A DNA stretch of 64,000 bases. Origin: Mesorhizobium sp. GTDB lineage: Bacteria; Pseudomonadota; Alphaproteobacteria; Rhizobiales; Rhizobiaceae. Position 1 is the stretch's first letter; the number at the start of each line of letters is the position of its first letter. The DNA lies in the NCBI GenBank assembly GCA_004017535.1, contig SAJS01000001.1, forward strand, positions 930,001 through 994,000. Direction: 5' to 3'. The position numbers were made by a program, and so were the translations under genes. A model generated the notes under the pieces. That model was not told where the DNA came from. It ran no database searches and saw only the letters and a list, made by a program, of their open reading frames with translations. Shown in pieces: positions 1 to 64,000 of the stretch.

Positions 1-661
1 CGCCGGCCATCAAGGCGTCGTAGCCGTCGCTGGCCACATCGGCGGGATTGTCCTTCTCTTGCACCCCGATTTCGGTATCCATCATGCGGGCGCGCTCGAA
101 GAAGCGCGTCTGCGTGGCGCCCGGCATCAGCACGGTGACGCTCACGCCGCTGTCCTTCAGCTCGTGGCGCAGCGCGATGGCGAAGGAATCGATGAAGGCC
201 TTGGTGCCGTTATAGACCGCCTGGAACGTGCCTGGCGTGAAGCCGGCGATCGAGCCTGTGAACAGGATCCGGCCGCGACCGCGTCCGACCATCTTGCGGC
301 CGAGCCGATGGGCCAAATAGACCGTGCCGGTGATGTTGGTGTCGATGACACGGCGTGCCTCGTTCCAGTCCTGCTCGATAAAGCCTCTCCCCAAACCACG
401 TCCGGCATTGAGGAGCAGAAGATCGATGTCGCGGTCGCCGATCTCGGCGATCAATTTGTCGGCGCCGTCCTCGCTTGCAAGGTCGGGCTCCACCGCGTCG
501 ACCGACACGCCATGCGATCGGAGCGCCTCCGCCGCCTGCTCGATGGCCGGCTCATCGGCGACGATGACCAGATCGTAGCCGTCCTTGGCACAGAGTTTCG
601 CAAGCTCCTTGCCGATGCCGCTCGAGGCGCCGGTGACGACCGCCAGTTTCCCGTTTCCCAT
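1..661 (-). CDS. Short-chain dehydrogenase/reductase (SDR), 3' end outside window
   Basis: A classical Rossmann-fold SDR, probably an NAD(P)-dependent oxidoreductase of unknown substrate. The cofactor loop TGASSGIG is at residues 10-17, an NAG motif follows the fourth strand, and the catalytic set is the Ser of FTGSIAG with the Tyr and Lys of YNGTKAF. About 220 residues are visible; the C-terminus runs off the left edge. The ATG at 661 is preceded by GGAGGATCG, a good ribosome binding site. The gene is divergent from a small gene at 809, and both have EcfG-like promoters in the gap, so it is probably stress-induced. The family is certain; the substrate is not predictable. Confidence 0.92.
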   Translation of the reverse strand, partial: MGNGKLAVVTGASSGIGKELAKLCAKDGYDLVIVADEPAIEQAAEALRSHGVSVDAVEPDLASEDGADKLIAEIGDRDIDLLLLNAGRGLGRGFIEQDWNEARRVIDTNITGTVYLAHRLGRKMVGRGRGRILFTGSIAGFTPGTFQAVYNGTKAFIDSFAIALRHELKDSGVSVTVLMPGATQTRFFERARMMDTEIGVQEKDNPADVASDGYDALMAG

Positions 662-686
662 TCGATCCTCCTGAGTGGTTCGGCCG

Positions 687-711
687 AACATCCGGTTGCA
701 CCGAATGTTCC
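687..711 (-). promoter_or_regulatory. EcfG/RpoE2-type promoter for the SDR gene
   Basis: On the minus strand GGAAC (711-707) is followed 18 nt later by TT (688-687); the -10 element reads TGTT. It lies 26 nt upstream of the SDR start codon. It matches the GGAAC-N18-TT pattern known for the alphaproteobacterial general-stress sigma factor. Confidence 0.65.
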
Positions 712-761
712 TTGGGATCGGAGGATTTCAGCACGCCGAAACTGCAATGCCTTTGGCCGAG

Positions 762-787
762 GGAACCGCGCGGGCGCTCCGGCTGTT
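762..787 (+). promoter_or_regulatory. EcfG/RpoE2-type promoter for the 68-aa gene
   Basis: GGAAC at 762-766 and TGTT at 784-787, spacing one base longer than the usual 16 between the two elements. It sits 22 nt before the start at 809. The wider spacing makes it a slightly weaker match. Confidence 0.5.
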
Positions 788-808
788 GATCAGCAAGGAG
801 CAATGGCC

Positions 809-1015
809 ATGGGACTCTTTTCCGACCTGAACAAGAAGCTGACCGAAAACCTCTATGCCCATGGCAGCTATCTGAGCGACCCGAGCGCCGACCTGCCGCG
901 ACGGGTGGAGGAGACGGTCGATCTGCTGATGCCCTTCGTGAAGCCCGAAGCGCGGGAAACGGTGAAGCTGCAGATCCTCGGCATCATGCACGAGCACATC
1001 TTTGACGAGGAGTGA
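809..1015 (+). CDS. Small conserved-looking protein, 68 aa, function unknown
   Basis: I do not recognise a family. The product is soluble and mildly acidic, with an N-terminal MGLFSDLNKKL segment and a C-terminal helix ending IMHEHIFDEE; no signal peptide or membrane segment is visible. Two start codons are close together (803 and 809). AAGGAG at 795-800 is 8 nt before 809 but only 2 nt before 803, so 809 is preferred. It is divergent from the SDR gene and has its own EcfG-like promoter, which suggests a general-stress role. Confidence 0.7.
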   Translation: MGLFSDLNKKLTENLYAHGSYLSDPSADLPRRVEETVDLLMPFVKPEARETVKLQILGIMHEHIFDEE

Positions 1016-1260
1016 CTCCGGCGATCGCTCGGTTATCCGGAGACACCAACCGTCAGGATGCTTTTCATTCCGAACGCCGGGATCTGTGCTGCTTTTCAGC
1101 TTCGCGCAGCACCCGCACAATGGCGTCCACTGGAGAGGAGTGCGTTGTAGGCTGTGTTTTCCAGCGCCACAAATGGCGAAACAAACTTCTCAAGCTCGGC
1201 ATCGCAATAACCTCCTTGCGCTATCAAACCTGGGACGGCGAATGATGTTCCCTTTCATGC

Positions 1261-1578
1261 CTAGCGGAAGGCCGCTGCGAACAGAAAGGCGACCGCGGCC
1301 AGGACAACCAGCGCTACGATGACCAGGACCGGTCCGTTTCTGCGCGGCTCGAGGTGTGGCGCGTTCTCCGGGGGTCGCATCGCGTTGGCAAAGCTCGCCT
1401 GATTGGTGAAGTTCGGTTCGCGCGGCTCGGCCGGCGCAGCGGACGTCGAGACAGCACCGGCTTCGGCGTCTGCTTCCTGCGGTGCCGCCGCCGGATCGAA
1501 TCCGGGTGTCTTGTCTTGTGTCCTGCCGGCCTGGATTTCGCCACGGGCCTCGGCGGGTGTACGTTCGTCAGGTGACAT
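1261..1578 (-). CDS. Tail-anchored-like single-pass membrane protein, 105 aa
   Basis: The first 75 residues are hydrophilic and rich in Ala, Glu and Pro, hence probably disordered. The last 25 residues, beginning at NGPVLVIVALV, form one hydrophobic segment reaching almost to the C-terminus. This would place the bulk of the protein in the cytoplasm with a C-terminal anchor. The ATG at 1578 has AAAGGAGG just upstream; a longer reading back to 2046 would run into the divergent gene and is rejected. An EcfG-like promoter precedes it. No family recognised. Confidence 0.75.
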   Translation of the reverse strand: MSPDERTPAEARGEIQAGRTQDKTPGFDPAAAPQEADAEAGAVSTSAAPAEPREPNFTNQASFANAMRPPENAPHLEPRRNGPVLVIVALVVLAAVAFLFAAAFR

Positions 1579-1600
1579 TCGGCGCCTCCTTTGCTCCCCA

Positions 1601-1625
1601 AACCTGCATCTGGCCCCGCTGTTCC
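1601..1625 (-). promoter_or_regulatory. EcfG/RpoE2-type promoter for the 105-aa membrane protein
   Basis: Minus-strand GGAAC (1625-1621), 16-nt spacer, GGTT (1604-1601). It is 23 nt upstream of the start at 1578. Confidence 0.65.
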
Positions 1626-1650
1626 AACCGCGCCTTCTTGAAACTCGGAG

Positions 1651-1675
1651 GGAACTTTCGGGACCAAGGCAGCTT
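1651..1675 (+). promoter_or_regulatory. Possible EcfG/RpoE2-type promoter, weak -10
   Basis: GGAAC at 1651-1655 followed 18 nt later by TT (1674-1675); the -10 reads GCTT, so only the last two bases fit. It is 33 nt upstream of the 164-aa gene at 1708. Confidence 0.4.
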
Positions 1676-1707
1676 TGTATTCTCGACACCAAGAGAAAGA
1701 GGCAGGG

Positions 1708-2202
1708 ATGCAAGTTCTCGACACGGCGATACATGCCAGCCCCGGAACTGTGACGGTCGAGTTTGTCGGCGAGGGCGGCGAAAAGATCGCTGTCACGATG
1801 GTCGTGTCCGACCCGTTGCTTGACCACGGCGCCCTTGTTGATCGCGCCAAAGAGTTGATGGTTCAGTGCGCGGCGTTCGGTGGCCTGCCTGCACAAGACA
1901 GCCGGCACGGGAACGCGAATGGCAGCCGGCCCGGCAGCGAGCCGCCAAGCGATACGGGCCAGGATCTCTACACATTCGAATATCGCGAGGGTGGCAGTGT
2001 GAGGCGGCTCGAAGGCGTGGAATTGCCCAACCTGGAAGCCGTTCATGATGAAGCATTGCGGTCGGCGATCGATCTGCTCGACGACGCGGCCGAGCCCTTT
2101 CAGAACGGCTGGGCAGTCCGGGTTTGTGGCGGCGACGGCGAGGTCGTTCTGTCCGTCGATTTCGATGAGGCAAGGCGGGAAAAGGCAGCCGCCGCAATGT
2201 GA
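1708..2202 (+). CDS. Hypothetical protein with DUF6894-like C-terminal domain, 164 aa
   Basis: The C-terminal half (about residues 88-160) resembles the DUF6894 pattern common in rhizobia: YTFEYREGGSVRR, then LEGVELPNLEAVHDEALRS, then a terminal segment ending GEVVLSVDFDEA. The N-terminal half starts MQVLDTAIHASPGTVTVEF and is unrecognised; a low-complexity linker joins the two. No membrane segment or signal is present. ATG 1708 follows AGAGGCAGGG. An earlier start at 1675 lacks a ribosome site and falls at the candidate promoter. The molecular function of DUF6894 is unknown to me. The call rests on pattern resemblance. Confidence 0.7.
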   Translation: MQVLDTAIHASPGTVTVEFVGEGGEKIAVTMVVSDPLLDHGALVDRAKELMVQCAAFGGLPAQDSRHGNANGSRPGSEPPSDTGQDLYTFEYREGGSVRRLEGVELPNLEAVHDEALRSAIDLLDDAAEPFQNGWAVRVCGGDGEVVLSVDFDEARREKAAAAM

Positions 2203-2528
2203 TGGAGCCTAAGCCCGTGAACCACCCGACGATGAATCCCTTTATGTCGCTGCACGCGATGGCAGCCGCAAGGGGCGACGGGCTCCGGCCCGAGTTCCTT
2301 CGCCTGCTCGATGCGCGCGCGGCCATGTCCCATCCCGACGTGATCGAGCTTCACCGGGAGACGGGGTTGAACCAGGCCGGTCCAAATCCTGTTGGGGACC
2401 TCGAAACCGCTCCGAAGCAAAGCGTGGTGCGTTTCCCTGGCCGGCGGAGTATGATCAGCCGTGCGTCCGGAAGGGACGCCCCTGTCAGAGGAGGTCGCCA
2501 TGACAGCGCCCTTGGCACTGATCATTGA
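2202..2528 (+). CDS. Uncertain ORF, 108 aa, overlapping stop and start of its neighbours
   Basis: The ATG at 2202 overlaps the TGA of the preceding gene by one base (ATGTGATGG), a typical translational-coupling arrangement. The frame stays open for 108 codons but overlaps the next gene by 29 nt. Its last 30 residues are rich in Arg, Gly and Ser and look non-native. The first 75 residues (MEPKPVNHPTMNPFMSLHAM onward) are more protein-like. No family recognised. It could be a real coupled gene, a gene with a frameshifted end, or chance. Confidence 0.3.
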   Translation: MEPKPVNHPTMNPFMSLHAMAAARGDGLRPEFLRLLDARAAMSHPDVIELHRETGLNQAGPNPVGDLETAPKQSVVRFPGRRSMISRASGRDAPVRGGRHDSALGTDH

Positions 2529-2862
2529 AGACGAATATCTGATTGCGTCGGACGTGGCGAATGGCCTGAAGGAGCGAGGTTTCGAGGCGGCGTGCGTAGC
2601 GTCCGAGCGGGCAGCCGCGACTTGGCTGGATGATCACAGGCCGGACCTTGCCATCATCGATATCCAACTGCTCGATGGCCAGCGCGGTGTCGCCGCCGCC
2701 CGCCTCAAGGAAGCGGGCGTGCCCTTCGTCGTCCATTCGGGCTATGATCCGGAGTTCCAGTCGCCGATCTTCCACGGCGCGCCTTATGTGCCCAAGCCGG
2801 CGCCGATCCGGCGTCTGGTCGAACTGGCGAGCCAATTGGTAGGGGATCGCGCCGAGCAATAG
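2500..2862 (+). CDS. Single-domain response regulator (receiver only), 120 aa
   Basis: A stand-alone receiver domain. The acidic pair is in IIEDEYLIA, the phospho-acceptor is the Asp of AIIDIQLLDG, the switch-region motif reads VVHSGYD, and the conserved Lys is in PYVPKPAP. There is no output domain. The VHSGYD motif sits where the alphaproteobacterial FAT GUY receivers have FATGYD; those proteins typically shuttle phosphate from HWE/HisKA2 kinases in the general stress response. ATG 2500 has GAGGAGG upstream. It converges with the receiver gene of the CheB-CheR kinase operon. No EcfG promoter was found directly before it. Confidence 0.88.
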   Translation: MTAPLALIIEDEYLIASDVANGLKERGFEAACVASERAAATWLDDHRPDLAIIDIQLLDGQRGVAAARLKEAGVPFVVHSGYDPEFQSPIFHGAPYVPKPAPIRRLVELASQLVGDRAEQ

Positions 2863-2894
2863 ATCAGGCCAATTCAACAAGCCAGATCCCGATT

Positions 2895-3284
2895 TCAGCC
2901 CGACGCGGCATCACCTTTGCGGAACCCCGACACCGCCTCGATCAGCACCTTGTAGTCGACGGGCTTGGTTAGCTTCTGCGCGTCCCTGAATTGATCGGGG
3001 AAGACGGTGGCGCTGTCGTATCCGGTGAGAAAAATGAAAGGCACGCCGCCACGCGCCAGATGCTCGGCCAAAGGAAAGCTTCGCTCGCCGCGAAGATTCA
3101 CATCCAGCACGGCACCATCCAGGGCGACACTGTCCGCTTGCTCCAGCGCCTGTTGAACCGTGGGAACCGGTCCGACCACGGTGCATCCGGCACCGGTCAA
3201 CTGGTCGGCCAAGTCCTGCGCAAGCATGAACACGTCCTCAACCACCAGGACTTTCAGGCCGGACAAGAGTGTCTTTGTGTTCAT
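2895..3284 (-). CDS. Single-domain response regulator, FAT GUY-like, 129 aa
   Basis: Receiver-only protein. Acidic pocket in LVVEDVFMLA, phospho-acceptor Asp in GAVLDVNLRG, switch motif FIFLTGYD and conserved Lys in KLTKPVD. It starts 23 nt after the stop of the giant CheB-CheR-HWE kinase on the same strand, so it is almost certainly that kinase's cognate receiver. ATG 3284 is used because an upstream in-frame start (3350) would overlap the kinase gene. With no DNA-binding domain it should act by protein contact or as a phosphate shuttle or sink. Confidence 0.9.
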   Translation of the reverse strand: MNTKTLLSGLKVLVVEDVFMLAQDLADQLTGAGCTVVGPVPTVQQALEQADSVALDGAVLDVNLRGERSFPLAEHLARGGVPFIFLTGYDSATVFPDQFRDAQKLTKPVDYKVLIEAVSGFRKGDAASG

Positions 3285-3307
3285 TCCTGGCAACCATCGC
3301 GAGGATA

Positions 3308-6300
3308 TCAACGTTCCGTGGCGGGGACCAACGGTATCTGGATGTCGCACTCAAGCCCGGAGGGCTCGAACCGCAGGTCGACCTTCCCCCCAAGCTCATA
3401 CTCTAAACTTTGCTTGATAAAGCTTGTTCCGAAATTCAGTCGCGACGGCTCGTCTACGGCAGGTCCGCCGATTTCCTTCCATTGGATTGACAGAACACCC
3501 GATTTGTCGGTGCTCCAGGATACTTCGACGCGGCCGTCCTCGGTCGAGAGCGCGCCATATTTCGCCGCATTGCTGGCAAGCTCGAAGAACACCATGCCAA
3601 GTGTCGCGGCCATGCTTGCGCCGAGCTGCAGCGACTTTCCGTCAATGACGATGTTCTGGCGAAGCTTGCTGCTGTAGGGCGTCAGAACCGCCCGCAGCAG
3701 CTGCTCGAGATCGGCGTCGCGCCAGTTGTAGGAAGACAGCACTTCGTGTGTTCGGCCCATTGCCTGCAGCCGCTGCTGGAACGAGGAAAAGAAATCACCC
3801 ATTGAACTCGATGTGCCAACCATGCGTGAAGCCAGCGCGGTGACTGTGGCCAGGATGTTCTTCACGCGATGCTGCAGTTCGTGCAGCAATCTCTCCTGGC
3901 TGCGCTCCGCCTCCTTGTGGCTCGATATGTCGACAAGGGTCGCGATGGCGCCGCGCACCTTACCGTTTTCGTCAAAAAGCGGGTTGGCCGACATCATCAC
4001 GTCGATGCCCGAGCCATTCTCATGCAGGATTTGCGCTTCGTAGCCGGGGATTGGTTTTCCGGTGCGAATTGCCTTTCGCAGAGGCTGGTCTTCAGCGTCC
4101 ACCTTAACGCCGTTGAGTGTCAGCGGCAGGATGGCGGGAACTGAAATGAGCTTGTCGCCGGTGGAGTGCTGCCCCATCAGTTCCACCGCGCGGCGGTTTG
4201 CGCGGATCTCCGCGCCGTTGCCATCCTCGGCAATGAAAATGCCGACCGGCACCAGGTCGAGCAGGGTCTCGAGGCTTTCGACGCGGTTGCGCAGGTCGTG
4301 CGAGAGCACGCCGATCTTCTCCTCTGCCCGCGCGATCTGCGTGACATCGACAAAGGTGACGACGACGCCGGCAATGACGTTGTCGACGGTGCGATAGGGC
4401 AGGACGCGCATGATGTAGCGCCGGCCGCTGTCGGTACCCTCGACCTGCCGCTCGATGGTGCCAAGCCTCAGCAGCACCTGCTCCATGTCGGCCTGCAGCC
4501 CGTCGGCGGGGAAGCGCGGCCGCACATGCGCCAAGGGCCGACCGACATCGCTCTCGACCAGGCGGAAAAGGTCGCGGGCGGTCGGCGTGAAGCTCTTGAT
4601 ACAGAGGTCGCGGTCGAGAAACACGGTGGCGATCTGCGTGCTTTCGAGCAGGTTGGCCATGTCGTTGTTGGCGCGGCTGAGCTCGTCGACGCGAATGTTG
4701 AGCTCGGCATTGACCGTCTGCAGTTCCTCATTGATCGACTGCAGCTCCTCCTTCGAGGTTTCCAGTTCCTCGTTGGACGACTGCAGCTCCTCGTTGATCG
4801 ACGACAGTTCCTCGTTGGAGGATTTCAGCTCCTCATTGGAGGATTCGAGCTCCTCCGTGGTAATCTGCAGCCGCTCCTTGGTTTCCCTCAGCTCCCTTTC
4901 GAGCTGGCTGACATTGGCGCTTTCGACATCGTCGGTCGTGTGGACTGGCTCGCCCTCCGACTCCGCCTTGATGCCGCCGATGTCGCGGAAGACCAGCATG
5001 TAGAGCGGGTCCGCCGAGCCGTCGGAGGGCAACGGTTGCACGGCCAGGCTGATCGTCTGCCGGCCGCCGTTGGTGCCGACGGTGATCTTGTTCTGAATCG
5101 CCGCCTGTCCGGTGCTGGCCGCCTTGTGGAGCGCCGCGCGCAGGTCCATGCGAAGGCCCCGCCTTGCCATGGAAAAGACGTTGTGGTCGGGGGCGCCCGC
5201 GGCGAGCTCGAGATATTTGCCGGTGCCGCCCGAACTATGCATCAATTCGCCGCCGGCGTTGACCACCACATAGGCCGGCGCAAATCGCTCGACGAGAAGA
5301 CGCTCCGCCACTTCCTGCAAGGTTCCGTTCGTCGCCCGCTGCCGTGTATTCGGCGCGGTGTGCCTGGCGGCGGCGGCGAGCGGGAATTCCGGCAAACGCT
5401 GCGGGGTCATCCCGCCACGCTTCTGGAAGATGCGGCTGCCCTTGTCGACGGTGGAGAACAGGCGGGCGTGCCGCGTGACGTTCTCCGAGGATCCGAGAAA
5501 GAGATAGCCGTTGTTGCGCAAAGCGTAGTGGAAGATCGGAATGATTTTTTCCTGCAGTTCCGGGCCCATATAGATCAGGAGGTTCCGGCAGGTGATCAGG
5601 TCGAGCTTGGAGAAGGGCGGATCGCGCAACAGATTGTGCGAGGAAAACAGACAGACCTCGCGCAGGTCGGCCGAAACGCGGTAGGTGCCGTCCTCGCGCG
5701 AGAAAAACTCCTTGAGCCGCTTCGGCGTTATGTCCGTGGCGATCGTTGCGGGATAGCGCCCGGCGCGGGCCACCTCCAGCGCGCGCTCGTCGATATCGGT
5801 GGCGAAAATCTGCAGATTGGGCGAGGCGGCGCCCCGCGGAGCGCTCTCCTTCAAGAGCATGGCGATCGAATAGGCCTCTTCGCCCGTCGCACAGCCAGGC
5901 ACCCATACGCGGATCGTCTCGTCGGGCTTTCGGTTCTCGAACAGCCGGGGAATGACCAGCCTTTCCAGCACATCGAAGGCGTGCTCGTCGCGAAAGAAGC
6001 TGGTGACGCCGATCAGCAGGTCCTGGAAGAGCAGATCGACCTGCTGCGGCTCGTCGCGCAGCCGCTCGTAAAAGGCGATCGGGTCGTCGACCTGCAGCAC
6101 CTGCATCCGGCGCTGGATGCGGCGCAGGATCGTGTTGTCCTTGTAGCCGCTGAAATCATGGCCGGTGCGCACACGAAGCAGCGCCGCGATGCGCGAAAGC
6201 TGCTCGGCCACATCGCGCTTGCGGCGGTCGCGCTCGCCATCGGTATGGTTGGCGTGCCGGAAATAGCTGGTCAGCTTGCCCGCCATTTCCTCGGCCGGAA

Positions 6301-6886
6301 GCACCATGTCGACCAGGCCGCTCTGGACGGCGCTGCGCATCATGCCGTCATACTCGGCGCTCTCCTGCGCCAAGGTCAGGCCGCCGCGTTCCTTGATGGC
6401 TCTCAGCCCGATGGTGCCGTCGCTGCCAGTGCCGGACAGGATCACTCCCGCCGCGTTCTCCGACTGCTCCCGCGCCAGCGAGGTGAAGAAATCGTCGATC
6501 GGCGTCCGCCTGGCGCGCGTCGTGGCCATTTTGGCCATATGGAAATGCTGGCCACGCACCGTCACCGATACACCGGGCGGCGTGACGTAGATCTTGTCGG
6601 GCTCGATCTCCATGTCTTCGGCCGCCGTCAGGGTGTCGATCGAGGTCGACCGCTGGATGATGCTGGCGAGAACGCTTTCGTGCTCGGCATCGAGATGTTG
6701 AATGACCACATAGGCAAAGCCGCTGTCGGCCGGCACTTCTGGAAAGAATCGTTGGAGGGCCGCGATGCCGCCGGCCGACGCGCCGATGCCGATAATCGGG
6801 AAAGATGCCGCCGCCGTTGCGGCGGCCTCGCGCGCGTCGTTAGCCTTCGTTCTTGTCGTGCCTGTCTTCCTCGCCGCCCGCGCCAT
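3308..6886 (-). CDS. CheB-CheR-PAS-HWE hybrid histidine kinase, 1192 aa
   Basis: A multidomain signalling protein. Residues about 28-210 are a CheB methylesterase domain with its triad in GIGASAGG (Ser37), VIQHLD (His64) and GTGSDG (Asp156). Residues about 225-485 are a CheR methyltransferase with the SAM loop VPGCATGEEAYS and the LITCRNLLIYM motif. A long coiled coil of repeated NEEL/SSNEEL units (about 665-755) leads to two PAS-like domains and a C-terminal HWE kinase with phospho-His in ELQHRVKN and the W-x-E motif IQWKEIGGP. Unusually, the N-box reads FFELASNAAKYGAL where HWE kinases normally carry HELATNA. It overlaps the upstream CheB gene by 47 nt and is followed by a receiver gene. 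No chemoreceptors or other che genes are near, so a non-chemotaxis, stress-sensing role is inferred. Confidence 0.92.
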   Translation of the reverse strand: MARAARKTGTTRTKANDAREAAATAAASFPIIGIGASAGGIAALQRFFPEVPADSGFAYVVIQHLDAEHESVLASIIQRSTSIDTLTAAEDMEIEPDKIYVTPPGVSVTVRGQHFHMAKMATTRARRTPIDDFFTSLAREQSENAAGVILSGTGSDGTIGLRAIKERGGLTLAQESAEYDGMMRSAVQSGLVDMVLPAEEMAGKLTSYFRHANHTDGERDRRKRDVAEQLSRIAALLRVRTGHDFSGYKDNTILRRIQRRMQVLQVDDPIAFYERLRDEPQQVDLLFQDLLIGVTSFFRDEHAFDVLERLVIPRLFENRKPDETIRVWVPGCATGEEAYSIAMLLKESAPRGAASPNLQIFATDIDERALEVARAGRYPATIATDITPKRLKEFFSREDGTYRVSADLREVCLFSSHNLLRDPPFSKLDLITCRNLLIYMGPELQEKIIPIFHYALRNNGYLFLGSSENVTRHARLFSTVDKGSRIFQKRGGMTPQRLPEFPLAAAARHTAPNTRQRATNGTLQEVAERLLVERFAPAYVVVNAGGELMHSSGGTGKYLELAAGAPDHNVFSMARRGLRMDLRAALHKAASTGQAAIQNKITVGTNGGRQTISLAVQPLPSDGSADPLYMLVFRDIGGIKAESEGEPVHTTDDVESANVSQLERELRETKERLQITTEELESSNEELKSSNEELSSINEELQSSNEELETSKEELQSINEELQTVNAELNIRVDELSRANNDMANLLESTQIATVFLDRDLCIKSFTPTARDLFRLVESDVGRPLAHVRPRFPADGLQADMEQVLLRLGTIERQVEGTDSGRRYIMRVLPYRTVDNVIAGVVVTFVDVTQIARAEEKIGVLSHDLRNRVESLETLLDLVPVGIFIAEDGNGAEIRANRRAVELMGQHSTGDKLISVPAILPLTLNGVKVDAEDQPLRKAIRTGKPIPGYEAQILHENGSGIDVMMSANPLFDENGKVRGAIATLVDISSHKEAERSQERLLHELQHRVKNILATVTALASRMVGTSSSMGDFFSSFQQRLQAMGRTHEVLSSYNWRDADLEQLLRAVLTPYSSKLRQNIVIDGKSLQLGASMAATLGMVFFELASNAAKYGALSTEDGRVEVSWSTDKSGVLSIQWKEIGGPAVDEPSRLNFGTSFIKQSLEYELGGKVDLRFEPSGLECDIQIPLVPATER

Positions 6887-7895
6887 TGCCGCCTAACCGT
6901 GCTCGCCTGCTCTCAAGGATGCGCTCGATGACGGCGGCATCCGCTTCGTATTCCTGCGCCCGCTGGCCAAACTGATTGGCCAGTTCGGAGCGACGCCGTG
7001 TCTTTTCCCGCTCGGCCATCCGCCGGGCAAACTCCGCCCGCTGCTGATGCGAGCGAAGCAGGCCCCACAGGATCTCGTCCGCCTCGAGCGCCTGAGCCTC
7101 CATCACCGCGTCTGCGGTGAAGGCATGCCCGGTATGGCACCGATAGCGCAACATGTCACCGTCTTCGATCTCCCACAGCGGCCCGTGGCATTCCGGGCAT
7201 GTAAACACCGACAACTCGCCAAGTCGATCCGCGTCTTTCATGGTCGAATGCTCCTGCGCGGCGATGGCCGCCTCCAGTCTGACCGCCGGTGGGGCTGCGA
7301 AAGTTTCGCCGGCGGGCTCATCCGCGAGCTTTGCCAGCAAGGCGCCGACCTCTGCGGCGGGCACACAGTGGTCGACCTCGACATAATGCAGCGCGCTTTC
7401 CACCATGGAAGGCACCAGCGTGTCTTTGGGATGCTGGACTACCGCCAGCCCGCCGACGGCCTTGACGGCCCTCAACCCGGCGGTGCCGTCGGAAAGCGAG
7501 CCCGACAGCAGCACGCCGATGACGCTGGCGCCGTAGCTCAGCGCCGCCGAACGGAACAAGGGGTCGATGGCCGGCCGCGCGAGGTTTTCGCGCGGGCCGC
7601 GCCGCAGCATCATATGGCCATCGTGAAGGAGAAGATGGAAACCGGGCGGCGCCACATAGATGCAACCCATCCTGAACGCCGCGCCGTTCCTGGCCGGCTG
7701 CGCTTCGAGCCTCCCCGCACGGTCGAGGATATCCGGCAGATAGCTGACCTGGCCGACATGCACCACGACGAACACGGCTGCCGCCAGATCGGGGGGCAGA
7801 TCGGCGACGATCCGCTTCAGAGGCTCGATCCCGCCGGCCGACGCGCCGATGACGATGACGTTGTGGTTGTTCGTTGGGCCTTTGGAACGGGCCAT
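6840..7895 (-). CDS. CheB-type methylesterase with C-terminal Zn-ribbon-like extension, 351 aa
   Basis: Residues about 12-195 form a CheB catalytic domain with Ser19 (IGASAGG), His46 (VVVHVG) and Asp136 (GSLSDG). There is no N-terminal receiver domain, unlike classical CheB. The C-terminal part carries CPECHGPLWEI and YRCHTGHAF, a likely Cys/His zinc knuckle, followed by a charged helical tail. It is first in an operon with the CheB-CheR-HWE kinase (47-nt overlap) and the receiver at 2895. ATG 7895 has GGAGGC upstream. In rhizobia such stand-alone CheB proteins accompany CheR-fused kinases; the target glutamyl ester is unknown. Confidence 0.88.
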   Translation of the reverse strand: MARSKGPTNNHNVIVIGASAGGIEPLKRIVADLPPDLAAAVFVVVHVGQVSYLPDILDRAGRLEAQPARNGAAFRMGCIYVAPPGFHLLLHDGHMMLRRGPRENLARPAIDPLFRSAALSYGASVIGVLLSGSLSDGTAGLRAVKAVGGLAVVQHPKDTLVPSMVESALHYVEVDHCVPAAEVGALLAKLADEPAGETFAAPPAVRLEAAIAAQEHSTMKDADRLGELSVFTCPECHGPLWEIEDGDMLRYRCHTGHAFTADAVMEAQALEADEILWGLLRSHQQRAEFARRMAEREKTRRRSELANQFGQRAQEYEADAAVIERILESRRARLGGNGAGGEEDRHDKNEG

Positions 7896-8236
7896 TCCGC
7901 GACGAGCCTCCAGATTGGGCTGTAAGAACCGTTCCGTTGCGGTGATGGCGCCATCGCGGTTCAGCGACCGTTCAGATGTTTAACAATGCAGTTCGCGCGA
8001 TGTTCCATCGCTGCCGGTTCAAGCGCCTGCCCGCCGTCCCAAAAGATGACTGGAACATAGGGGATCGCTGGCAGTTCGGGTTCGCCTCAGACGCTACTCC
8101 AAGAGGCGTCTGTCGAAGACGGATGGGCAACACCTGGTCGGCCCGCGCCTGTCCCTCGCGGGCGTGGGCTTCAGGCCCCGGCAGAACCTGCCGCGCCGCC
8201 GTGCAGATGTCGCCGCCACAACCACAGGAGACAGCA
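7896..8236. other. Intergenic region between divergent CheB operon and 143-aa gene
   Basis: This 341-bp gap holds no convincing gene. It contains one EcfG-like promoter facing right (8052-8076). Several GTTC/GAAC words occur near 7926-7975, but none has the proper spacing facing left, so the CheB operon promoter is not identified. Confidence 0.5.
8052..8076 (+). promoter_or_regulatory. EcfG/RpoE2-type promoter for the 143-aa gene
   Basis: GGAAC at 8052-8056, 16-nt spacer, AGTT at 8073-8076. It predicts an unusually long 5' leader of about 150 nt before the start at 8237. Confidence 0.5.
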
Positions 8237-8668
8237 ATGAAGCATCAGACCTCATACGAACTTCAATCGGTGGCAATCGTCGACCGGCTCGGCTTGATTC
8301 CCCTTGCGACGAGAAGGCAGCGGATTGAGCGGTGGGCGGAACTGCTCGACCGCAATCCCCAGCGTTGCCTCTCGGCGCTGACGGGCACCGAATATGTCGA
8401 TCCCGGCGTCCGTGAACGGGTGCGGGCGGATGGCTCCGCGCTCGCGGTCGCCTTCGATGATCCGCTGCTGCGCGCGGCCGGGTTGCAATCGGACACCTAT
8501 GGCGAGGCGAAGCGCTTTTTCGAACTGTCCGATTGGCAATTGCATGACGTGGTCTGCAGCTGCCATGCCGGCGCGACGATGCAGGCCAGCTGGGCCGCCG
8601 CGCGGGTGCGCCGGATCGTAAGAGGCAGCCGGATCCTCGCCTGGCTCAGAAGCCGATTTACGCATTGA
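8237..8668 (+). CDS. Hypothetical protein, 143 aa
   Basis: No family recognised. The protein is soluble, with a central Trp/Arg-rich helix region (RRQRIERWAELLDRNPQR) and a C-terminal stretch containing two close cysteines (VVCSCHAGATMQ). The last 25 residues are basic (ARVRRIVRGSRILAWLRSRF). The start at 8237 has CAGGAG 7 nt upstream; the frame is open further back to 7976 but without a ribosome site and past the candidate promoter. It lies between the CheB operon and a FAT GUY-like receiver and is probably part of the stress regulon. Confidence 0.65.
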   Translation: MKHQTSYELQSVAIVDRLGLIPLATRRQRIERWAELLDRNPQRCLSALTGTEYVDPGVRERVRADGSALAVAFDDPLLRAAGLQSDTYGEAKRFFELSDWQLHDVVCSCHAGATMQASWAAARVRRIVRGSRILAWLRSRFTH

Positions 8669-8737
8669 GACGTGCTGGTCGCCCGGCGAGCGCAGGTCGC
8701 CGGCGGCTCGGCTGCCCGACCATCAGTGCAGAGATGA

Positions 8738-9340
8738 TCAGTGCAGAAGAGAAGCTCCGCGCAACTGCGCTATCCTGCGCATGATCGCGTTCAGCCAGTC
8801 GGCAATGGATGAGTCCTCGGGCCTTTTGTCGATGTCCTCAAGCGCCTGTTCCAAAGTGTGCTCGACAAGGCGGTCGGAGGCTCCGGCATCGTCCAGCAGC
8901 AGACGTGCGGTAAGCCGGAGCTTGGGCAGCAGCGCGACGACGTCCTCCGCCGCAGACACCGGCTGCGCGACGGTCGCCGGCTCTGCGGAGGGCTCCGGCG
9001 GGAACAGCGCATCGACCAGGCTCACGCGGTTCGAGGACTTGCTCAGGCTGCTGGCGAAACGCAAATGCTCGGGGATGGCGATGTCGTCATATCCGCTGAA
9101 GAACACGAAGGGCACGTTGCGCAGCATCAGTTCGTCCGCAATCGGGAAAATCTTGCGTCCGTGCAGGTCGATGTCCAGGATCGCGGCCTCGGCTGCTTTG
9201 GCATGTCGTCCGGCCTGTTCCAGCGTCGCCACCGGTCCCAGGATGATCGCGCCCAGGTCAGCGAAGAAGGTCGCGAGATCGCTGGCGAGCAGCCACTCGT
9301 CCTCCGCGATCAAGAGGTGAAGTCCCCTGAGGTTTCGCAC
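8738..9340 (-). CDS. Response regulator with FAT GUY-like receiver and C-terminal extension, 200 aa
   Basis: Residues 1-120 are a receiver domain: LLIAEDEWLLA acidic pair, phospho-acceptor Asp in AAILDIDLHG, switch motif FVFFSGYD, Lys in SSLSKSSN. Residues about 125-200 are an extra mostly helical region without a recognisable DNA-binding motif. Its promoter is a perfect EcfG consensus match, unlike those of the other receivers here, so it may be a feedback element of the stress response. The last codons lie in an 11-bp direct repeat (8722-8732 and 8737-8747) that duplicates the stop region. Confidence 0.85.
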   Translation of the reverse strand: MRNLRGLHLLIAEDEWLLASDLATFFADLGAIILGPVATLEQAGRHAKAAEAAILDIDLHGRKIFPIADELMLRNVPFVFFSGYDDIAIPEHLRFASSLSKSSNRVSLVDALFPPEPSAEPATVAQPVSAAEDVVALLPKLRLTARLLLDDAGASDRLVEHTLEQALEDIDKRPEDSSIADWLNAIMRRIAQLRGASLLH

Positions 9341-9448
9341 ATACGAGCTCCGTCAATAGCATTCCGACGTGGTGAGACCGCAGCCCTGGACCGTGCGCGC
9401 CGACATCGGCGCGCATGACAATGAGGCCGCAGGGAAGCCAGATGTTAG

Positions 9449-9473
9449 AACGCAGCGCCGGGTGAACCGTTCC
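9449..9473 (-). promoter_or_regulatory. Consensus EcfG/RpoE2 promoter for the 200-aa receiver gene
   Basis: Minus-strand GGAAC (9473-9469), 16-nt spacer, CGTT (9452-9449), a perfect match to GGAAC-N16-CGTT. It is about 109 nt upstream of the start at 9340. Confidence 0.75.
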
Positions 9474-9514
9474 GGCCGCTCGCTGCATGCGCTTCGATCC
9501 GATCCGGCAGGCAT

Positions 9515-9539
9515 GGAACCATTGCGCCGGCCTGCGGTT
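9515..9539 (+). promoter_or_regulatory. EcfG/RpoE2-type promoter for the 9575-10382 unit
   Basis: GGAAC at 9515-9519, 16-nt spacer, GGTT at 9536-9539; 36 nt upstream of the first start codon. Confidence 0.65.
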
Positions 9540-9574
9540 CGGCACAAGGCGGGACTTGGCCGGGAACCAGGACC

Positions 9575-9769
9575 ATGACATCGCACGACGAAGCCTCCAA
9601 GGACGATAACGAGCGTGAGAACGCCGAACGTGTCCGCGACCTGGCGGAAAGAGCGGGAATTCCAAGCGGGTTGGCGCTGGCGCTGATCCTGAAACATGGA
9701 AACGATCCGAAGGTGCTCGATCGCGAGGCGGCAAAGCTGAAGCGGGACGCCGATAATGGCGATAGATAG
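9575..9769 (+). CDS. Small DUF3606-like protein, 64 aa
   Basis: A short charged protein. Its C-terminal half (VRDLAERAGIPSGLALALIL then KHGNDPKVLDREAAKLKRD) resembles the DUF3606 pattern of small rhizobial stress proteins, with a turn containing GN near the end. The N-terminus is very acidic and polar. ATG 9575 lies 36 nt after an EcfG-like promoter; a weak CAGGA precedes it. The next gene starts 10 nt after its stop, so both are probably one transcript. The DUF assignment rests on resemblance. Confidence 0.6.
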   Translation: MTSHDEASKDDNERENAERVRDLAERAGIPSGLALALILKHGNDPKVLDREAAKLKRDADNGDR

Positions 9770-9779
9770 GGGGGTAGCC

Positions 9780-10382
9780 GTGCTCGACGATCCGATGGTC
9801 CTCATCCTGATGTATTTCGTCTTGCCGGTCTGGCTGACCGCGGGTTTTGCCGACTGGCTCTGCCACCGCGCCACCCACATAGAATCCACGACTGGCGCGA
9901 AGGAATCGCTCATCCATCTGCTGATGTTCGCCGAGGTCGGGATTCCGCTGCTTGCGGCAATGTTCCTCGAGGTGAACGCCCTGGTAATCGCCGTGATGAT
10001 CGTCACCTTCTTTGTCCATGAAGCGACAGCGATGTGGGACGTGCGCTACGCGACCACGGCGCGCACGGTGAGCCCGATCGAGCAGCATGTGCACAGCTTC
10101 CTGGAGATGATCCCGCTGATGGGCCTGGTCATCGTGGTGGCGCTGCATTGGGGCCAATTCCTGGCGCTGTTTGGCGCCGGTACGGAAAAAGCTCGCTTCG
10201 ATCTGACCTGGAAACATGAGCAACTGCCGGTGACATATATTGCCGCCGTGATGATCATTATCGTGCTGTTCGAAGTACTGCCCTATCTGGAGGAGTTCTT
10301 CAGAGGCCTGCGCGCCAACTCGGGCCGGCTCGTTCCAGCCAAGGCAAAACGGCACAAGGCCGGCGACACCGCCGCGCGATGA
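9780..10382 (+). CDS. Integral membrane protein with conserved-looking histidine clusters, about 200 aa
   Basis: Five hydrophobic segments are visible (starting MVLILMYFVL, LIHLLMFAEV, ALVIAVMIVTFF, LMGLVIVVAL and YIAAVMIIIVLF). Histidines and acidic residues cluster near the segment ends: CHRATHIE, LIHLLMFAE, FVHEATAMWD, EQHVHSFLEMIP and LHWGQ. Such spacing recalls membrane di-iron hydroxylases/desaturases, but the classical HxxxH/HxxHH boxes are not complete, so function is left open. A GTG at 9780 follows a G-run at 9769-9775; an ATG at 9756 overlapping the previous gene is the alternative. It is co-transcribed with the 64-aa gene from an EcfG-like promoter. Confidence 0.75.
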   Translation: MLDDPMVLILMYFVLPVWLTAGFADWLCHRATHIESTTGAKESLIHLLMFAEVGIPLLAAMFLEVNALVIAVMIVTFFVHEATAMWDVRYATTARTVSPIEQHVHSFLEMIPLMGLVIVVALHWGQFLALFGAGTEKARFDLTWKHEQLPVTYIAAVMIIIVLFEVLPYLEEFFRGLRANSGRLVPAKAKRHKAGDTAAR

Positions 10383-10396
10383 AGCACCTCATCGTC

Positions 10397-10534
10397 TCAG
10401 CCATTCTGGTCGATAGCGTGCGGCGAGGGCTGCTGGGCACCGCCGGCCGGCCGCCCGCCATTCTGGCCAGCCCATAGCCAGAGGGCGACCAGAACGACCA
10501 CCAGAACGCCAACTGCGATTACGATACGGCGCAT
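10397..10534 (-). CDS. Single-TM microprotein, 45 aa
   Basis: The sequence starts MRRIVIAVGVLVVVLVALWL, a positively charged N-terminus followed by one membrane helix, and ends in a polar Gly/Gln/Pro tail. It lies 8 nt downstream of the DUF2934 gene on the same strand, so it is probably translationally coupled to it. A G-run (CAGGGGG) lies upstream, a little far from the ATG. Too short for family assignment; membrane localisation is the only firm inference. Confidence 0.6.
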   Translation of the reverse strand: MRRIVIAVGVLVVVLVALWLWAGQNGGRPAGGAQQPSPHAIDQNG

Positions 10535-10542
10535 CAGCGGCT

Positions 10543-10746
10543 TCAGCCCCCTGGCCGGTTGGCGGCCGGGTCCGAGCCGATACCAACCGCGGGATCGGGC
10601 GCCACCGGACCGCGCTCAGCCTCCGAGCCTTCCGACTCGATCTCCTGGACGGCCTGATCCCAGTGTTCCTGCTGGCGTCCCTCGGGGCGGCCTTCGCGTT
10701 CCCATATTTCATGGGCGCGCTGCCTGATCCGTTCTTCCCTGTCCAT
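10543..10746 (-). CDS. DUF2934 family protein, 67 aa
   Basis: The N-terminal segment EERIRQRAHEIWEREGRPEG, followed by HWDQAVQEIE, is the characteristic DUF2934 motif found in many small alphaproteobacterial proteins. The C-terminal 25 residues are Pro/Gly-rich. The ATG at 10746 follows AGAGGAG by 7 nt. The long upstream frame (to 11154) has no ribosome site and overlaps a divergent gene. A weak EcfG-like promoter lies upstream. Biochemical function of the family is unknown. Confidence 0.8.
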   Translation of the reverse strand: MDREERIRQRAHEIWEREGRPEGRQQEHWDQAVQEIESEGSEAERGPVAPDPAVGIGSDPAANRPGG

Positions 10747-10786
10747 GCCCGGCTCCTCTCGCGGCTGAGCTCCACCGCCCGCGCCT

Positions 10787-10811
10787 AATCCGGTGGGGGG
10801 AGGTTTGTTCC
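10787..10811 (-). promoter_or_regulatory. Possible EcfG/RpoE2-type promoter for the DUF2934 unit, weak -10
   Basis: Minus-strand GGAAC (10811-10807), 18 nt, then TT (10788-10787); the -10 reads GATT. It is 41 nt upstream of the DUF2934 start. Confidence 0.45.
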
Positions 10812-10844
10812 ACCGGGGACTTTGTTTCGGGCTGTCGGGTAGTT

Positions 10845-10869
10845 GGAACTCCGTCCTCGCGCCGGTGTT
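10845..10869 (+). promoter_or_regulatory. EcfG/RpoE2-type promoter for the 104-aa gene
   Basis: GGAAC at 10845-10849, 16-nt spacer, TGTT at 10866-10869; 26 nt upstream of the start at 10895. Confidence 0.65.
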
Positions 10870-10894
10870 TTCTTCCATCAACCGGAGATCAGTC

Positions 10895-11209
10895 ATGAAC
10901 AACATCCAGAACCGTCGCGAGACGGGCGCCAGGAAATATCCGGCGAATACCGATCCGGATCCGAGCGACGAATTTTCCCAGGACGCCGCCGGCAACGACA
11001 GACCTCTCGTCGATCCAGGCCTTAGCCGCAAACAGGGCGAGGTCGAGGACAAGACCCACCAATCGGAAGGCCGCAATCCGCCGCGGCAACCGACGCCGAG
11101 CCCGGCGACCGAAAAAAGCTCAGGGGCCGGCCCCGCGGTCGCGGAGCATTCCAAGGACGCGAAAGCGCCCCGGACCGGCCGTCAGCCCGGCGCCTATGTA
11201 AAGGAATGA
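10895..11209 (+). CDS. Disordered hydrophilic protein, 104 aa
   Basis: Highly polar throughout: rich in Pro, Gly, Asp, Lys and Arg, with almost no large hydrophobic residues, so it is predicted to be intrinsically disordered. Such hydrophilic proteins are common in stress regulons, but no family is recognised. ATG 10895 has CGGAG upstream and lies just after an EcfG-like promoter. It is divergent from the DUF2934 unit. The product ends GRQPGAYVKE. Confidence 0.65.
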   Translation: MNNIQNRRETGARKYPANTDPDPSDEFSQDAAGNDRPLVDPGLSRKQGEVEDKTHQSEGRNPPRQPTPSPATEKSSGAGPAVAEHSKDAKAPRTGRQPGAYVKE

Positions 11210-11226
11210 TGCGGCGCAGACGTCGT

Positions 11227-11251
11227 GGAACATAGCTATGACTTCTAAGTT
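11227..11251 (+). promoter_or_regulatory. EcfG/RpoE2-type promoter for the CC/DC secreted protein gene
   Basis: GGAAC at 11227-11231, 16-nt spacer, AGTT at 11248-11251, giving a leader of about 80 nt before 11338. Confidence 0.55.
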
Positions 11252-11337
11252 CGGGGATAGACCGCCGCCGACGATCCGGCGGCGGCCTGTGAGGCTCTGG
11301 AACCGTCCGGAGCCGCCGCAACCACGGCGGATCGGCT

Positions 11338-11718
11338 ATGAACACAACAGCGTCAAGCGAACATCTGCGGACACGGGCAGCGGCGGTTGGGCTACGTCCA
11401 CTCCGCCGGCGGGCATGGCTTCCTCTGACGGCAAGCGTCCTGGCGAGCCTCCTTTGCGTCCCGGTATCGGCGCACCAGGCGCCGGCGGGCTGGCAGTATG
11501 ACCCTTCCTGCTGCGCTGGGGTGGATTGCTACCAGGCTCCGCCTTCGGACGTGAAAGAAACGAAGTACGGCTACCAGCTCTCGACCGGCGAGCTGATCCC
11601 CTACAGCGACCACCGCATAAAGCGATCGCGCGACGAAAACTTTCACGAATGCAAGCCGGGTGGCGATATGAAGTCGCAGCACTCCTTCTGCCTCTATGTC
11701 CCCGACCGCGGCATGTAG
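11338..11718 (+). CDS. Secreted Cys-rich protein of unknown function, 126 aa
   Basis: An extended basic N-terminus precedes a signal-peptide-like segment (LPLTASVLASLLCVPVSA) with probable cleavage before HQAPAGW. The mature part carries GWQYDPSCCAGVDCYQ plus later Cys residues in FHECKPGG and HSFCLYVP. The CC-x3-DC block suggests disulfides or metal binding in the periplasm. I recall related rhizobial hypothetical proteins with this W-x-Y-x3-CC signature, but their function is not known to me. An EcfG-like promoter lies upstream and a GC-rich hairpin downstream. Confidence 0.75.
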   Translation: MNTTASSEHLRTRAAAVGLRPLRRRAWLPLTASVLASLLCVPVSAHQAPAGWQYDPSCCAGVDCYQAPPSDVKETKYGYQLSTGELIPYSDHRIKRSRDENFHECKPGGDMKSQHSFCLYVPDRGM

Positions 11719-11755
11719 TGGGAGGTGCTCCAGCCACGCGATCGCCAAAGAAGAT

Positions 11756-11782
11756 GGGCCCGCTTCTGAGAAAGGCGGGCCC
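11756..11782. terminator. Hairpin between convergent genes
   Basis: GGGCCCGC (11756-11763) pairs perfectly with GCGGGCCC (11775-11782) across an 11-nt loop. It lies between the stop of the secreted Cys-rich protein and that of the convergent 97-aa gene. There is no clear T-run on either strand, so it is only a probable bidirectional terminator. Confidence 0.5.
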
Positions 11783-11806
11783 TTCGGCGTGATGCGGGCT
11801 CCAGGC

Positions 11807-12100
11807 TTACTTGTTGCAGTTCTGCATATTGGACGTGGTGTTGCCGGTAGCGGTATTGTTATCGATGTCGTTGCCGGCGGCGTCCTTGCACCGGTCGTTT
11901 GCGCCGTTGGACTTGGTGGTGTTCGTGCTGTTGGTGGCGTTTGGATCGATGGTGCCGTTGCCCGTGCCTGTTGTGGCGCCGGTGCCAGTGGTGCCTGTGG
12001 TTGCGCTGGTGCCGTCCCCGGCGCCCGAGCCGCTCGTTTGCGCCATCGCGGAAGCCGCCAAAACAATTGCAAGAACCGATGCGGAAAGAAGTTTGATCAT
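11807..12100 (-). CDS. Secreted Thr/Gly/Asn-rich low-complexity protein, 97 aa
   Basis: A clear Sec signal peptide (MIKLLSASVLAIVLAASAMA, cleavage after AMA) leads into a low-complexity chain of Thr, Gly, Ala and Asn. The C-terminus contains two cysteines (NDRCKDAAGND and MQNCNK) that could form a disulfide. It is likely periplasmic or exported. An EcfG-like promoter lies about 40 nt upstream. No family recognised; composition is quite unlike its neighbours. Confidence 0.75.
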   Translation of the reverse strand: MIKLLSASVLAIVLAASAMAQTSGSGAGDGTSATTGTTGTGATTGTGNGTIDPNATNSTNTTKSNGANDRCKDAAGNDIDNNTATGNTTSNMQNCNK

Positions 12101-12141
12101 GGTAAGGATCTCCTGTTGATCGCCTGATTGCGATATGAATC

Positions 12142-12166
12142 AACATGAAATCCTTACGGTTGTTCC
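12142..12166 (-). promoter_or_regulatory. EcfG/RpoE2-type promoter for the 97-aa secreted protein
   Basis: Minus-strand GGAAC (12166-12162), 16-nt spacer, TGTT (12145-12142); 42 nt upstream of the start at 12100. Confidence 0.65.
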
Positions 12167-12265
12167 AAAAGTTGCTGATCGGATGCAGATTTTGTTCATC
12201 AATGACGATGGATTACAGATGGACCCGAAAGATTACCTTCTTGACGCGCGATGTTGTTCCTGGAT

Positions 12266-12469
12266 TCACTTGTTCGTGCGAGCCTTCTGGCGCGGGTTGA
12301 TGCCGCCTGCGTCGGTGGTGTCGTTCTCGACATCGCCTTCGACCGTGGTCTCGCCGTGCTCCAGCTCGTCGCCTTCCTTGACGGTGCCCTTGGAAGTTCC
12401 GATGCCGGGATCATTGCCCATATCCGCGTCGCTTGGTTTTTTCGATTTCGGGTGCTGGTTTCCGCTCAT
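12266..12469 (-). CDS. Small acidic hydrophilic protein, 67 aa
   Basis: Begins MSGNQHPKSKKPSDADMGND and continues as a very polar, Gly/Asp/Glu/Thr-rich chain ending RQKARTNK; probably disordered. The start at 12469 has GAGGAA six nt upstream. An EcfG-like promoter lies between it and the stop of the PCMT-esterase gene on the same strand, so it has its own transcript. No family recognised. Confidence 0.65.
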   Translation of the reverse strand: MSGNQHPKSKKPSDADMGNDPGIGTSKGTVKEGDELEHGETTVEGDVENDTTDAGGINPRQKARTNK

Positions 12470-12492
12470 GACTGTTCCTCGCTGAGCCTCCG

Positions 12493-12517
12493 AACCGGAA
12501 GCGGCGCAGAATGTTCC
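12493..12517 (-). promoter_or_regulatory. EcfG/RpoE2-type promoter for the 67-aa gene
   Basis: Minus-strand GGAAC (12517-12513), 16-nt spacer, GGTT (12496-12493); 24 nt upstream of the start. Confidence 0.65.
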
Positions 12518-12521
12518 GGTG

Positions 12522-14513
12522 TCAGACGCCGAACGGATAGGTCTCCGGCATGCCTTCAGCGGCGTGTTCGGGTTCGAGCGGCGTGACCGCGCTGGTCTCG
12601 TCGAACCAGACGAAGGCATCGAATTGCCGCGCCAATGAAGCGTCGGCATAGTGGCTGTGCAGTTCGGTTTCCGGCCGGTAGATCACGCCGATGAAGCGCT
12701 CCAGGCGGCGCTCGGTCAGACGGTCGCGCAGGTTCGGGTCGCGTCCTAGGTCGAGGAGAAACCGTCCGATGCCAGCGTCGTGGCAGAGCCGCTCATAGCT
12801 GTCCTCACGCGACGGCCGTACCGAATTGATTTCCATCTCGCCGTCCCAGTCGGTCGCTGCGGCGACAGTGCCGGTGTGGGTGCCGAAACCGATGAGCGCC
12901 GCGGCATCGCCGAACCGCTGGCGGCAGAGCTGGCCGATATTCACCTCCTCGCGCGAGATTCCCATTTCGGTATAACGCGCATCGCCGATGTGGGAATTGT
13001 GCGCCCACACGACGGCCTTCGCGTTGGGCCCCCGTGCATCGAGAATATGCTCGAGCGTCTCGAACATATGCGTGTCGCGCAGATTCCAGGATTGCGGTCC
13101 GCCGTAATACATGACGCGGTGGTACTGCTCGGCGGAAGCGACGAGCCGGGCATTCTGCGCGGCGTCGAACAGTTCCTCGCCTTCCCGGCCGGCATGATCG
13201 AGCTGCCTGGCCAGCATATCGCGGCACTGCTCGAGGACCGCTTCCTCGCATTCGCGGTAGCCCTTGGTCAGCGCCGCGCGGCCGTAGGTCGACGGCTCGG
13301 TCTGCCACGGCGTCAGGCAGCCATAGCGTTCCCGCGCAACCCTTGCCGCTTCCGGGTCGACGCGGTCGAGATACTCCAGGACGGCGGCGATCGAGCCGCG
13401 CATGTTGTAGATGTCGAGGCCATAAAAACCTGCTTGCGGCTGCAGCGCCTTGACCTTGTCATTGTGGTTGCGCAGCCATTCCACGAATGCCGCGACATCG
13501 GTGTTGCGCCACATCCAGCTTGGAAAGCGCTGGAACGGCTGATCGGCGCCGGGCGAGGCGCCTCGACCGCGGACATAGCGGTCGATGGCCGCTGCATCGG
13601 GCCAATCGGCCTCGACCGCGACGATGGTGAAGCCGTGCCTCTCGATCAGCCTTTTGGTGATTGCCGCGCGCGCCCGGTAGAATTCGGACGTGCCGTGGCT
13701 GGCTTCACCGAGCAGGACGATCCGCCGGTCCGCGAAACGGTCGAACGGTTCGGCAAACGCAGGGTCGTCGAAGTCGAGAAGCGGCTCGGCGGCCGCTGCG
13801 ATCATCTCCGGCAGGCTGCGTTGGCGTGCCAGCGGGGTCGTGCGGACAGTCGCCGGGCGGTTTTCCTCCCGCCAGCCCTGTTCGCCGATCAACGGGACGA
13901 AGCGCACGCCGCCGAAATCCACCTCGCTGTAGGTCGATGCGCCCGTGCGGGTTACCTTGAGCAGGCGCTGCTCGTCGGGATCGTCGCCGACAGGAATAAC
14001 CAGCCTGCCGCCGACATCGAGCTGCTGCTGCAAGGCCAGCGGCGCGCCCGGTCCGCTCGCCGCCACCACGATGGCGTCGAAGGGTGCTGCTTCGGGCCAG
14101 CCTCTGGTGCCGTCCCCGGTCCGGACTTCGATGTTGCCGTAGCCCAGTTTCTGAAAGCGCCGCCTTGCGGCCTCTGCCAGCGATGCATGGCGTTCGACCG
14201 TGTAGACATGGTCGACGATGCGGCTCATGACGGCAGCGGCGTAGCCGGATCCGGTGCCGACCTCAAGCACTTGGTCCCCCGGGCCGATCTCCGCCATCTC
14301 CAGCATGAAGGCGACGATGTAAGGCTGCGATATCGTCTGTCCTTCCGCGATCGGCAGCGGTCCGTCCTCATAGGCGAATTCCTCATAGCCTGGGTCCACG
14401 AAGACTTCGCGCGGAACCTCTCGCATCGCTGCCAGGATTTCCCGATCATGGATGCCGCGTCGGCTGAGATGCACATCGACCATCCGACGACGCTCGCGGG
14501 AAAGATCAAGCAT
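12522..14513 (-). CDS. Protein-L-isoaspartate methyltransferase / erythromycin-esterase-like fusion, 663 aa
   Basis: Residues about 5-215 are a PCMT domain, which methylates isoaspartyl residues in damaged proteins: GQTISQPYIVAFM, the SAM loop VLEVGTGSGYAAAVMS and DAIVVAA are all present. After a linker (about 220-240) the rest resembles the erythromycin esterase family, with GEASHGTSEFYRAR, VEADWPDAAAID and VWAHNSHIGDAR carrying the conserved Glu/His residues. The natural substrate of such EreA-like domains outside resistance plasmids is unknown. The gene begins 12 nt after the pyruvate-oxidase-like gene on the same strand and shares its EcfG-like promoter. A protein-repair or stress role is inferred. 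Confidence 0.9.
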   Translation of the reverse strand: MLDLSRERRRMVDVHLSRRGIHDREILAAMREVPREVFVDPGYEEFAYEDGPLPIAEGQTISQPYIVAFMLEMAEIGPGDQVLEVGTGSGYAAAVMSRIVDHVYTVERHASLAEAARRRFQKLGYGNIEVRTGDGTRGWPEAAPFDAIVVAASGPGAPLALQQQLDVGGRLVIPVGDDPDEQRLLKVTRTGASTYSEVDFGGVRFVPLIGEQGWREENRPATVRTTPLARQRSLPEMIAAAAEPLLDFDDPAFAEPFDRFADRRIVLLGEASHGTSEFYRARAAITKRLIERHGFTIVAVEADWPDAAAIDRYVRGRGASPGADQPFQRFPSWMWRNTDVAAFVEWLRNHNDKVKALQPQAGFYGLDIYNMRGSIAAVLEYLDRVDPEAARVARERYGCLTPWQTEPSTYGRAALTKGYRECEEAVLEQCRDMLARQLDHAGREGEELFDAAQNARLVASAEQYHRVMYYGGPQSWNLRDTHMFETLEHILDARGPNAKAVVWAHNSHIGDARYTEMGISREEVNIGQLCRQRFGDAAALIGFGTHTGTVAAATDWDGEMEINSVRPSREDSYERLCHDAGIGRFLLDLGRDPNLRDRLTERRLERFIGVIYRPETELHSHYADASLARQFDAFVWFDETSAVTPLEPEHAAEGMPETYPFGV

Positions 14514-14525
14514 CGCAATCCCCTT

Positions 14526-16286
14526 CTATTCGCCCGCCTCCATCATCGTCCTGGCAGGCTCCCGGGCGACGTTTTCCTCGATCTCGTCGTGGCCCGGAGT
14601 CTGAGGCAGCGCCTTGCGGAAGTTCTTGGCGTAATCGGGCGGCATTTTCGGCGGCATCATCGGCTCGTAGGCGTCGACCAGCGCCTCGATGATCACCGGC
14701 CCGCTGGTGGCGAAAGCCTGGTCGAGCACGCACTCGACCTCATCCGCCCGCTCGATGCTGAAGCCTTTTCCGCCCATCGCCTCGGCGGCCTTGGCGAAAT
14801 CGATCGGCTGCAATTCGCAGCCGAATTGCGGGTTGCCGAGGAACATCATCTGCTCCCAGGCGATCTGGTTCAGCATGTTGTTCTTGATGACCAGGACTTT
14901 CAGCGGAATGCCGTAGCGCACCGCCGTGGAAAACTCGCCGAGCTGCATGGCAAGCCCGCCATCGCCGACGATCGCTGCGACCGGCCGGCCCGGAAAGGCA
15001 ATACCGGCCGCGATCGCGTAGCTGAGGCCGCAGGACATGGAGGCGAGCGCGCCCGAAACGCCGAAGGCTTGCCCGGCGCGAAGATCGACATGGCGCGCGG
15101 CGAGTTCCGTGTTCTGGCCGGAATCGGTCGCCAGTACCGTATTGTCGGCGAGGCGTTCGCCGAAGGCGCGCGCGACCCGCTGCGGCTTGAGGGGATGGGC
15201 CAAGCCATCTTCGGACTGGCGCATCATCTCGCGCCATTTCTGCATCGAGCTCTGCGCGGTCGCCAGGAATGTGCCGTCGCCCTTCTGCTGCAGCCGCTTG
15301 TTGAGGGCGCGCAAGGTCTCTGCCGCATCGCCGACCAGACCGGCCTCGACCGGAAAGCGCAGGCCGATGCGCTGCGCGTCGCAATCGATCTGGACGCCAC
15401 GGGCTTTGCCCGGCTGCGGATAATATTCGATGTAAGGGAAGGTCGAGCCGACGATGAGGACGGCGTCGCACGTCTCCATCGCCTCCTGCGATGGCAGAGT
15501 GCCCAGAATGCCGATGCCGCCCGTGGTGTAAGGATGATCGTCCGGCAGAACTGCTTTGCCAAGCAGCGCCTTGACGATCGGCGCCTGCAGCAGCCGCGCC
15601 GTTTCCTCAAGCTCGGCCGCCGCGCCGATCGCGCCGCGCCCCGCTAGGATCGCCACACGCCGCGCGTCGTTGAGGATTGCCGCCGCTTTGTCCAGCTCCG
15701 CATCCTGGGCTAGGCAGTGGGCAGCGAACATGTCTTGCGGCGTGTGCGCCGGCCGGTTGCGCTTGGATCGCTTGGCCGCGTCAGCGGGCTGTTCCTGGAT
15801 ATCGCTGGCGATCGAGAGATGCGCGACACCCTTGCGGGCGAGCGCCGTTCGGCAGGCGAGGCTCGCCACGTTCTCCATATGCGCGGCATCCGAGACCTGG
15901 ACGTTGTAGACGCTGACGTCGTTGAAGACGCGGGTAAGATCGACATCCTGCTGCGTGAAAGTCTCGATCAGGTCATGGAACTGCATGCCGGTGATCGCCA
16001 GCACCGGCGCCTGGTCGAGCTTGGCGTCGTAAAGGCCGGTGAGAAGATGCGTGCCGCCGGGCCCGGATGTTGCGAGGCACACTCCGAGCCTGCCTGTCCA
16101 TTTGGCGTAGGCGCAAGCCATGAACGCGGCCGATTCCTCGTGCCGCACCTGGATGAAGGATATCTTGTCCTGATTTTTGCGCAGCGCTTCCATGACGCCG
16201 TTTATGCCGTCCCCAGGCAACCCGAACACGACTTCGACGTTCCAGGCTATCAAGGTGTCGACGAGAATTTCGGCTGCATTGGGCAT
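14526..16286 (-). CDS. Thiamine-diphosphate enzyme, pyruvate oxidase/dehydrogenase (quinone)-like, 586 aa
   Basis: All three domains of the ThDP decarboxylase/oxidase family are present. The N-terminal Pyr domain has the catalytic Glu in VRHEESAAFMA, a central nucleotide-binding domain follows, and the C-terminal PP domain carries the ThDP motif from GDGGLAMQLGEFSTAVRYG to IKNNMLN. The length and LPGDGINGVMEAL start fit the PoxB branch, which oxidises pyruvate to acetate and CO2 at the membrane. The terminal membrane-binding helix of E. coli PoxB is not obvious here. An EcfG-like promoter lies 26 nt upstream and the PCMT-esterase gene follows. Acetolactate synthase is less likely given sequence and context. 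Confidence 0.85.
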   Translation of the reverse strand: MPNAAEILVDTLIAWNVEVVFGLPGDGINGVMEALRKNQDKISFIQVRHEESAAFMACAYAKWTGRLGVCLATSGPGGTHLLTGLYDAKLDQAPVLAITGMQFHDLIETFTQQDVDLTRVFNDVSVYNVQVSDAAHMENVASLACRTALARKGVAHLSIASDIQEQPADAAKRSKRNRPAHTPQDMFAAHCLAQDAELDKAAAILNDARRVAILAGRGAIGAAAELEETARLLQAPIVKALLGKAVLPDDHPYTTGGIGILGTLPSQEAMETCDAVLIVGSTFPYIEYYPQPGKARGVQIDCDAQRIGLRFPVEAGLVGDAAETLRALNKRLQQKGDGTFLATAQSSMQKWREMMRQSEDGLAHPLKPQRVARAFGERLADNTVLATDSGQNTELAARHVDLRAGQAFGVSGALASMSCGLSYAIAAGIAFPGRPVAAIVGDGGLAMQLGEFSTAVRYGIPLKVLVIKNNMLNQIAWEQMMFLGNPQFGCELQPIDFAKAAEAMGGKGFSIERADEVECVLDQAFATSGPVIIEALVDAYEPMMPPKMPPDYAKNFRKALPQTPGHDEIEENVAREPARTMMEAGE

Positions 16287-16311
16287 GGCGAGGCTCCGCT
16301 GTCGGGTTCCG

Positions 16312-16336
16312 AACCAGCGAGGCTGCGGTTGGTTCC
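16312..16336 (-). promoter_or_regulatory. EcfG/RpoE2-type promoter for the pyruvate-oxidase/PCMT operon
   Basis: Minus-strand GGAAC (16336-16332), 16-nt spacer, GGTT (16315-16312); 26 nt upstream of the start at 16286. Confidence 0.65.
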
Positions 16337-16367
16337 ATCGCCGGATCGAGGCGGCTCATGGCCAAAA

Positions 16368-16391
16368 GGAACAAACCCGATTGCGCAGGTT
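16368..16391 (+). promoter_or_regulatory. EcfG/RpoE2-type promoter for the alpha/beta hydrolase, short spacer
   Basis: GGAAC at 16368-16372 and GGTT at 16388-16391, spacer 15 instead of 16. It is 41 nt upstream of the start at 16432. Confidence 0.5.
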
Positions 16392-16431
16392 GGGCGGCCA
16401 CTGCAGTAGTGGTGGCCCTGAGGAGGCGTCC

Positions 16432-17328
16432 ATGCAAGAACCTGTTTTCTGCGATACTTCGCTTTTGCGGGTCGCCTACCTGAGCGGTGGATCCGAGGAC
16501 GGGCCGCCTGTGCTGCTCCTCCATGGCTGGCCGGATGATGCGACCACTTTTGCGGATGTGGCGCCATCTCTTCAGGCCGCGGGCTTCCGCACATTCGCGC
16601 CATGGCTGCGCGGATTTGGCAAGACCTCGTTCCACTCCGATGAAACGATGCGCTCAGGCGAGATCGCCGCCATGGCGCAGGACGCGCTCGACTTTGCCGA
16701 TGCCATCGGCCTCGAACGGTTCGCGGTCGTCGGCCATGACTGGGGCGCGCGTATCGCCTATCTGCTCGCCTCCGTCTTCCCGCAACGGATAACATGCTGC
16801 GCGGCGTTTTCTCTGGGGTGGCAGCCTGGCCCGCCTCCGACGCCGCCCTTGGAGCAGACGAAAGCCTTCTGGTATCAGTGGTTCATGGCGACCGGGCGAG
16901 GCGAGGAGTTCGTGCGACAGCACGGTCGCTCCTTCGCGCGTTTCCAGTGGGACAGCTGGAGCCCCCCAGGCTGGTTCGACGACGCGCTGTTCGGACGGGT
17001 CGCGAGGGCCTTCGAAAATCCCGACTGGCCGGACGTGACGCTGCATTCCTATCGCGTGCGCTGGGAGGAGGCGGATCCCGACCCGCGCTATGCACAACTT
17101 TCGCGCGAGCAAATTGAGGCGGAGGTCATCTCGGTGCCAACATTGGTCCTCCATGGCGATGACGATCGCGTCGTTCTGCCGGATTCCTCCGAAGGCAAGG
17201 AGCGGTATTTTACCGCCGGTTATGAGCGTGCGATCCTGCCGGGTGTCGGTCATTTCCCGTCTCGGGAAGCTCCTGCTCAGGTCCGCGAGAGGCTGGAGAG
17301 ATTCCTGGTCGGCTTCGGCAGGCGATAG
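16432..17328 (+). CDS. Alpha/beta hydrolase, epoxide-hydrolase/dehalogenase type, 298 aa
   Basis: An alpha/beta-hydrolase fold enzyme. HGWPDD (about 31-36) forms the oxyanion hole. The nucleophile elbow reads VGHDWGA, so the nucleophile is Asp103 rather than Ser, the hallmark of epoxide hydrolases and haloalkane dehalogenases. The catalytic His is in GVGHFPSREAP near the C-terminus and LHGDDDRVV supplies the acid region. TGAGGAGG immediately precedes ATG 16432; the longer frame to 16177 overlaps the divergent gene. It is divergent from the pyruvate-oxidase operon with EcfG-like promoters on both sides. Substrate unknown. Confidence 0.88.
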   Translation: MQEPVFCDTSLLRVAYLSGGSEDGPPVLLLHGWPDDATTFADVAPSLQAAGFRTFAPWLRGFGKTSFHSDETMRSGEIAAMAQDALDFADAIGLERFAVVGHDWGARIAYLLASVFPQRITCCAAFSLGWQPGPPPTPPLEQTKAFWYQWFMATGRGEEFVRQHGRSFARFQWDSWSPPGWFDDALFGRVARAFENPDWPDVTLHSYRVRWEEADPDPRYAQLSREQIEAEVISVPTLVLHGDDDRVVLPDSSEGKERYFTAGYERAILPGVGHFPSREAPAQVRERLERFLVGFGRR

Positions 17329-17399
17329 GCAGCGTCGACTTTCGCGTTCAGGAAAGCTGCATTGAAAGGAAGTTCGTCGGTCCAGCGGAGAGCGAAGCA

Positions 17400-17424
17400 G
17401 GAACCTTTTTTCCGTCAGTGGGTT
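17400..17424 (+). promoter_or_regulatory. EcfG/RpoE2-type promoter for the 62-aa gene
   Basis: GGAAC at 17400-17404, 16-nt spacer, GGTT at 17421-17424; 36 nt upstream of the GTG at 17460. A TTAAC-N4-GTTAG inverted repeat lies between it and the start. Confidence 0.65.
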
Positions 17425-17436
17425 AGTGGGCAGGCA

Positions 17437-17450
17437 TTAACCCATGTTAG
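17437..17450. promoter_or_regulatory. TTAAC-N4-GTTAA-type inverted repeat (site 1)
   Basis: TTAAC-CCAT-GTTAG. Arms and 4-nt spacing resemble a Crp/Fnr-family half-site pair. It lies just downstream of the predicted transcription start of the 62-aa gene, a position that would favour repression. Confidence 0.4.
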
Positions 17451-17459
17451 GGCGCGGCC

Positions 17460-17648
17460 GTGGCACGGAAGGTTCGTGAAGCACTGAGATCGGAACAGGA
17501 GCTGTCCGAGACGACAACGCCGGAACGCGAGACGACCGTCGCGTTGGAGGCGCTGGGATCCAAGGAAGCGCCTTCCCGGATGCTGGAATTGGCGCGAAAG
17601 CTGGACGCCGCGATTGCATTGCGTGCGCGCAAGACCCGTCCAAATTGA
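17460..17648 (+). CDS. Small basic helical protein, 62 aa
   Basis: Starts with GTG at 17460 (AGGGCGG upstream) and reads MARKVREALRSEQELSETTT onward, ending with a helix MLELARKLDAAIALRARKTR. Charged, soluble, without membrane segment. No family recognised. An EcfG-like promoter and a Crp/Fnr-like inverted repeat precede it, so it may receive both stress and Crp/Fnr input. Confidence 0.6.
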   Translation: MARKVREALRSEQELSETTTPERETTVALEALGSKEAPSRMLELARKLDAAIALRARKTRPN

Positions 17649-17682
17649 CTTTCACCTGACGACCCTCTGATAGCGCTGACCC

Positions 17683-17707
17683 GGAACAATCAGGGCCGGC
17701 ATCTGTT
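17683..17707 (+). promoter_or_regulatory. EcfG/RpoE2-type promoter for the 56-aa gene
   Basis: GGAAC at 17683-17687, 16-nt spacer, TGTT at 17704-17707; about 30 nt before the start at 17737. Confidence 0.6.
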
Positions 17708-17736
17708 CGCCTGTGAAACCCTCAATGGGCAATCGG

Positions 17737-17907
17737 ATGAAAAGCCTGATTCAAAGCCTGATGGCCGAGTTCCTGCCGCGCTGGTGGCGCCGAAAATCTC
17801 GCATCCCTGCGCCGCGAGAGATGCCCGCGCGTGCATCCTCGCGGGTAACGCCGGACCGTTCCCAGGCAAGCGGGGCAGGGGAGGGATCGGACGACGTTCA
17901 AAGATAG
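17737..17907 (+). CDS. Small basic amphipathic protein, 56 aa
   Basis: Begins MKSLIQSLMAEFLPRWWRRK, an amphipathic helix with a Trp/Arg cluster that could bind membrane surfaces, followed by a Pro/Ser/Arg-rich tail. In-frame starts also exist at 17713 (GTG) and 17725 (ATG); 17737 leaves a normal leader after the predicted promoter, but no start has a strong ribosome site. It ends upstream of the katE promoter. No family recognised. Confidence 0.5.
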   Translation: MKSLIQSLMAEFLPRWWRRKSRIPAPREMPARASSRVTPDRSQASGAGEGSDDVQR

Positions 17908-17937
17908 TTCGAGCTGGGCATGCCCGCTCCGCCGGCT

Positions 17938-17962
17938 GGAACATTCGCCCCGATTGCTCGTT
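17938..17962 (+). promoter_or_regulatory. Consensus EcfG/RpoE2 promoter for katE
   Basis: GGAAC at 17938-17942, 16-nt spacer, CGTT at 17959-17962: a perfect match. It is 38 nt upstream of the catalase start. Confidence 0.8.
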
Positions 17963-18000
17963 CGGCAACATCATTTCAGCGAGCACAAGGGACACCGACC

Positions 18001-20115
18001 ATGCCGAAGAAAGCTTCCCCGGCCGACGCTACAGCCGTGGCTGAGATTCATGACCAGAAACTTGTCCGCGGCAGCGGCGGCGAGCTGCATCAGGTGGCCG
18101 AAGGCGAGGTCGAGGTGCAGACGACGGCGCTTGGCGCGCCGATCGCTGATGACCACAACACGTTGAAGATCGGCGAACGTGGTCCCACGCTGATCGAGGA
18201 TTTTCATTTCCGCGAAAAGATCTTCCATTTCGATCATGAGCGCATCCCCGAGCGCGTCGTCCACGCGCGCGGCTACGGCGCTCATGGCTTCTTCGAGACG
18301 TATGAGTCGCTGGCCAAGTACAGCAAGGCCGATATCTTCCAGCGGCCCGGCGAAAAGACACCCGCCTTTGTTCGTTTCTCAACCGTCGCCGGAAGCAAGG
18401 GGTCCTTCGATTTGGCGCGGGATGTGCGCGGCTTCGCCGTGAAGCTCTATACCAAGGAGGGAAATTGGGACCTCGTCGGCAACAACATCCCGGTCTTCTT
18501 CATCCAGGATGCGATCAGGTTTCCCGATATGGTTCATGCCGTGAAAGAGGAACCGGACAGGGCGTTCCCGCAGGCCCAATCCGCGCATGACAATTTCTGG
18601 GATTTTATCTCGCTCACGCCGGAATCGATGCACATGATCATGTGGATCATGTCCGATCGCGCCATTCCCCGGTCGTTCCGGTTCATGCAGGGCTTCGGCG
18701 TGCACACGTTCCGTCTTGTTAACGCCAAGGATGAATCGACCTTCGTCAAGTTCATCTGGAAGCCGAAGCTGGGCATGCAGTCGGTGGTCTGGAACGAGGC
18801 CGTGAAGATCAACGGCGCCGATCCCGATTTTCACCGCCGTGATCTCTGGAACGCCATCCAGTCGGGAGATTTCCCGGAGTGGGAGCTCTGCGTCCAGCTC
18901 TTCGACCAGGATTTTGCCGACAGTTTCGACTTCGACATCCTCGATCCGACCAAGATCATTCCCGAGGAGGTCATCGAGCCGATCCCCGTCGGGCGCCTTG
19001 TTCTCGATCGCATGCCTGAGAACTTCTTCGCCGAAACCGAGCAGGTTGCCTTCATGACGCAGAACGTGCCGCCAGGCATCGATTTCTCCAACGATCCCCT
19101 GCTGCAGGGACGCAACTTCTCCTATCTCGACACGCAGCTCAAACGCCTAGGCAGCCCCAACTTCACCCACCTTCCCATCAACGCGCCGAAATGCCCGTTC
19201 CATCATTTCCAGCAGGACGGTCACATGGCGATGCGCAATCCCGCCGGCCGCGCCAATTATCAGCCGAATTCTTGGGGCGAGGGGCCGCGTGAGTCACCCG
19301 AGCGGGGCTTCCGCTCCTTTGCCGATGCGGAGGAGGGGCAAAAGGTCCGGCTGCGCGCGGAGAGCTTCGCCGATCACTACAGTCAAGCCCGGCAATTCTT
19401 CCTCAGCCAGACCGAGCCTGAGCAGCGTCACATCGCAATGGCTTTGACGTTCGAACTGAGCAAGGTCGAGACGCCGGTCATCCGCGAGCGGATGATCTCC
19501 CATCTGCTCAACATCGACGAGACGCTGGCGACCACGGTCGCCGACAAGCTCGGCATCAAGACCATGCCGGCTCCTGCCGCCGCGGCTGTGCCGACACGCG
19601 ATGACCTCGAGCCGTCGCCCGCGCTCAGCATCATCAACAACGGGCCGCACAGCTTCAAGGGCCGCACGATCGGCGTGCTCGTTAGCGACGGCATCGATCC
19701 CGGCCTGCTGCAAGCGGTGCGGGATGCGGCTCAAGCCGAAGGCGCCAAGGTGGAAATCGTGGCGCGCCGGGTGGGCGGTGTCGAGGCAGGCGATGGCAGC
19801 TGGATCGAAGCCAATCACATGATCGACGGCGGTCCTTCCGTTCTCTTCGATGCGGTCGTGCTGCTCGTTTCCGAGGAAGGCGCCGAGATGCTTTCCAGGG
19901 ATGCTGCGGCAAAGGACTTCGTGTCCGACGCCTTCGCGCATCTGAAGTTCATCGGCTTCGTCGCGGGTGCCGGACCTCTGCTGGCGAGCGCCGGGGTGGC
20001 GGCCGACGCGGACGAGGGGCTCATAGAACTCACAGGCGGCGGTTCCGCGCGCTCGTTCGTCGAGGCTTGCCGCAAGCTGCGGCTGTGGGCGAGAGAGAGC
20101 GCCGTCAAACTCTGA
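18001..20115 (+). CDS. katE: Large-subunit catalase (HPII/KatE type), 704 aa
   Basis: A monofunctional haem catalase degrading H2O2 in the cytoplasm. Distal His88 is in [14 protein letters not shown], Asn161 in [12 protein letters not shown], and the haem-ligating Tyr375 in RNFSYLDTQ. The protein has the extra C-terminal flavodoxin/DJ-1-like domain typical of large catalases (about 555-704, starting [15 protein letters not shown]). Length fits HPII-type enzymes. AAGGGAC precedes ATG 18001. The perfect EcfG promoter puts it in the general stress regulon, as known for katE in rhizobia. A strong hairpin terminator lies about 85 nt after the stop. Confidence 0.96.
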
Positions 20116-20200
20116 CTTTCGCGGGAACATTTCGAGCGCCTGCCGGTTCGAAAGAAGATCGCCCTCCCTCCAGCGATCCAGGGTCCCATCAAGACCTGAC

Positions 20201-20233
20201 AAGGCCCGTTGCCGCATGCAGGCAGCGGGCCTT
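20201..20233 (+). terminator. Hairpin terminator after katE
   Basis: AAGGCCCGTTGCC (20201-20213) pairs with GGCAGCGGGCCTT (20221-20233) with one G-T pair and a 7-nt loop, followed by a pyrimidine-rich CTCTATCT. It fits a rho-independent terminator with a weak T-run. Confidence 0.6.
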
Positions 20234-20283
20234 CTCTATCTGCCGATATCGGGTTGCGGCGAGCCCACAAAACTAGGCCCGAC

Positions 20284-20308
20284 GGAACAAGCGGATGTCT
20301 GCGGGGTT
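20284..20308 (+). promoter_or_regulatory. EcfG/RpoE2-type promoter for the 87-aa gene
   Basis: GGAAC at 20284-20288, 16-nt spacer, GGTT at 20305-20308; 38 nt upstream of the start at 20346. Confidence 0.65.
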
Positions 20309-20345
20309 GCTTTCGAGAGAAGGGAACTGTCAGCAGGAGGCCGCA

Positions 20346-20609
20346 ATGAGCGAGGCCATGACCACCTCAAATCACGAAGTGATCCGAGCTTGGATCGAGG
20401 CGCGCGAAGGCCGGCCTGCCGTTGTCGCGACGCCAGGGAAGGCTGCGACGCTGCGAGTCGATTTCGGCGCCGGCGACGAAGATCTGAGGCCGATCGAATG
20501 GGAGGATTTCTTCAAGGTGCTGGACGACAGCAACCTGGCGTTCGTTCACCAGGACATGACCGCTGAGGGCAGCACCAGCCGCTTCAACAAATTCGTGCCG
20601 CGCGAGTAG
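20346..20609 (+). CDS. Conserved hypothetical small protein, 87 aa
   Basis: Starts at 20346 after GGAGG. The pattern HEVIRAWIEAREGRPAVV, then LRVDFGAGDEDLRPIEWEDF and a C-terminal FNKFVPRE, recalls a family of small bacterial proteins sometimes mis-named 1,4-alpha-glucan branching enzyme; I see no catalytic features of that enzyme. It is soluble and acidic. It follows katE, separated by a terminator, with its own EcfG-like promoter, and converges with the operon ending at 20637. Confidence 0.7.
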   Translation: MSEAMTTSNHEVIRAWIEAREGRPAVVATPGKAATLRVDFGAGDEDLRPIEWEDFFKVLDDSNLAFVHQDMTAEGSTSRFNKFVPRE

Positions 20610-20636
20610 CCATTCGGGAGCAGCGGATTTCGACTG

Positions 20637-20849
20637 TCACTGAGCCCCCGGCATCTTGCTGGCGTCCTGTGGATTCTTCGTGATGCCGGCGGCTGGCGAG
20701 GTATCCTGCGGCGCATTCCCGCCCTGGTTTTGTTCGGGCGTGCGCTTCCATGGCGCCGAAGATGAGCCGCTGTCGACACGAATGAAGACCCAGTAACATG
20801 CCAGCAACACGATCAAAGTCAGTATGAGCGGCAAAACAACACGTCTCAT
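20637..20849 (-). CDS. Single-TM protein with polar tail, 70 aa
   Basis: One N-terminal hydrophobic segment (MRRVVLPLILTLIVLLACYW) is followed by a Gly/Asn/Pro-rich periplasmic-type tail. It may be a signal anchor rather than a cleaved signal. AGGAAGGAA precedes ATG 20849. It is third on the minus strand after the DUF4142 and stress-protein genes (45-nt gap), probably in the same operon. No family recognised. Confidence 0.65.
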   Translation of the reverse strand: MRRVVLPLILTLIVLLACYWVFIRVDSGSSSAPWKRTPEQNQGGNAPQDTSPAAGITKNPQDASKMPGAQ

Positions 20850-20894
20850 GCCGTTTCCTTCCTGACCTTTATCGAGGGCAAACCGATCCGAGCG

Positions 20895-21494
20895 TCATGC
20901 CCCCCGCCGTCGCGCCGCCTCGCGCTCGACATCCTCAGCCGAATAATCGCCGGCAGCCGGGTCGAATGCTGTCCATCCGTCCGCCTGGTATTCGCTGCGG
21001 CGGTCGGCGATGTTGACCGGCGCGGAGCTGCGGAGAATTTCACGGGCTTCCGAGGCGAGGTCGTCCTCGACGCGAGCCGTCACCAGCGTGCCGCCGCGGC
21101 GGACACCTTCGGCATAGACATGCGCGTCCTGCTCCGGCACGCCGGCGTCGGTCAGGCTGCCGATGATGCCGCCGGCCGCGCCGCCGACAATCGCTCCGGC
21201 GACGGCGCCCGCGGCCGTCGCCGCCAGCCAGCCCGCCGCGACCACCGGCCCGACGCCCGGTATTGCCATGGCGCCCAAGCCTGTTGCCAGACCGCCGGCG
21301 CCACCCACGACCGCGCCGATGCCGGCGCCGCTGGCGGCATCCTCGGCTGCGGGGGATTGCGTGTTCCGGTACCAGCCGCGCACATTGTTGGCCATGATGC
21401 TGATGTCCGACGACGGAACGCCGGTGGACTCCAGCGCGCCCACGGCGTCGGCGGCATCGTCATAGTCGTCGAACAGGGCGGTGATCGTTTGCAT
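20895..21494 (-). CDS. General stress protein with glycine-zipper domain (YflT/DUF1269-like), 199 aa
   Basis: Residues 1-45 (MQTITALFDDYDDAADAVGA and DISIMANN) are the heat-induced stress protein YflT-type N-terminal fold. A long Gly/Ala-rich membrane-like zipper follows (about 55-112), then the GGTLVTARVEDDLASEAREI segment typical of these proteins. The C-terminus is hydrophilic (YQADGWTAFDPAAGDYSAED). It may insert in or associate with membranes; biochemical function is unknown. CAGGAGAA precedes ATG 21494, 14 nt after the DUF4142 gene, hence an operon under the 22270-22294 promoter. Confidence 0.82.
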   Translation of the reverse strand: MQTITALFDDYDDAADAVGALESTGVPSSDISIMANNVRGWYRNTQSPAAEDAASGAGIGAVVGGAGGLATGLGAMAIPGVGPVVAAGWLAATAAGAVAGAIVGGAAGGIIGSLTDAGVPEQDAHVYAEGVRRGGTLVTARVEDDLASEAREILRSSAPVNIADRRSEYQADGWTAFDPAAGDYSAEDVEREAARRRGA

Positions 21495-21508
21495 GTCGGT
21501 TCTCCTGT

Positions 21509-22237
21509 CTATTGTTGGCCGGCAAAAACGTTGCCCTGGTAATCGAGCGCGACGGAGGTGCCCTTGCCGTCCTTCGTCGCTTGGCCGCGCCAGATGCCCT
21601 GTTCGTCCTTGGCAAGGGCGGACACGTCCGCATAGCCGGCATCCTGGATGCGCGTCTTCGCCTGCGCTTCGGTGAAGCTGTTCGCGCCGGGGACCGGAGC
21701 GGGTGGTTTGGGCGTCGATGCCGATTTGACCGCCGGCGTGCTCGCGCTGGCGCCGGCGATCTTCTCGATCATGTCCTGATGCATCTTCAGCGTAGGCAGC
21801 GTCTCCGCCGCGAAAGATTTGAGGGCGGGATTGTCTCCATCCTTGGCGTAGGCCTGGAACAGGCCGACGGCGTCGGCATGCGCCTTACGCTGCATCTCGA
21901 CGTAAGGCTGGTCCAGCGAAGCAGTCCTGCTCTGCAATCGTTCCAGATCGCTCTTATGAGCGGCATCGGATTGCGCCGGCACCTGCAGCTTCTGCTCGCC
22001 GGCGATCTTCTGCAATTTGGCGTTCGCCGCGCCGTGATCGGTGATCATGCGCTTGGCAAAATCCTTGATCTGCTGATCCTTCGCATTGTCCTGCGCGATC
22101 TTGCTCGAATCCACTTCGAACATCCCGCCTATCGCAGCCTTGTTGACGAAGGTCTGCGCGTCGTCGGCCGCGAAGGCAGGAAGGGCAAGCATCAGCGCCG
22201 CGGTCGTCGATGGGATAAGGAATATCCGCATGCTCAT
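21509..22237 (-). CDS. Secreted DUF4142 protein with C-terminal PepSY-like region, 242 aa
   Basis: Signal peptide MSMRIFLIPSTTAALMLALP with cleavage near AFA-ADD. Residues about 25-165 are a DUF4142 helical bundle (QTFVNKAAIGGMFEVDSSK and KDFAKRMITDHGAANAKLQK are diagnostic). After a Pro/Ala linker, a small domain (EAQAKTRIQDAGYADVSALA, then GTSVALDYQGNV) resembles a PepSY-like module. Periplasmic; DUF4142 is related to ferritin-like folds, but no metal ligands are evident. ATG 22237 follows AAAGGAG. First gene of a three-gene stress operon. Confidence 0.85.
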   Translation of the reverse strand: MSMRIFLIPSTTAALMLALPAFAADDAQTFVNKAAIGGMFEVDSSKIAQDNAKDQQIKDFAKRMITDHGAANAKLQKIAGEQKLQVPAQSDAAHKSDLERLQSRTASLDQPYVEMQRKAHADAVGLFQAYAKDGDNPALKSFAAETLPTLKMHQDMIEKIAGASASTPAVKSASTPKPPAPVPGANSFTEAQAKTRIQDAGYADVSALAKDEQGIWRGQATKDGKGTSVALDYQGNVFAGQQ

Positions 22238-22269
22238 GGGGCAAGGCTCCTTTGGTCTTGGTGGCACCG

Positions 22270-22294
22270 AACCACCGTTCCGGCCCTTTGTTCC
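22270..22294 (-). promoter_or_regulatory. EcfG/RpoE2-type promoter for the DUF4142 operon
   Basis: Minus-strand GGAAC (22294-22290), 16-nt spacer, GGTT (22273-22270); 33 nt upstream of the start at 22237. Confidence 0.65.
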
Positions 22295-22644
22295 CCAACG
22301 ACCTCGTTTCCTTGGCCTGAAAAAATCGTCCGGCCGTGGCTGGCGGATGTCGATTGGGTCCACTTGGTGCCAAAGGTGCTTGGATGGCGAGTCAGGGAGC
22401 GTCAGTCGCAAGGTTGACTCTGCCTCCGGCGAGCTTGGAGAGCGGGGCGTCGGCTATCCTTCCTCCCTGGTCTCGCCCTTATCGATGAAGCCAACGATCG
22501 CAACAGACCTCGCGGCGAGGCGACTCATTCAAAGAATTTTCTTCTTCGGAGCGGCCGAAAACATCATTTGTTATTGTAACTTGCCAAATCGAGGCCGGTC
22601 AGCGCGAGTGCTTTTCGAAAAATGTGGCAAGCGCCTGCTTTGAT
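22295..22644. other. Intergenic stretch without supported gene
   Basis: About 350 bp between the divergent DUF4142 operon promoter and the promoter of the 71-aa gene. Frames across it lack ribosome sites and protein-like sequence. The part near 22545-22590 is AT-richer than its surroundings. Nothing further is supported. Confidence 0.5.
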
Positions 22645-22669
22645 GGAACGGAGGACTTTAATCGGAGTT
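22645..22669 (+). promoter_or_regulatory. EcfG/RpoE2-type promoter for the 71-aa/isochorismatase unit
   Basis: GGAAC at 22645-22649, 16-nt spacer, AGTT at 22666-22669; 33 nt upstream of the start at 22702. Confidence 0.6.
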
Positions 22670-22701
22670 TAGCGGCAGACAACGCGATGGAGAAATCCAA
22701 C

Positions 22702-22917
22702 ATGGAATACACTGCCGAAAACCTTCGTCCTGAAATCGCCGAACGGGAACGGTGCGCGGCCATGGCCGAGGCGCAAGCGAGGGAATTCGAACGCATCAAG
22801 ATGTACCCGGTCGCACGCGCGATGCGCGCCTTGGCCTGCCGCATCAAAGAGTCCAGCCTGACACAGGAATTCGACACGCGAACTGCTTCTCGCAATATCG
22901 AAAGTGCTGCGGTCTGA
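22702..22917 (+). CDS. Small helical protein, 71 aa
   Basis: Reads MEYTAENLRPEIAERERCAA and continues as charged helix with two cysteines; soluble. The ATG at 22702 has TGGAGAAA about 10 nt upstream; an in-frame ATG at 22687 overlaps that site and is less likely. Its TGA overlaps the ATG of the next gene (TGATG), so the two are translationally coupled. No family recognised. Confidence 0.65.
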   Translation: MEYTAENLRPEIAERERCAAMAEAQAREFERIKMYPVARAMRALACRIKESSLTQEFDTRTASRNIESAAV

Positions 22918-23519
22918 TGGCCTCGACCGCGCTCTCACCGATCTCGGCGAAAGCCATCCATATTTGCGTGGACATGCAGCAGATGTTCACGCCGCCGTGG
23001 CCATGGGCGGTCGATTGGCTGCCCGTGATCCTGCCACAAGTTCAGAGGCTGGTGCGCAAGCGACCCGAAGCCACGATCTTCACCAGGTTCATACCCGCGC
23101 GAAATCCGGGCGAGGGCCACGGCCAATGGAAACAATATTATGAGCATTGGGCGGACATGACGATCGCAAGGGCCGGCAAGGAGGCGGTCGATCTCCTGCC
23201 GGAGCTTGCCGTCCATATCCCGCCGGCGCGTGTGTTCGATAAGCCGATCTATTCACCGTGGCTGAGCGGCGAACTGGCTGGTGTGCTTCAGGCCGAAGGC
23301 GTCGAGGAAGTCATCGTCAGCGGCGGTGAGGCCGATATGTGCGTTTTGGCGACCCTGCTCGGCTCCATCGATCTGGGCTATCGAACGATCCTCGCGGAGG
23401 ACGCCATTTGCAGCGCGTCCGATGAGGCCTATGAGAACATCCTGAAGCTCTTCACCAAGCGGTACTCCCACCATGTCGAGGTCGCGCCGGTGGAGGCAAT
23501 TCTTGAATGCTGGCGATAG
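22917..23519 (+). CDS. Isochorismatase-family cysteine hydrolase, 200 aa
   Basis: The cysteine-hydrolase triad is visible: Asp19 in HICVDMQQMF, Lys109 in VFDKPIYSPW and Cys142 in GGEADMCVLATLL with its preceding cis-peptide region VSGGE. The family includes nicotinamidase, isochorismatase and N-carbamoylsarcosine amidase; no metal-binding DxH motif typical of nicotinamidase is obvious. Length is normal. It is coupled to the 71-aa gene upstream and ends before a strong hairpin. The substrate is uncertain. Confidence 0.85.
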   Translation: MASTALSPISAKAIHICVDMQQMFTPPWPWAVDWLPVILPQVQRLVRKRPEATIFTRFIPARNPGEGHGQWKQYYEHWADMTIARAGKEAVDLLPELAVHIPPARVFDKPIYSPWLSGELAGVLQAEGVEEVIVSGGEADMCVLATLLGSIDLGYRTILAEDAICSASDEAYENILKLFTKRYSHHVEVAPVEAILECWR

Positions 23520-23649
23520 CGCAGAGGCGGCGCCCCCGACCAGCAGACTGCTTTTCGTTCGGAACAACTCGCAACTTTCCCAGTTCGGTCGGCGCGGCGC
23601 GCGTTCTGCGTCCCGAATGCGCCGTCTTGGGCGTCAGGCGTCCTATCGA

Positions 23650-23687
23650 AAGGCTCGCCCGTTCACCCCCCTTTGCGGGCGAGCCTT
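23650..23687 (+). terminator. Hairpin terminator after the isochorismatase gene
   Basis: AAGGCTCGCCCG (23650-23661) pairs perfectly with CGGGCGAGCCTT (23676-23687), 12 bp, with a 14-nt loop. The TT end is followed by CCG, so the T-run is poor, but stem strength and position fit a terminator. Confidence 0.6.
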
Positions 23688-23770
23688 CCGTCGGTCCAAG
23701 ATTTGCGGGTCGTGGCGTCGTTTGCGTCGGGTCCTGAGTTTAACAGCTGATCGAAAGAAGTAGTTCAGGC

Positions 23771-23795
23771 GGAACGAAAGCGAGATCCAGGAATT
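23771..23795 (+). promoter_or_regulatory. Possible EcfG/RpoE2-type promoter, weak -10
   Basis: GGAAC at 23771-23775 and AATT at 23792-23795: spacing GGAAC-N18-TT is kept but the -10 is poor. It is 37 nt upstream of the 25-aa gene. Confidence 0.4.
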
Positions 23796-23832
23796 AAATA
23801 CAAGAATTCGACACTACTTATAGGAGGACGAA

Positions 23833-23910
23833 ATGGGACGAGGTATTCTGCTCTGGCTGCTCGGCGTTCCAATTCCGATCATCATCCTTTTGATGCTTTT
23901 TGCGCGTTAG
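23833..23910 (+). CDS. Membrane microprotein, 25 aa
   Basis: Codes MGRGILLWLLGVPIPIIILL plus MLFAR. A strong AGGAGG (23822-23827) precedes the ATG, and the next gene starts 9 nt after the stop. Nearly the whole peptide is one membrane helix with a PIP kink. I recall very similar 25-residue MGRGI-WLLGVPIPI peptides in many proteobacteria, usually unannotated. Probably a small membrane modulator; function unknown. Confidence 0.7.
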   Translation: MGRGILLWLLGVPIPIIILLMLFAR

Positions 23911-23919
23911 GAGCCGACG

Positions 23920-24855
23920 ATGAGCTTTTCCACGGCCGACGAACCCGCAACGATTGAGACATCATCCTCCGCCGTAAATTGGGGGCCGATCGTGGCCGGC
24001 GCTTTTGCGGCAGCCACCTTGACCGTCATCCTCATGCTTGTCGGTTCCGGGCTCGGTTTGGCGATGATGTCGCCATGGGGTAGCCCTTCCCTGACGACAT
24101 TTGCGGTGTCGACCGCGGTCTGGCTCGTTATCGTGCAATGGCTGTCATCTGCGTTGGGCGGCTATGTCGCCGGGCGGCTTCGCACGAAGTGGGTCAACGT
24201 GCACACCGACGAGGTGTATTTCCGCGACACCGCGCATGGATTCCTGGCCTGGGCCCTGGCCACGCTGCTGGTGGCTACGGTCCTCGGCTCGGCGGTCTCC
24301 GGAATTGCCGGGACGGGCGCCCAGGCGACGACTGGTTTGCTGAGCGGCGCGGCCGCAGGTGCGGCTTCGCAGGCTTCTTCGGCGCAAACTCCGTCCGCTA
24401 ACGATCTCGCCGGCTACTTCGTGGACGCGCTCTTCCGGCCGGCCGGCAACACGGCCGCGCCTACAGCGGCCGCAACGCCTCAAAACAACGCGGACGCTGC
24501 GGCGCAGGCCGCACGCATACTGACAATCAGCGCTGCGAACGGCGAAATGAGCGCGGATGACAAGGCGTATCTTGCCCAACTCGTGGCATCCCGCACGGGC
24601 CTTCCCCAGGCTGAGGCGCAGAAGCGGGTCGACGAGGTCCTGGCGCGGATCGAGGACGCCAAGAACAAAGCCAAGGCAGCCGCCGACAAGGCCCGCAAGG
24701 CGAGCGCCACCGCTGCGCTGGTCGGCGCGCTGTCGCTGGTGATTGGCGCGTTCATCGCTGCAGTCGCGGCAGCTCTAGGCGGCAGGCAAAGAGACGAAGA
24801 CGAGGCGGGCTATTTGCGCAGCGACTCCCGGACGGTTACGACCGCCGTCCGCTAA
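23920..24855 (+). CDS. PhnA-like integral membrane protein, 311 aa
   Basis: Contains an N-terminal membrane segment (GPIVAGAFAAATLTVILMLV), further helices (TTFAVSTAVWLVIVQWLSSA and GFLAWALATLLVATVLGSAV), a long Ala/Gln-rich soluble linker with a helical section (EAQKRVDEVLARIEDAKNKA), and a final helix (ATAALVGALSLVIGAFIAAV). Rhizobial relatives are usually labelled 'PhnA-like protein', although nothing indicates phosphonate metabolism. GGAG precedes the ATG at 23920, 9 nt after the microprotein stop. Its stop codon falls in a RIME-like repeat. Confidence 0.8.
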   Translation: MSFSTADEPATIETSSSAVNWGPIVAGAFAAATLTVILMLVGSGLGLAMMSPWGSPSLTTFAVSTAVWLVIVQWLSSALGGYVAGRLRTKWVNVHTDEVYFRDTAHGFLAWALATLLVATVLGSAVSGIAGTGAQATTGLLSGAAAGAASQASSAQTPSANDLAGYFVDALFRPAGNTAAPTAAATPQNNADAAAQAARILTISAANGEMSADDKAYLAQLVASRTGLPQAEAQKRVDEVLARIEDAKNKAKAAADKARKASATAALVGALSLVIGAFIAAVAAALGGRQRDEDEAGYLRSDSRTVTTAVR

Positions 24856-24952
24856 AGCATGTCTCCCGAAAGTGGTGGCCGGTTTCGGGATATGCGTAGA
24901 ATCAAAGACCTAAAGCGCATGGAGCGAATCCGAAGGATCGCGCCGCGCTTTT
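24853..24952. repeat. RIME-like intergenic mosaic repeat, copy 1
   Basis: Starts TAAAGCATGTCTCCCGAAAG and contains CCCGAAA...TTTCGGG and AAGCGC...GCGCTT inverted repeats. It is clearly related to the copy at 27376-27480 (shared AAGCATGTCTCCCGAAAGTG and AAAGCGCATGGAGCGA blocks). Its first bases overlap the TAA stop of the PhnA-like gene. Such palindromic mosaic elements are typical of rhizobial chromosomes. Confidence 0.75.
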
Positions 24953-24991
24953 AAAGTGGTTCTCCGTTTCACGGAAACGGAGAACCACTTT
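24953..24991. terminator. Perfect 18-bp hairpin, probable bidirectional terminator
   Basis: Left arm 24953-24970 (AAAGTGGTTCTCCGTTTC) pairs perfectly with right arm 24974-24991 across a 3-nt loop. A-run and T-run flank the stem, so it could terminate both the PhnA-like unit and the convergent HWE kinase operon. Confidence 0.65.
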
Positions 24992-25028
24992 ATCTCTTCG
25001 TCTTGTCGCAATTTCCCGGGCAAGCCGC

Positions 25029-26117
25029 TCACACTTTTTCTGGAATTGCTCTAATGGCGCGAAGCGGGACAGCAGCCGTGAAATTGAGACCGCTCGGAGC
25101 GAACCGCAACTCCACCGTCGCTCCGAGCTCGTAAGGCAAGGTCCGCTCGAGCACCTCGAATCCGAAACCGCGCAGTGCGGTCTGCTTCAAATCGTCAACA
25201 CCGCTCTCTGCCCACACAAAACGGAGCAGATCCTCCTCCAAGCGCCATTTGATGTCGATGCGGCCAGTGCGGCTCGAGCTTGCAAGCGCCCCGTATTTCA
25301 ACGCGTTCGTTGCCAGTTCGTGGATGGCCAAGCCCATCGTCTCGGCAGCCTTGGGGGCGAGTGCCAATGGCGGCCCCTCGATCGTCAGGTTATCGCCCTC
25401 GCGGCCCCCGGCGGCGCGCAATTCCTCGGCGACGATCGATGCCAGGTTGATCTCGATCGACGGATGGCGTGTGATCGCCGCCTGCACCCGGGCGAAAGCG
25501 TTGATGCGACCTTCCAGGTGAGCCGCGGCTTCGTCCAGGGATTCGCTTTTCTCCATCGTACGCCGTACGATCGATCGGATCACGGCCAGCGTGTTGCGCA
25601 TATGATGCTGCAATTCGGCGAAGCGAGCCTGCTGCTGTTCCTCGGCTTGCTTCTCGCGCGTGATGTCCTGGCCGACGCCACCGATATGGGCGACCTTTCC
25701 AGCCTCATCGCGCATCGGAAAGCCGGAATCGCGCAGCCAGCGTATCTCGTTGTCGGCCGGCCGGCAGATGCGGTATTGAAAGGTTGCGCCTTCGCCGTCG
25801 CGTATGCGCGCGATCTGGCCCAGCACATGCTCGCGATCCTCGGGCACGACAAGGTCGATCCAGGTGGCGAAGTTGTCGCCAGCCAGGGCCTGTTCACGAC
25901 TCATCCCGTAAATCGCCTCGAAGACTGGCGTCAGGTATTCCCACTGCAGCGTGTCGGCATTGCGGGCCCAGAGCACGTCCGAGGCGGCTTCGGCGAAGTC
26001 CCGCAGGGTCTCGTCGCTCTCACGCAGCCGGGCTTCGGCACGCGCATGCCCGCGCAAGGCCGTCTTGACATCTGCCAGACCGGGTTCAAGCGGCTTGTTG
26101 GGCGGGCCCTTGGACAT
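25029..26117 (-). CDS. PAS-HWE histidine kinase, 362 aa
   Basis: Residues about 38-155 form a PAS/PAC sensor domain (ASDVLWARNADTLQWEYLTP and HIGGVGQDITREKQAEEQ). The HWE kinase core follows: H-box LQHHMRNTLAVI, N-box AIHELATNALKYGAL with the family His, and FVWAESG as the W-x-E motif. No membrane segment, so it is a cytoplasmic sensor. The ATG at 26117 overlaps the stop of the Crp/Fnr gene by one base, showing coupled translation. HWE kinases feed FAT GUY receivers and PhyR in the general stress response; the receiver at 26969 is divergent and a likely partner. Confidence 0.9.
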   Translation of the reverse strand: MSKGPPNKPLEPGLADVKTALRGHARAEARLRESDETLRDFAEAASDVLWARNADTLQWEYLTPVFEAIYGMSREQALAGDNFATWIDLVVPEDREHVLGQIARIRDGEGATFQYRICRPADNEIRWLRDSGFPMRDEAGKVAHIGGVGQDITREKQAEEQQQARFAELQHHMRNTLAVIRSIVRRTMEKSESLDEAAAHLEGRINAFARVQAAITRHPSIEINLASIVAEELRAAGGREGDNLTIEGPPLALAPKAAETMGLAIHELATNALKYGALASSSRTGRIDIKWRLEEDLLRFVWAESGVDDLKQTALRGFGFEVLERTLPYELGATVELRFAPSGLNFTAAVPLRAIRAIPEKV

Positions 26118-26860
26118 CACTCCTCGTTGGCATCGAGATGCCTGCCTTCGCGATCGAGATGCAGATAATTGGGATTGAACAGCGCGACATCCTGCAGTGC
26201 CTGGAGGTTGGGAATGGTCAGCGTCCTGTCCTTCAGCACAATGAGGTTCGAGGCGCGCAGCTCCTGCAGCGTACGATTAACGTGAACCGTCGACATGCCC
26301 AGCGTCTCGCCCAGTTCCGTCTGCGTCAACGGGAATTCGCAACTGCTGTCGCTTGTGCACCCGGCGGCCTCCAGCCGGATGAACAGCTCGCACAACAGAT
26401 GCGCCATCCGCTCGAGCGCATCGCGCTGGCCGAGGTTGACCGTCCACTCGCGCTGGATCGCCGCCGCGACCAGCGATTCCCACCACAGAGCCTGAGTAAT
26501 GCGCGGATGTCCGATCATCATCTCGTCGAAGGCGGCGCGCGAAATTTCCGAGACCGAGACTGGCGTGATGGCGCCGATGGAGTGGTCCATTTCTTTCAGG
26601 ATGAAGACGTTGAGGTCACAAAGATCGCCGGGGAGGAAGAAAGCAATGATTTGCCGCCGCCCGTCTTCGAGGGTCTTATAGCGGCAGGCCCAGCCCTCGT
26701 TGATCAGGTTGATGAACTCAGGTTTCTCGCCTTCGTGGATGATGTCTTCGCGCGCGGCGAAGCGCCGGACGCGTTGCGCCGCAATTCTGACCAGCATCTC
26801 CTTGTCGGCCTGCGAAAGCCGCGTGAATTTCTCAAGCTTGCGGATCAGAGGTCGCCTCAT
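26117..26860 (-). CDS. Crp/Fnr-family transcription regulator, 247 aa
   Basis: Residues about 10-135 are a cyclic-nucleotide-binding-type jelly roll (FAAREDIIHEGEKPEFINLI, then GRRQIIAFFLPGDLCDL). A winged HTH of the Crp type follows, with LTQTELGETLGMSTVHVNRT as helix-turn-helix and LIVLKDRTLTIPN as wing. There is no N-terminal Fnr-like Cys cluster, so the effector is unknown. AGAGGA precedes ATG 26860. Its TGA overlaps the start of the HWE kinase. A CTTAC-N4-GTTAA inverted repeat lies 46 nt upstream, consistent with autoregulation. Confidence 0.9.
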   Translation of the reverse strand: MRRPLIRKLEKFTRLSQADKEMLVRIAAQRVRRFAAREDIIHEGEKPEFINLINEGWACRYKTLEDGRRQIIAFFLPGDLCDLNVFILKEMDHSIGAITPVSVSEISRAAFDEMMIGHPRITQALWWESLVAAAIQREWTVNLGQRDALERMAHLLCELFIRLEAAGCTSDSSCEFPLTQTELGETLGMSTVHVNRTLQELRASNLIVLKDRTLTIPNLQALQDVALFNPNYLHLDREGRHLDANEE

Positions 26861-26905
26861 CCCAGTCCTCTTTCCCCGTGATACACACAATGATGCGACG
26901 GCGAC

Positions 26906-26919
26906 CTTACCTATGTTAA
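26906..26919. promoter_or_regulatory. TTAAC-N4-GTTAA-type inverted repeat (site 2), Crp/Fnr-receiver intergenic
   Basis: CTTAC-CTAT-GTTAA in the 108-bp gap between the divergent Crp/Fnr and receiver genes, roughly centred (53-56 nt from either start). A likely shared operator for the Crp/Fnr protein. Confidence 0.5.
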
Positions 26920-26968
26920 TGTCGGACCGCGTAAGACGGTCCAAATGACTCCCCTCGGGAGGCTTGCC

Positions 26969-27358
26969 ATGAACGAGAAATTCGCCGGCGCTCGTGTTCT
27001 GGTCATGGAAGACGAGTATTTTCTGGCTGAGGATATCACAAAAGCCCTCTTGGGGCTCGGGCTGACGGTCGTCGGTCCCTTCGCGACCCGTGACAAGGCC
27101 TTGAACTCCCTTGACCTGGATTGCGTCGACGCCGCCATACTTGATCTCGATCTGGCCGGTGGCATCGACTTTGCCGTGGCGGACGCGCTGCTGGAAAGGC
27201 GGCTTCCGTTTGTGTTCGCCACCGGCTATGACGCCGCTGCCATCCCCCCACGCTTTGCTGAGATTCGCAGGTTCGAAAAACCTTGCGACGCAACGGAACT
27301 GGCGCACCACATTGTGGACATGACGCGCGAGTCGCTGCCGATCCCTTGCGATCGATAA
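26969..27358 (+). CDS. FAT GUY-family single-domain response regulator, 129 aa
   Basis: Receiver-only protein with the exact FATGYD motif (LPFVFATGYDAAAIP), which defines the alphaproteobacterial FAT GUY family. Acidic pair in LVMEDEYFLA, phospho-acceptor Asp in AAILDLDLAG, Lys in RRFEKPCD. GGGAGG precedes ATG 26969. It is divergent from the Crp/Fnr-HWE kinase pair with a candidate shared operator. FAT GUY receivers act with HWE/HisKA2 kinases in stress signalling, so a phosphorelay with the kinase at 25029 is inferred. Confidence 0.92.
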   Translation: MNEKFAGARVLVMEDEYFLAEDITKALLGLGLTVVGPFATRDKALNSLDLDCVDAAILDLDLAGGIDFAVADALLERRLPFVFATGYDAAAIPPRFAEIRRFEKPCDATELAHHIVDMTRESLPIPCDR

Positions 27359-27375
27359 TGGGTTTGGTGCCGGAC

Positions 27376-27480
27376 TAAAGCATGTCTCCCGAAAGTGGGA
27401 CCCGGTTTCGGGATAAAGACATGCGTAAGATCAAAACCCAAAGCGCATGGAGCGATCTGAAAGATCGCGACGCGCTTTAG
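27376..27480. repeat. RIME-like intergenic mosaic repeat, copy 2
   Basis: Begins TAAAGCATGTCTCCCGAAAG 18 nt after the receiver gene stop and ends GACGCGCTTTAG. It is more complete than copy 1, including AAGACATGCG. Internal inverted repeats can form two stem-loops. Confidence 0.75.
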
Positions 27481-27544
27481 ATGGGCGTCAAATCGAAGCT
27501 CACGGCATGACCATGCCTGACGGCCGATCGCGCGATCATGTTGC

Positions 27545-27694
27545 TCAATTGCGGGGTCTCGACCGAGCATCCGGCATGACGGTCAAGATGGCCCTCGTGG
27601 CCGCTGCGACCGACACCGGCGTGCGCTGCGAGGAACGCGTTTCCATGTAGTGTTCGATAAGCTCGTTCAGCCGCACAGGATGATATTTGATCAC
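27545..27694 (-). CDS. Small protein with GTG start, 49 aa
   Basis: GTG at 27694 is preceded by GGGAGG with 7-nt spacing. The product starts MIKYHPVRLNELIEHYMETR and ends VMPDARSRPRN; soluble, with one clear amphipathic helix. The open frame continues far upstream (to 27892) but without a ribosome site and through a hairpin. A TTAACCCATG half-match to the Crp/Fnr-like repeat is about 78 nt upstream. No family recognised. Confidence 0.55.
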   Translation of the reverse strand: MIKYHPVRLNELIEHYMETRSSQRTPVSVAAATRAILTVMPDARSRPRN

Positions 27695-27765
27695 GCCGCA
27701 ACCTCCCTTAGCCGCGCTTTTGTTATGTTTGCATTTGATAATTGCGCCCTGCCTCGGGCCACGCA

Positions 27766-27779
27766 TTAACCCATGCGAG
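27766..27779. promoter_or_regulatory. Partial TTAAC-N4 repeat (site 3)
   Basis: TTAAC-CCAT followed by GCGAG: the left arm and centre match site 1 but the right arm is lost. Upstream of the 49-aa gene. Confidence 0.25.
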
Positions 27780-27833
27780 GGAGGCGGAAATTCTTTGGAA
27801 GCTTGGGCGCGGTCAAGACCCCGATCGCAAAAA

Positions 27834-27870
27834 GGGCCCGCCTCGCCTGGGGGTAGAGTTAGGCGGGCCC
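27834..27870 (-). terminator. Orphan hairpin with minus-strand T-run
   Basis: GGGCCCGCCT (27834-27843) pairs perfectly with AGGCGGGCCC (27861-27870). Read on the minus strand it is followed by TTTTT, the form of a rho-independent terminator. No minus-strand gene precedes it, so an untranslated RNA or a leader is possible. Confidence 0.5.
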
Positions 27871-27942
27871 TCCGGCTCTCTTCGGTTGCCACCGTCTTGT
27901 ATAGCCAGGGCCGAAATTTATCCGAGCCCGGAAAGAGTCGCT

Positions 27943-27956
27943 TTAACCTACGTTAT
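27943..27956. promoter_or_regulatory. TTAAC-N4-GTTAA-type inverted repeat (site 4)
   Basis: TTAAC-CTAC-GTTAT, about 117 nt upstream of the 71-aa gene at 28067. One mismatch in the right arm. Confidence 0.45.
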
Positions 27957-28066
27957 TGTCGGGGGCCTGAGCCGGGCGCAGATATCTTCAGCGTCACCCG
28001 GCGGACCCGGTTGAGTGGCGCCTGGGGTCGCCCGCGAGGCGCTCAGCCAAGCAACAAGAGAACAAA

Positions 28067-28282
28067 ATGGTCTCCGCTGCCAATGGCTATGACTTTTCCG
28101 ATATCAAGGCTGTTGCGCGCGAGCTCGTGCAGTCCGATCCGTCCGTGCCGATAGAAGACATAGTCCGCTCGCTTTACGAAGATCTCTACGAAGGCGAACC
28201 CTGCCCGCCGGCGTTGATTGAAGCCGTCAAACAAGCGTTGCAGCACCCGGCCTGTGGGCAAACAGGCGCAGGCGGTACCTGA
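28067..28282 (+). CDS. Small acidic protein, 71 aa
   Basis: Reads MVSAANGYDFSDIKAVAREL and continues as an acidic helical protein with EDIVRSLYEDLYEGEPCPPA in the middle. The start at 28067 has AAGAGAA upstream. No membrane segment or known domain. The upstream TTAAC-N4-GTTAT repeat suggests Crp/Fnr control; no GGAAC-type promoter was seen. Confidence 0.6.
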   Translation: MVSAANGYDFSDIKAVARELVQSDPSVPIEDIVRSLYEDLYEGEPCPPALIEAVKQALQHPACGQTGAGGT

Positions 28283-28393
28283 TGTGCGCCGCCATTAAGA
28301 TTTCCCGAGGGCGAGCCATATTGTTGTCCGCTCCGAGCTGCATCGGCCGCTGAGAGTTGTCATGGCAGTGCTGGAGCGGTTTGTCGGCTGAAG

Positions 28394-28418
28394 GGAACAA
28401 GCGGCTTCCCCCGGTGTT
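28394..28418 (+). promoter_or_regulatory. EcfG/RpoE2-type promoter directly before the 75-aa gene
   Basis: GGAAC at 28394-28398, 16-nt spacer, TGTT at 28415-28418. The start codon at 28426 is only 7 nt after the -10, so the transcript may begin at the ATG. Confidence 0.6.
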
Positions 28419-28425
28419 CGGCATC

Positions 28426-28653
28426 ATGGATGATCTGCGCTCGCATCGCATCCAGCTCGACCTGGAACGTCTTCTCCAAACCCGCCGACGCGCGGAGCGT
28501 CTGGTCGGCGAAACCGGTTCGGCTATCGCCAGAAGTCGGATTTTGCTGCGGCAGTCCCGACTGTTGCTGGCCAAGATCGGGCGGGACAGAAGCCTTGATC
28601 CGCCTTGGCGAAATGCTCAAGGCGCCCGGCCAGAAGCGCGCAGCCAGAAATAG
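28426..28653 (+). CDS. Small basic helical protein, possibly leaderless, 75 aa
   Basis: MDDLRSHRIQLDLERLLQTR continues as an Arg/Leu-rich helix (GSAIARSRILLRQSRLLLAK), then a polar tail. The predicted transcription start coincides with the ATG at 28426, and there is no ribosome site, so leaderless translation is likely if the promoter is real. It ends two bases before the convergent DUF982 gene stop. No family recognised. Confidence 0.55.
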   Translation: MDDLRSHRIQLDLERLLQTRRRAERLVGETGSAIARSRILLRQSRLLLAKIGRDRSLDPPWRNAQGARPEARSQK

Positions 28654-28655
28654 CG

Positions 28656-28940
28656 TCAGGCTTGGTCGCCCACGAAAATCCTGGCGTCCTTTGCGGCGTC
28701 TACGAAAGCCTGGCGCGCCACGCGTGGCGGCTTCTCGTCCCGCAGCACCGCAAGGCACGCCCTGATGGCGTGATGACGGGCGCGGGAGTTGGGCTTCGGC
28801 CAGGTATGCAGAAGGACGTCGGCCGCATCCAGCACAGTGACCACCACCCGATCACGATCGATCCGGCCGGGCTGCACGATAACCGGTTTGCGAAAACGTT
28901 TGATGCGTTTTGGGCGCATGATCGCTTTGCCGCTCACCAT
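28656..28940 (-). CDS. DUF982 family protein, 94 aa
   Basis: The core RVVVTVLDAADVLLHTWPKP and HHAIRACLAVLRDEKPPRVA, followed by ARQAFVDAAKDA, matches DUF982, a small rhizobial family of unknown function. The N-terminal 22 residues are basic. ATG 28940 is chosen; an in-frame ATG at 28919 is possible, and neither has a strong ribosome site. Two Crp/Fnr-like inverted repeats 34 bp apart lie immediately upstream. Confidence 0.75.
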   Translation of the reverse strand: MVSGKAIMRPKRIKRFRKPVIVQPGRIDRDRVVVTVLDAADVLLHTWPKPNSRARHHAIRACLAVLRDEKPPRVARQAFVDAAKDARIFVGDQA

Positions 28941-28977
28941 TCGCCCAAAGAGAAGCGCTCAATCTCCGCCGCCATCA

Positions 28978-28991
28978 ACAACCTATGTTAA
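28978..28991. promoter_or_regulatory. TTAAC-N4-GTTAA-type inverted repeat (site 5)
   Basis: ACAAC-CTAT-GTTAA; centre about 45 nt upstream of the DUF982 start. Confidence 0.45.
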
Positions 28992-29011
28992 GGCAGCGGC
29001 GCAATCATCGT

Positions 29012-29025
29012 GCAACATAGGTTGG
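29012..29025. promoter_or_regulatory. TTAAC-N4-GTTAA-type inverted repeat (site 6)
   Basis: GCAAC-ATAG-GTTGG, the reverse orientation of site 5's core with perfect CAAC/GTTG arms, 34 bp from site 5. Confidence 0.4.
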
Positions 29026-29171
29026 CCTTTGTCCCTCACTTAGGCCAGGCCCGGCCTGCAATCCTGTGTCACGGACGAAAACGCAGGTCGGGCTTCATCC
29101 GTACGGGTCATCGCGAGCGGTCAGCGTGCTCAAGACACCAACGACCGATGTGCGGTCTCCGTTCCGACAGC

Positions 29172-29196
29172 GGAACATTTGATCCTTTCACCGGTT
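29172..29196 (+). promoter_or_regulatory. EcfG/RpoE2-type promoter for the 53-aa membrane protein
   Basis: GGAAC at 29172-29176, 16-nt spacer, GGTT at 29193-29196; 60 nt upstream of the start at 29256. Confidence 0.65.
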
Positions 29197-29255
29197 AGCG
29201 GACGACCGGCGACCCTGCTTGCGGGAGCACAGCCTCGATCCGGGAAGGAAGCTCA

Positions 29256-29417
29256 ATGTCAGGCACCGACTTGTGGTTCATCGTCGTCGCGGGCGGTCCC
29301 CTCATTCTCATGGTCGTGATCGTCTACGTTCTCCTTACCCGCCGTCGCCGCGGACCGGCGGAGCGGCGCGAGAGCGACAGGGGGGCCGAACGCTTGTACC
29401 GGGAGGAAGGCGACTAG
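29256..29417 (+). CDS. Single-TM small protein, 53 aa
   Basis: MSGTDLWFIVVAGGPLILMV begins a membrane helix that extends through VIVYVLL, followed by a basic, charged cytoplasmic-type tail (TRRRRGPAERRESDRGAERL) and EEGD at the end. AAGGAA precedes ATG 29256. Positive-inside topology puts the C-terminus in the cytoplasm. No family recognised. Own EcfG-like promoter. Confidence 0.65.
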   Translation: MSGTDLWFIVVAGGPLILMVVIVYVLLTRRRRGPAERRESDRGAERLYREEGD

Positions 29418-29465
29418 CGCTCCTGTCCTGGCGAAGATCGTCACAAAAAGCGGGACGTCGGGCGT

Positions 29466-29490
29466 GGAACAACGCCGGACCGCCGCTGTT
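29466..29490 (+). promoter_or_regulatory. EcfG/RpoE2-type promoter for the nucleotidyltransferase/phosphoesterase pair
   Basis: GGAAC at 29466-29470, 16-nt spacer, TGTT at 29487-29490; 44 nt upstream of the start at 29535. Confidence 0.65.
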
Positions 29491-29534
29491 TATCGAAACA
29501 GGTGGATGAGGATGAAACGCCGGAGCAACGGTTG

Positions 29535-30341
29535 ATGGCCAATGACGAGTTGCCGGGAGTGCTGGCGACGCTGCCGGTTATCGATGCGAAGGCGGAGCCG
29601 ACGCTGAAGAGCGCGGAGGCGGAAGCGTTCTACACGCATGCGATCCGCGAGCTTGCCGCCACCGACATTCCGTTTCTGGTTGCTGGGACCTATGCCGTCA
29701 GCGCCTATACCGGCGTCGTGCGCCAGACCAAAGACCTCGACATCTTCTGCAAGCCCGGCGATTGCCCACGCATCCTCACCCATTTCAAGGATATCGGCTA
29801 CGCCGTAGTGATCGAGGATGACCGCTGGCTGGGCAAGGTCTTCGAGGGCCCGCATTTCTTCGACGTGATCTTTGCCTCGGCCAACGGGACCATGCAGGTC
29901 GAGGATCAGTGGCTGGAACATGCCCGCCAGGCCGAGCTGCTGGGCAGCCGGGTCAGGATCATCGCGCCGACCGAGCTCATCTGGTCGAAATGCTTCATCC
30001 AGGACAGGGGCCGGCATGACGGCGCCGACATCGCCCATACCATCCTCAAGGCGCATGAGCAGATCGACTGGCAAAGATTGCTCTTCTACCTCGACACCCA
30101 CTGGGAGGTGCTCTTGATGCAGTTGCTGAATTTCAGATGGATCTATCCCAGCGAACGCGACCACATCCCCGACTGGCTGCTTGACAATCTGCTCGACCGG
30201 CTCGCCAGGCAGCGGCAACTCCCTTCGCCGAGGATGAAGATCTGCCGCGGCCGGCTTTTGTCGCAGGTCGACTACGAGATCGACGTCAAGGAATGGGGCT
30301 TCGCCGGCGTCGGCGGCGTTGGAGAATTCCGCGATGGCTGA
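29535..30341 (+). CDS. Nucleotidyltransferase-fold protein, 268 aa
   Basis: The segment DIPFLVAGTYAVSAYTGVVR followed by QTKDLDIFCKP has the Gly-containing first helix and the Asp-x-Asp pair (Asp67, Asp69) of the MNT-type nucleotidyltransferase fold, here with a later Asp in FFDVIFA. The C-terminal half is helical and unrecognised. The ATG at 29535 is chosen; a GTG at 29502 is a possible earlier start. It overlaps the phosphoesterase gene by 8 nt, so they form an operon under an EcfG-like promoter. The substrate is unknown. Confidence 0.75.
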   Translation: MANDELPGVLATLPVIDAKAEPTLKSAEAEAFYTHAIRELAATDIPFLVAGTYAVSAYTGVVRQTKDLDIFCKPGDCPRILTHFKDIGYAVVIEDDRWLGKVFEGPHFFDVIFASANGTMQVEDQWLEHARQAELLGSRVRIIAPTELIWSKCFIQDRGRHDGADIAHTILKAHEQIDWQRLLFYLDTHWEVLLMQLLNFRWIYPSERDHIPDWLLDNLLDRLARQRQLPSPRMKICRGRLLSQVDYEIDVKEWGFAGVGGVGEFRDG

Positions 30342-31083
30342 ACAAAGCAGGACGGGCCGCAAAGCGAACGGCAACGGCAAGGTCAAGATTGCCGCCATGG
30401 GCGATCTGCATGTTCAGGAGGATGCGCAGACTTCCTACCGCGACCTGTTCGGCGAGGTTTCCCGAGAAGCGGACGTCCTGGTGCTCACCGGCGATCTCAC
30501 CAATCTCGGCAAGCCGAAGGAGGCCGAGCTGCTCGCGGAGGATTTGCGCGCCTGCTCCATTCCCGTGGTCGGCGTGCTCGGCAATCACGACTACGAATCC
30601 GGTTGCGTCGACCAGATCGCGGCGACGCTCCGTCAGGCAGGCGTCTATCTCCTCGATGGACAGGCGACGGAGCTGATGGAAGTCGGCTTTGTCGGCGTCA
30701 AGGGTTTTGTCGGCGGCTTCGGCTCGAGGATGCTCGGCTCCTTCGGTGAGCCGGCGATCAAGGCCATGGTGGCCGAGAGCGTCAACGAGGCGATGCGGCT
30801 CGAGAACGCCATGCGGCAGGTCCGCGCCAAGCGCACGCTGGTGGTGCTTCACTATGCGCCGATCGCGGAGACGGTCGCCGGCGAGCCGCCGGAAATCTTT
30901 CCGTTCCTCGGATCGTCGCGGCTTGCCGAAACGATCGACCGGTTCAAGGTGAGCGCGGTCGTGCACGGCCATGCCCACCGTGGCACTTTCGAGGGCCAGA
31001 CCCCCGGCGGCGCTAAAGTGTACAACGTCGCCATGCACATCACGAAGCCGACGGGCCGTCCCTACGCGCTGCTGGAAATCTGA
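30334..31083 (+). CDS. Calcineurin-like metallophosphoesterase, 249 aa
   Basis: All five metal-ligand motifs are present in order: GDLHVQE (Asp24, His26), GDLTNLG, GNHDYE, VLHYAP and GHAHRG. These bind two metal ions for phosphoester hydrolysis. The protein is soluble and lacks a signal peptide. ATG 30334 has GGAG upstream and overlaps the end of the nucleotidyltransferase gene; a TTG at 30319 is less likely. Coupling to a nucleotidyltransferase suggests that the two act on a common nucleotide or RNA-end modification, which is inference. Confidence 0.85.
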   Translation: MAEQSRTGRKANGNGKVKIAAMGDLHVQEDAQTSYRDLFGEVSREADVLVLTGDLTNLGKPKEAELLAEDLRACSIPVVGVLGNHDYESGCVDQIAATLRQAGVYLLDGQATELMEVGFVGVKGFVGGFGSRMLGSFGEPAIKAMVAESVNEAMRLENAMRQVRAKRTLVVLHYAPIAETVAGEPPEIFPFLGSSRLAETIDRFKVSAVVHGHAHRGTFEGQTPGGAKVYNVAMHITKPTGRPYALLEI

Positions 31084-31086
31084 ACG

Positions 31087-31380
31087 TTAGACCTCGTCAA
31101 AACGGCTACCTTCCTTGGAAGGGTCCCTCGACAGGACGCGTTCTTCTTCGTCATCAGGCAAGGCTTCGTCGCTGTCCTGGAAGGGGTTGTCGTCATCCTC
31201 TTCCGGAAGGTCGCCTTCCGCTTCGGCATCGTCCTGCGGATCACCGTTCACGGCGACGCTGTCAGGCAGGATCCTGCTGCCCTCGAGAGCGTCCCAGTCC
31301 TGCTGTTCGATGGTAGGCGCTTCGGTTTCGTCGGTCTCTGCTGGCCGCTGTTTGTCGCGCGGGTCCATGACGTTCTCCAT
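31087..31380 (-). CDS. Very acidic small protein, 97 aa
   Basis: Dominated by Asp and Glu (EAEGDLPEEDDDNPFQDSDE, EERVLSRDPSKEGSRFDE), probably disordered. ATG 31380 is used; an internal ATG at residue 5 exists. It ends three bases from the convergent phosphoesterase stop. An EcfG-like promoter lies 20 nt upstream. No family recognised. Confidence 0.65.
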   Translation of the reverse strand: MENVMDPRDKQRPAETDETEAPTIEQQDWDALEGSRILPDSVAVNGDPQDDAEAEGDLPEEDDDNPFQDSDEALPDDEEERVLSRDPSKEGSRFDEV

Positions 31381-31399
31381 TGCTGAGCTTCAAGTGAAG

Positions 31400-31424
31400 A
31401 ACCTCTCGCCGAAACAGTTGTTCC
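31400..31424 (-). promoter_or_regulatory. EcfG/RpoE2-type promoter for the acidic protein
   Basis: Minus-strand GGAAC (31424-31420), 16-nt spacer, GGTT (31403-31400); 20 nt upstream of the start at 31380. Confidence 0.65.
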
Positions 31425-31462
31425 GCTTCATATCCAATCACGGATGGTGGCGCGGTTGCCCC

Positions 31463-31487
31463 GGAACAGCACGGCGCCTTGTGACTT
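31463..31487 (+). promoter_or_regulatory. Possible EcfG/RpoE2-type promoter, weak -10
   Basis: GGAAC at 31463-31467 then TT at 31486-31487 with N18 spacing; the -10 reads ACTT. 24 nt upstream of the FAD oxidoreductase start. Confidence 0.4.
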
Positions 31488-31510
31488 ATCGTGGCGAACC
31501 GGGAACTTTC

Positions 31511-32722
31511 ATGCCTCGCCAGCTCGATCTCAGAAGCGGCAAACCTGTCTGGTCTGCCTATCGCTCGCCCGCGGTGCCGGCGGAACGCCTGACCCGAGAT
31601 GCAAAGACCGACGTCCTGATCGTCGGCATGGGCATCAGCGGCGCGATGATGGCCGAAGCTTTGACCCGCGACGGCCACGCCGTCATTTGCATCGACAGGC
31701 GTGGGCCGTTGCAGGGCTCGACGGCCGCGACGACGGCGCTCGTCGAGTTCGAGATCGATCAACCGCTAACAAGGCTGTCCAGGATGATTGGAGGCGATGC
31801 CGCGCGGCAGGCCTGGATCCGCTCGCGGCTGTCGCTGCTCAACCTACGCGGACGCATCGCGGAACTCGATATTCGCTGCCGGTCGGCGGAGACGCCGTCG
31901 CTCTATTTGGCCGGCAATCGGCTCGATGCACCGGAGCTGCGCAGCGAGACGGAAGCGCGTCGTGAGTTGGGCATTGAGGCGTCCTTCCTGACACGCAAGA
32001 AGCTGAGAGAAGATTTCGGGATAGATCGCGCCGCGGCGATTCTGAGCCACGGCAACCTGGCGCTCGATCCACGCAAATTGACGTCCGGACTGCTCCTGAG
32101 GGCGCTGCAGCGCAAAGCGCGTTTCTATGCGCCGGCGGAAGCGATCGCGATCGAGGACAATCACCTCCGCGTGACGGTGGCGACGCGCCACGGTCCGAGG
32201 ATACATGCTCGCCATCTTGTCCTTGCGACCGGCTACGAGCAGCTCGATATCGTGCCGAGGACCGGCCATCGCATCATCTCGACATGGGCCATTGCCACTC
32301 GGCCGCAGCCGGAGAAGATCTGGCCGCTCGCCGCCCTGATCTGGGAAGCTTCAGACCCTTATCTCTATCTCAGGGCGACATCCGATGGTCGCGTGATCTG
32401 CGGCGGCGAAGACGAGGAGTTCACCGACGAGGAGAGGCGTGACGCCCTGACCGCGAAAAAGAGGGACCGACTTGAGGAGAAACTCGGCAAGATCTTCCCG
32501 CGACTCGACACGGCTGCGGAATTCGCCTGGACCGGCTCGTTCGGAGCCACCGATACCGGACTTCCGATTATCGGCAGTGTGCCCGGCCGCCCGCGCGTTC
32601 ATGCGGTGATGGGCTACGGCGGAAACGGAATAACGTTTTCACAGATCGCGTCCGAGATCGTCTCGGCTTCCATCGCCGGCAAGGAGGATACGGATGCGAG
32701 CCTCTTCGCGTTCAAGAGATGA
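31511..32722 (+). CDS. FAD-dependent oxidoreductase (DAO superfamily), 403 aa
   Basis: The FAD Rossmann motif is VLIVGMGISGAMMAEALTRD (about 35-55), followed by CIDRRGPLQGSTAATTALVE, a DAO-family feature. C-terminal GATDTGLPIIGSVPG and VMGYGGNGITFSQIASE bind the FAD pyrophosphate/isoalloxazine region. The ATG at 31511 is chosen; the much longer frame from 31115 overlaps the divergent acidic-protein gene. A weak EcfG-like promoter is just upstream. The amine or amino-acid substrate is not predictable. Confidence 0.82.
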   Translation: MPRQLDLRSGKPVWSAYRSPAVPAERLTRDAKTDVLIVGMGISGAMMAEALTRDGHAVICIDRRGPLQGSTAATTALVEFEIDQPLTRLSRMIGGDAARQAWIRSRLSLLNLRGRIAELDIRCRSAETPSLYLAGNRLDAPELRSETEARRELGIEASFLTRKKLREDFGIDRAAAILSHGNLALDPRKLTSGLLLRALQRKARFYAPAEAIAIEDNHLRVTVATRHGPRIHARHLVLATGYEQLDIVPRTGHRIISTWAIATRPQPEKIWPLAALIWEASDPYLYLRATSDGRVICGGEDEEFTDEERRDALTAKKRDRLEEKLGKIFPRLDTAAEFAWTGSFGATDTGLPIIGSVPGRPRVHAVMGYGGNGITFSQIASEIVSASIAGKEDTDASLFAFKR

Positions 32723-32767
32723 TCCTCCAGGCAGATGATCCTTCAGGCTATCCTCCGACAGATTGGG

Positions 32768-33781
32768 CTACGCGATCTGCTCGAACGTGCACTGCCGCGG
32801 CGCCTTGTCCGGCCGCCAGCGCAGCAACCTCGTGCCATGCCGGAAGCGCTCACCGGTGACATGGTCGAAACGAACCTCGACGACCAGGTCCGGCTTCACC
32901 GGCTCCCATTCACCGCTGCGCTCTGTGCTCCAGCGGCTCGGACCGCCCGGCGCCTTGCCGGTGAAGCCCGGCCCTCCGCGCAAAGCCTCGAGCTTCGCCG
33001 TGAGCGCCGCGCGGTCTTCATTGGCGATGGTCGACGTGAAGCCGACGTGATCGAGCTGCCCATTGTCATTGTAGAGGCCGAGCAGAAGCGATCCGACCTG
33101 CCGTTTGCCGTTCAGATAGCGGAAGCCGCCGACCACGCAGTCGGCCGTGCGCAGCCGCTTGACCTTGACCATCGCGCGCTCGCCCGGCCGATATGGCTCG
33201 TCGAGCATCTTGGCGACGACACCATCGGTCGAGCCGTGGCCGGCGCCTTGCAGCCATTGCCTGGCGGTGGCGACATTGGTGGTGGAGGGCGACAGCTGGA
33301 GGCCGGGATTGGCCGCCTTGGACAGAAAGGCCTCCAAAGCCTCGCGCCGGGCGCGCAAGGGTCGTTCGAGCATGATCTTGCCTCCCGGGGCGACCAGCAT
33401 GTCGAACAGGATCAGCCGCGCCGGCGTCGCGATGCTCAGCTTGCGGATACGGCTCTCCGCGGGGTGCAGCCGCATCTGCAGCGCGTCGAAGGAAGCGCGA
33501 CCGTCGATCTCGATGACGATCTCGCCGTCGACGACGAAATCCTCCGCATCGAGGCTCTGCATCATCGCCATCAGTTCGGGAAAGTAGCGGCCAAGCGGCT
33601 TTCCGGATTTCGCCCTGAGATCGACTGCCTTGCCGTCCTTGAAGGCAAGGCAGCGGAAGCCATCCCATTTCGGCTCGTATTGCCAGGGACCATCTCCCTC
33701 CGGCAACGCTTCCGCCGTTCGCGCTTCCATCGGCGGCGTTTCCAATGGCAACGAGAAGTCGTTGCGAGCCGCCGCTACCAT
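32768..33781 (-). CDS. ATP-dependent DNA ligase, LigC/LigD-ligase type, 337 aa
   Basis: The adenylation motif I is EPKWDGFRC, with Lys as nucleophile (about residue 38). VVDGEIVI is motif III, DGVVAKMLDEPYRPG motif IV, and MVKVKRLRTADCVVGG motif V. An OB-fold domain follows (about 215-337). No polymerase or nuclease domains and no Ku gene are nearby, so it is a stand-alone LigC-like enzyme that may seal breaks in stressed cells. The start at 33781 overlaps the upstream GFA-type gene by 7 nt; it has a GGAAG ribosome site. Confidence 0.88.
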   Translation of the reverse strand: MVAAARNDFSLPLETPPMEARTAEALPEGDGPWQYEPKWDGFRCLAFKDGKAVDLRAKSGKPLGRYFPELMAMMQSLDAEDFVVDGEIVIEIDGRASFDALQMRLHPAESRIRKLSIATPARLILFDMLVAPGGKIMLERPLRARREALEAFLSKAANPGLQLSPSTTNVATARQWLQGAGHGSTDGVVAKMLDEPYRPGERAMVKVKRLRTADCVVGGFRYLNGKRQVGSLLLGLYNDNGQLDHVGFTSTIANEDRAALTAKLEALRGGPGFTGKAPGGPSRWSTERSGEWEPVKPDLVVEVRFDHVTGERFRHGTRLLRWRPDKAPRQCTFEQIA

Positions 33782-34206
33782 CGTTCTTCCGTCTCATGGT
33801 GCGGCAGGTCGATGCCGCAGCAGACCCACCCGAGCCGTTGCGAGGAACCGTAATTATGACGCGGCTCAAGCCCGGACGGATCGTCGAAGGTCCCGATATG
33901 CATCGCGACCTCGTACGGGTTCGCGTCATAGGCAAGGGTAAGAGGCGTACCGCAGGATTGGCAGAAGCTTCTGCGGGCAATCGGCGAGGAGCGGCGATAG
34001 GCTGGTTCCGTGGTCAGCCATGAGAGGCCGGCGACAGGCGCCCAGCCAAGCACGGCGAAGGCGCTCCCGGTCGCGCGCCGGCACATATCGCAATGGCAGT
34101 AATGCACGCGCGGCTCTGCCGTCAGGCAGTAGCGGATGTTGCCGCATAGGCAACCGCCGTATCGCTCGACGGCTGCGTTACGCGTAAAGACATCCGCATG
34201 TTCCAT
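33775..34206 (-). CDS. GFA-family Zn protein (S-(hydroxymethyl)glutathione synthase-like), 143 aa
   Basis: Zinc-binding cysteines are in GGCLCGNIRY, HYCHCDMCRR and FCQSCGTPL, the pattern of the GFA / Mss4-like family. Glutathione-dependent formaldehyde activation has been proposed for the type member, but most relatives have unknown roles. ATG 34206 starts MEHADVF; the ribosome site is weak. It overlaps the ligase gene by 7 nt, and both follow the PPC-domain gene on the same strand. No own GGAAC promoter was found, so read-through from 34697 is possible. Confidence 0.85.
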   Translation of the reverse strand: MEHADVFTRNAAVERYGGCLCGNIRYCLTAEPRVHYCHCDMCRRATGSAFAVLGWAPVAGLSWLTTEPAYRRSSPIARRSFCQSCGTPLTLAYDANPYEVAMHIGTFDDPSGLEPRHNYGSSQRLGWVCCGIDLPHHETEERW

Positions 34207-34253
34207 CAAGCTTGAACGCTCGATCGAAGATGCGGTTTCGATAGCGCAATATT

Positions 34254-34697
34254 TTACGCGTCGAGATCGATCAGGGCGATGCCGAGGCCCGGTCGTTTCG
34301 TGCGCCGCAAATGCACGGGCGATTCCGTCACCGTGACTTCGAGGGTCGGCTTCACCACGCCTTCCAGCAGGTGCCCGCCGCGGGTCGATCCGTCGCTCAG
34401 GCCCAGCACCGCATGCAGATGCAGGCTTGGCTTGCCGCTGTCGTCGACGGCGACGTCGCCGATGGCGCTCAGCACCTCGCACTGCTCGTCGACCGGTAGC
34501 TTGCGGTAGGATTTCGAGCCGAGATCGAACCAGCCGACCGTTGCTCTTTCGAAAGCGCCGATTGCCGTCAGCGAGGCGCCGGTAATTCCCTTCTGACCGG
34601 CGAAGGCGGTGAGGGACGCGAAGGCTTCCTCGCCCGGATCGAGCACGACCACGAATATTCTTTGTCCCGAGGTTTCGGCGACGATTTTCGATTTCAT
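34254..34697 (-). CDS. PPC/DUF296 domain protein, 147 aa
   Basis: A single PPC domain (DUF296), which in plants is linked to AT-hook DNA-binding proteins and in bacteria forms trimers of unknown function. Diagnostic segments are FVVVLDPGEEAFASLTAFAG, SLTAIGAFERATVGWFD, SLHLHAVLGLSDGSTRGGHL with probable metal-binding His residues, and LEVTVTESPVHLRR. GAAGGGC precedes ATG 34697. A GGAAC-N16-AGTT promoter lies 36 nt upstream. It heads a likely operon with the GFA and ligase genes. Confidence 0.88.
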   Translation of the reverse strand: MKSKIVAETSGQRIFVVVLDPGEEAFASLTAFAGQKGITGASLTAIGAFERATVGWFDLGSKSYRKLPVDEQCEVLSAIGDVAVDDSGKPSLHLHAVLGLSDGSTRGGHLLEGVVKPTLEVTVTESPVHLRRTKRPGLGIALIDLDA

Positions 34698-34732
34698 GAT
34701 GCCCTTCGCATGCAGCGGCGGTCCCTGCGCAA

Positions 34733-34757
34733 AACTCACGGACGGGACGCATGTTCC
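34733..34757 (-). promoter_or_regulatory. EcfG/RpoE2-type promoter for the PPC-GFA-ligase operon
   Basis: Minus-strand GGAAC (34757-34753), 16-nt spacer, AGTT (34736-34733). It is the last such promoter I see in the window; none was seen upstream of genes further right. Confidence 0.6.
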
Positions 34758-34910
34758 AACCTGTGGCGGAACCCCGAGGCCGATCCATTTCCGGATAGCG
34801 AAGTCACACTTCGGTGAAGTGGTGAAGTCTTTGGCTGGCAATTTGGAACGTCGGCTCTGTTGAGGTTAGCGCACGACGCCAGCCAGCCGAAAAGCAGCCA
34901 ATAGCGAGCC

Positions 34911-35150
34911 ATGTCCCAGCCCTCAGCCCTGTCCAACAACGGTCTCAGCCGAAGAAAGTTCATGGCAGGCACGGTCGCAGCTGCGCCGTTGCCGACTTCA
35001 CGGGCCGAGGCTGCGACGCCGGGCGCAGCCGAGCCGAAACCGAGGCAGCCGATCGTGACGTCGCTGAGGATCAACAAGCAGGCTTATTTCGCGATGACCT
35101 CGCTGCAAGCGCTGCACCTGATCGGCGGCATCGTGGTCATCGCCGGATGA
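34911..35150 (+). CDS. Tat-signal fragment, 79 aa, possibly a degenerate oxidoreductase subunit
   Basis: The N-terminus has a twin-arginine signal (LSRRKFMAGTVAAAPLP) followed by a Pro/Ala linker and IVTSLRINKQAYFAMTSLQA. This layout loosely resembles the start of exported [2Fe-2S] subunits of molybdenum aldehyde/xanthine oxidases, which read VTLTVNG...LLDALRE, but all Fe-S cysteines are missing and the protein stops early. It may be a remnant. No strong ribosome site or promoter. It lies at the boundary between the stress and catabolic regions. Confidence 0.4.
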   Translation: MSQPSALSNNGLSRRKFMAGTVAAAPLPTSRAEAATPGAAEPKPRQPIVTSLRINKQAYFAMTSLQALHLIGGIVVIAG

Positions 35151-35201
35151 TTGCGCTCTGGCGGACCGCCAGCCCCGCCAACCGGCCGCCCCGGGGACAC
35201 C

Positions 35202-36524
35202 TCACAGTGGCCCGACCTTGATCATCGAGCCATCGGTCAGCCGAGCAAGCCGGAAGGGGCTCGGATCGACGCTTGGCGTCTCATTGGTGATCAAATCCGC
35301 CGCAAGATAGCCTACGCCAGGGCCGAGGCCGAAGCCGTGGCCGGAGCAGCCCGCTGCCAGGTAGAGCCCTCCAAGCGTATCGATGCCGGATATCACCGGT
35401 ATCGCGTCAGGGGTGCAATCGACATAGGCGCCCCATGCTTGATCGAGTTCGAGGCCTGCCAGTTGGGGAAACGTTCCACGTACATTGTCCATAATTATCT
35501 TGACCAGCCGTCGGTTTGGAGCGGGATCGAGAACGCGATTGCGCTCGAAAATCGTTGGATCGTTCCCGAACAACGCGCCCAGGGACTCGGGGCCTCCGTA
35601 GAACGAGCTGCCGAGCCTCAACTTCACCGACTTGAAGCGCTTGATGAATTGCGGCAAGAACTCGCGGGCGAAGCGAATGCCCTGCGGCGTTATTTCCAAA
35701 GTGGCCCGGCCGCTGATGGCCATGGTATAACTGCCATCAAGCCGACGCGTCATCGCGACATCGGGACAATAGAGGACCTCGCCCACATTGGCCGTCGGCT
35801 TCGAGCGGACGACTGTCTGCCGAACGCTGGCCTGAGGGAAGATGACCCCGTGGCGGCGCATCAAGCCGGAAGCCCAGGCACCGGCGGCACATAGGACGGC
35901 GTCGGCGCGAATGTGACCCTTTTCGGTATGTATTCCCGTCACCCTGCCGTTGGTGACGTCGAGGCCCCGTGCCGCGCAGTTCTGATGGATTGTCGCGCCC
36001 AGCGCGCGGGCTCCTTCCGCAAGCGCCGGCGCGGCGATGGCAGGCTCACCCTTGCCATCCGCCACGGAGTGCAATCCACCCAACCATTTACGTCGTGCTT
36101 GCGGAATCTGTCTGCCGGCTTCCGCTGCGCTCAGCATATGAGTTTCAACGCCGAACTCCTTCGCCGTCGGCCGCCAAGCTTCCCAGTATGCCAGCATGGC
36201 GGCGTTGTCGGTCGTGTAGATGAGGCCGGTGCGGCGGAAGCCTAGATCCTGACCTATGTCGGTTGCCAAATTGGCCCAGAGCCGCATGGAGATGAGCGAA
36301 AGAGGCATCTCGCGCGGATCGCGGTTCTGCTGCCGACACCAGCCCCAACTGCGGCTTGATTGCTCGCATGCGACATGGCCCTTCTCGAGCAACGCTACGG
36401 AGAACCCACGCTTTGCGAGAAAGTAGGCCGAGGCGGTCCCGACGATCCCCCCGCCTATGACCACGACGTCTACTGCTTTGGGAAGAACCTCATCGCTGGA
36501 GACAGAGCGGACGACAGGAGACAT
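35202..36524 (-). CDS. FAD-dependent amine/amino-acid oxidoreductase (DadA-like), 440 aa
   Basis: DAO-family flavoprotein. FAD-binding VVVIGGGIVGTASAYFLAKR is at about 20-39, followed by LLEKGHVACEQSSRSWGWCR. The C-terminal SGIDTLGGLYLAAGCSGHGF contributes to FAD binding. The EQSSR-WGWCRQQNRD block is shared with the gene at 48908, marking them as paralogues of one subfamily. Last gene of a four-gene minus-strand operon with RidA, a D-threonine-aldolase-like protein and an aldehyde dehydrogenase. It probably oxidises an amino acid to an imine that RidA hydrolyses; substrate inferred, not proven. Confidence 0.88.
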   Translation of the reverse strand: MSPVVRSVSSDEVLPKAVDVVVIGGGIVGTASAYFLAKRGFSVALLEKGHVACEQSSRSWGWCRQQNRDPREMPLSLISMRLWANLATDIGQDLGFRRTGLIYTTDNAAMLAYWEAWRPTAKEFGVETHMLSAAEAGRQIPQARRKWLGGLHSVADGKGEPAIAAPALAEGARALGATIHQNCAARGLDVTNGRVTGIHTEKGHIRADAVLCAAGAWASGLMRRHGVIFPQASVRQTVVRSKPTANVGEVLYCPDVAMTRRLDGSYTMAISGRATLEITPQGIRFAREFLPQFIKRFKSVKLRLGSSFYGGPESLGALFGNDPTIFERNRVLDPAPNRRLVKIIMDNVRGTFPQLAGLELDQAWGAYVDCTPDAIPVISGIDTLGGLYLAAGCSGHGFGLGPGVGYLAADLITNETPSVDPSPFRLARLTDGSMIKVGPL

Positions 36525-36624
36525 ATGGAAGAACCTTGTTGGATTGACCGGGACGACCGGAGCGCCTTTGCAGCCGTCTTTGTGTGCGGCAGAGCAATGG
36601 GAGATGTTCCGTTGGCTTGCGCGG

Positions 36625-37023
36625 TCACTGCTGCATCGGAAGGGTCGCGATCGCGTCTATTTCAACCAGGTAGCCATAGTGCAGTTCAGGCACGGGAATG
36701 ACCGTTCGCGCAGGCCTCGCATCACCGAGCATCTCGCTGTAGACGCGATTGAACTCAGGCCAATTATGCACGCCAACGATATAGGCCGCCACGCGGCAGA
36801 GGTCGTGCGGCGTTCCGCCAGCTGCCTTTAGTATAGTGAGTACGTTGGCGATGGTCTGGCGGGCCTGGATTTCGAAGCTTGTGTCAGCGAGTAACGCTTT
36901 GTCAGCCTTGGTCGGAAGCTGGCCTGAAATATACAGGCTGTTGCCCGATCGGATTGCCTGCGAATAGTGGCCTGCCGGAGCTGGCGCGTTCTCAGTCAGG
37001 ATGGTTTGCGGCTTGCTGTCCAC
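36625..37023 (-). CDS. RidA-family enamine/imine deaminase, 132 aa
   Basis: Typical YjgF/YER057c/UK114 fold: GHYSQAIRSGNSLYISGQLP near the N-terminus, QTIANVLTILKAAGGTPHDL in the middle, and the catalytic Arg region RPARTVIPVPELHYGYLVEI near the end. It hydrolyses reactive enamines/imines released by PLP or FAD enzymes to oxo acids and ammonia. The GTG at 37023 overlaps the upstream stop (TAGTG) and has GGAGG six nt before it. Its location between a flavin oxidase and a PLP enzyme fits imine clean-up. Confidence 0.9.
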   Translation of the reverse strand: MDSKPQTILTENAPAPAGHYSQAIRSGNSLYISGQLPTKADKALLADTSFEIQARQTIANVLTILKAAGGTPHDLCRVAAYIVGVHNWPEFNRVYSEMLGDARPARTVIPVPELHYGYLVEIDAIATLPMQQ

Positions 37024-38206
37024 TACCAGCCTCCAAAGCGCTGCCACTCGCCCTCGACAATGTCGCAGGCGCCGCGAACGACATGATAGCTGCGAAACTG
37101 AGCTCCGGTCGCGCAGGCGTGGCAGGGCAAAATCCGAACACGATCGCCGATCCTGAGGGAGGGCAAGGTCGCGCCGGACCCTGGACGCACCATGATGATG
37201 CCGTGCTCCTGGTTCGCATCTGCCAGTATGAGATTTTCGAATGGTCGGCCATTGCTGTCGCAGACGATGCCATAGCGATGATTGACCTCCTGCCTGGCGG
37301 TTCCAAGATCTCGCGACATCGCCATCCAGCCGGCGTCGATCAGGATCCAACCTTTTTCATGCTGATGGCCGATGACGGTCGCCAGCACGGAGATGGCAAT
37401 ATCCTCAATCTTGCAGATGCCGATGCCAGCCATCACAAGGTCGAAGAATACGAAGACGCCCGCGCGGACTTCGGTAACACCAGTCAGATCGACGGCACGA
37501 TGGGCGGTGGGGGTTGATCCGACGCTGACGATGGGGCAGGGCAAGCCAGCGTCGCGAAGAATGGTAGCAGCGGTGACGACAGCGCACCGCTCTTCCTCGG
37601 CGCAACGCTCCAGCGCCTCATGCTCCTGCACACCGTAACTGCCGCCGGCATGGGTCAGAACCCCGCGTAGTTCTGCTCCATCCATCAAGGCTCCAGCAAT
37701 TGCGAGCAGCCGAACCCGGTCGTTGGGCAACACGCCCGACCGGTGACCGTCACAGTCGATTTCGATCAGGGCAGGGATGGCTTTGCCGGCTTCTCGGGAT
37801 GCCGCGGCGACCGCCTGCGCCTGTTCGACCGAGTCAAGAACCAGTGCAAGGTCGATACCCTGTCTTCTTAGCTCGATCACTTTGCCTAGCTTCGCTGGTG
37901 CGATGCCCACGGCATAGATGATGTCCATGACCCCAGCATCGGCGAAAACCTGTGCTTCCCTGAGAGTGGAGACGGTGGCCGGCCCTTCTTTCGCGGTCAT
38001 GACTCGCCGGGCAATTTCGACCGACTTTGCCGTCTTGAGATGGGGGCGCAACGACACCCCAAGAGGCCCAACCCGTTCGCGCAATCGAGCGATATTACGG
38101 TCCATGCGATCGGCATCGAGGATGAGGCAGGGCGTTGCCAGATCGCCCCGAGACGTGTCGCGGCGCTCTCGTCCTGCGCGATGTCCAGTGTTTCTGCTTC
38201 ACTCAC
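37023..38206 (-). CDS. D-threonine aldolase / D-serine dehydratase-like PLP protein, apparent frameshift near 38146-38149
   Basis: DSD1-family protein with an alanine-racemase-like N-terminal barrel (LRPHLKTAKSVEIARRVMTA, PLP-Lys region) and a C-terminal beta domain with HACATG near the metal site. The main frame opens without any start codon until ATG 38105, but its upstream codons encode GDLATPCLILDADR, the conserved family N-terminus. A second frame with GTG 38206 and an AGGAAG ribosome site encodes MSEAETLDIAQDESAATRLG. The two join perfectly if one G is restored at the GGGG run (plus-strand CCCC 38146-38149). So the gene is frameshifted, or the assembly lost one base. It lies in the ALDH-RidA operon. 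Confidence 0.82.
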
Positions 38207-38290
38207 CGGCTTCTTCCTTGCGTTGTGTGCGACGATCGGGTGCGCTGCCCTCCAAGGCGAACCGCGCGGAGGTCGGGCAATCCGGGCCGG

Positions 38291-39730
38291 TCATGCCGGG
38301 AAATATCCGAGGATCGCTTTCGTCTCGAGATACTCCTCGAGACCAAAAACCCCGTACTCCCGGCCGTTGCCCGACTGCTTGTATCCTCCGAAGGGTGCAA
38401 AGCCGTCCCATGCGGGATGATTGATATGCACTTGACCGGCACGAATTCTTCCCGCTACGCGACGCGCACGATCGAGATCGCTCGATTGAACGTGGGCCCC
38501 CAGGCCATAGACCGTATCGTTGGCGATACGGATTGCCTCATGCTCGTCCTCATAGGGAACGAGGCAAAGCACCGGTCCGAAGATTTCTTCCTGGGCGATA
38601 CGCATTCCTGGCCGCACCTCGGAAAATATCGTCGGCTTGACGAAATACCCCCTCGAAAGGCTTTCAGGTCGCCCGGAGCCGCCCCAGACGAGCTTGGCGC
38701 CCTCTGCGATTCCGAGGCCGATCATCGCTTGCACCTTGTCGAACTGCGCAAGATTGGCGACGGGGCCAAGGACGGTGGCTCTGTCAAATGGGTCGCCGAC
38801 CGTCATTTGAGCCGCGGCCGTAGTGGCCAGCTCTTCTACCTGCGAAAGTCGTTTGGCGGGCACAACCATCCGCGTCGGAGCGCTGCATGATTGGCCAACA
38901 TTGCGAAACGCGGCGGCAACACCGAGAGGTACAACCCGCGCCAAATCGGCATCGTCGAGCAGGATGTTGGGCGATTTACCTCCCAATTCCTGGGTTACGC
39001 GCTTGACCGTGGGCGCTGCGGCCTGCGCGACCAGAACGCCGGCGCGTGTCGACCCTGTAATCGAGATCATGTCGACGTCGGCGTGGGAAGCAAGCGCGGC
39101 CCCAACCTCTTCCCCGGTGCCGGTAACCATATTGAAAACGCCAGGCGGTGTTCGGGCGTCATGCATGATCTGCGCGAACAGATGTGCGCTGAACGGGGAA
39201 AGTTCACTGGGCTTGAGGACGATGGTGCAGCCAGCAGCGAGTGCCGGGGAAACCTTCGCTGTGATCTGATAAAGCGGCCAGTTCCATGGCGTGATGAGAC
39301 CGCAGACGCCAATCGCTTCCCTGCCGATCGCGGTTGTGCCCTGCTTCTTGATGAAGCTGTAATCTTCCAGCACCTCGATCGCGGCGCGGATATGAGCGAG
39401 CCCGAAAGGAACCTGCGAGGCGCGGACAAAGGCGATCGCTGATCCCATCTCATGGCATATCGCCTCAGCCAGATCGTCGAATCGCTCTTCGAGGAGAGTG
39501 AGAATCCGCTTGAGCAACTTGCTGCGTTCGCTCGGTGATGTCGCTGAAAAAGATGCAAACGCCCTCCGGGCGGCAGCAACCGCGATGTCGACATCCAAGA
39601 CACTGCCTCGAGCGACAGACCCTATTACCTCTTCCGTCGACGGGCTGACGATTGGGATCGCCGCGACTGCCTTTGCGGGAAGTCGCCAGCCGCCATCAAG
39701 ATATAGCTGATCGCACCGCGGCATGCGCAT
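38291..39730 (-). CDS. NAD(P)-dependent aldehyde dehydrogenase, 479 aa
   Basis: Full-length ALDH superfamily protein. ITPWNWPL and VLKPSELSP bind cofactor, Glu248 lies in TQELGGKSPN, and the catalytic Cys282 in NVGQSCSAPTR. C-terminal FGGYKQSGNGREYG is typical of the family. GGGAGAAC precedes ATG 39730. It is first in the operon and faces a LysR gene across 140 bp. With a D-threonine-aldolase-like gene downstream, oxidation of the released aldehyde is the likely role, though that is inferred. Confidence 0.92.
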   Translation of the reverse strand: MRMPRCDQLYLDGGWRLPAKAVAAIPIVSPSTEEVIGSVARGSVLDVDIAVAAARRAFASFSATSPSERSKLLKRILTLLEERFDDLAEAICHEMGSAIAFVRASQVPFGLAHIRAAIEVLEDYSFIKKQGTTAIGREAIGVCGLITPWNWPLYQITAKVSPALAAGCTIVLKPSELSPFSAHLFAQIMHDARTPPGVFNMVTGTGEEVGAALASHADVDMISITGSTRAGVLVAQAAAPTVKRVTQELGGKSPNILLDDADLARVVPLGVAAAFRNVGQSCSAPTRMVVPAKRLSQVEELATTAAAQMTVGDPFDRATVLGPVANLAQFDKVQAMIGLGIAEGAKLVWGGSGRPESLSRGYFVKPTIFSEVRPGMRIAQEEIFGPVLCLVPYEDEHEAIRIANDTVYGLGAHVQSSDLDRARRVAGRIRAGQVHINHPAWDGFAPFGGYKQSGNGREYGVFGLEEYLETKAILGYFPA

Positions 39731-39831
39731 TGATGTGTTCTCCCATCGCCCACCAAAAAGCGGCGCCGTGCCGGGGTGCTTATCGCGGCCATTGCCTAGT
39801 CGGGGAGATTATGCGAAGTCGTAAATATCGC

Positions 39832-39859
39832 AATTAATCGATACTATATCGTCAATTAA
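39832..39859. promoter_or_regulatory. AT-rich inverted repeat, candidate LysR operator
   Basis: AATTAATCGATA and TATCGTCAATTAA form an imperfect inverted repeat in the ALDH-LysR intergenic region, immediately before the LysR start. The position fits autoregulation and control of the divergent operon. Confidence 0.4.
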
Positions 39860-39870
39860 CATCGATCTTA

Positions 39871-40776
39871 ATGATATCGACGGATGATCTGACCTTCTTC
39901 CAAGTCGTTTCGAGCGCGACGTCGCTCGCGGAAGCTGCACGAAGGCTCAACGTGACCCCACCGGCAGTGACGCAGCGTCTGCGAGCCATTGAGGATCGCA
40001 TTGGAGTGAGACTCATCGAGCGTACGTCGCGAGGCCTCAGCCTTACGGACGAGGGTGAGCTGGTCGCTTCAGAGGGAGCTTCGATCATTGCAGCCATCGA
40101 GGATTTGTCGGAGCGACTGGCCAGCCGAACCAGCAAGGTGCGGGGACATTTGCGTGTCGCGGCACCCTATGGCTTTGGCAGGCGATACATCGCACCGATC
40201 GTGCAGGAATTCGTAAGGGAGCATCCCGCAGTGTCGGTGACGCTGGAACTCTCCGATGGCCCGATCAGACAAATGTCTGAAAGCTGGGACGTGGTGGTGC
40301 ATATCGGATCACTGCCTGAGAGCGATCGTCTGGTGACCACACTCGCTCCGAATGAGCGGGTTCTGTGTGCATCGCCCAACTATCTGCAGCATAGCTTGCC
40401 GATACTCCAGCCGGAAGATCTCGTGCAGCATCGATGCCTGGCCCTTCGAGAAAACAACGAAGACGTAACGCTATGGCGCTTTACCCATTCCAGGCATGGC
40501 AGGACGACCGTTCGGGTAAAGCCGTGCATGTCGAGTAATGATGGAGAGATAGTCCGGGACTGGGCCCTTGCCGGGCTTGGAGTGATGGTTCGAAGCGAAT
40601 GGGATGTGGCTGATGATTTGGCAGCGGGGCGTCTGCAGAGCGTTCTCCCTGCATGGTCATCGCCGTCGGCTGACGTGGTTGCACTGCTTCATGCCCGCCA
40701 GGGACGCAGCCGCCGGACGAACGGGTTCCTGCAAACGCTCAGAGAGAGGCTGAACTCGCCTCCATGGCGTCGCTGA
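39871..40776 (+). CDS. LysR-type transcription regulator, 301 aa
   Basis: N-terminal winged HTH: LTFFQVVSSATSLAEAARRL and NVTPPAVTQRLRAIEDRIGV. A substrate-binding domain of the usual length follows (HLRVAAPYGFGRRYIAPIVQ onward). It is divergent from the ALDH/D-threonine-aldolase/RidA/FAD-oxidase operon and is most likely its regulator, sensing the substrate. Its sequence looks less GC-rich than genes to the right, as does the divergent operon, which may reflect transfer as a unit. Confidence 0.9.
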   Translation: MISTDDLTFFQVVSSATSLAEAARRLNVTPPAVTQRLRAIEDRIGVRLIERTSRGLSLTDEGELVASEGASIIAAIEDLSERLASRTSKVRGHLRVAAPYGFGRRYIAPIVQEFVREHPAVSVTLELSDGPIRQMSESWDVVVHIGSLPESDRLVTTLAPNERVLCASPNYLQHSLPILQPEDLVQHRCLALRENNEDVTLWRFTHSRHGRTTVRVKPCMSSNDGEIVRDWALAGLGVMVRSEWDVADDLAAGRLQSVLPAWSSPSADVVALLHARQGRSRRTNGFLQTLRERLNSPPWRR

Positions 40777-40934
40777 AATGTCAGTTTCCTCGCCGCGACG
40801 TCGGCCGCAATTGCGACATCGCTGCTTTACGGCTCTCCTCAGGGACTGCGGTGAGTTCGGGCGTTCCTGGAACCGTCATTGCCAGTTGCCTTCCGGCAGG
40901 CCAATCGCGAAAGGGTTTGGTTTCGTCGGCCTTC

Positions 40935-42044
40935 TCAGTTGAAGCGATCGATCGCGAAAGCTTCCAGCGGCGTTTCGGAACGGCCGGTCGTGATGAGTTC
41001 GGCCATCGCCTCGCCCACGCCCGGACCAAGCTGGAAACCATGTCCACTGAACCCAAAGGCGTGAAACAGGCCCGGCGTCGTCGCGGAACGCCCGATAACC
41101 GGCAGCATGTCGCGGACATAGCCTTCGCAACCCGACCAAGTACGTATGACCGCGACGTTTGCGATCGCCGGTAAAAGTCGCGCCACGGCGCGCAACTGCA
41201 CCGGCAGCCGCATCGGGTCGGGGACCGCGTGGCCGGGATCGAGGTTCGCCGCCACCCGTTCGGCCGCACCGCCGAAGACGATGTTGCCACGCTCGACCTG
41301 ACGCAGATAGGCGCCATAGTCCTTGTCGCGCGTCCAGATGCCTACCACGGGCAGCACCCGGTGTGGCAGGGGCTCGGTCACGCCCATTTGCGGTCCGCGA
41401 GCTTCGAGGGGAACATGTTCACCGAACAGCGCGGCGATGCGAGCGCCCCAAGCGCCGGCGGCGTTGAGCAGACATGCGGCGCCGAATGAACCTTTTGAGG
41501 TAGCGATAAGGAAGCCGGAGCCCGTCCGCTCGACCTTTTCGACTTGCGCTTCCTCGACGATGTCGGCGCCGCGCCTGCGGGCAGCCTCGGCAAAAGCCGG
41601 CGCGATCAGGCGGGGATTGCCGCTGCCGTCATGCGGCGAGAACGATGCTGCGACCGCCTCCGGGCCGAGGCCGGGAAAGCGCGCGCGAATCTCGCGCGGC
41701 TCGAGTTCCTGCAGCTCAAGCCCCCACGGGCGCGCGGCCTCAGCGTAAGCCCGCATGTCGGCGAGACCGCCCTGGTCGAAGATAAGCCGGATATGGCCGG
41801 TGGCGCGGAACTCGACATCGCGCCCGAGCATCTTCTCGGCCTCGCCCCAGAGCCTGAGCGAACGATGAGCCAGCGGAAGCTGGGGCAGATGCCGCCCGGT
41901 TCGCCGGATGTTGCCGAACGAGGCGACCGTCGCTCCAGTGCCGATTCGGTTGCGCTCGATCAGCTTCACGCGGGCTCCGCGCCTGGCGAGGAAATAGGCC
42001 GAAGCCGTCCCCATCAGTCCGCCGCCCAGCACAATCACATCCAT
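40935..42044 (-). CDS. FAD-dependent oxidoreductase (DAO family, OoxB/LhpB-like), 369 aa
   Basis: MDVIVLGGGLMGTASAYFLA is the FAD Rossmann motif; RIGTGATVASFGNIRRTGRH follows. C-terminal GFSGHGFQLGPGVGEAMAEL completes the FAD site. Length about 370 fits beta subunits of opine oxidase or D-hydroxyproline dehydrogenase, which pair with the FAD/BFD and small Fe-S proteins of the kind encoded at 47218-48881. It is divergent from a LysR gene that precedes the hydantoinase operon. Which oxidase subunit set it belongs to is uncertain. Confidence 0.87.
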   Translation of the reverse strand: MDVIVLGGGLMGTASAYFLARRGARVKLIERNRIGTGATVASFGNIRRTGRHLPQLPLAHRSLRLWGEAEKMLGRDVEFRATGHIRLIFDQGGLADMRAYAEAARPWGLELQELEPREIRARFPGLGPEAVAASFSPHDGSGNPRLIAPAFAEAARRRGADIVEEAQVEKVERTGSGFLIATSKGSFGAACLLNAAGAWGARIAALFGEHVPLEARGPQMGVTEPLPHRVLPVVGIWTRDKDYGAYLRQVERGNIVFGGAAERVAANLDPGHAVPDPMRLPVQLRAVARLLPAIANVAVIRTWSGCEGYVRDMLPVIGRSATTPGLFHAFGFSGHGFQLGPGVGEAMAELITTGRSETPLEAFAIDRFN

Positions 42045-42156
42045 AGTCGTTCCTTAGCGCTGAGGCTGATCCTTGCAGTGCCATCTTGTTCGCGCCGCGG
42101 CTTTGCGTCAAAGATGGGTTTGGACAGCGGCCATAAGCTTGGCCTATGGAGTGGCG

Positions 42157-43062
42157 ATGCGGGCTCGGCAGCTTGAAGTGTTCATCGCCGTCATGCGCGC
42201 GGGCACTGTGACGGCCGCGGCGCGGATGCTGAACATCTCCCAGCCGGCGCTGAGCCAGATTCTGCTTCACACCGAGGACGAACTCGGCTTCACGCTGTTC
42301 GAGCGTGTGAAGGGCAGGCTTCGCCCGACGCCGGAAGGGCTCGAGATTTTCGCCGATGCGGAGAGGCTATCGGCGGGGCTCGACGGCCTGCGCCGCAAGA
42401 CCACCGACCTGCGTCTCGGCCGAACCGGGCTGGTGCGGGTAGCGGCCTCGCCGCCCCCGGCCATGGCGATATTGCCGCGCGCCTTCACCGCATTCCGGGC
42501 GCAGCATCCCGATATTCTGCTGCGTTCCCATAGCGCGCCGATCGCCGCGATCGTCGACATGCTGCGCGCCGGTGATGCCAGTCTCGGCGTGGCCATGGAC
42601 GATCGCCTGCCTCCCGACATTGAGGCCGAGGTGATCGGCAGCATCGGCTTTGCATGCCTGTTGCCCGCCGGGCACGCGTTGCAAAGCAGGACCGAGCTGA
42701 CGCTTGCCGATCTCGCTGGGGAAGAGCTGATCTCCTATCGGGGAAACACCCGTCCTGCCGACGAACTGGCCCACGCCGCACGCGCGCAAGGAGTAGCGCT
42801 TTCGCCGTCGCTCGAGATCGACGCATCTATCTCCGCGGTCGGCTTCGTCCAGGCCGGTCTGGGTATAGCTCTCGTCGACGCGCTCCTGCCCTGGCAGCGG
42901 TTTGCCGGGCTCGGCGTCAGGCCGCTGGTGGCCGGACCGGAATTCCCGGTCGCGCTGCTCACGTCTCGTAACCGGGCCCTGTCGCGCGCCGACGAGATGA
43001 TGCGCGACGAAATCCGTACGGCCTGCTCCGCCATTCTCCACGAGCATCGCGCAAAGGCATAA
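42157..43062 (+). CDS. LysR-type transcription regulator, 301 aa
   Basis: N-terminal HTH RARQLEVFIAVMRAGTVTAA plus MLNISQPALSQILLHTEDEL, then a standard effector domain (VRVAASPPPAMAILPRAF). GGAG precedes ATG 42157; a GTG at 42151 is a minor alternative. It is divergent from the FAD oxidase at 40935 and points toward hyuA, 88 nt downstream, so it may control both. Confidence 0.9.
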   Translation: MRARQLEVFIAVMRAGTVTAAARMLNISQPALSQILLHTEDELGFTLFERVKGRLRPTPEGLEIFADAERLSAGLDGLRRKTTDLRLGRTGLVRVAASPPPAMAILPRAFTAFRAQHPDILLRSHSAPIAAIVDMLRAGDASLGVAMDDRLPPDIEAEVIGSIGFACLLPAGHALQSRTELTLADLAGEELISYRGNTRPADELAHAARAQGVALSPSLEIDASISAVGFVQAGLGIALVDALLPWQRFAGLGVRPLVAGPEFPVALLTSRNRALSRADEMMRDEIRTACSAILHEHRAKA

Positions 43063-43150
43063 GCAGGACTTATATCCTTGCCCTTCATCCATCTTGGACC
43101 CGCACCGTCCACTCGTGCCAGTTTCGGTGGCAGACAGGAAGGGATACATC

Positions 43151-45229
43151 ATGGACGGTGCCGTCGCGACGGATGAGGCGCGGAGCAAGGCCGACTGGAA
43201 GGTCGGCGTCGATATCGGCGGGACCTTCATAGATTTCTGTGCGCTAGAGGCAAACTCCGGGCGCGTCGCCTCGCTGAAGGTGCTGACGACGCCGGAGGAC
43301 CCAGGCGCCGAGCTTATGACCGGCCTCACGCTTCTCGCCGAACGCGAAGGATTTGACCCCACTCACATGACCCGCTTCGTGCACGGCACGACCGTCGGCA
43401 TCAACACCATCATCCAACGCAAGGGTGCGCCGCTGGCGCTTTTCACCAACGCCGGCTTCGAGGATGTCATCGAACTGGCGCGGCTTCGCATGCCGGACAT
43501 GTATTCGCTGTTCTGCTCGCGGCCGGACCCGCTGATCTCGCGCGACATGGTCTTCGGCATTCCGGCCCGCATGCGCGCCGATGGTAGCGAGTCCCAGGCG
43601 CCGGACATGGAGGCGGTGGAAAGGGCCGTCGCGGTAGCGAAAGCGAACGGGGCCCAAGGCATCATCGTCTCCTTCCTGCATGCATGGCGCAGCGCCGCGC
43701 AGGAAGCCTCGGTAAAGGCAGCGATCGCGCGTCTGGCACCCGATCTGTTCGTCTTCACCTCCGCCGAGGTCTGGCCCGTCATCCGTGAGTATGAGCGCAG
43801 CTCGACCGCCATTCTCAATGGCTATGTCCATCCCCGCGTTTCGGGCTATCTGACAGCGCTGGAAGAGCGGCTGAAGGGCCGCGGCGTGCCGGCCCGGCCG
43901 ATGCTGACGAAGTCGAACGGCGGGCTGATGAATGCCGCCGAGGGCAAGCATGCCTGCGTCAACATGCTTTTGTCGGGAACGGCCTCCGGCGTTATCGGCG
44001 CATCGTGGCTGGCGCGCCAGGCCGGAGAGGAAAAGATCCTGACCCTCGACATTGGCGGTACCTCAGCAGACTTCGCGCTCATCATCGGCGGCGAGGCGCA
44101 GTTCGGCACCGGCGAGCTGATCGGCGAGTTTCCGCTTCACATCCCGTCCGTATCGGTCAGCTCGATCGGCGTCGGCGGCGGCTCGATCGCCGGCGTCGAC
44201 GCGCAAGGCGTGCTGCGCGTCGGCCCGGAATCGGCCGGCTCGACGCCGGGACCCGCCTGCTATGGCCGCGGCGGCGAGCGAGCCACGGTGACGGACGCCA
44301 TGGTTGTTTGCGGATGGCTCGGCCACAGCGAGATGGCCTATGGCCAGCTCAGGGTCGATACGGGGCTGGCGCATCGCGCCGTCGGCGATCTTGCCGCCAG
44401 GCTCGGGCGTACTGTCGAGCAGACAGCGCAGGCGATCCTCGATATCGCGGTGTCGGAAATGTTCGTCGAGGTGGAAAAACTTGCCTCGAGGGCCGGGGTC
44501 GATTTGCGCGATTTCACGCTGATGCCATTTGGCGGCGGCGGCCCGATGTTAGGCGCCTTCCTCGCCCGCGAGCTCGGCATGAAACGTGTCATGGCGCCGC
44601 GCCGCCCCGGCGTGGTCTCGGCGCTGGGCGGGCTCGTGGCCGATTTGCGTGGCGACTTCATCCGCACCATCTTCGCGCCATTGTCGACCGGGTCGCTTCC
44701 CGCGATCCGTGAAGCCTTCGAGGCGCTCGCGCAAGATGGCCGAGACTGGCTAGCGGCGCAGGGCCATGATGCGGCCGCCCATCTCAATCTCTCCTGCGAC
44801 ATGCGCTATCTCGGGCAGAGCTATGAGATCGAGGTCGCGCTTTTGCCGGAATGGCTGACGGAGGGCAGCGCCGAGGCAATCGAGCAAGCCTTTCACCGCA
44901 CCCACGAGCAGCTCTACGATTTCCACGATCCCCAAGGCGGGATCGAGCTTGTGAATGTCCGCCTGTCGGCGATAGGCGCGGGCCCGGCGCTATCCTTCCC
45001 GGAGATCGAGGAAGTCGATGCGCCGGTCAGTCCTGCGCGCCGGCTCCCGGTCTATACGGGTCCGGGCATCGAAACGGTCGACCTCCATGACCGGCAGACA
45101 CTGGTGCCCGGCAGCCTTTTCCAGGGGCCAGCGGTGGTTGTGCAGGAAGACACGACCTTGGCCATCCCGGCCGGAACGCAGGCTAGGGTCGACCGCCATC
45201 TCAATATCCTTCTGTCCTTCGCGGAGTAA
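43151..45229 (+). CDS. hyuA: Hydantoinase/oxoprolinase A subunit, 692 aa
   Basis: ATP-dependent hydantoinase A family: the ASKHA-type ATP site VGVDIGGTFIDFCALEANSG, VHGTTVGINTIIQRKGAPLA, and the second phosphate loop LTLDIGGTSADFALI are all present. With the B subunit it opens 5-membered cyclic amides (5-oxoproline, hydantoins, N-methylhydantoin) using ATP. GGAAGGG precedes ATG 43151. The TAA is directly followed by the ATG of hyuB. The exact ring substrate cannot be told from sequence. Confidence 0.93.
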   Translation: MDGAVATDEARSKADWKVGVDIGGTFIDFCALEANSGRVASLKVLTTPEDPGAELMTGLTLLAEREGFDPTHMTRFVHGTTVGINTIIQRKGAPLALFTNAGFEDVIELARLRMPDMYSLFCSRPDPLISRDMVFGIPARMRADGSESQAPDMEAVERAVAVAKANGAQGIIVSFLHAWRSAAQEASVKAAIARLAPDLFVFTSAEVWPVIREYERSSTAILNGYVHPRVSGYLTALEERLKGRGVPARPMLTKSNGGLMNAAEGKHACVNMLLSGTASGVIGASWLARQAGEEKILTLDIGGTSADFALIIGGEAQFGTGELIGEFPLHIPSVSVSSIGVGGGSIAGVDAQGVLRVGPESAGSTPGPACYGRGGERATVTDAMVVCGWLGHSEMAYGQLRVDTGLAHRAVGDLAARLGRTVEQTAQAILDIAVSEMFVEVEKLASRAGVDLRDFTLMPFGGGGPMLGAFLARELGMKRVMAPRRPGVVSALGGLVADLRGDFIRTIFAPLSTGSLPAIREAFEALAQDGRDWLAAQGHDAAAHLNLSCDMRYLGQSYEIEVALLPEWLTEGSAEAIEQAFHRTHEQLYDFHDPQGGIELVNVRLSAIGAGPALSFPEIEEVDAPVSPARRLPVYTGPGIETVDLHDRQTLVPGSLFQGPAVVVQEDTTLAIPAGTQARVDRHLNILLSFAE

Positions 45230-47221
45230 ATGTCTTTGTTCGACCGCACAAACCTTCAGGTTCTGGCCAACCATGCCCGCGCGGCGGCCGAGAACATGGC
45301 CCACACGCTGCATCGGACGGCGCATTCCGCCTTCGTCAAGGAGACGCAGGATTTCACCGTGATGCTGATGGACCGTTCTGGCGCGACTTTCGCCGTACCG
45401 CTGGAACTCGGTGCCACCTGGTTTCCGGGGCTTTCCTATCACCGCGCGATCGCGATGGTCGATGACTACCGGCCCGGCGACGTCGCCTTCACCAATGATC
45501 CTTATTCCGGCCATGTCGCCACGCATGCTCCCGACACGCATCTCTGGAAGCCGGTCTTCATCGACGGCGAGATCGTTGCCTGGACTGGCGGCCACATCCA
45601 CAACACCGATATGGGCGGCGCAGTGCCGGCTTCGATCAGCCGGGCGCTGACCGAAATCCACCAGGAAGGCATCCGCTTTCCCCCGGTGAAGCTGGTCAAT
45701 GAGGGCGTCTTCGACGAAATGATCCTGCGGATCATGAGCACCAATGTGCGCAAGCCCGACCTCAACATCGGGGACATCAAGGCACTGGTCGGCGCGCTCA
45801 GTACCGGTGAGCGCAAGATTTTGGCGATGGTGAAGAAGTTCGGTAAGACTGGCTTCATTGAAGGCGTTGCCGCACTTCTCGATCATGCGGAGGCGCAAGC
45901 GCGCGAGGTGCTGCGCTCGATGCCCGAAGGAACATGGGAGTTCGCCGACTATGCCGACGAGGATTCGGTCGAGGCCAATCCCTGCCGGCTGAAGCTGACG
46001 CTGATGATCAAGGGCGACGAGGCGGTGCTCGACTTCACGGGTTCCGACCCGCAGCTCGGGTCCTCTCTCAACGTGCCTTCAGGTGGCGATCCGCGACACA
46101 CCGTGCTGCTCGTCGGCGTCTATTATGTGCTTTACACGCTCAATCCGAAGATCATGCTCAACAGCGGGCTTACCCGGCCGTTCACCTGCATCACGCCGCA
46201 AGGCTCGGTGTTGAACCCAGTCCATCCGGCTGCCGTCGGCATGCGCTCGCTCACCTGCGCCCGACTTCGCTCTGTCATCTTCGGGGCTTTCTCGCAAGCG
46301 GTGCCTGACCGGCTGCCTGCGGCTCCGGCCGGCAACAACTGCATCCTGAACGTCATGACCACCGACGAGCGCACCAGCCGCACGGTCATAGCGGCGGTGA
46401 ACCCGGTGGTGGGCGGCGGCGGCGCGATGCCGCATCGCGATGGCACCAATGGGTCAGGCGCCGATGCCGCCTATCTGAAGAACACGCCGATCGAGATCAC
46501 CGAGACCGAGACGCCGGTCGAGTTCGTCAAATACGGGCTCGCCCGGGACAGCGGCGGCGCGGGCCGCTGGCGGGGAGGACTGGCGACCGAGATGGCCTTC
46601 CGCGTCTTTGCCCCGGACTCAAGGATCACCGCGCGCAATCGCGACCGCAGCTTCTTCCGCCCCTGGGGCGTGCTGGGCGGCAAGGCGGCGGGCCTGTCGG
46701 ACATGGTCGTCAATCCAGGGACCGGGCACGAGCGGCGGCTGGGCAATATCGACACCGCGGTGCTGCAGCCTGGCGACGTGCTGGAGATCCGCTCCGCCGG
46801 CGGCGGCGGGCGCGGCGATCCGTTTCAGCGCGAGCCCTGGCGGGTCGCTGAGGATGTGCGGCGCGGCTATCTCTCTCCGATAGCCGCGAAGCGCGACTAT
46901 GGCGTCGTCCTCCGCGATGGCGAGGTCGACGAGCAGGCGACAGACCAATTGCGCGCGCGGCACAACCCATCCGCCGGCCATTTCCATTTCGGGCCGGAGC
47001 GCGACGGTTACGAAGCGCAGTGGACGCCGGCCGCCTATGATCGGCTCCATGTCATATTGGACGCCTTGCCGATCCATTGGCGCTTCTTCGTCAAGACGGA
47101 GATTTTCCGGCGCATGAAAGGGCGCTCCGGGGCGGATGGCGTCCAAGCAGCCTTCGATGCGGCCTGCGAACGTTTTCCCGAATTGCCACGTCCGAGGCCG
47201 GTGTGGGAGGCTGCGGAATGA
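45230..47221 (+). CDS. hyuB: Hydantoinase/oxoprolinase B subunit, 663 aa
   Basis: HyuB family: the MSLFDRTNLQVLANHARAAA start, then HSAFVKETQDFTVMLMDRSG, NDPYSGHVATHAPDTHLW and GGHIHNTDMGG. The His and Asp residues of the last two motifs are thought to bind metal. The length is normal, slightly longer at the C-terminus, where a final domain (WRFFVKTEIFRRMKG) is present. Start codon abuts hyuA's stop (TAAATG), and its stop overlaps the small Fe-S gene (ATGA). It works with HyuA as one complex. Confidence 0.93.
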   Translation: MSLFDRTNLQVLANHARAAAENMAHTLHRTAHSAFVKETQDFTVMLMDRSGATFAVPLELGATWFPGLSYHRAIAMVDDYRPGDVAFTNDPYSGHVATHAPDTHLWKPVFIDGEIVAWTGGHIHNTDMGGAVPASISRALTEIHQEGIRFPPVKLVNEGVFDEMILRIMSTNVRKPDLNIGDIKALVGALSTGERKILAMVKKFGKTGFIEGVAALLDHAEAQAREVLRSMPEGTWEFADYADEDSVEANPCRLKLTLMIKGDEAVLDFTGSDPQLGSSLNVPSGGDPRHTVLLVGVYYVLYTLNPKIMLNSGLTRPFTCITPQGSVLNPVHPAAVGMRSLTCARLRSVIFGAFSQAVPDRLPAAPAGNNCILNVMTTDERTSRTVIAAVNPVVGGGGAMPHRDGTNGSGADAAYLKNTPIEITETETPVEFVKYGLARDSGGAGRWRGGLATEMAFRVFAPDSRITARNRDRSFFRPWGVLGGKAAGLSDMVVNPGTGHERRLGNIDTAVLQPGDVLEIRSAGGGGRGDPFQREPWRVAEDVRRGYLSPIAAKRDYGVVLRDGEVDEQATDQLRARHNPSAGHFHFGPERDGYEAQWTPAAYDRLHVILDALPIHWRFFVKTEIFRRMKGRSGADGVQAAFDAACERFPELPRPRPVWEAAE

Positions 47222-47517
47222 ACACCGGCCGCATCGTCCGGCTGGCAGAGCGCGACCGGGTAGAGGTGCAGTTCTTTCTTGACGGCGAGATGCGCTATGC
47301 GCTTGCGGGCGATACCGTGCTGACCGCCATGCTGGCGCCGGGACACACTTTGCGAAAATCCGAATTTGGACCTGAGCCCCGCGCCGGCTTCTGCCTGATG
47401 GGAGCCTGTCAGGATTGCTGGGTGTGGCAGGAGGCCGGGCCGCGCCTGCGGGCATGCTCTACGCCGGTCACTGGGGGCATGCGATTGCGCACGACGGCAC
47501 CGGCGAGCTGGCCGTGA
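47218..47517 (+). CDS. Small [2Fe-2S] protein of a multi-subunit oxidase, 99 aa
   Basis: Ferredoxin-like [2Fe-2S] domain: GFCLMGACQDCWVWQEAGPR then LRACSTPVTGG, a C-x4-C-x2-C...C pattern. Such proteins are the gamma subunit of HcnABC-type oxidases, opine oxidases and D-hydroxyproline dehydrogenase (LhpE-like). The ATG overlaps hyuB's stop, and its TGA overlaps the GTG of the FAD gene (GTGA). It transfers electrons between the flavin subunits and the acceptor. Confidence 0.88.
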   Translation: MNTGRIVRLAERDRVEVQFFLDGEMRYALAGDTVLTAMLAPGHTLRKSEFGPEPRAGFCLMGACQDCWVWQEAGPRLRACSTPVTGGMRLRTTAPASWP

Positions 47518-48881
47518 GCGAGGCCTCATCGCAGAAGGTCGTCATCGTCGGCGCCGGCCCCGCCGGAATAAGGGCGGCTGCAACGCTGATCGAGGCTGGG
47601 CTTCACCCGGTGGTGATCGACGAAGGCCACCGCGCCGGCGGTCAGATCTATCGGCGCCCGCCGGACGGTTTCATCCGCCCGCCGGAACAGCTCTACGGGT
47701 CGGAAGCGACCAAGGCCCGCGCGTTGCATGCCCTCTTCGACCAACTGGTCGAAGCAGGGCGGCTCACGCATTGTGCGGGCAGTTCCGTCATCGCCGCGCA
47801 TGAGAGGCGGCTGCATGTGCTGAGGGAAGGCGAGGTGCAAGTGATCGGCTACGACGGCCTGATCCTTGCCACCGGCGCGTCCGACCGCGTCGCCCCGGTC
47901 CCCGGTTGGCAGAGTGCCGGCGTCTACAGCCTCGGCGCGGCGCAGATTGCGCTCAAGGCGCAGGGCGTGGCGCTCGGACGGCACATCGTTCTCATCGGAT
48001 CGGGACCTTTGCTGACGCTGGTCGGCGCGCAACTTCTCAAGGCAGGAGCGGACGTGGCAGCGGTCCTGGACACATCCTCCTGGCACCGGCAGATGCGGGG
48101 TTTGTCCGGACTTGCGGCCCGGCCGATCGTTGCGTTGCGTGGTCTCGTCCTGCGGGCACGGCTCGGCGGCCGCTATCATGCGGGCGTGACGCTGGAGCGG
48201 ATCGAAGCGGACGCATCGGGCATCATTGCGATGCGCTGGCGCGACGCCGGCGGACGGCAGCGCGTCACCCAATGCGACATGGTCGGCATGGGCTGGCACC
48301 TGCGGGCGGAGACGCATCTTGCCGACCTGACGGGATGCGCCTTCGACTATGACGAGCAGTGGCGGCAATGGCTGCCGCAGACCGACACGATGGGGCGGGC
48401 TGGCAACGGAGTCTACCTTGCGGGCGATGGGGCTCGTCTTATTGGTGCGGATGGCGCGGAGATCGCGGGCCGTCTCGCGGCCGTGGCATGCCTCACAGAT
48501 CTCGGGCATGCGGCGCCATCCGTCAGAGCCGATCTGCGCAAGCTGACGCGGCTCGAGCGCTTTGCCCTCGGTCTGGCTCGTGCCTTTCCCTGGCCGTCCG
48601 AGATGGTGCGAGCACTGCCCGACGATGCGATCGTCTGCCGCTGCGAAAACATCACTGCCGGAGCGGTGCGCGAGGGCGCGGATTTCGGCGGAGGCGAGGC
48701 CAATAGGGTGAAGTCGGTTTCACGGGCCGGCATGGGGCGCTGCCAGGGGCGCTATTGCCAGTTGGCGGCCGTCGAGCTTGTTGCGGCACACGCTGGATGC
48801 GGGCCGAAGGATGTCGGCCGATTTCGCGGGCAGGCTCCTGTGCGGCCGACGCCGATCGGCGCTTTTCTCCGGGAAGACTGA
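47514..48881 (+). CDS. FAD/NAD(P)-type oxidoreductase with BFD [2Fe-2S] C-terminus, alpha subunit, 455 aa
   Basis: N-terminal FAD-binding VVIVGAGPAGIRAAATLIEA, a second dinucleotide fold (HIVLIGSGPLLTLVGAQLLK), and a C-terminal BFD-like [2Fe-2S] site with AIVCRCENITAGAVREGADF and MGRCQGRYCQ. This matches HcnB / OoxA / LhpF-type alpha subunits. The GTG at 47514 overlaps the preceding stop. With the small Fe-S protein it needs a DAO-type beta subunit; the candidates are the gene at 48908 (convergent) and that at 40935. Confidence 0.88.
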   Translation: MSEASSQKVVIVGAGPAGIRAAATLIEAGLHPVVIDEGHRAGGQIYRRPPDGFIRPPEQLYGSEATKARALHALFDQLVEAGRLTHCAGSSVIAAHERRLHVLREGEVQVIGYDGLILATGASDRVAPVPGWQSAGVYSLGAAQIALKAQGVALGRHIVLIGSGPLLTLVGAQLLKAGADVAAVLDTSSWHRQMRGLSGLAARPIVALRGLVLRARLGGRYHAGVTLERIEADASGIIAMRWRDAGGRQRVTQCDMVGMGWHLRAETHLADLTGCAFDYDEQWRQWLPQTDTMGRAGNGVYLAGDGARLIGADGAEIAGRLAAVACLTDLGHAAPSVRADLRKLTRLERFALGLARAFPWPSEMVRALPDDAIVCRCENITAGAVREGADFGGGEANRVKSVSRAGMGRCQGRYCQLAAVELVAAHAGCGPKDVGRFRGQAPVRPTPIGAFLRED

Positions 48882-48907
48882 TGCGACCGCGAAAGCCACG
48901 CTCAGTC

Positions 48908-50233
48908 CTAGAAATCGGCGACCTTGCCCCAAGAGGAGGCGTCGAAGCGCCGCGGGTCGTAGGGCGCTGGATCGACGATCGGCTCTGCACCGGTTACCAG
49001 ATCGGCAACGAGGTGCCCAGCGCCTGGCCCGATGCCGAAGCCGTGACCCGAAAACCCGGCAGCCAGGAAGAAACCCGGAACGGCATGTGTCTCGCCCATG
49101 GCCGGCACGCCGTCCGGCGTGCTGTCGATGTAGCCGGCCCAGGCAGCACTGATCCTGGTCTTTCTGAGGTCTGGCAGCAGTTCGAGCGCGCGGGCATGCG
49201 TCAGGCGGATCGTCGACTGATCCGGGATCGGATCGAGGATGCGCATGCGTTCCATCGGCGTCGGCCGGTCGAGCCGCCAGCATTTCAGCGTCTCGTGGCC
49301 CGAGCGCACGCCTTGCAGCCCGCCCGGGCCGAGGCTGCGCCACCGCTTCAGGAACATCGGCACGAATTGCGAGGAGAAGCGCAGCTGCTGCGGCGTCAAG
49401 TCAACGCGACCGCGTCCGCTGATCGCGAGCGTGTAGCCGCCGTCGCCGCGACGCGTGGCCGAAATCTTTGCCGTGTGCAGCGCATCGGGCAGGCCTTCAG
49501 CGCCAGCCGAGACGGACAGGATCGACGAGCGGATCGATGCCTGCGGGAAGCGGAAGCCGAACTGGTGGCAAAAGGACGACGCCCAGGCGCCGCCGGCCAG
49601 GACCGCCATCTTGGTGCGGATCGTACCGCTCTCCGTGATGATGCCGCTCAAGCGCCCCCTTTCGGTCTCGATGCCGCGCGCGGCGCAATTTTGATGCACG
49701 CTGCTGCCGAGCTTAAGGATGGCGCGGGCGACCGCCGGCGCGGCCCGCGAGGGATCGGCGGTGCCGTCGGTCGGCGAGAAGACGCCGCCCTTCCACGTTC
49801 TGCCGGTGGCGCGGCCTCGCTCGCTGGCCTCGCTGCTGTCAAGCATATGCGTGGTGACGCCGGCGGTTTTGGCGAAGTCGCGCCAGCGCGCCCAGCCGGC
49901 CAGCTCGGTCTCGTCATTGCTGAGATAGAGCAGGCCGCAGCGGCGAAAGCCGGTGTCCTCGCCAGTCTCTATCGAAAAGCGCTCCCACAGATCGAGGCTG
50001 TGAGTCGCCATTGGCAGCTCGCGGGCATCGCGGTTCTGTTGCCGGCACCATCCCCAGTTCCTGCTGGACTGCTCGGCGCCAATGCGCCCCTTTTCGACAA
50101 GCGCGACCTTCATGCCGCGCCGCGCCAAATAGTAGGCCGCGAAGACGCCGACGATGCCGCCGCCGATGATTACCGCATCCGCGGATTGCGGGATCTCGCT
50201 GGATGTGTCGATTTGCTGCAGTGGCGCGCGCAT
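48908..50233 (-). CDS. FAD-dependent amine/amino-acid oxidoreductase (DadA-like), 441 aa
   Basis: DAO-family flavoprotein: ADAVIIGGGIVGVFAAYYLA (FAD), LVEKGRIGAEQSSRNWGWCR, and C-terminal GFFLAAGFSGHGFGIGPGAG. It shares the EQSSR-WGWCRQQNRD-R-LP block with 35202-36524, so the two are clear paralogues. It converges with the alpha-subunit gene (27-nt gap) and is divergent from an Lrp-type regulator that probably controls it. Substrate likely a D- or N-substituted amino acid; not determined. Confidence 0.88.
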   Translation of the reverse strand: MRAPLQQIDTSSEIPQSADAVIIGGGIVGVFAAYYLARRGMKVALVEKGRIGAEQSSRNWGWCRQQNRDARELPMATHSLDLWERFSIETGEDTGFRRCGLLYLSNDETELAGWARWRDFAKTAGVTTHMLDSSEASERGRATGRTWKGGVFSPTDGTADPSRAAPAVARAILKLGSSVHQNCAARGIETERGRLSGIITESGTIRTKMAVLAGGAWASSFCHQFGFRFPQASIRSSILSVSAGAEGLPDALHTAKISATRRGDGGYTLAISGRGRVDLTPQQLRFSSQFVPMFLKRWRSLGPGGLQGVRSGHETLKCWRLDRPTPMERMRILDPIPDQSTIRLTHARALELLPDLRKTRISAAWAGYIDSTPDGVPAMGETHAVPGFFLAAGFSGHGFGIGPGAGHLVADLVTGAEPIVDPAPYDPRRFDASSWGKVADF

Positions 50234-50457
50234 TACTCTCTCTGCCTTGAAGCCCCATTTTATCGCGTTGCGCAGGCAGCCGCTGCCGCAGTTGAGGCGC
50301 GAGCAGAATATTGTTCCGGCAACCCGGTTGAAATCGCGAGACCCTGCGTTTCAAAGCGGTGTCCGCTCGGATGGACAGGCCGGCGGGCTATGGTAGTCTC
50401 GACGGGCCCCAGCATGGCAGCATTTTGTGCTGTGGCACTCTTTCTCGGAGACAGCCC

Positions 50458-50934
50458 ATGAAACTGGATCGAATCGACATCAAGATTCTGCACGAGCTGC
50501 AGAAGAACGGCCGCATCACCAATGTGGAGCTCGCCGAGTTGGTGCATCTGTCGCCGAGCCCATGCCTGATGCGAGTCAAGAAGCTGCAGTCGGAAGGCTA
50601 CATCGAGGGCTATTCGGCGCAGGTCAATATCGGCAAGCTCGGCCAGACGCTGACCGTGTTCACCGAGATCACTTTGAAGAACCATCGCCAGGTGGATTTC
50701 GCCCGCTTCCTCGCCGTCGTGGAAAAGATCGACCAGGTCATCGAATGCCACCTCGTCTCGGGCGGGTACGACTACCTGATGAAGTTCGTCACCGCCGGCA
50801 TCGGCGAGTACCAGACGATCATGGAGCGGCTGACCGACATGGATATCGGCATCGACAAATATTTCTCGTTCGTGGTGCTGAAGTCGCCCATCGTCAAGGC
50901 GCACATGCCGCTGCCTAGCCTGTTCCCGATGTGA
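50458..50934 (+). CDS. Lrp/AsnC-family transcription regulator, 158 aa
   Basis: N-terminal HTH LDRIDIKILHELQKNGRITN and VELAELVHLSPSPCLMRVKK; C-terminal RAM/AsnC domain with VIECHLVSGGYDYLMKFVTA. CGGAGA precedes ATG 50458. It is divergent from the FAD oxidoreductase at 48908, the arrangement seen for Lrp-type activators of proline dehydrogenase and D-amino-acid dehydrogenase genes. It converges with the ABC transporter operon. Confidence 0.92.
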   Translation: MKLDRIDIKILHELQKNGRITNVELAELVHLSPSPCLMRVKKLQSEGYIEGYSAQVNIGKLGQTLTVFTEITLKNHRQVDFARFLAVVEKIDQVIECHLVSGGYDYLMKFVTAGIGEYQTIMERLTDMDIGIDKYFSFVVLKSPIVKAHMPLPSLFPM

Positions 50935-50956
50935 ATCTCGGCCGCCTCCAATTCCT

Positions 50957-52612
50957 CTATCTGTGGCCGTACTGGCTGACGAGCTCCGGATCGCGGACGA
51001 GGCCGTCCAGCCAGGTCGGATCGAGCTTCGGCACGGAGGAGAACAGAAGCTTGGAATAGGGGTGGGTGGCCGCTTTGACTTTGTCTGGCGTGATCTGCTC
51101 CACCCGCTGGCCATTATACATGACCATGATCTCGTCGCAGATCGCCTCGACGACGGAGAGGTCGTGGCTGATGAAGATGTAGGACAGCCCCAATTCGCGC
51201 TGCAGCTCCTTGAGCAGCTCAATCACGGCGGACGCCACCACCGTGTCGAGCGCCGAGGTGATCTCGTCGCAGATGATCAGCTTGGGATCTGCCGCCAGCG
51301 CGCGCGCAAAATTCACGCGCTGCTTCTGGCCACCCGACAGCTCCGCGGGATAACGATAGCGGAGCGACTTCGGCAGGCGCACCATGTCGAGCAGTTCATC
51401 GACGCGCTTCGAGCGCGCCTGTCTGTCCAGCCCGTGATAGAAGACCAGCGGCCGGGCGATGATGTCCTCGACCGGCTTTGCCGGATTGAGCGCCGTATCG
51501 GCGTACTGGAACACGATCTGCATCTCGCGCAATTGATCCCGGCTGCGCTTGCCTGCAGCGCGCTGCAACGGCTTGCCGTCGAAGACGATGTCACCAGCCG
51601 CAGCCGGGTGGATACCGGCGATCACCCGCGCCAGTGTTGATTTTCCGCAGCCGGATTCGCCGATGACGCCGAGATTGCGGCCTTTCTCCACGACCATGCT
51701 GACCGTGTCGACGGCGCGGATCAGCGGCAGCCCGTCGTCTCGCACCGCGCCGTATCCGGCCGTTATATTGTCGATGCGCAGCAGCTGGTTGGTCGCGGCC
51801 TCCGCATCCGCATGCGCTTGCCGCTGCTTAGGTTCAAACGCAGCCAGCAGCTCGCGCGTATAGGGATGTTTGGCGGATGTAAGGATTTCAGCCGTCGTGC
51901 CGGTCTCCTGGACTTCGCCGCCCTTCAGCACAATGATGCGATCGGCAATCTGGGCGACAACGGCGAGATCGTGAGACACATAGACGCCCGCAATCCCGTC
52001 CGCCCGCATCACCGACTTGAAGGCCTTCAGAACGTCGATCTGCGTCGTCACGTCGAGCGCCGTCGTCGGCTCGTCGAAGATGACCAGCTTGGGATCGCCG
52101 ATCAGCGCCATGGCCGCCGCAAGCCGCTGCAATTGTCCGCCCGAAACCTGGTGCGGATAGCGTGCGCCGATCCCGTCCGGATCCGGCAGCGACAAGGCCC
52201 AGAACAACTCGACCGCCCGCTTGCGCGCCTGCTCGGGCGGCATCAGACTGTGGATCCGCGTGACTTCGATTACCTGCTCCATGATGGTGGACGCGGGGTT
52301 GAAGGAGGCGGCCGCGCTTTGCGGAACATAGGCGATGTCGGTGCCGCGCAGCTTCGCCCGTTCCTTCTCGGAGAGCGCTGCCATGTTCTTGCCGTTGACG
52401 TTGATCTCGCCGCCGGTGATCCGGCAGCCGGGCCGCGCATGGCCCATGAGCGAGAGCGCCACCGTCGTCTTGCCGGAGCCGCTTTCGCCGATCAGCGCGA
52501 CGATCTCGCCGTCGGCGATATCGAGGCTGACGCCCTTGATGATCTCGACGACACGTCCGGCGTCGGTCGTCGCCTCGATCTTCAGGTTCCTGACCTCGAC
52601 GAGGTTGTTCAT
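50957..52612 (-). CDS. Double ABC ATPase (DppD-DppF-type fusion), 551 aa
   Basis: Two complete nucleotide-binding domains in one chain. The first has GESGSGKTT, signature VSGGQLQR and Walker B LVIFDEPTTALD; the second has GESGCGKST, signature LSGGQKQR and LIICDEITSALD, each with an SHD H-loop. Both domains are of the oligopeptide/nickel (Opp/Dpp) type. The ATG at 52612 overlaps the upstream permease stop (ATGA). It powers the importer formed with the two permeases and the binding protein to its right. Confidence 0.93.
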   Translation of the reverse strand: MNNLVEVRNLKIEATTDAGRVVEIIKGVSLDIADGEIVALIGESGSGKTTVALSLMGHARPGCRITGGEINVNGKNMAALSEKERAKLRGTDIAYVPQSAAASFNPASTIMEQVIEVTRIHSLMPPEQARKRAVELFWALSLPDPDGIGARYPHQVSGGQLQRLAAAMALIGDPKLVIFDEPTTALDVTTQIDVLKAFKSVMRADGIAGVYVSHDLAVVAQIADRIIVLKGGEVQETGTTAEILTSAKHPYTRELLAAFEPKQRQAHADAEAATNQLLRIDNITAGYGAVRDDGLPLIRAVDTVSMVVEKGRNLGVIGESGCGKSTLARVIAGIHPAAAGDIVFDGKPLQRAAGKRSRDQLREMQIVFQYADTALNPAKPVEDIIARPLVFYHGLDRQARSKRVDELLDMVRLPKSLRYRYPAELSGGQKQRVNFARALAADPKLIICDEITSALDTVVASAVIELLKELQRELGLSYIFISHDLSVVEAICDEIMVMYNGQRVEQITPDKVKAATHPYSKLLFSSVPKLDPTWLDGLVRDPELVSQYGHR

Positions 52613-53460
52613 GCGTCGCGGTCCCTGATCTTCTGCGGCAGGTTGTCGATCAGCAGGTTGACGCTGATGGTGAGGCTGGCGATCGCCAGTGAGGGCACGA
52701 CGACCGCCGGGGCCGCAAAGGGCAGGCCGCCGATGTTCTCGCGCACCAGCGCGCCCCAGTCGGCCAAAGGCGGCTGTAGGCCGAGCCCGAGGAAGGACAG
52801 GCCTGAGAGCAGGAGCACGATGAAGACGAAGCGCAGGCCGAAATCGGCGAGCACGGGGCGAATGATGTTGGGCAGGATCTCGGACCCGATGAGATAGGCC
52901 GTGCTTTCGCCGCGGACGCGAGCGACGGTCATGAAATCCATGGTGTTGATGTTGACTGCGAGCGCCCGCGCGAAGCGGTAGGCGCCTGGAATGTAGATGA
53001 CGGCGAGCGTCAGGATGAGCGCCGGGATGGACGAGCCGACGGCGGCCACTACCACAAGGCCGAACAGCTTGCTCGGAATGGAGTTCATGGCGTCGAGGAA
53101 ACGGCTGAGACAGGTGTCGAGCCAGCCGCCGGTGACAGCCGCGATCATGCCGAGCGCGACGCCCGAGAAGCAGGCGATCGAAACGGCGGCGAGCGATATG
53201 CCGACCGTATAGCGTGCTCCCATCAGGACCCGCGAAAGCATGTCGCGGCCGAGATAGTCCGAGCCGAGCCACAGACCCTGGCGCATCGGGCCAAAATAAT
53301 CGTCATCGACGATGTCGCCGATCGAATGGGGAATGATGTAGGACGCGAAGATCGCGACCAGCGTCCACGCCAGGATGATCAGCGCCGCCACGACGCCCAC
53401 GAGGTTGTAGCTATGGCCCAGGAAGGACCGTCGGGAGAATGCCGCGCGCTCCATCGTCAT
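52609..53460 (-). CDS. ABC transporter permease (DppC/OppC type), 283 aa
   Basis: N-terminal membrane segment (VGVVAALIILAWTLVAIFA) and a core transmembrane domain; GLWLGSDYLGRDMLSRVLMG is typical of DppC permeases, and SRFLDAMNSIPSKLFGLVVV and MTVARVRGESTAYLIGSEIL form the EAA-like coupling region. ATG 53460 overlaps the stop of the other permease by 4 nt, with GAGG upstream; a longer frame to 53916 is an artefact. Inner membrane. Confidence 0.92.
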   Translation of the reverse strand: MTMERAAFSRRSFLGHSYNLVGVVAALIILAWTLVAIFASYIIPHSIGDIVDDDYFGPMRQGLWLGSDYLGRDMLSRVLMGARYTVGISLAAVSIACFSGVALGMIAAVTGGWLDTCLSRFLDAMNSIPSKLFGLVVVAAVGSSIPALILTLAVIYIPGAYRFARALAVNINTMDFMTVARVRGESTAYLIGSEILPNIIRPVLADFGLRFVFIVLLLSGLSFLGLGLQPPLADWGALVRENIGGLPFAAPAVVVPSLAIASLTISVNLLIDNLPQKIRDRDA

Positions 53461-54407
53461 CTCAGCCTCGGGTTTGACATGATGGCGACGACGTCGGCGG
53501 CCGTGATGAGCAGGAGATAGCCGAGGCAGAAGATCATCGCGCAGCTCTGGATCAGCGGCAGGTCGCGGGTCGCGACCGCATCGACCATCAGCTTGGCGAT
53601 GCCGGGATAGTTGAAGATCGTCTCGACGATGATGACGCCGCCGACAAGATAGGACAGCGAGAGCGCGACCGCGTTGACGATCGGCCCGAGCGCGTTGGGC
53701 AGTGCGTGCCTGAGGACCATGCGCCTGCGCGAGGCGCCTTTGAGAAGCGCCATCTCGACATAGGGCGTCGACAGCGTCTCGATCACCGCGGCGCGAGTCA
53801 TGCGGATCATCTGGGCGGAGATGACGAAGGTGAGCGTGATCACGGGCATCGCGTAGATGCGCACCAGGTCGGTCAGCGAATGCGCCTCGTTGACCGAAGA
53901 CAGCGCCGGCAGCCATTTGAGATAGACGGCAAAGAGCAGCACCGCCAGCGTCGCGACCATGAACTCAGGCACCGAGATGACGCCGATCGAAAGGATGGTG
54001 ACGGCGCGGTCGTAGAGCGAGCCGCGCAGCATCGCGGCGGTGATGCCGAGCGTCAGCGCCAGCGGCACCGAGATCAGCGTGGTGATGCCGGCGAGTTTCA
54101 TGGTGTTGACGAAGCGACCGCCGATCAATGCCGCGACCGGCATTTCGTTGGCATAGGAGGTGCCGAGATCGCCGTGCAGCAGGCCGAGAAGCCAGCGCAG
54201 GAAGCGCAGGATCGCCGGATCGTTGAGATGCATGGCCTCGCGCAGGCCGGCGACCGCCTCTGGAGTCGCCGCCTGGCCGAGCAGGATCGACGCGGTGTCG
54301 CCCGGCAGCATGCTGGTGGCGAAAAACACCGCGAAAAGCACGATCAGCAGGGTGATGACCGCGATCCCCAGCCGCTTCACCACGAGGTTGAGAACCCCAG
54401 ATTTCAT
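53457..54407 (-). CDS. ABC transporter permease (DppB/OppB type), 316 aa
   Basis: Six predicted membrane segments, beginning RLGIAVITLLIVLFAVFFAT, then the DppB-like LPGDTASILLGQAATPEAVA. The coupling region is VEMALLKGASRRRMVLRHAL. Overlaps the next permease gene by 4 nt. It follows the binding-protein gene after an 86-nt gap that contains a strong hairpin. Inner membrane, forming the pore with the DppC-type partner. Confidence 0.92.
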   Translation of the reverse strand: MKSGVLNLVVKRLGIAVITLLIVLFAVFFATSMLPGDTASILLGQAATPEAVAGLREAMHLNDPAILRFLRWLLGLLHGDLGTSYANEMPVAALIGGRFVNTMKLAGITTLISVPLALTLGITAAMLRGSLYDRAVTILSIGVISVPEFMVATLAVLLFAVYLKWLPALSSVNEAHSLTDLVRIYAMPVITLTFVISAQMIRMTRAAVIETLSTPYVEMALLKGASRRRMVLRHALPNALGPIVNAVALSLSYLVGGVIIVETIFNYPGIAKLMVDAVATRDLPLIQSCAMIFCLGYLLLITAADVVAIMSNPRLR

Positions 54408-54457
54408 GGAAGCGCTCCCTGCGGTTGCGTTCGGTCAAACAATCCTGCGCAATGCAG

Positions 54458-54485
54458 TGCCGGGGCCGGCCGACCGGCCCCGGCA
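54458..54485 (-). other. Strong hairpin between binding-protein and permease genes
   Basis: TGCCGGGGCCGG (54458-54469) pairs perfectly with CCGGCCCCGGCA (54474-54485) across a 4-nt loop. With no T-run it is more likely an RNA-stability or attenuation element that raises binding-protein mRNA over permease mRNA. Confidence 0.55.
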
Positions 54486-54493
54486 GGCGCTTC

Positions 54494-56104
54494 TCAGGCT
54501 TCGAGCCAGAGATATTCCGCCATTGCGTAGCCCATCATGCCACCGAGCGGGTTCGCTTCCAAACCCTTCACCTTGCTGGAGAGGGCGTCGACGTTGGAAA
54601 TGTAGGCTGGGATGATGGTGCCGGCTTCCTCGGACACCATGGTCTGCATCTGGCCGTAGATCTCCTTGCGCTTGGCCTGGTCGAGCGAGCCGCGCGCCTC
54701 GACCAGCAACTTGTCGAACTTCTCGGACTTGTACTGGCTTTCGTTCCACGGCGCGTTGGAAGCGTAGAGGAGCGAGAACAGGATGTCCGGCGTCGGGCGT
54801 GGGTTGATGTTGCCGAAATGGATCGGCGCCTTCAGCCAGTAATTGTCCCAGTAGCCGTCGGACGGCACGCGCTGCACGTCGAGCTTCATGCCGATGTCGG
54901 AGCCGGCGGCCTGGATGATCACCGCCATGTCGATCGACGAGGTCGCGGCGTCGGAAGCGATCACCGGGATGGACTGGCCGAGCAGGCCAGCCTTCTGGAA
55001 GTGGAACTTCGCCTTGTCCGGATCGAAGGCCTTCGGCTTGAGGTCCGCATTGTGGAAGATGTTGGCCGGCGAGACCGGCTGGTCGTTGCCGATTTCACCG
55101 AGGCCGCGCAGTGCCGATTTAACGATCTGCTCGCGGTTGACGAGATATTTCATGCCGGCGACGAAATCGGCCTTCTTGCCCGGATCCATGTCGAGCCGGA
55201 TGTTGAGGTCGGTGTAGTTGCCCGAGGTCGTCTTCGACAGTTCGAAACCCTGCTGGCTTTCCAGCAGCTTCATGGCGCGCGGATTGATCGACGCAGCGAA
55301 GGCGATGTCGCCCGAAAGCAGCGCGTTCACGCGGGCGCTGTCGTCGCTGATGGCGATGAACTCGAAGGAGTCGAGATAGGGCTTGCCCGACTTCCAGTAG
55401 TTCTTGTTCTTGGTGACCACCGAACGCACGCCCGGCTCAAACGTCTCGAGCACGAAGGCGCCGGTGCCGTTACCCTTTGAGAAATCAGTCGTGCCGTCCT
55501 GGACGATCATGAAGTGATGCAGCGCCAGGATGGTCGGCAGGTCGGCATTCGGGTCGGCGAGCGTGATTTCCACGGTCGACTTGTCGACCACCTTGAAGCC
55601 CGTCATCTGCGCGGCGATCTTGGCGACCTTGGAGCCGACCGCCTTGTCGAGATGGCGCTTCAGCGAGAAGACCACGTCGTCGGCCGTGAGGTCCTTGCCG
55701 TCATGGAAGGTGACGCCCTTGCGCAGCTTCACGGCCCAGGTCTTGGCGTCCTTGCTGTCGAAGCTCTCTGCCAGCTCCATCTGCGTCTTGCCGTCCTTGT
55801 CGAGGAAGGTCAGACGATTGTAGAGCGAGCAGCAGCGGACATAGTCGGTGGAGAGCGACGCCTTCGCCGGGTCGAGCGTGTCGGCGGTCGAGGACGACCA
55901 GCCGGCGGCCTTGAAGTTCCCGCCGGAAACCGGCGTGGCGGCGACAGCCTGTTTGGCACGGCCAAGGACAACGCCGCCCGCGGCAATTGCGGCGCCGCCG
56001 GCCAGCAGCATCTTGAGCAACTCGCGGCGGCTCGCGCCCCGCCTGATGGCGTTTTCGACCATGGCGTCGTCGGCGCTGGTCCAGTTGGTGATCTTGTCGG
56101 TCAT
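54494..56104 (-). CDS. ABC transporter substrate-binding protein, family 5 (peptide/opine), 536 aa
   Basis: Family 5 extracellular solute-binding protein. A twin-arginine-type signal (GASRRELLKMLLAGGAAIAA) gives periplasmic export. DTLDPAKASLSTDYVRCCSL, KDGKTQMELAESFDSKDAKT and RKGVTFHDGKDLTADDVVFS are typical of the family. The ATG at 56104 has AAGGGGA at good spacing; 56110 is too close to it. It heads the permease-ATPase genes. Neighbouring enzymes suggest an amino compound rather than a peptide as ligand, which is inference. Confidence 0.93.
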   Translation of the reverse strand: MTDKITNWTSADDAMVENAIRRGASRRELLKMLLAGGAAIAAGGVVLGRAKQAVAATPVSGGNFKAAGWSSSTADTLDPAKASLSTDYVRCCSLYNRLTFLDKDGKTQMELAESFDSKDAKTWAVKLRKGVTFHDGKDLTADDVVFSLKRHLDKAVGSKVAKIAAQMTGFKVVDKSTVEITLADPNADLPTILALHHFMIVQDGTTDFSKGNGTGAFVLETFEPGVRSVVTKNKNYWKSGKPYLDSFEFIAISDDSARVNALLSGDIAFAASINPRAMKLLESQQGFELSKTTSGNYTDLNIRLDMDPGKKADFVAGMKYLVNREQIVKSALRGLGEIGNDQPVSPANIFHNADLKPKAFDPDKAKFHFQKAGLLGQSIPVIASDAATSSIDMAVIIQAAGSDIGMKLDVQRVPSDGYWDNYWLKAPIHFGNINPRPTPDILFSLLYASNAPWNESQYKSEKFDKLLVEARGSLDQAKRKEIYGQMQTMVSEEAGTIIPAYISNVDALSSKVKGLEANPLGGMMGYAMAEYLWLEA

Positions 56105-56169
56105 GTTCATTCCCCTTTCTGTTGGTATGGTCGGTATGCTCGTCTTGCTGCGGCTTTCCGGGCTTTGGT

Positions 56170-56892
56170 TCAGGTTCGCTCCTTCAGGCTTTCGCGCACA
56201 GCCGTCGCAAGGGCGGCCATTGAGGTGAAGTGGTAGTCCGGCACGGTGAAGCGCTCGGGCTCGATCGTGCCGCCATAGCCCTTCTGGGCGTGTCGGCGCT
56301 CGATCCAGCAATTGGTCATGCCGAGCGCCCTGGAGATGCCGATGTCGTGAAATTGGCTTTGCGCGACATGCAGGATGTCGTCCTTGCTGTCCCCGCACGA
56401 AGCCACGAAATCGAAGACCTTCTGGAAGAAGGCCGGGTCTGGCTTTTCCGTGCCGGTGTCATCGGCGGTGAAAGTGGCGAAGAAAGGCGATCCGAGCTGC
56501 TTCTCGAAATGGTCGAGCGCCCAGCGCCGCGCGTTGGTCATGGCGATCAGCTTGTTCGACTTGGCAAGCTCGGCCAGCGCCGCCGTGCTGTCGGGAAAGC
56601 CTTTCCAAACGCTGGCTGAATCCCGCAGGCGGACACCGTATTTCTCTTCTGCCGGCAGGCCGAGCCGGGGCGCGATGACCATGTAGACACGCACGAGATC
56701 GTCGGGGAACAACCCTACGCCCGGCATGTAACGGGCCTGCCGATAGAGCGCCAAAGCTTCCTCGCCATCGATGGCGGCGCCGGCCTCGGCGGCAATGCCT
56801 GCCAGGCAGGCCGTGATACCGCCTTCGAAGTCGATCAGAGTGCCGACCACATCGAAGGTCATGTATTTGAATTCGCTGAAGGCCTTGGCCAA
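56170..56892 (-). CDS. HAD-superfamily hydrolase (haloacid-dehalogenase type II-like), 240 aa
   Basis: Nucleophile Asp14 in YMTFDVVGTLIDF, motif II region IAMTNARRWALDHF, motif III Lys in TGTEKPDPAFFQKV, and HVAQSQFHDIGISRALGM as motif IV. The start is a TTG at 56892, preceded by AGAGGAGAA; there is no ATG until residue 11. It lies 65 nt upstream of the binding-protein gene on the same strand, so it is probably first in the transporter operon. Whether it dehalogenates or dephosphorylates is open. Confidence 0.85.
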   Translation of the reverse strand: MAKAFSEFKYMTFDVVGTLIDFEGGITACLAGIAAEAGAAIDGEEALALYRQARYMPGVGLFPDDLVRVYMVIAPRLGLPAEEKYGVRLRDSASVWKGFPDSTAALAELAKSNKLIAMTNARRWALDHFEKQLGSPFFATFTADDTGTEKPDPAFFQKVFDFVASCGDSKDDILHVAQSQFHDIGISRALGMTNCWIERRHAQKGYGGTIEPERFTVPDYHFTSMAALATAVRESLKERT

Positions 56893-57023
56893 GAACTAGT
56901 TCTCCTCTGCGGCCGAACCGTGCTGAACAGAACAAAATTGCGTGCTGTCCGGGACGTCGCCTTTTTCAAGAAGCCGGTAGATTCCGGCTTTCTGGCCTTG
57001 TCTTAACGGTAGTCTGGCACTTC

Positions 57024-57055
57024 CCCCGCGCTGGATTCGCCGAAAAGGCGCGGGG
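57024..57055. terminator. Hairpin between aminotransferase end and HAD gene
   Basis: CCCCGCGC (57024-57031) pairs with GCGCGGGG (57048-57055), perfect 8-bp stem, loop 16 nt. It follows the aminotransferase stop on the minus strand; no T-run, so the terminator call is tentative. Confidence 0.35.
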
Positions 57056-57119
57056 CTTCGGCACAAAATTGCGAAATCGTCCGCTCCGGCGATATTTCGA
57101 GATGCTAAAATCCGCCTGT

Positions 57120-58496
57120 TCATGCGAGAGCCTTACGAACATCGGGATCGGCCAGCGTCTGGTCGAGCGTAAGGCGCGTGCGCTCGATGATCGCCTCGAT
57201 ATCGCTGTCGGTGCAGCAGAGCGGCGGCGCGTAGCCGAGAACGCCATTGGCAAAGGCGCGGATGATCAGGCCGTTGTCCCAGGCCCGGTCGAAGACCCGC
57301 CGCGCCGGCATCGCCGAGGTGGGAAGCGGCGTCTTCTTCCGCTTGTCGGTCACCAGCTCTACCGCGGCAAGCATGCCGCGACCGCGCACGTCGCCGACCA
57401 GCGGATGGTCGCTCAGGCTGGCCAATCCAGCCATCAGGCGGGCGCCGGCCTTGATGCCGTTCTCCAGTAGGCCGCCATCTTCGTAGAGCTTCAGCACTTC
57501 GAGCGCGACGGCGGCGCTGACGGGATGGGCGGAGTAGGTGTAGCCGTGGCCGACCGCTGATGCGCCCGCGCCATCGGCGATGACCTGGTAAACATGGTCG
57601 GCCATGAACACTGCGCCCATCGGCACGTAGCCCGAGGTCAGGCCCTTGGCGGTCGTCATGAAATCGGGAACGATGTCCTCTTCCGTGCAGGCGAATAGCG
57701 GCCCGGTGCGGCCGAAGCCGGTGATCACCTCGTCGGCGATGAACAGGATGCCGTATTCCTTGCAGAGTTCGCGGATCGCCTTGATCCAGCCTTTCGGCGG
57801 CACGATGACGCCGCCCGAGCCCTGGATCGGCTCGGCGTAGAAGGCGGCGACCCGCTCCGGTCCGATCGCCTCGATCTTCGCCTTCAGCGCGGCGAGCGAT
57901 GCGGCGATGATCGCGTTGCCGTCCTCGCCGACCGGGTTGCGGTAGGGATAGGGCGACGGGATCTTGTGCTGCCATTCGAAGGGAACGCCGAAGCCGGCGT
58001 GAAAGGCGGGCAGGGCAGTCAGGCCCGCGCCGACCACCGACGATCCGTGATAGCCCTGCTCAATCGAAATGAACTGGTCGCGCTGCGGCTCGCCCTTGGC
58101 ATTCCAGTAGTAGCGGACGAAGCGGATCGTGCTGTCGACCGCATCCGATCCGCCAAGCGTGAAATAGACGTGATTGAGGTCGCCCGGTGCGCGGTCAGCC
58201 AGTTCCGAGGCGAGCCGAATTGCAGGCTCCGAGCCGAGGTCGAAATAGGCGGTGGCGTAGGGAAGCTCGCGCATTTGCCGGGCCGCCGCCTCGACGATGC
58301 TGTCGTGGCCGTAGCCGGCATTGACGCACCACAGCCCTGCGAAGCCGTCGACGAGCTGCTTGCCGGATGCGTCAGTCACAGTCGCGCCCTTCGCGGATTT
58401 CAGCACGCGCACGCCGAGCGCCTCGTGGCCACGATAGGAGGAGACCGGGTGGATGAGATGGGCGCGGTCGAGTTCGATCAGGGAATTGGCGAGCAT
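57120..58496 (-). CDS. Class III PLP aminotransferase (omega-amino acid/putrescine-pyruvate type), 458 aa
   Basis: PLP-dependent. The Asp contacting the PLP ring is in LFIADEVITGFGRTG (Asp255) and the Schiff-base Lys284 is in FMTTAKGLTSGYVPMG. FAGLWCVNAGYGHDSIVEAA and the YFTLGGSDAVDSTIR motif (GGSDAV where others have GSEAN) fit the omega-amino acid:pyruvate and putrescine aminotransferase subgroup. It transfers the amino group of a terminal amine to pyruvate, forming an aldehyde. It starts 15 nt after the GNAT gene stop and lies near gabD-type and amine-oxidase genes, which supports diamine or GABA-like catabolism. Confidence 0.92.
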   Translation of the reverse strand: MLANSLIELDRAHLIHPVSSYRGHEALGVRVLKSAKGATVTDASGKQLVDGFAGLWCVNAGYGHDSIVEAAARQMRELPYATAYFDLGSEPAIRLASELADRAPGDLNHVYFTLGGSDAVDSTIRFVRYYWNAKGEPQRDQFISIEQGYHGSSVVGAGLTALPAFHAGFGVPFEWQHKIPSPYPYRNPVGEDGNAIIAASLAALKAKIEAIGPERVAAFYAEPIQGSGGVIVPPKGWIKAIRELCKEYGILFIADEVITGFGRTGPLFACTEEDIVPDFMTTAKGLTSGYVPMGAVFMADHVYQVIADGAGASAVGHGYTYSAHPVSAAVALEVLKLYEDGGLLENGIKAGARLMAGLASLSDHPLVGDVRGRGMLAAVELVTDKRKKTPLPTSAMPARRVFDRAWDNGLIIRAFANGVLGYAPPLCCTDSDIEAIIERTRLTLDQTLADPDVRKALA

Positions 58497-58511
58497 TCTT
58501 GTCCTCCGGCT

Positions 58512-59351
58512 CTAGCCGAGCGCCTGGTTCGCGAGTGCGTAAACTTTTGGCCGGGCCTGTGCCGGGTCCTTCCCGGGCGGGCGATCCATGGCCACGCCGC
58601 CGCCGACATGGGCAAGGCCGATTTCCGCGAGCCAATCGGCGATACCGGTCTTGCTGTCCGTATCCACGCGCAGGAAGGCGCCAGGGCGCGAGGCCGCGAA
58701 GAAGCCGATCAGTGCTTTGGCTTCTTCCGCATCGCCCGCGATGACCGGGCCGATCACCTCGCCCCGCCCGAACGGGCGGATAGCAGCATAGGCCTCGATG
58801 GCGCCGTCGCGGCGGACGACGGCGAATTGGCCGCGCTCGGCCAGGGCGTCGATCAAGGCTTCACGGTCGGCGCCATAGGCGTTGCGGTCTAGCGCCTTGA
58901 TTTCCGGCAGATCGTCCGTGCCCGCCGCTTCCACGTCTTCGGGAGCATCAAGCGCCGCGACTTGGCCTTGATGCTGCAGGATGGTGCCCGAGGCCGTGAA
59001 GCCCAGTTTCTGATAGAGCGGCATGCCGCCCGCCGTCGCGACGAGCCGCAGCGGACGATCCTCTGCAAGGGCGAAGGCCTGTTCCATCAGCCGGCGGCCG
59101 AGCCCCTTGCCCCGCACATTCCGGTCGACGATCACCATATTGATCATGGCGCAATCCGCACCATAGGGCGTCACCAGGATGGTTCCGGTGACCCGGCCCT
59201 GGTCGTCAAGCGCGACCGCGCCGCTAGAGAGCTGCAGCGCCATCTGCCAGTCCTGCGGGCGATGCGGCCAGTTCTCCTGGCGGGACAGCGCCACCGCGCC
59301 CTCGATATGGTCCGGCCCGAAATCCCGGAGTTCGATCTCGCCCTGCTGCAT
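58512..59351 (-). CDS. GNAT-family N-acetyltransferase, tandem domain, 279 aa
   Basis: First GNAT domain (about 5-140) with acetyl-CoA loop NVRGKGLGRRLMEQAF and YQKLGF. A second, weaker GNAT-like domain follows (about 150-279; YAAIRPFGRGEVIGPVIAGD). ATG 59351 is chosen because AAGGAAGGA sits 7 nt upstream; the earlier ATG at 59387 has no such site. It is 15 nt upstream of the aminotransferase gene, so probably co-transcribed. It might acetylate an amine intermediate. Confidence 0.87.
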   Translation of the reverse strand: MQQGEIELRDFGPDHIEGAVALSRQENWPHRPQDWQMALQLSSGAVALDDQGRVTGTILVTPYGADCAMINMVIVDRNVRGKGLGRRLMEQAFALAEDRPLRLVATAGGMPLYQKLGFTASGTILQHQGQVAALDAPEDVEAAGTDDLPEIKALDRNAYGADREALIDALAERGQFAVVRRDGAIEAYAAIRPFGRGEVIGPVIAGDAEEAKALIGFFAASRPGAFLRVDTDSKTGIADWLAEIGLAHVGGGVAMDRPPGKDPAQARPKVYALANQALG

Positions 59352-59669
59352 GAGGCATCCTTCCTTCTGCCTGCAAGTCTCCGTCATCTGCGCGCGGCGG
59401 ATCGTCTGAACGTTTCGGTCTTTGCGATATCTTTCGCCTTTGCGCGGGGCGTGCGCCGCATCTTCTGCTGGCAGCGTCCTCGATGGTCGCTTTGCCGTCG
59501 CGCAACGGCGCGCTTGTCGACGCGCAAGATGCTACAGCGTGCCAAACCGGACGGCGGATACGGAACTTTCTGCTTTCGGCAGGCGCTTTTCGGTCAGGTG
59601 CCCCGCCACCTCCCGACCTATGATGAACACATCCCAGCGCGGATATGTTTCCACCGGAGATCCACGGAC
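59352..59669. other. Intergenic region between divergent GNAT and HAD genes
   Basis: This 318-bp gap holds the promoters of both divergent units, which I cannot place. A GGAAC at about 59572 has no matching TT at 18 nt. No coding frame is supported. Confidence 0.45.
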
Positions 59670-60338
59670 ATGGCTTCTTTCAGGCCCAAATACATCACCT
59701 TCGACTGCTACGGCACGTTGACGAATTTCCAGATGGCTGAAGCGGCGCGCGACCTCTACGTCAGCCGGCTCGACGAGCCGCGCATGCAGGAGTTCATCAA
59801 AAACTTCGCAGCGTACAGGCTCGACGAGATATTGGGCGACTGGAAGCCCTATGCCGACGTCGTCCACAACGCGCTCGAGCGCGCCTGCAAGCGCAACAGC
59901 GTCGCCTTCAGCCCCGACGACGCCAGGATGGTCTATGAGCGTGTCCCGACGTGGGGACCGCATGCCGATGTTCCGGCAGGCCTTGCCAAGGTCGCCAAGG
60001 AAATTCCGCTGGTGATCCTTTCCAACGCCATGAACGCGCAGATTATGTCCAATGTCGAGAGGCTCGGCGCGCCGTTCCATGCCGTCTACACGGCCGAGCA
60101 AGCGCAGGCCTATAAGCCGCGCTTCAAGGCCTTCGAATATATGCTCGACAGGCTTGGCTGCGGCCCTGAGGACATCCTTCACTGCTCGTCTTCGTTCCGC
60201 TACGACCTGATGTCGGCGCATGATCTCGGCATCAAGAACAAGGTCTGGGTCAATCGCGGCCACGAACCGGCCAACCCGTATTACGGATATGTGGAGATCG
60301 CCGATATTTCCGGTCTTCCTGGCGTGGTCGGGCTTTGA
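59670..60338 (+). CDS. HAD-superfamily hydrolase, haloacid-dehalogenase type II-like, 222 aa
   Basis: Nucleophile Asp12 in YITFDCYGTLTNF; motif II in VILSNAMNAQIM; Lys and acidic residues of motifs III/IV in YKPRFKAFEYML and HCSSSFRYDLMSAHDLGI. GGAG lies about 11 nt before ATG 59670. It precedes the PuuB-like oxidase by 16 nt and the two form a transcript. It is a second HAD in the same cluster, only distantly similar to that at 56170. Confidence 0.85.
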   Translation: MASFRPKYITFDCYGTLTNFQMAEAARDLYVSRLDEPRMQEFIKNFAAYRLDEILGDWKPYADVVHNALERACKRNSVAFSPDDARMVYERVPTWGPHADVPAGLAKVAKEIPLVILSNAMNAQIMSNVERLGAPFHAVYTAEQAQAYKPRFKAFEYMLDRLGCGPEDILHCSSSFRYDLMSAHDLGIKNKVWVNRGHEPANPYYGYVEIADISGLPGVVGL

Positions 60339-60354
60339 AACGGGCGGATTGTCG

Positions 60355-61629
60355 ATGAAATTCGTCTCCTACTGGCACGACACGGCCCCGATCTTTGCCG
60401 GTGGGGCGCACGGCCCGATCGACGGGCACTATGATGCCGCCATTATCGGCGGCGGCTTCACGGGTCTCGCCGCCGCGCGCCAGCTGGCAAAGTCCGGCGC
60501 CAAGGTGGTCGTGCTGGAAGCGGAGCGGGTCGGCTGGGGCGCATCGGGGCGCAATGGCGGGCATCTGAATAACGGCCTCGCGCACAGCTATCTGTCGGCC
60601 AAGGCGGAACTCGGCAAGGAACGCGCGATCGCACTTTACCGGGCGCTGGACGACTCCGTCGACACCATCGAGGCGCTGGTCGCCGAGGAAGGCATCGACT
60701 GCAACTTCCGCCGCGCCGGCAAGCTCAAGCTCGCCTCCAAGCCGAAGCATTTCGAGGCGATCGCGCGCAACTTCGAAGCCATCCATGCCGAGGTCGATCC
60801 GGATACAGCTCTGCTGTCGGCGACCGATCTCAAATCCGAGATCGGCTCGCCTTTCCATGGTGCGATGCTGTCGAAGAAGAGCGCCATGATGCATATGGGC
60901 CGCTATGTGTCGGGCCTCGCGACGGCCGCCGCTCGATACGGCGCCGTCATCCACGAGAACACCAGGGTGACCGACCGCAGGCAGGCCGGCGCCAGGCATG
61001 AGCTGACCACCTCGCGAGGCAAGATCAGCGCCGACAATGTGCTGGTGGCGACTGGAGCCTACACGACACCGAATTTCAGCTATTTCCGCCGCAGGCTCAT
61101 CTCGGTCGGCAGCTTCATCATCGCCACACGGCCGTTGAGCGACATGGAGATCGCCGCGACCATGCCGGGCAATCGGACCTGCGTGACCTCAATGAACATC
61201 GGCAACTACTTCCGGCTCGCACCCGACAATCGCCTGATCTTTGGAGGCCGAGCGCGTTTCTCGGCGACGTCGGACCAGCGCTCCGACGCCAAGAGCGGGC
61301 AGATATTGCGCGCAAGTCTCGCGGCGATCTTCCCGCAACTCGCCAAGGTCGAGATCGACTACTGCTGGGGCGGGCTGGTCGACATGACCAAGGACCGCTT
61401 CCCGCGCGCCGGTTACCATGAGGGGGTCTGGTACGCGATGGGCTACTCCGGTCATGGCGCGCAGCTTTCCAGCCATCTCGGCATGATGCTTGCCGACGCC
61501 ATGCTCGGCCGCGAAGACCGCAATCCGCTGAAGGGGCTCGAGTGGCCTGCAATTCCGGGCTATTCCGGCAAGCCGTGGTTTCTGCCGATGGTCGGCCTCT
61601 ACTACAAGGCGCTCGACCGGATCCAATGA
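60355..61629 (+). CDS. FAD-dependent amine oxidoreductase (PuuB/OrdL-like), 424 aa
   Basis: DAO-family: YDAAIIGGGFTGLAAARQLA binds FAD, with VLEAERVGWGASGRNGGHLN as the following motif, diagnostic of the gamma-glutamylputrescine oxidase (PuuB/OrdL) subgroup. C-terminal MGYSGHGAQLSSHLGMMLAD completes the FAD site. It probably oxidises a terminal amine to an aldehyde. No PuuA-type gamma-glutamyl ligase is in the window, so the free amine or another conjugate may be the substrate. It converges with the succinate-semialdehyde dehydrogenase gene (12-nt gap). Confidence 0.88.
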   Translation: MKFVSYWHDTAPIFAGGAHGPIDGHYDAAIIGGGFTGLAAARQLAKSGAKVVVLEAERVGWGASGRNGGHLNNGLAHSYLSAKAELGKERAIALYRALDDSVDTIEALVAEEGIDCNFRRAGKLKLASKPKHFEAIARNFEAIHAEVDPDTALLSATDLKSEIGSPFHGAMLSKKSAMMHMGRYVSGLATAAARYGAVIHENTRVTDRRQAGARHELTTSRGKISADNVLVATGAYTTPNFSYFRRRLISVGSFIIATRPLSDMEIAATMPGNRTCVTSMNIGNYFRLAPDNRLIFGGRARFSATSDQRSDAKSGQILRASLAAIFPQLAKVEIDYCWGGLVDMTKDRFPRAGYHEGVWYAMGYSGHGAQLSSHLGMMLADAMLGREDRNPLKGLEWPAIPGYSGKPWFLPMVGLYYKALDRIQ

Positions 61630-61641
61630 TCGAGCTGGAGC

Positions 61642-63099
61642 TTAGCCCAGCCCGCCCATGTGAAAGCTTTTCATCTCGAGATATTCCTCGATGCCGGCCT
61701 GCGCGCCCTCGCGTCCGAGCCCGGACTGCTTGACGCCGCCGAAGGGTGCGACCTCCATCGAGACCGAGCCGGTGTTCAAGCCCACCATGCCGAACTCGAG
61801 CGCCTCGCCGACACGCCAGGCACGTTTCAAGTTCTCGGTGTAGAAGTAGGAGGCTAGCCCGTAGGGTGTGCCGTTGGCGAGCGCGATCGCTTCCTCTTCG
61901 GTTTCGAAGCGGAAGAGCGGCGCGACCGGGCCGAAGGTTTCCTCGCCGGCGAGTTCCATGTCTTTCGTGGCGCCCGTTAGCACCAGTGGCGCGACATATT
62001 GTGGACCCTCCGGCAGCGCCGGTTTCTCGGTGACGATCGCAGCACCCTTGGCGAGCGCATCCTCGACATGGCGGTTGATCTTCTCGACCGCCGCCATGTT
62101 GATCATCGGTCCGATGGCGACGCCAGGCTGCGTGCCTGGCCCGACAGTCAAGGCGTTGACGCGAGCGGTGAGCTTGGCGGCGAAGGCATCATGGACACCG
62201 GCCTGAACGAGGATGCGGTTGGCGCACACGCAGGTCTGGCCGCCATTGCGGAACTTCGACACCAGCGCGCCTTCGACTGCGAGGTCGAGATCGGCATCGT
62301 CGAAGACGATGAAGGGAGCATTGCCTCCAAGCTCGAGGCTGAGCCGCTTCACGCTGTCGGCCGCGCCCCGCATCAGCAGCGAGCCGATGCGCGTCGAGCC
62401 GGTGAAGGAGATCTTGCGAACGGTCTCGTTGGCCATGATCTCGTTGCCGATGTCGGACGGCATGCCGGTGACGATGTTGATGACGCCGGCCGGAATGCCG
62501 GCGCGTTCGGCGAGCACGCCGAGCGCCAGCGCCGAATAGGGCGTGAACTCGGACGGTTTGATCACCACCGTGCAGCCGGCGGCCAATGCCGGCGCGACCT
62601 TGCGGGTGATCATGGCGTTGGGAAAGTTCCAAGGCGTGATGATGCCGCAGACGCCGACCGGTTCCTTCAGCACGATGATGCGGCGGTCTTGCGTGGGCGA
62701 GGGGATGGTGTGGCCGTTGATGCGGCGTGCTTCTTCCGCGAACCATTTGACGAAGGACGCGCCGTAGCGGATCTCGCCCTTGGCCTCGTCCAGCGGCTTG
62801 CCCTGTTCCGTCGTCAGGATCAGCGCCAGATCATCCAGATGCGCGAGCATCAGGCCATGCCAGGCCTCCAGCATCGCGGCGCGCTCGGCATTGGTCTTCT
62901 TCCGCCAGTCCCGATAGGCGGAGGCCGCGGCTTCGATGGCCGCCCGGGTGTCGGAACCGGCCATGTCGGGCACAGTGCCGATCGCCGCCTGCGTCGCCGG
63001 ATCGATGACGCCGACTGTCTTGCCGGAGCCGGCAGCAACCCATTCACCGCCGATCAGGCCGGCTTCGCAGAACAGGCTTTTGTCCTTCAGGGTTTTCAT
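61642..63099 (-). CDS. gabD: Succinate-semialdehyde dehydrogenase (GabD-type ALDH), 485 aa
   Basis: ALDH superfamily with GabD-typical features: PWNFPNAMITRKVAPALAAG, Glu256 in LSLELGGNAPFIVF, and catalytic Cys290 in RNGGQTCVCANR with the extra CVC pattern. C-terminal FGGVKQSGLGREGAQAGIEE is characteristic. It oxidises succinate semialdehyde (or glutarate semialdehyde) to the acid with NAD(P). Located 17 nt downstream of a tartrate-dehydrogenase-like gene, and next to amine-catabolic genes that could supply the semialdehyde. Confidence 0.92.
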   Translation of the reverse strand: MKTLKDKSLFCEAGLIGGEWVAAGSGKTVGVIDPATQAAIGTVPDMAGSDTRAAIEAAASAYRDWRKKTNAERAAMLEAWHGLMLAHLDDLALILTTEQGKPLDEAKGEIRYGASFVKWFAEEARRINGHTIPSPTQDRRIIVLKEPVGVCGIITPWNFPNAMITRKVAPALAAGCTVVIKPSEFTPYSALALGVLAERAGIPAGVINIVTGMPSDIGNEIMANETVRKISFTGSTRIGSLLMRGAADSVKRLSLELGGNAPFIVFDDADLDLAVEGALVSKFRNGGQTCVCANRILVQAGVHDAFAAKLTARVNALTVGPGTQPGVAIGPMINMAAVEKINRHVEDALAKGAAIVTEKPALPEGPQYVAPLVLTGATKDMELAGEETFGPVAPLFRFETEEEAIALANGTPYGLASYFYTENLKRAWRVGEALEFGMVGLNTGSVSMEVAPFGGVKQSGLGREGAQAGIEEYLEMKSFHMGGLG

Positions 63100-63116
63100 C
63101 GGAAACGACCTTGCAT

Positions 63117-64000
63117 TCAGCTGAGCGCCGCGACGACGGCGGCTGTGATGGCGTCTGTCTTGTCCTTGCCGGCGATGGTTCCAATGCCGCGCGCGGTCGT
63201 CGCCTCGAGCGCCTTCATGATGCGGCCGGCGGCGGCCGTCTCGCCGAGGTGCTCGAGCATCATCGCGCCCGACCAGATGGTGGCGATCGGATTGGCGATG
63301 CCGAGATGGGCGATGTCCGGGGCGGAGCCGTGCACCGGCTCGAACATGGACGGCGCCGAGCGGTCGGGATTGATGTTGGCGGAGGCGGCGTAGCCGAGCC
63401 CGCCCTGGATCGCTGCGCCGATGTCGGTCAGGATGTCGCCGAAGAGATTGGAGGCGACGACCACGTCGAGACTGTCAGGCGCCATGATCATGCGTGCGGC
63501 AAGCGCGTCGACATGATAGCTGGTGACTTCGACGTCGGCGTATTCCGCAGCCAGCTTACGGGTAATATCGTCCCAGAACACCATTGAGTATTTCTGCGCG
63601 TTGGACTTGGTGACCGAGGCGAGCTTGCGGCGCCGTGCCCGCGCCTGCTCGAGTCCGAAGCGCAGGATGCGCTCGACGCCGGCTCGGGTGAAGATCGAAG
63701 TCTCCACCGCGACCTCGTCCTGCGTGCCCTGGTGCACGCGTCCGCCAGCGCCCGAATATTCGCCTTCGGTGTTCTCGCGGATGCACAATATGTCGAAACT
63801 CTCGGCACGCAGCGGACCCGTCAAGCCCGGCAGCAGACGATGCGGCCTTATATTGGCGTATTGCACGAAGGCCTTGCGGATCGGCAGCAACAGGCCGTGC
63901 AGCGAAACAGAGTCCGGCACTTCCGCCGGCCAACCGACGGCGCCCAGAAGAATGGCGTCGAAGCCGCGCAATATCCCGATGCCGTCCTCGGGCATCATGC
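63117..64000 (-). CDS. Tartrate/isopropylmalate/isocitrate-type dehydrogenase, N-terminus outside window
   Basis: Beta-decarboxylating dehydrogenase family: the substrate-binding arginine region NIRPHRLLPGLTGPLRAESF, CIRENTEGEYSGAGGRVHQG, VTKSNAQKYSMVFWDDITRK, and the metal/nucleotide motifs VVASNLFGDILTDIGAAIQG and EPVHGSAPDIAHLGIANPIA. YSGAGGRVHQG favours the tartrate dehydrogenase/D-malate dehydrogenase (TtuC/DmlA) branch over LeuB. About 290 C-terminal residues are in the window; the start lies beyond 64000. It precedes gabD in the same direction and could convert a C4 hydroxy acid to pyruvate. Confidence 0.85.
   Translation of the reverse strand, partial: MMPEDGIGILRGFDAILLGAVGWPAEVPDSVSLHGLLLPIRKAFVQYANIRPHRLLPGLTGPLRAESFDILCIRENTEGEYSGAGGRVHQGTQDEVAVETSIFTRAGVERILRFGLEQARARRRKLASVTKSNAQKYSMVFWDDITRKLAAEYADVEVTSYHVDALAARMIMAPDSLDVVVASNLFGDILTDIGAAIQGGLGYAASANINPDRSAPSMFEPVHGSAPDIAHLGIANPIATIWSGAMMLEHLGETAAAGRIMKALEATTARGIGTIAGKDKTDAITAAVVAALS

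Follow-up and report, generated by a model that had tools for sequence, protein, structure and literature searches.

The window, the whole 64,000-nt stretch of Mesorhizobium DNA that was analysed, contains the following genes and gene pairs in its left-hand part.

2-661, minus: SDR gene truncated at the window edge (full extent 929876-930661 on contig 11, C11)
2500-2862, plus: single-domain receiver, PhyR/FATGUY-like
2895-3284, minus: single-domain receiver, FATGUY-like
3308-6886, minus: CheB-CheR-PAS-HWE histidine kinase
6840-7895, minus: CheB methylesterase-like
8738-9340, minus: REC-sigma2, a receiver (residues ~1-116) plus an EcfG/PhyR-like sigma-domain-2 piece (130-191)
10543-10746, minus: DUF2934 small protein
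11338-11718, plus: 126-aa protein whose N-terminus looks signal-like by eye; the initial gene call started late, at 11551
12522-14483, minus: PCMT-erythromycin esterase fusion
14526-16286, minus: thiamine-pyrophosphate (TPP) enzyme
18001-20115, plus: katE, long catalase
20895-22237, minus: YflT-like and DUF4142 genes
25029-26117, minus: PAS-HWE histidine kinase
26117-27310, minus: Crp/Fnr-type regulator
29535-31083, plus: nucleotidyltransferase-like (below the Pfam cut-off) and metallophosphoesterase genes
32768-34206, minus: ATP-dependent DNA ligase and GFA-family genes
34254-34739, minus: PCC-domain protein; the block described below ends with this gene
35085-35195, plus: right-hand scar, a coxC fragment fused to an oxidoreductase gene start

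A preliminary description of this DNA had pointed to resident HWE kinases and receivers, both of which are present (kinases at 3308-6886 and 25029-26117; receivers at 2500, 2895 and 8738), and to small undescribed proteins, several of which indeed have no Pfam family. The gene at 8738 does encode a receiver domain, as stated there, and is not a plain receiver. Its receiver comes first and is followed by an EcfG-like sigma domain 2, an arrangement that resembles PhyR turned round. The best structure matches of the receiver part are 2lpm, which we take to be Sma0114, and 5ieb (SdrG). For the sigma piece, ECF sigma factors themselves are further matches (EcfG genes, and chains 5uxx_A and 1h3l_A, named merely 'RNA polymerase sigma factor' in the structure search). 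The protein is similar to PhyR in having a PhyR/SdrG-type receiver and a sigma-domain-2 segment, but differs from this anti-anti-sigma factor in its reversed order and the absence of sigma domain 4, and so lacks the PhyR-family layout of N-terminal sigma 2 and sigma 4 domains ahead of a receiver. Asp-56 and Lys-101 are invariant in the 17 members aligned. F-x-x-x-[ST]-G-Y motifs were recognised by eye in the receivers at 2500, 2895 and 8738, and that of 8738 (FVFFSGYD) fits the FATGUY type by eye. FATGUY single-domain response regulators and their role have been described for SdrG, MrrA and Sma0114 (PMC5964349, in the part available); in contrast to these, 8738 carries the additional sigma-like domain.

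The same part of the window is dense in EcfG-type promoter sites, listed below with the gene or ORF that each precedes and, where given, the fraction of relatives in which the site is intact.

687-711, minus: -10 TGTT; SDR gene
1227-1251, minus: conserved 45-aa ORF beginning 24 nt downstream; intact 4/4
1601-1625, minus: gene 1261-1578
1651-1675, plus: -10 CTT; DUF6894 gene 1708-2202
3406-3430, minus: within the kinase gene 3' end, upstream of receiver 2895-3284; intact 4/4
7982-8006, minus: cheB-like gene and CheB-CheR-HWE kinase; intact 4/7
8052-8076, plus: divergent; gene 8237-8668
9449-9473, minus: CGTT; REC-sigma2 gene; intact 6/6
9515-9539, plus: divergent; 9575-10382; intact 5/6
10787-10811, minus: -10 ATT; DUF2934 gene
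10845-10869, plus: 10895-11209; intact 6/6
11227-11251, plus: 126-aa protein 11338-11718; intact 9/9
12142-12166, minus: 11807-12100
12493-12517, minus: 12266-12469; intact 11/11
16312-16336, minus: TPP enzyme gene, with the PCMT-erythromycin esterase gene 43 nt beyond
17400-17424, plus: conserved 62-aa ORF after the site
17683-17707, plus: conserved 56-aa ORF after the site
17938-17962, plus: CGTT; katE; intact 4/5
20124-20148, plus: tandem; upstream of 20346-20609; intact 5/5
20284-20308, plus: 20346-20609; intact 2/4
22270-22294, minus: DUF4142 and YflT-like genes
22645-22669, plus: 22687-23519 (isochorismatase-fold)
23561-23585, plus: tandem; upstream of 23920-24855
23771-23795, plus: -10 ATT; upstream of 23920-24855
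28394-28418, plus: possible 75-aa ORF downstream, one ortholog only
29172-29196, plus: 53-aa protein
29466-29490, plus: nucleotidyltransferase-like and metallophosphoesterase genes
31400-31424, minus: acidic 97-aa protein
31463-31487, plus: -10 CTT; FAD oxidoreductase
34733-34757, minus: last site; PCC-domain gene, ATG 35 nt downstream

In positions 1-34757 there are 33 matches to GGAAC-N18-TT, and in 34758-64000 none. This bears out the earlier statement that no such site was seen upstream of genes in 35-64 kb; the 27 sites then reported (25 with N18 spacing) were an undercount, all 33 having exact N18 spacing. Dinucleotide shuffles of 1-34757 (n = 100) yielded 3.0 ± 1.8 matches, with a maximum of 8, and GGAAC-N17-GTT occurred 27 times as against 0.7 in shuffles of the same segment. 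Spacings from N12 to N24 other than N18 gave 1-7 matches each, except for N19 with 13, eight of which use the GGAAC of an N18 site extending into TTT. The perfect CGTT form was seen twice, at katE and at gene 8738, where it had been reported. With a GGAAC -35 element, a GTT -10 element, a fixed spacing and a location upstream of genes, the sites qualify as EcfG-type promoters. In relatives the motif bases are 98% conserved, compared with 87% for the spacer and 84-89% for the flanks. Among aligned relatives, the three intragenic sites (16219, 18544 and 18848) were intact in 10 of 19 comparisons, as against 107 of 114 for the remaining 30, the site at 34733 having no relative for comparison. About 30 of the 33 sites look real.

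A genome-wide density scan with GGAACAW-N15-GTT found 105 sites in 6.86 Mb, as against 15 for the reversed pattern. Among the 100 sites listed of these 105, 26 fall into a single 60-kb block, ∼28 times expectation, and 77 fall into nine clusters (at least three sites, gaps of at most 12 kb) making up 2.5% of the genome. The clustering first described is thus far above the genome average, although it is one of about nine such cases. The block spans C11:∼904.6-964.8 kb, or about -25,400 to 34,800 in window positions, and extends ∼25 kb to the left of the window; its length is ∼60 kb, rather than the 34 kb described earlier. Within C11:904-965 kb, a site is found at most 350 nt away from 31 of 41 units and 56 of 67 called genes, a majority of transcription units but not 'nearly every' one. 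Likewise, 19 of the 33 sites stand 20-60 nt upstream of a start once small ORFs are counted and two gene starts corrected, and the rest lie outside the range said to hold almost all of them.

Of the 67 block genes, 56, 66, 59, 61 and 50 are present in five other Mesorhizobium genomes, and 46 are common to all five; the gene order is kept and the left border lies at an identical place. Of 15 genome pairs, one has a common left flank. On the right, several pairs have common flanks over 4-14 kb, which makes that border ragged. No tRNA was found, and inspection of the left border by eye revealed no integrase. The discrete block, with its sharp common left border and differing left flanks, is reminiscent of rhizobial genomic islands and accessory replicons, and related gene menus occur on plasmids; it differs from the rhizobial islands in its ragged right border and in being marked by promoter type. 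The block may have moved.

Near the left border of the block, outside the window, lies a gene for a second EcfG-type sigma factor, EcfG2 (C11:906832-907353, or 906877-907353 with the shorter start). Its product scores above cut-off for Sigma70_r2, Sigma70_r4_2 and PhyR_sigma2, as befits EcfG (ECF15), and is 48% identical to the core EcfG1 encoded beside NepR and PhyR. EcfG2 is not adjacent to phyR or nepR; the sole NepR match of the genome is at C73:161583, so that EcfG2 ranks as a secondary copy like those of R. etli and S. meliloti. It is present in 9 of 19 genus genomes, in one merely as a fragment. Excess sites number 22-90 in genomes with EcfG2 and -3 to 31 in those without (Mann-Whitney p = 5e-4, or 9e-4 leaving out the fragment genome, shared ancestry being ignored). 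For factors from other genera the name EcfG2 is to be taken loosely: identity to EcfG2 and to EcfG1 is 47% and 46% for that of R. etli CFN42, and 52% and 49% for that of Shinella. EcfG2 is probably the factor that reads the island promoters.

The base preceding GTT in the -10 element sets the island apart. At the core phyR-nepR-ecfG1 locus it is C in 8 of 8 sites, whereas in the island it is C in only 3 of 34 (p = 1.4e-6), so that the island sites as a set are not canonical EcfG1 (CGTT) promoters. Outside the clusters the genome has C in 66 of 200, and C in the island is below background (binomial p = 0.002). Over 31 core loci the figure is 246 of 258, orthologous copies that are hence not independent. 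Eight plasmid loci outside the genus that carry a secondary EcfG-type gene have C in 7 of 90 sites (p = 7e-7 versus 29%). Among these eight, the R. etli CFN42 p42f locus has C in 2 of 15. The loci of Martelella, A. fabrum, Paracoccus and Shinella have C in 0 of 57. GGAAC-N17-GTT is absent from the R. etli 8C-3 locus, a point against the proposal that follows. The C-poor -10 of the island, as opposed to CGTT at the core locus, is new here, and we propose that EcfG2 would prefer GGAAC-N16-[G/A/T]GTT.

The main competing explanation, which we consider possible but rather unlikely, is that the island is a clustered portion of the ordinary EcfG1 (PhyR-NepR) regulon, with EcfG2 contributing minor amplification and with drift or promoter strength behind the difference in the -10 base. 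An EcfG1-type gene is found in all 19 genus genomes searched, and four Mesorhizobium genomes without EcfG2 (G008, G009, G010 and G018) keep non-C sites near katE (23 of 35), which leaves room for their being read by EcfG1 or some other ECF factor. Three Mesorhizobium plasmid EcfG2 loci are also not C-poor (11 of 26). Both observations weaken a strict EcfG2 specificity. In S. meliloti, as far as the available text goes, rpoE5 is RpoE2-dependent and RpoE5 overexpression revealed one putative target (PMC6180224). The island and core -10 counts argue against an EcfG1 regulon, however, as do the depletion of C below background, the secondary loci of other genera and the site excess that tracks EcfG2 presence; in the R. 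etli study, the two EcfG regulons are largely separate, each factor favouring its own promoter (PMC3892343, in the part available). A reading that we doubt considerably more holds that the promoter sets of the two factors overlap, that tandem and divergent arrangements grade the response, and that there is no -10 dialect. It would account for the multiple sites upstream of 20346 and of 23920, for the mixed -10 bases of the Mesorhizobium plasmid loci and for the 11 genes common to the R. etli regulons (PMC3892343, same part), but not for the complete lack of C in the four-genus set. A chance or compositional artefact, GGAAC being common at such GC and the sites picked by the reader, could appeal to the pattern's mere seven fixed bases and to the three poorly conserved intragenic sites, and is rejected as wholly improbable in view of the shuffle excess, the strong enrichment of N18 alone among the spacings, the site-free rest of the window and the conservation in relatives.

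We lean, with somewhat more confidence than doubt, towards the block being an accessory stress-regulon island of Mesorhizobium with its own EcfG2, read mainly by that factor through the mechanism outlined here. The preliminary description was right as to EcfG-type promoters, but what it took for the consolidated general stress regulon fits better with an accessory regulon, probably that of EcfG2. Under stress, HWE kinases would activate the core PhyR-NepR-EcfG1 switch, which together with the island inputs (two HWE kinases and three receivers, one of them sigma2-fused) would release or raise EcfG2. REC-sigma2 may have a role in this coupling. EcfG2-RNA polymerase would then read mainly GGAAC-N16-[G/A/T]GTT promoters and so turn on catalase, DNA ligase and further enzymes, among them some for protein repair, along with a run of glycosyltransferase genes and numerous small proteins. 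Candidate connections to EcfG1 are the CGTT promoters of katE, of the REC-sigma2 gene and of a small gene next to EcfG2.

EcfG2 resembles R. etli EcfG2/PF00052 and S. meliloti RpoE5 (ECF15) in being accessory, encoded away from phyR-nepR and associated with a GGAAC -35; here, by contrast, it is encoded close to one end of a conserved 60-kb stretch of motif-bearing units, for which we propose a -10 poor in C. For R. etli, a CGTT motif was reported for EcfG1 and none found for EcfG2 targets (PMC3892343), and the available portions of the R. etli and S. meliloti accounts describe neither an EcfG2 motif nor a regulon island (PMC3892343, PMC6180224). The CFN42 p42f EcfG-type gene is taken to be the published ecfG2; with 13 of its 15 locus sites non-C, the motif question can be tested by reporter fusions. 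The island offers a concrete motif, target list and setting for this question, and would be an example of a regulon kept together in one block whose hallmark is its promoter type. Through the receiver family REC-sigma2, kinases might be connected to a second sigma factor. More tentatively, and with doubt outweighing confidence, EcfG2 islands might be transferable and partly autonomous second general stress responses, each comprising a sigma factor, a -10 dialect of its own (GGAAC-N16-[G/A/T]GTT), targets, HWE kinases and receivers; in some, REC-sigma2, as a reversed mini-PhyR, would connect the kinases with EcfG2 or with the anti-sigma factor of EcfG2. The 2013 R. etli study, in its available part, regards extra EcfG copies as lacking a satisfactory explanation (PMC3892343); if true, this reading would help to explain their presence in about half of the alphaproteobacterial genomes surveyed that year.

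Between positions 1 and 34757 of the window, 33 GGAAC-N18-TT sites (N18 sites) were counted by pattern, against 3.0 ± 1.8 expected from shuffled sequence, and positions 34758–64000 contained none. Among the other spacings of 12 to 24 nucleotides, none came near the count for N18. GGAAC is most commonly followed by A and then by A or T, and the −10 element ends in GTT at 27 of the 33 sites. The window corresponds to C11:930001–994000; over C11:900–966 kb of the same contig, 42 sites were counted, 38 of them between genes and 31 no more than 150 nt ahead of a called gene. The preliminary description, which placed 27 EcfG-type sites (25 with exact N18 spacing) in an island at 687–34757 and saw none in 35–64 kb, is right and understated the island. 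The site-free part of the window (35202–63998) resembles, by eye, a set of genes for amino-acid and hydantoin-type catabolism and transport.

The pattern GGAACAW-N15-GTT occurs 105 times in the 6.86-Mb draft genome and its reversed form 15 times. The block to which the island belongs (C11:~904.6–964.8 kb, 67 called genes) holds 26 of the 100 sites listed, where 0.9 would be expected, so that the genome-wide density scan proposed earlier places it far above the average. Nine clusters spanning 173 kb together take 77 of these 100 sites, and random placement yielded 6.7 clustered sites on average and 24 at most. Most regulon-like sites in this genome therefore fall into clusters, of which the block is the largest. 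Further EcfG-type clusters lie at C1:71–104, C1:136–158, C71:27–46, C33:298–323, C9:2–11 and C6:53–75 kb; paralogous genes recur among some clusters, and two C1 copies are 88% identical. In a contrast set of 18 non-alphaproteobacterial loci (Massilia, Cupriavidus and others), 15 had 0–2 N18 sites, the exceptions being Lysobacter with 4, an actinomycete with 3 and Dictyobacter with 6 (0.8–2.7 expected); the Mesorhizobium loci in this comparison had 3–27.

Gene content of the block.
Left of the window: transporter, outermost gene of the block
Left of the window: EcfG2, a second EcfG-type factor, with sigma regions 2 and 4
Left of the window: glycosyltransferase/epimerase gene run (by eye)
Window part: CheB-CheR-PAS-HWE kinase, PAS-HWE kinase and receivers
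Window part: KatE, PCMT-erythromycin esterase fusion and thiamine-pyrophosphate enzyme
Window part: Crp/Fnr regulator, DNA ligase, GFA and PCC proteins
Window part: DUF2934, DUF4142, YflT and DUF6894 proteins

The two HWE kinases and the receivers among the window genes are those that the island had been said to possess as its own. EcfG2 is 48% identical to the core factor EcfG1, whose gene on contig 73 adjoins those of NepR and PhyR. C11:907364–907531 (L002:17364–17531 in locus numbering) encodes a 55-aa protein whose family has no match in Pfam and whose paralogs lie at C1:104422 and C33:307193. Directly upstream of the C11 and C33 copies there is a CGTT-type site; the site at the C1 copy sits downstream of the gene, and the idea of a CGTT promoter for all three paralogs was dropped.

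On gene order and homology, the block is a conserved unit whose left border is sharp and whose right border is ragged. Gene order in the relative G004 follows that of this genome (G000) over C11:904716–961087, with synteny absent beyond. The left border is common to G228, G229, G231 and G233 as well (reached via loci L023, L024, L026 and L028), and in G229 and G231 homology extends up to the last block gene, 964254. Out of 67 called block genes, 56 are present in G004, 66 in G229, 59 in G231, 61 in G228 and 50 in G233, and 46 are present in all five. By eye, homology among all six genomes starts at most some tens of nucleotides before the first EcfG-type site is reached; among four of the six it begins further up. 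The left flank (14–50 kb compared) is common to G000 and G228 only. On the right, G004, G228 and G233 have ∼12 kb in common (a cytochrome-oxidase cluster), as do G229 and G231 (∼12 kb), and G228 shares ∼4 kb (an oxidoreductase) with each of the latter two. G000 keeps just a 112-bp coxC scrap (window 35085–35195) joined to the first part of an oxidoreductase gene. This fragment is matched in G004, G228, G231 and G233 and marks a deletion at the block's right end. A simple one-site insertion of the block is not supported, since the right side in G000 is a deletion scar and the right flanks are partly common. In the plasmid collection no record covered 80% of window 1–25000, and hence no plasmid copy of the whole block was found.

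Over 133 aligned orthologous copies in relatives, the seven bases of the motif are 98% identical, compared with 87% for the spacer, 84% for the upstream flank and 89% for the downstream flank. By our own sum, 107 of 114 copies of the 30 credible sites are intact, compared with only 10 of 19 copies of the three intragenic sites. Several of the sites that lack a called gene are followed by small conserved ORFs (45, 62 and 56 aa), in which changes fall mostly at third codon positions and frameshifting gaps are absent; a fourth, of 75 aa and also downstream of a site, has a single ortholog. Among the matches listed for the 653-aa protein at 12522–14483, the first 16 loci (79–95% identity) are all Mesorhizobium, and this genome is assigned to that genus accordingly. 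A non-coding RNA promoter at site 11227 was ruled out by a 126-aa ORF starting at 11338, and the conserved hairpins downstream of the site therefore form part of a leader. This leader (11257–11337, plus strand) has two predicted conserved hairpins (z −4.6), with pairing in 95.5% of cells across 10 sequences and with changes on both sides in 3 pairs; the number of pair types is not above shuffles and an Rfam search gave no match there. It is possibly an RNA regulatory leader. At 27369–27463 (plus strand), more than 900 nt from any N18 site, there is a weak match to the Brucella sRNA CI27 (RF02600; 42.5 bits, below the cut-off of 59.8; E 4e-6).

Among 19 genomes of the genus, the nine with EcfG2 (at least 67% identity) have 22–90 excess sites and the ten without it −3 to 31 (p = 5e-4, a value that ignores relatedness); G012 was scored as present from a fragment of 54 residues where a contig ends. 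The genome G004 (C1) has three EcfG2-type genes, 97, 90 and 67% identical, which suggests repeated gain or duplication. Ten plasmid loci around EcfG2-like genes were chosen by us among 265 matched records. Nine have 8–21 N18 sites, with 1.2–3.8 expected, and the R. etli 8C-3 locus has just 2; seven control stretches from the same plasmids gave 0, 0, 4, 4, 5, 7 and 10, so that the ranges overlap (p = 0.01). Around the EcfG-type gene on p42f of R. etli CFN42, taken to be the published ecfG2, there are 19 N18 sites (3.7 expected). This factor shares 47% identity with EcfG2 and 46% with EcfG1, and the EcfG2 label is therefore loose outside the genus. A Shinella plasmid stretch, selected for carrying katE and a relative of the receiver–sigma gene described below (REC-sigma2), has 23 sites (3.8 expected), and there 360 nt separate the REC-sigma2 gene from an EcfG-type gene; in Martelella the two genes are 1.1 kb apart. 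The annotated menus of the plasmid loci are alike, with ferritin-like, isochorismatase-like, GFA, DNA ligase, Crp/Fnr, HWE kinase and receiver genes in varying subsets.

The −10 element takes two forms. In this genome, C precedes GTT at 8/8 sites of the core locus and 3/34 of the island, at 18/107 in seven non-core clusters (the counts leave out the C6 cluster and C71:27–40 kb) and at 66/200 elsewhere. The 31 core loci of the genus give 246/258, mostly orthologous copies, and the same island in five relatives 12/143, again from copies that are not independent. Eight secondary-EcfG plasmid loci outside the genus (Martelella, A. fabrum, Paracoccus, Shinella, R. etli CFN42, S. meliloti, Rhizobium ACO-34A and Chelatococcus) give 7/90; the Ensifer stretch L205 (6 C in 32 sites), which has no EcfG match, was left out, and including it the total is 13/122. 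In R. etli, according to published work, the EcfG1 motif has CGTT, no motif is reported for EcfG2 targets and the two factors prefer their own promoters (PMC3892343). The C-poor −10 elements of the island and the plasmid loci, together with the R. etli CGTT motif for EcfG1, lead to the proposal that EcfG2 would read GGAAC-N16-[G/A/T]GTT promoters. Two results speak against it: near katE, 12/35 sites have C and 23 are non-C in four Mesorhizobium genomes that lack EcfG2, and three Mesorhizobium plasmid EcfG2 loci have 11/26 C. A strict reading of non-C sites as EcfG2-only is rejected because genomes without EcfG2 retain them. The two forms are clearly distinct between core locus and island; that they would act as a private code is less clear.

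Only three island sites have CGTT, and two of these belong to katE and the gene at 8738–9340 (minus strand), as had been pointed out; the third belongs to the 55-aa gene beside EcfG2. The product of 8738–9340, REC-sigma2, had been called a receiver. Sequence profiles match its N-terminal part to SdrG, PhyR and other receivers, but it is not a receiver alone: residues 130–191 match 5uxx_A and residues 123–193 match 1h3l_A, two chains that carry the name RNA polymerase sigma factor. The entry 5uxx is an EcfG-NepR complex. The Pfam PhyR_sigma2 model scores 27.8 bits (cut-off 27) and, at the same place in four relatives, 21–25 bits, below the cut-off; as a query, the sigma piece also matches the EcfG genes in the Shinella and Martelella loci. 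The receiver comes first and the sigma piece second, whereas PhyR has the opposite domain order. The gene is matched in 13 of 199 family genomes, three of the matches (L122, L123 and L125) being to the receiver alone, and full-length relatives occur in 10 of the 199, G000 included; nine plasmid records cover 80% or more of the query. The 17 aligned members all have D56 and K101; this alignment (A1) omits L122, L123, L125 and the Martelella, Shinella and Ensifer relatives. An AlphaFold model from seven near-identical sequences (mean pLDDT 48) was set aside in favor of sequence profiles. REC-sigma2 is read as a putative kinase input to EcfG2 or to its anti-sigma factor.

The clustering of EcfG-type sites behind the stress-response island of the preliminary description thus stands, and the block is better regarded as an accessory stress island, probably driven by EcfG2. 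Among the papers listed in literature searches, mostly open-access and screened by title and opening of the abstract, none was seen to describe an island of EcfG promoters, a motif for EcfG2 or a REC-sigma2 protein. The block comes with a receiver–sigma fusion without counterpart in those sources and with a promoter proposal that can be tested.
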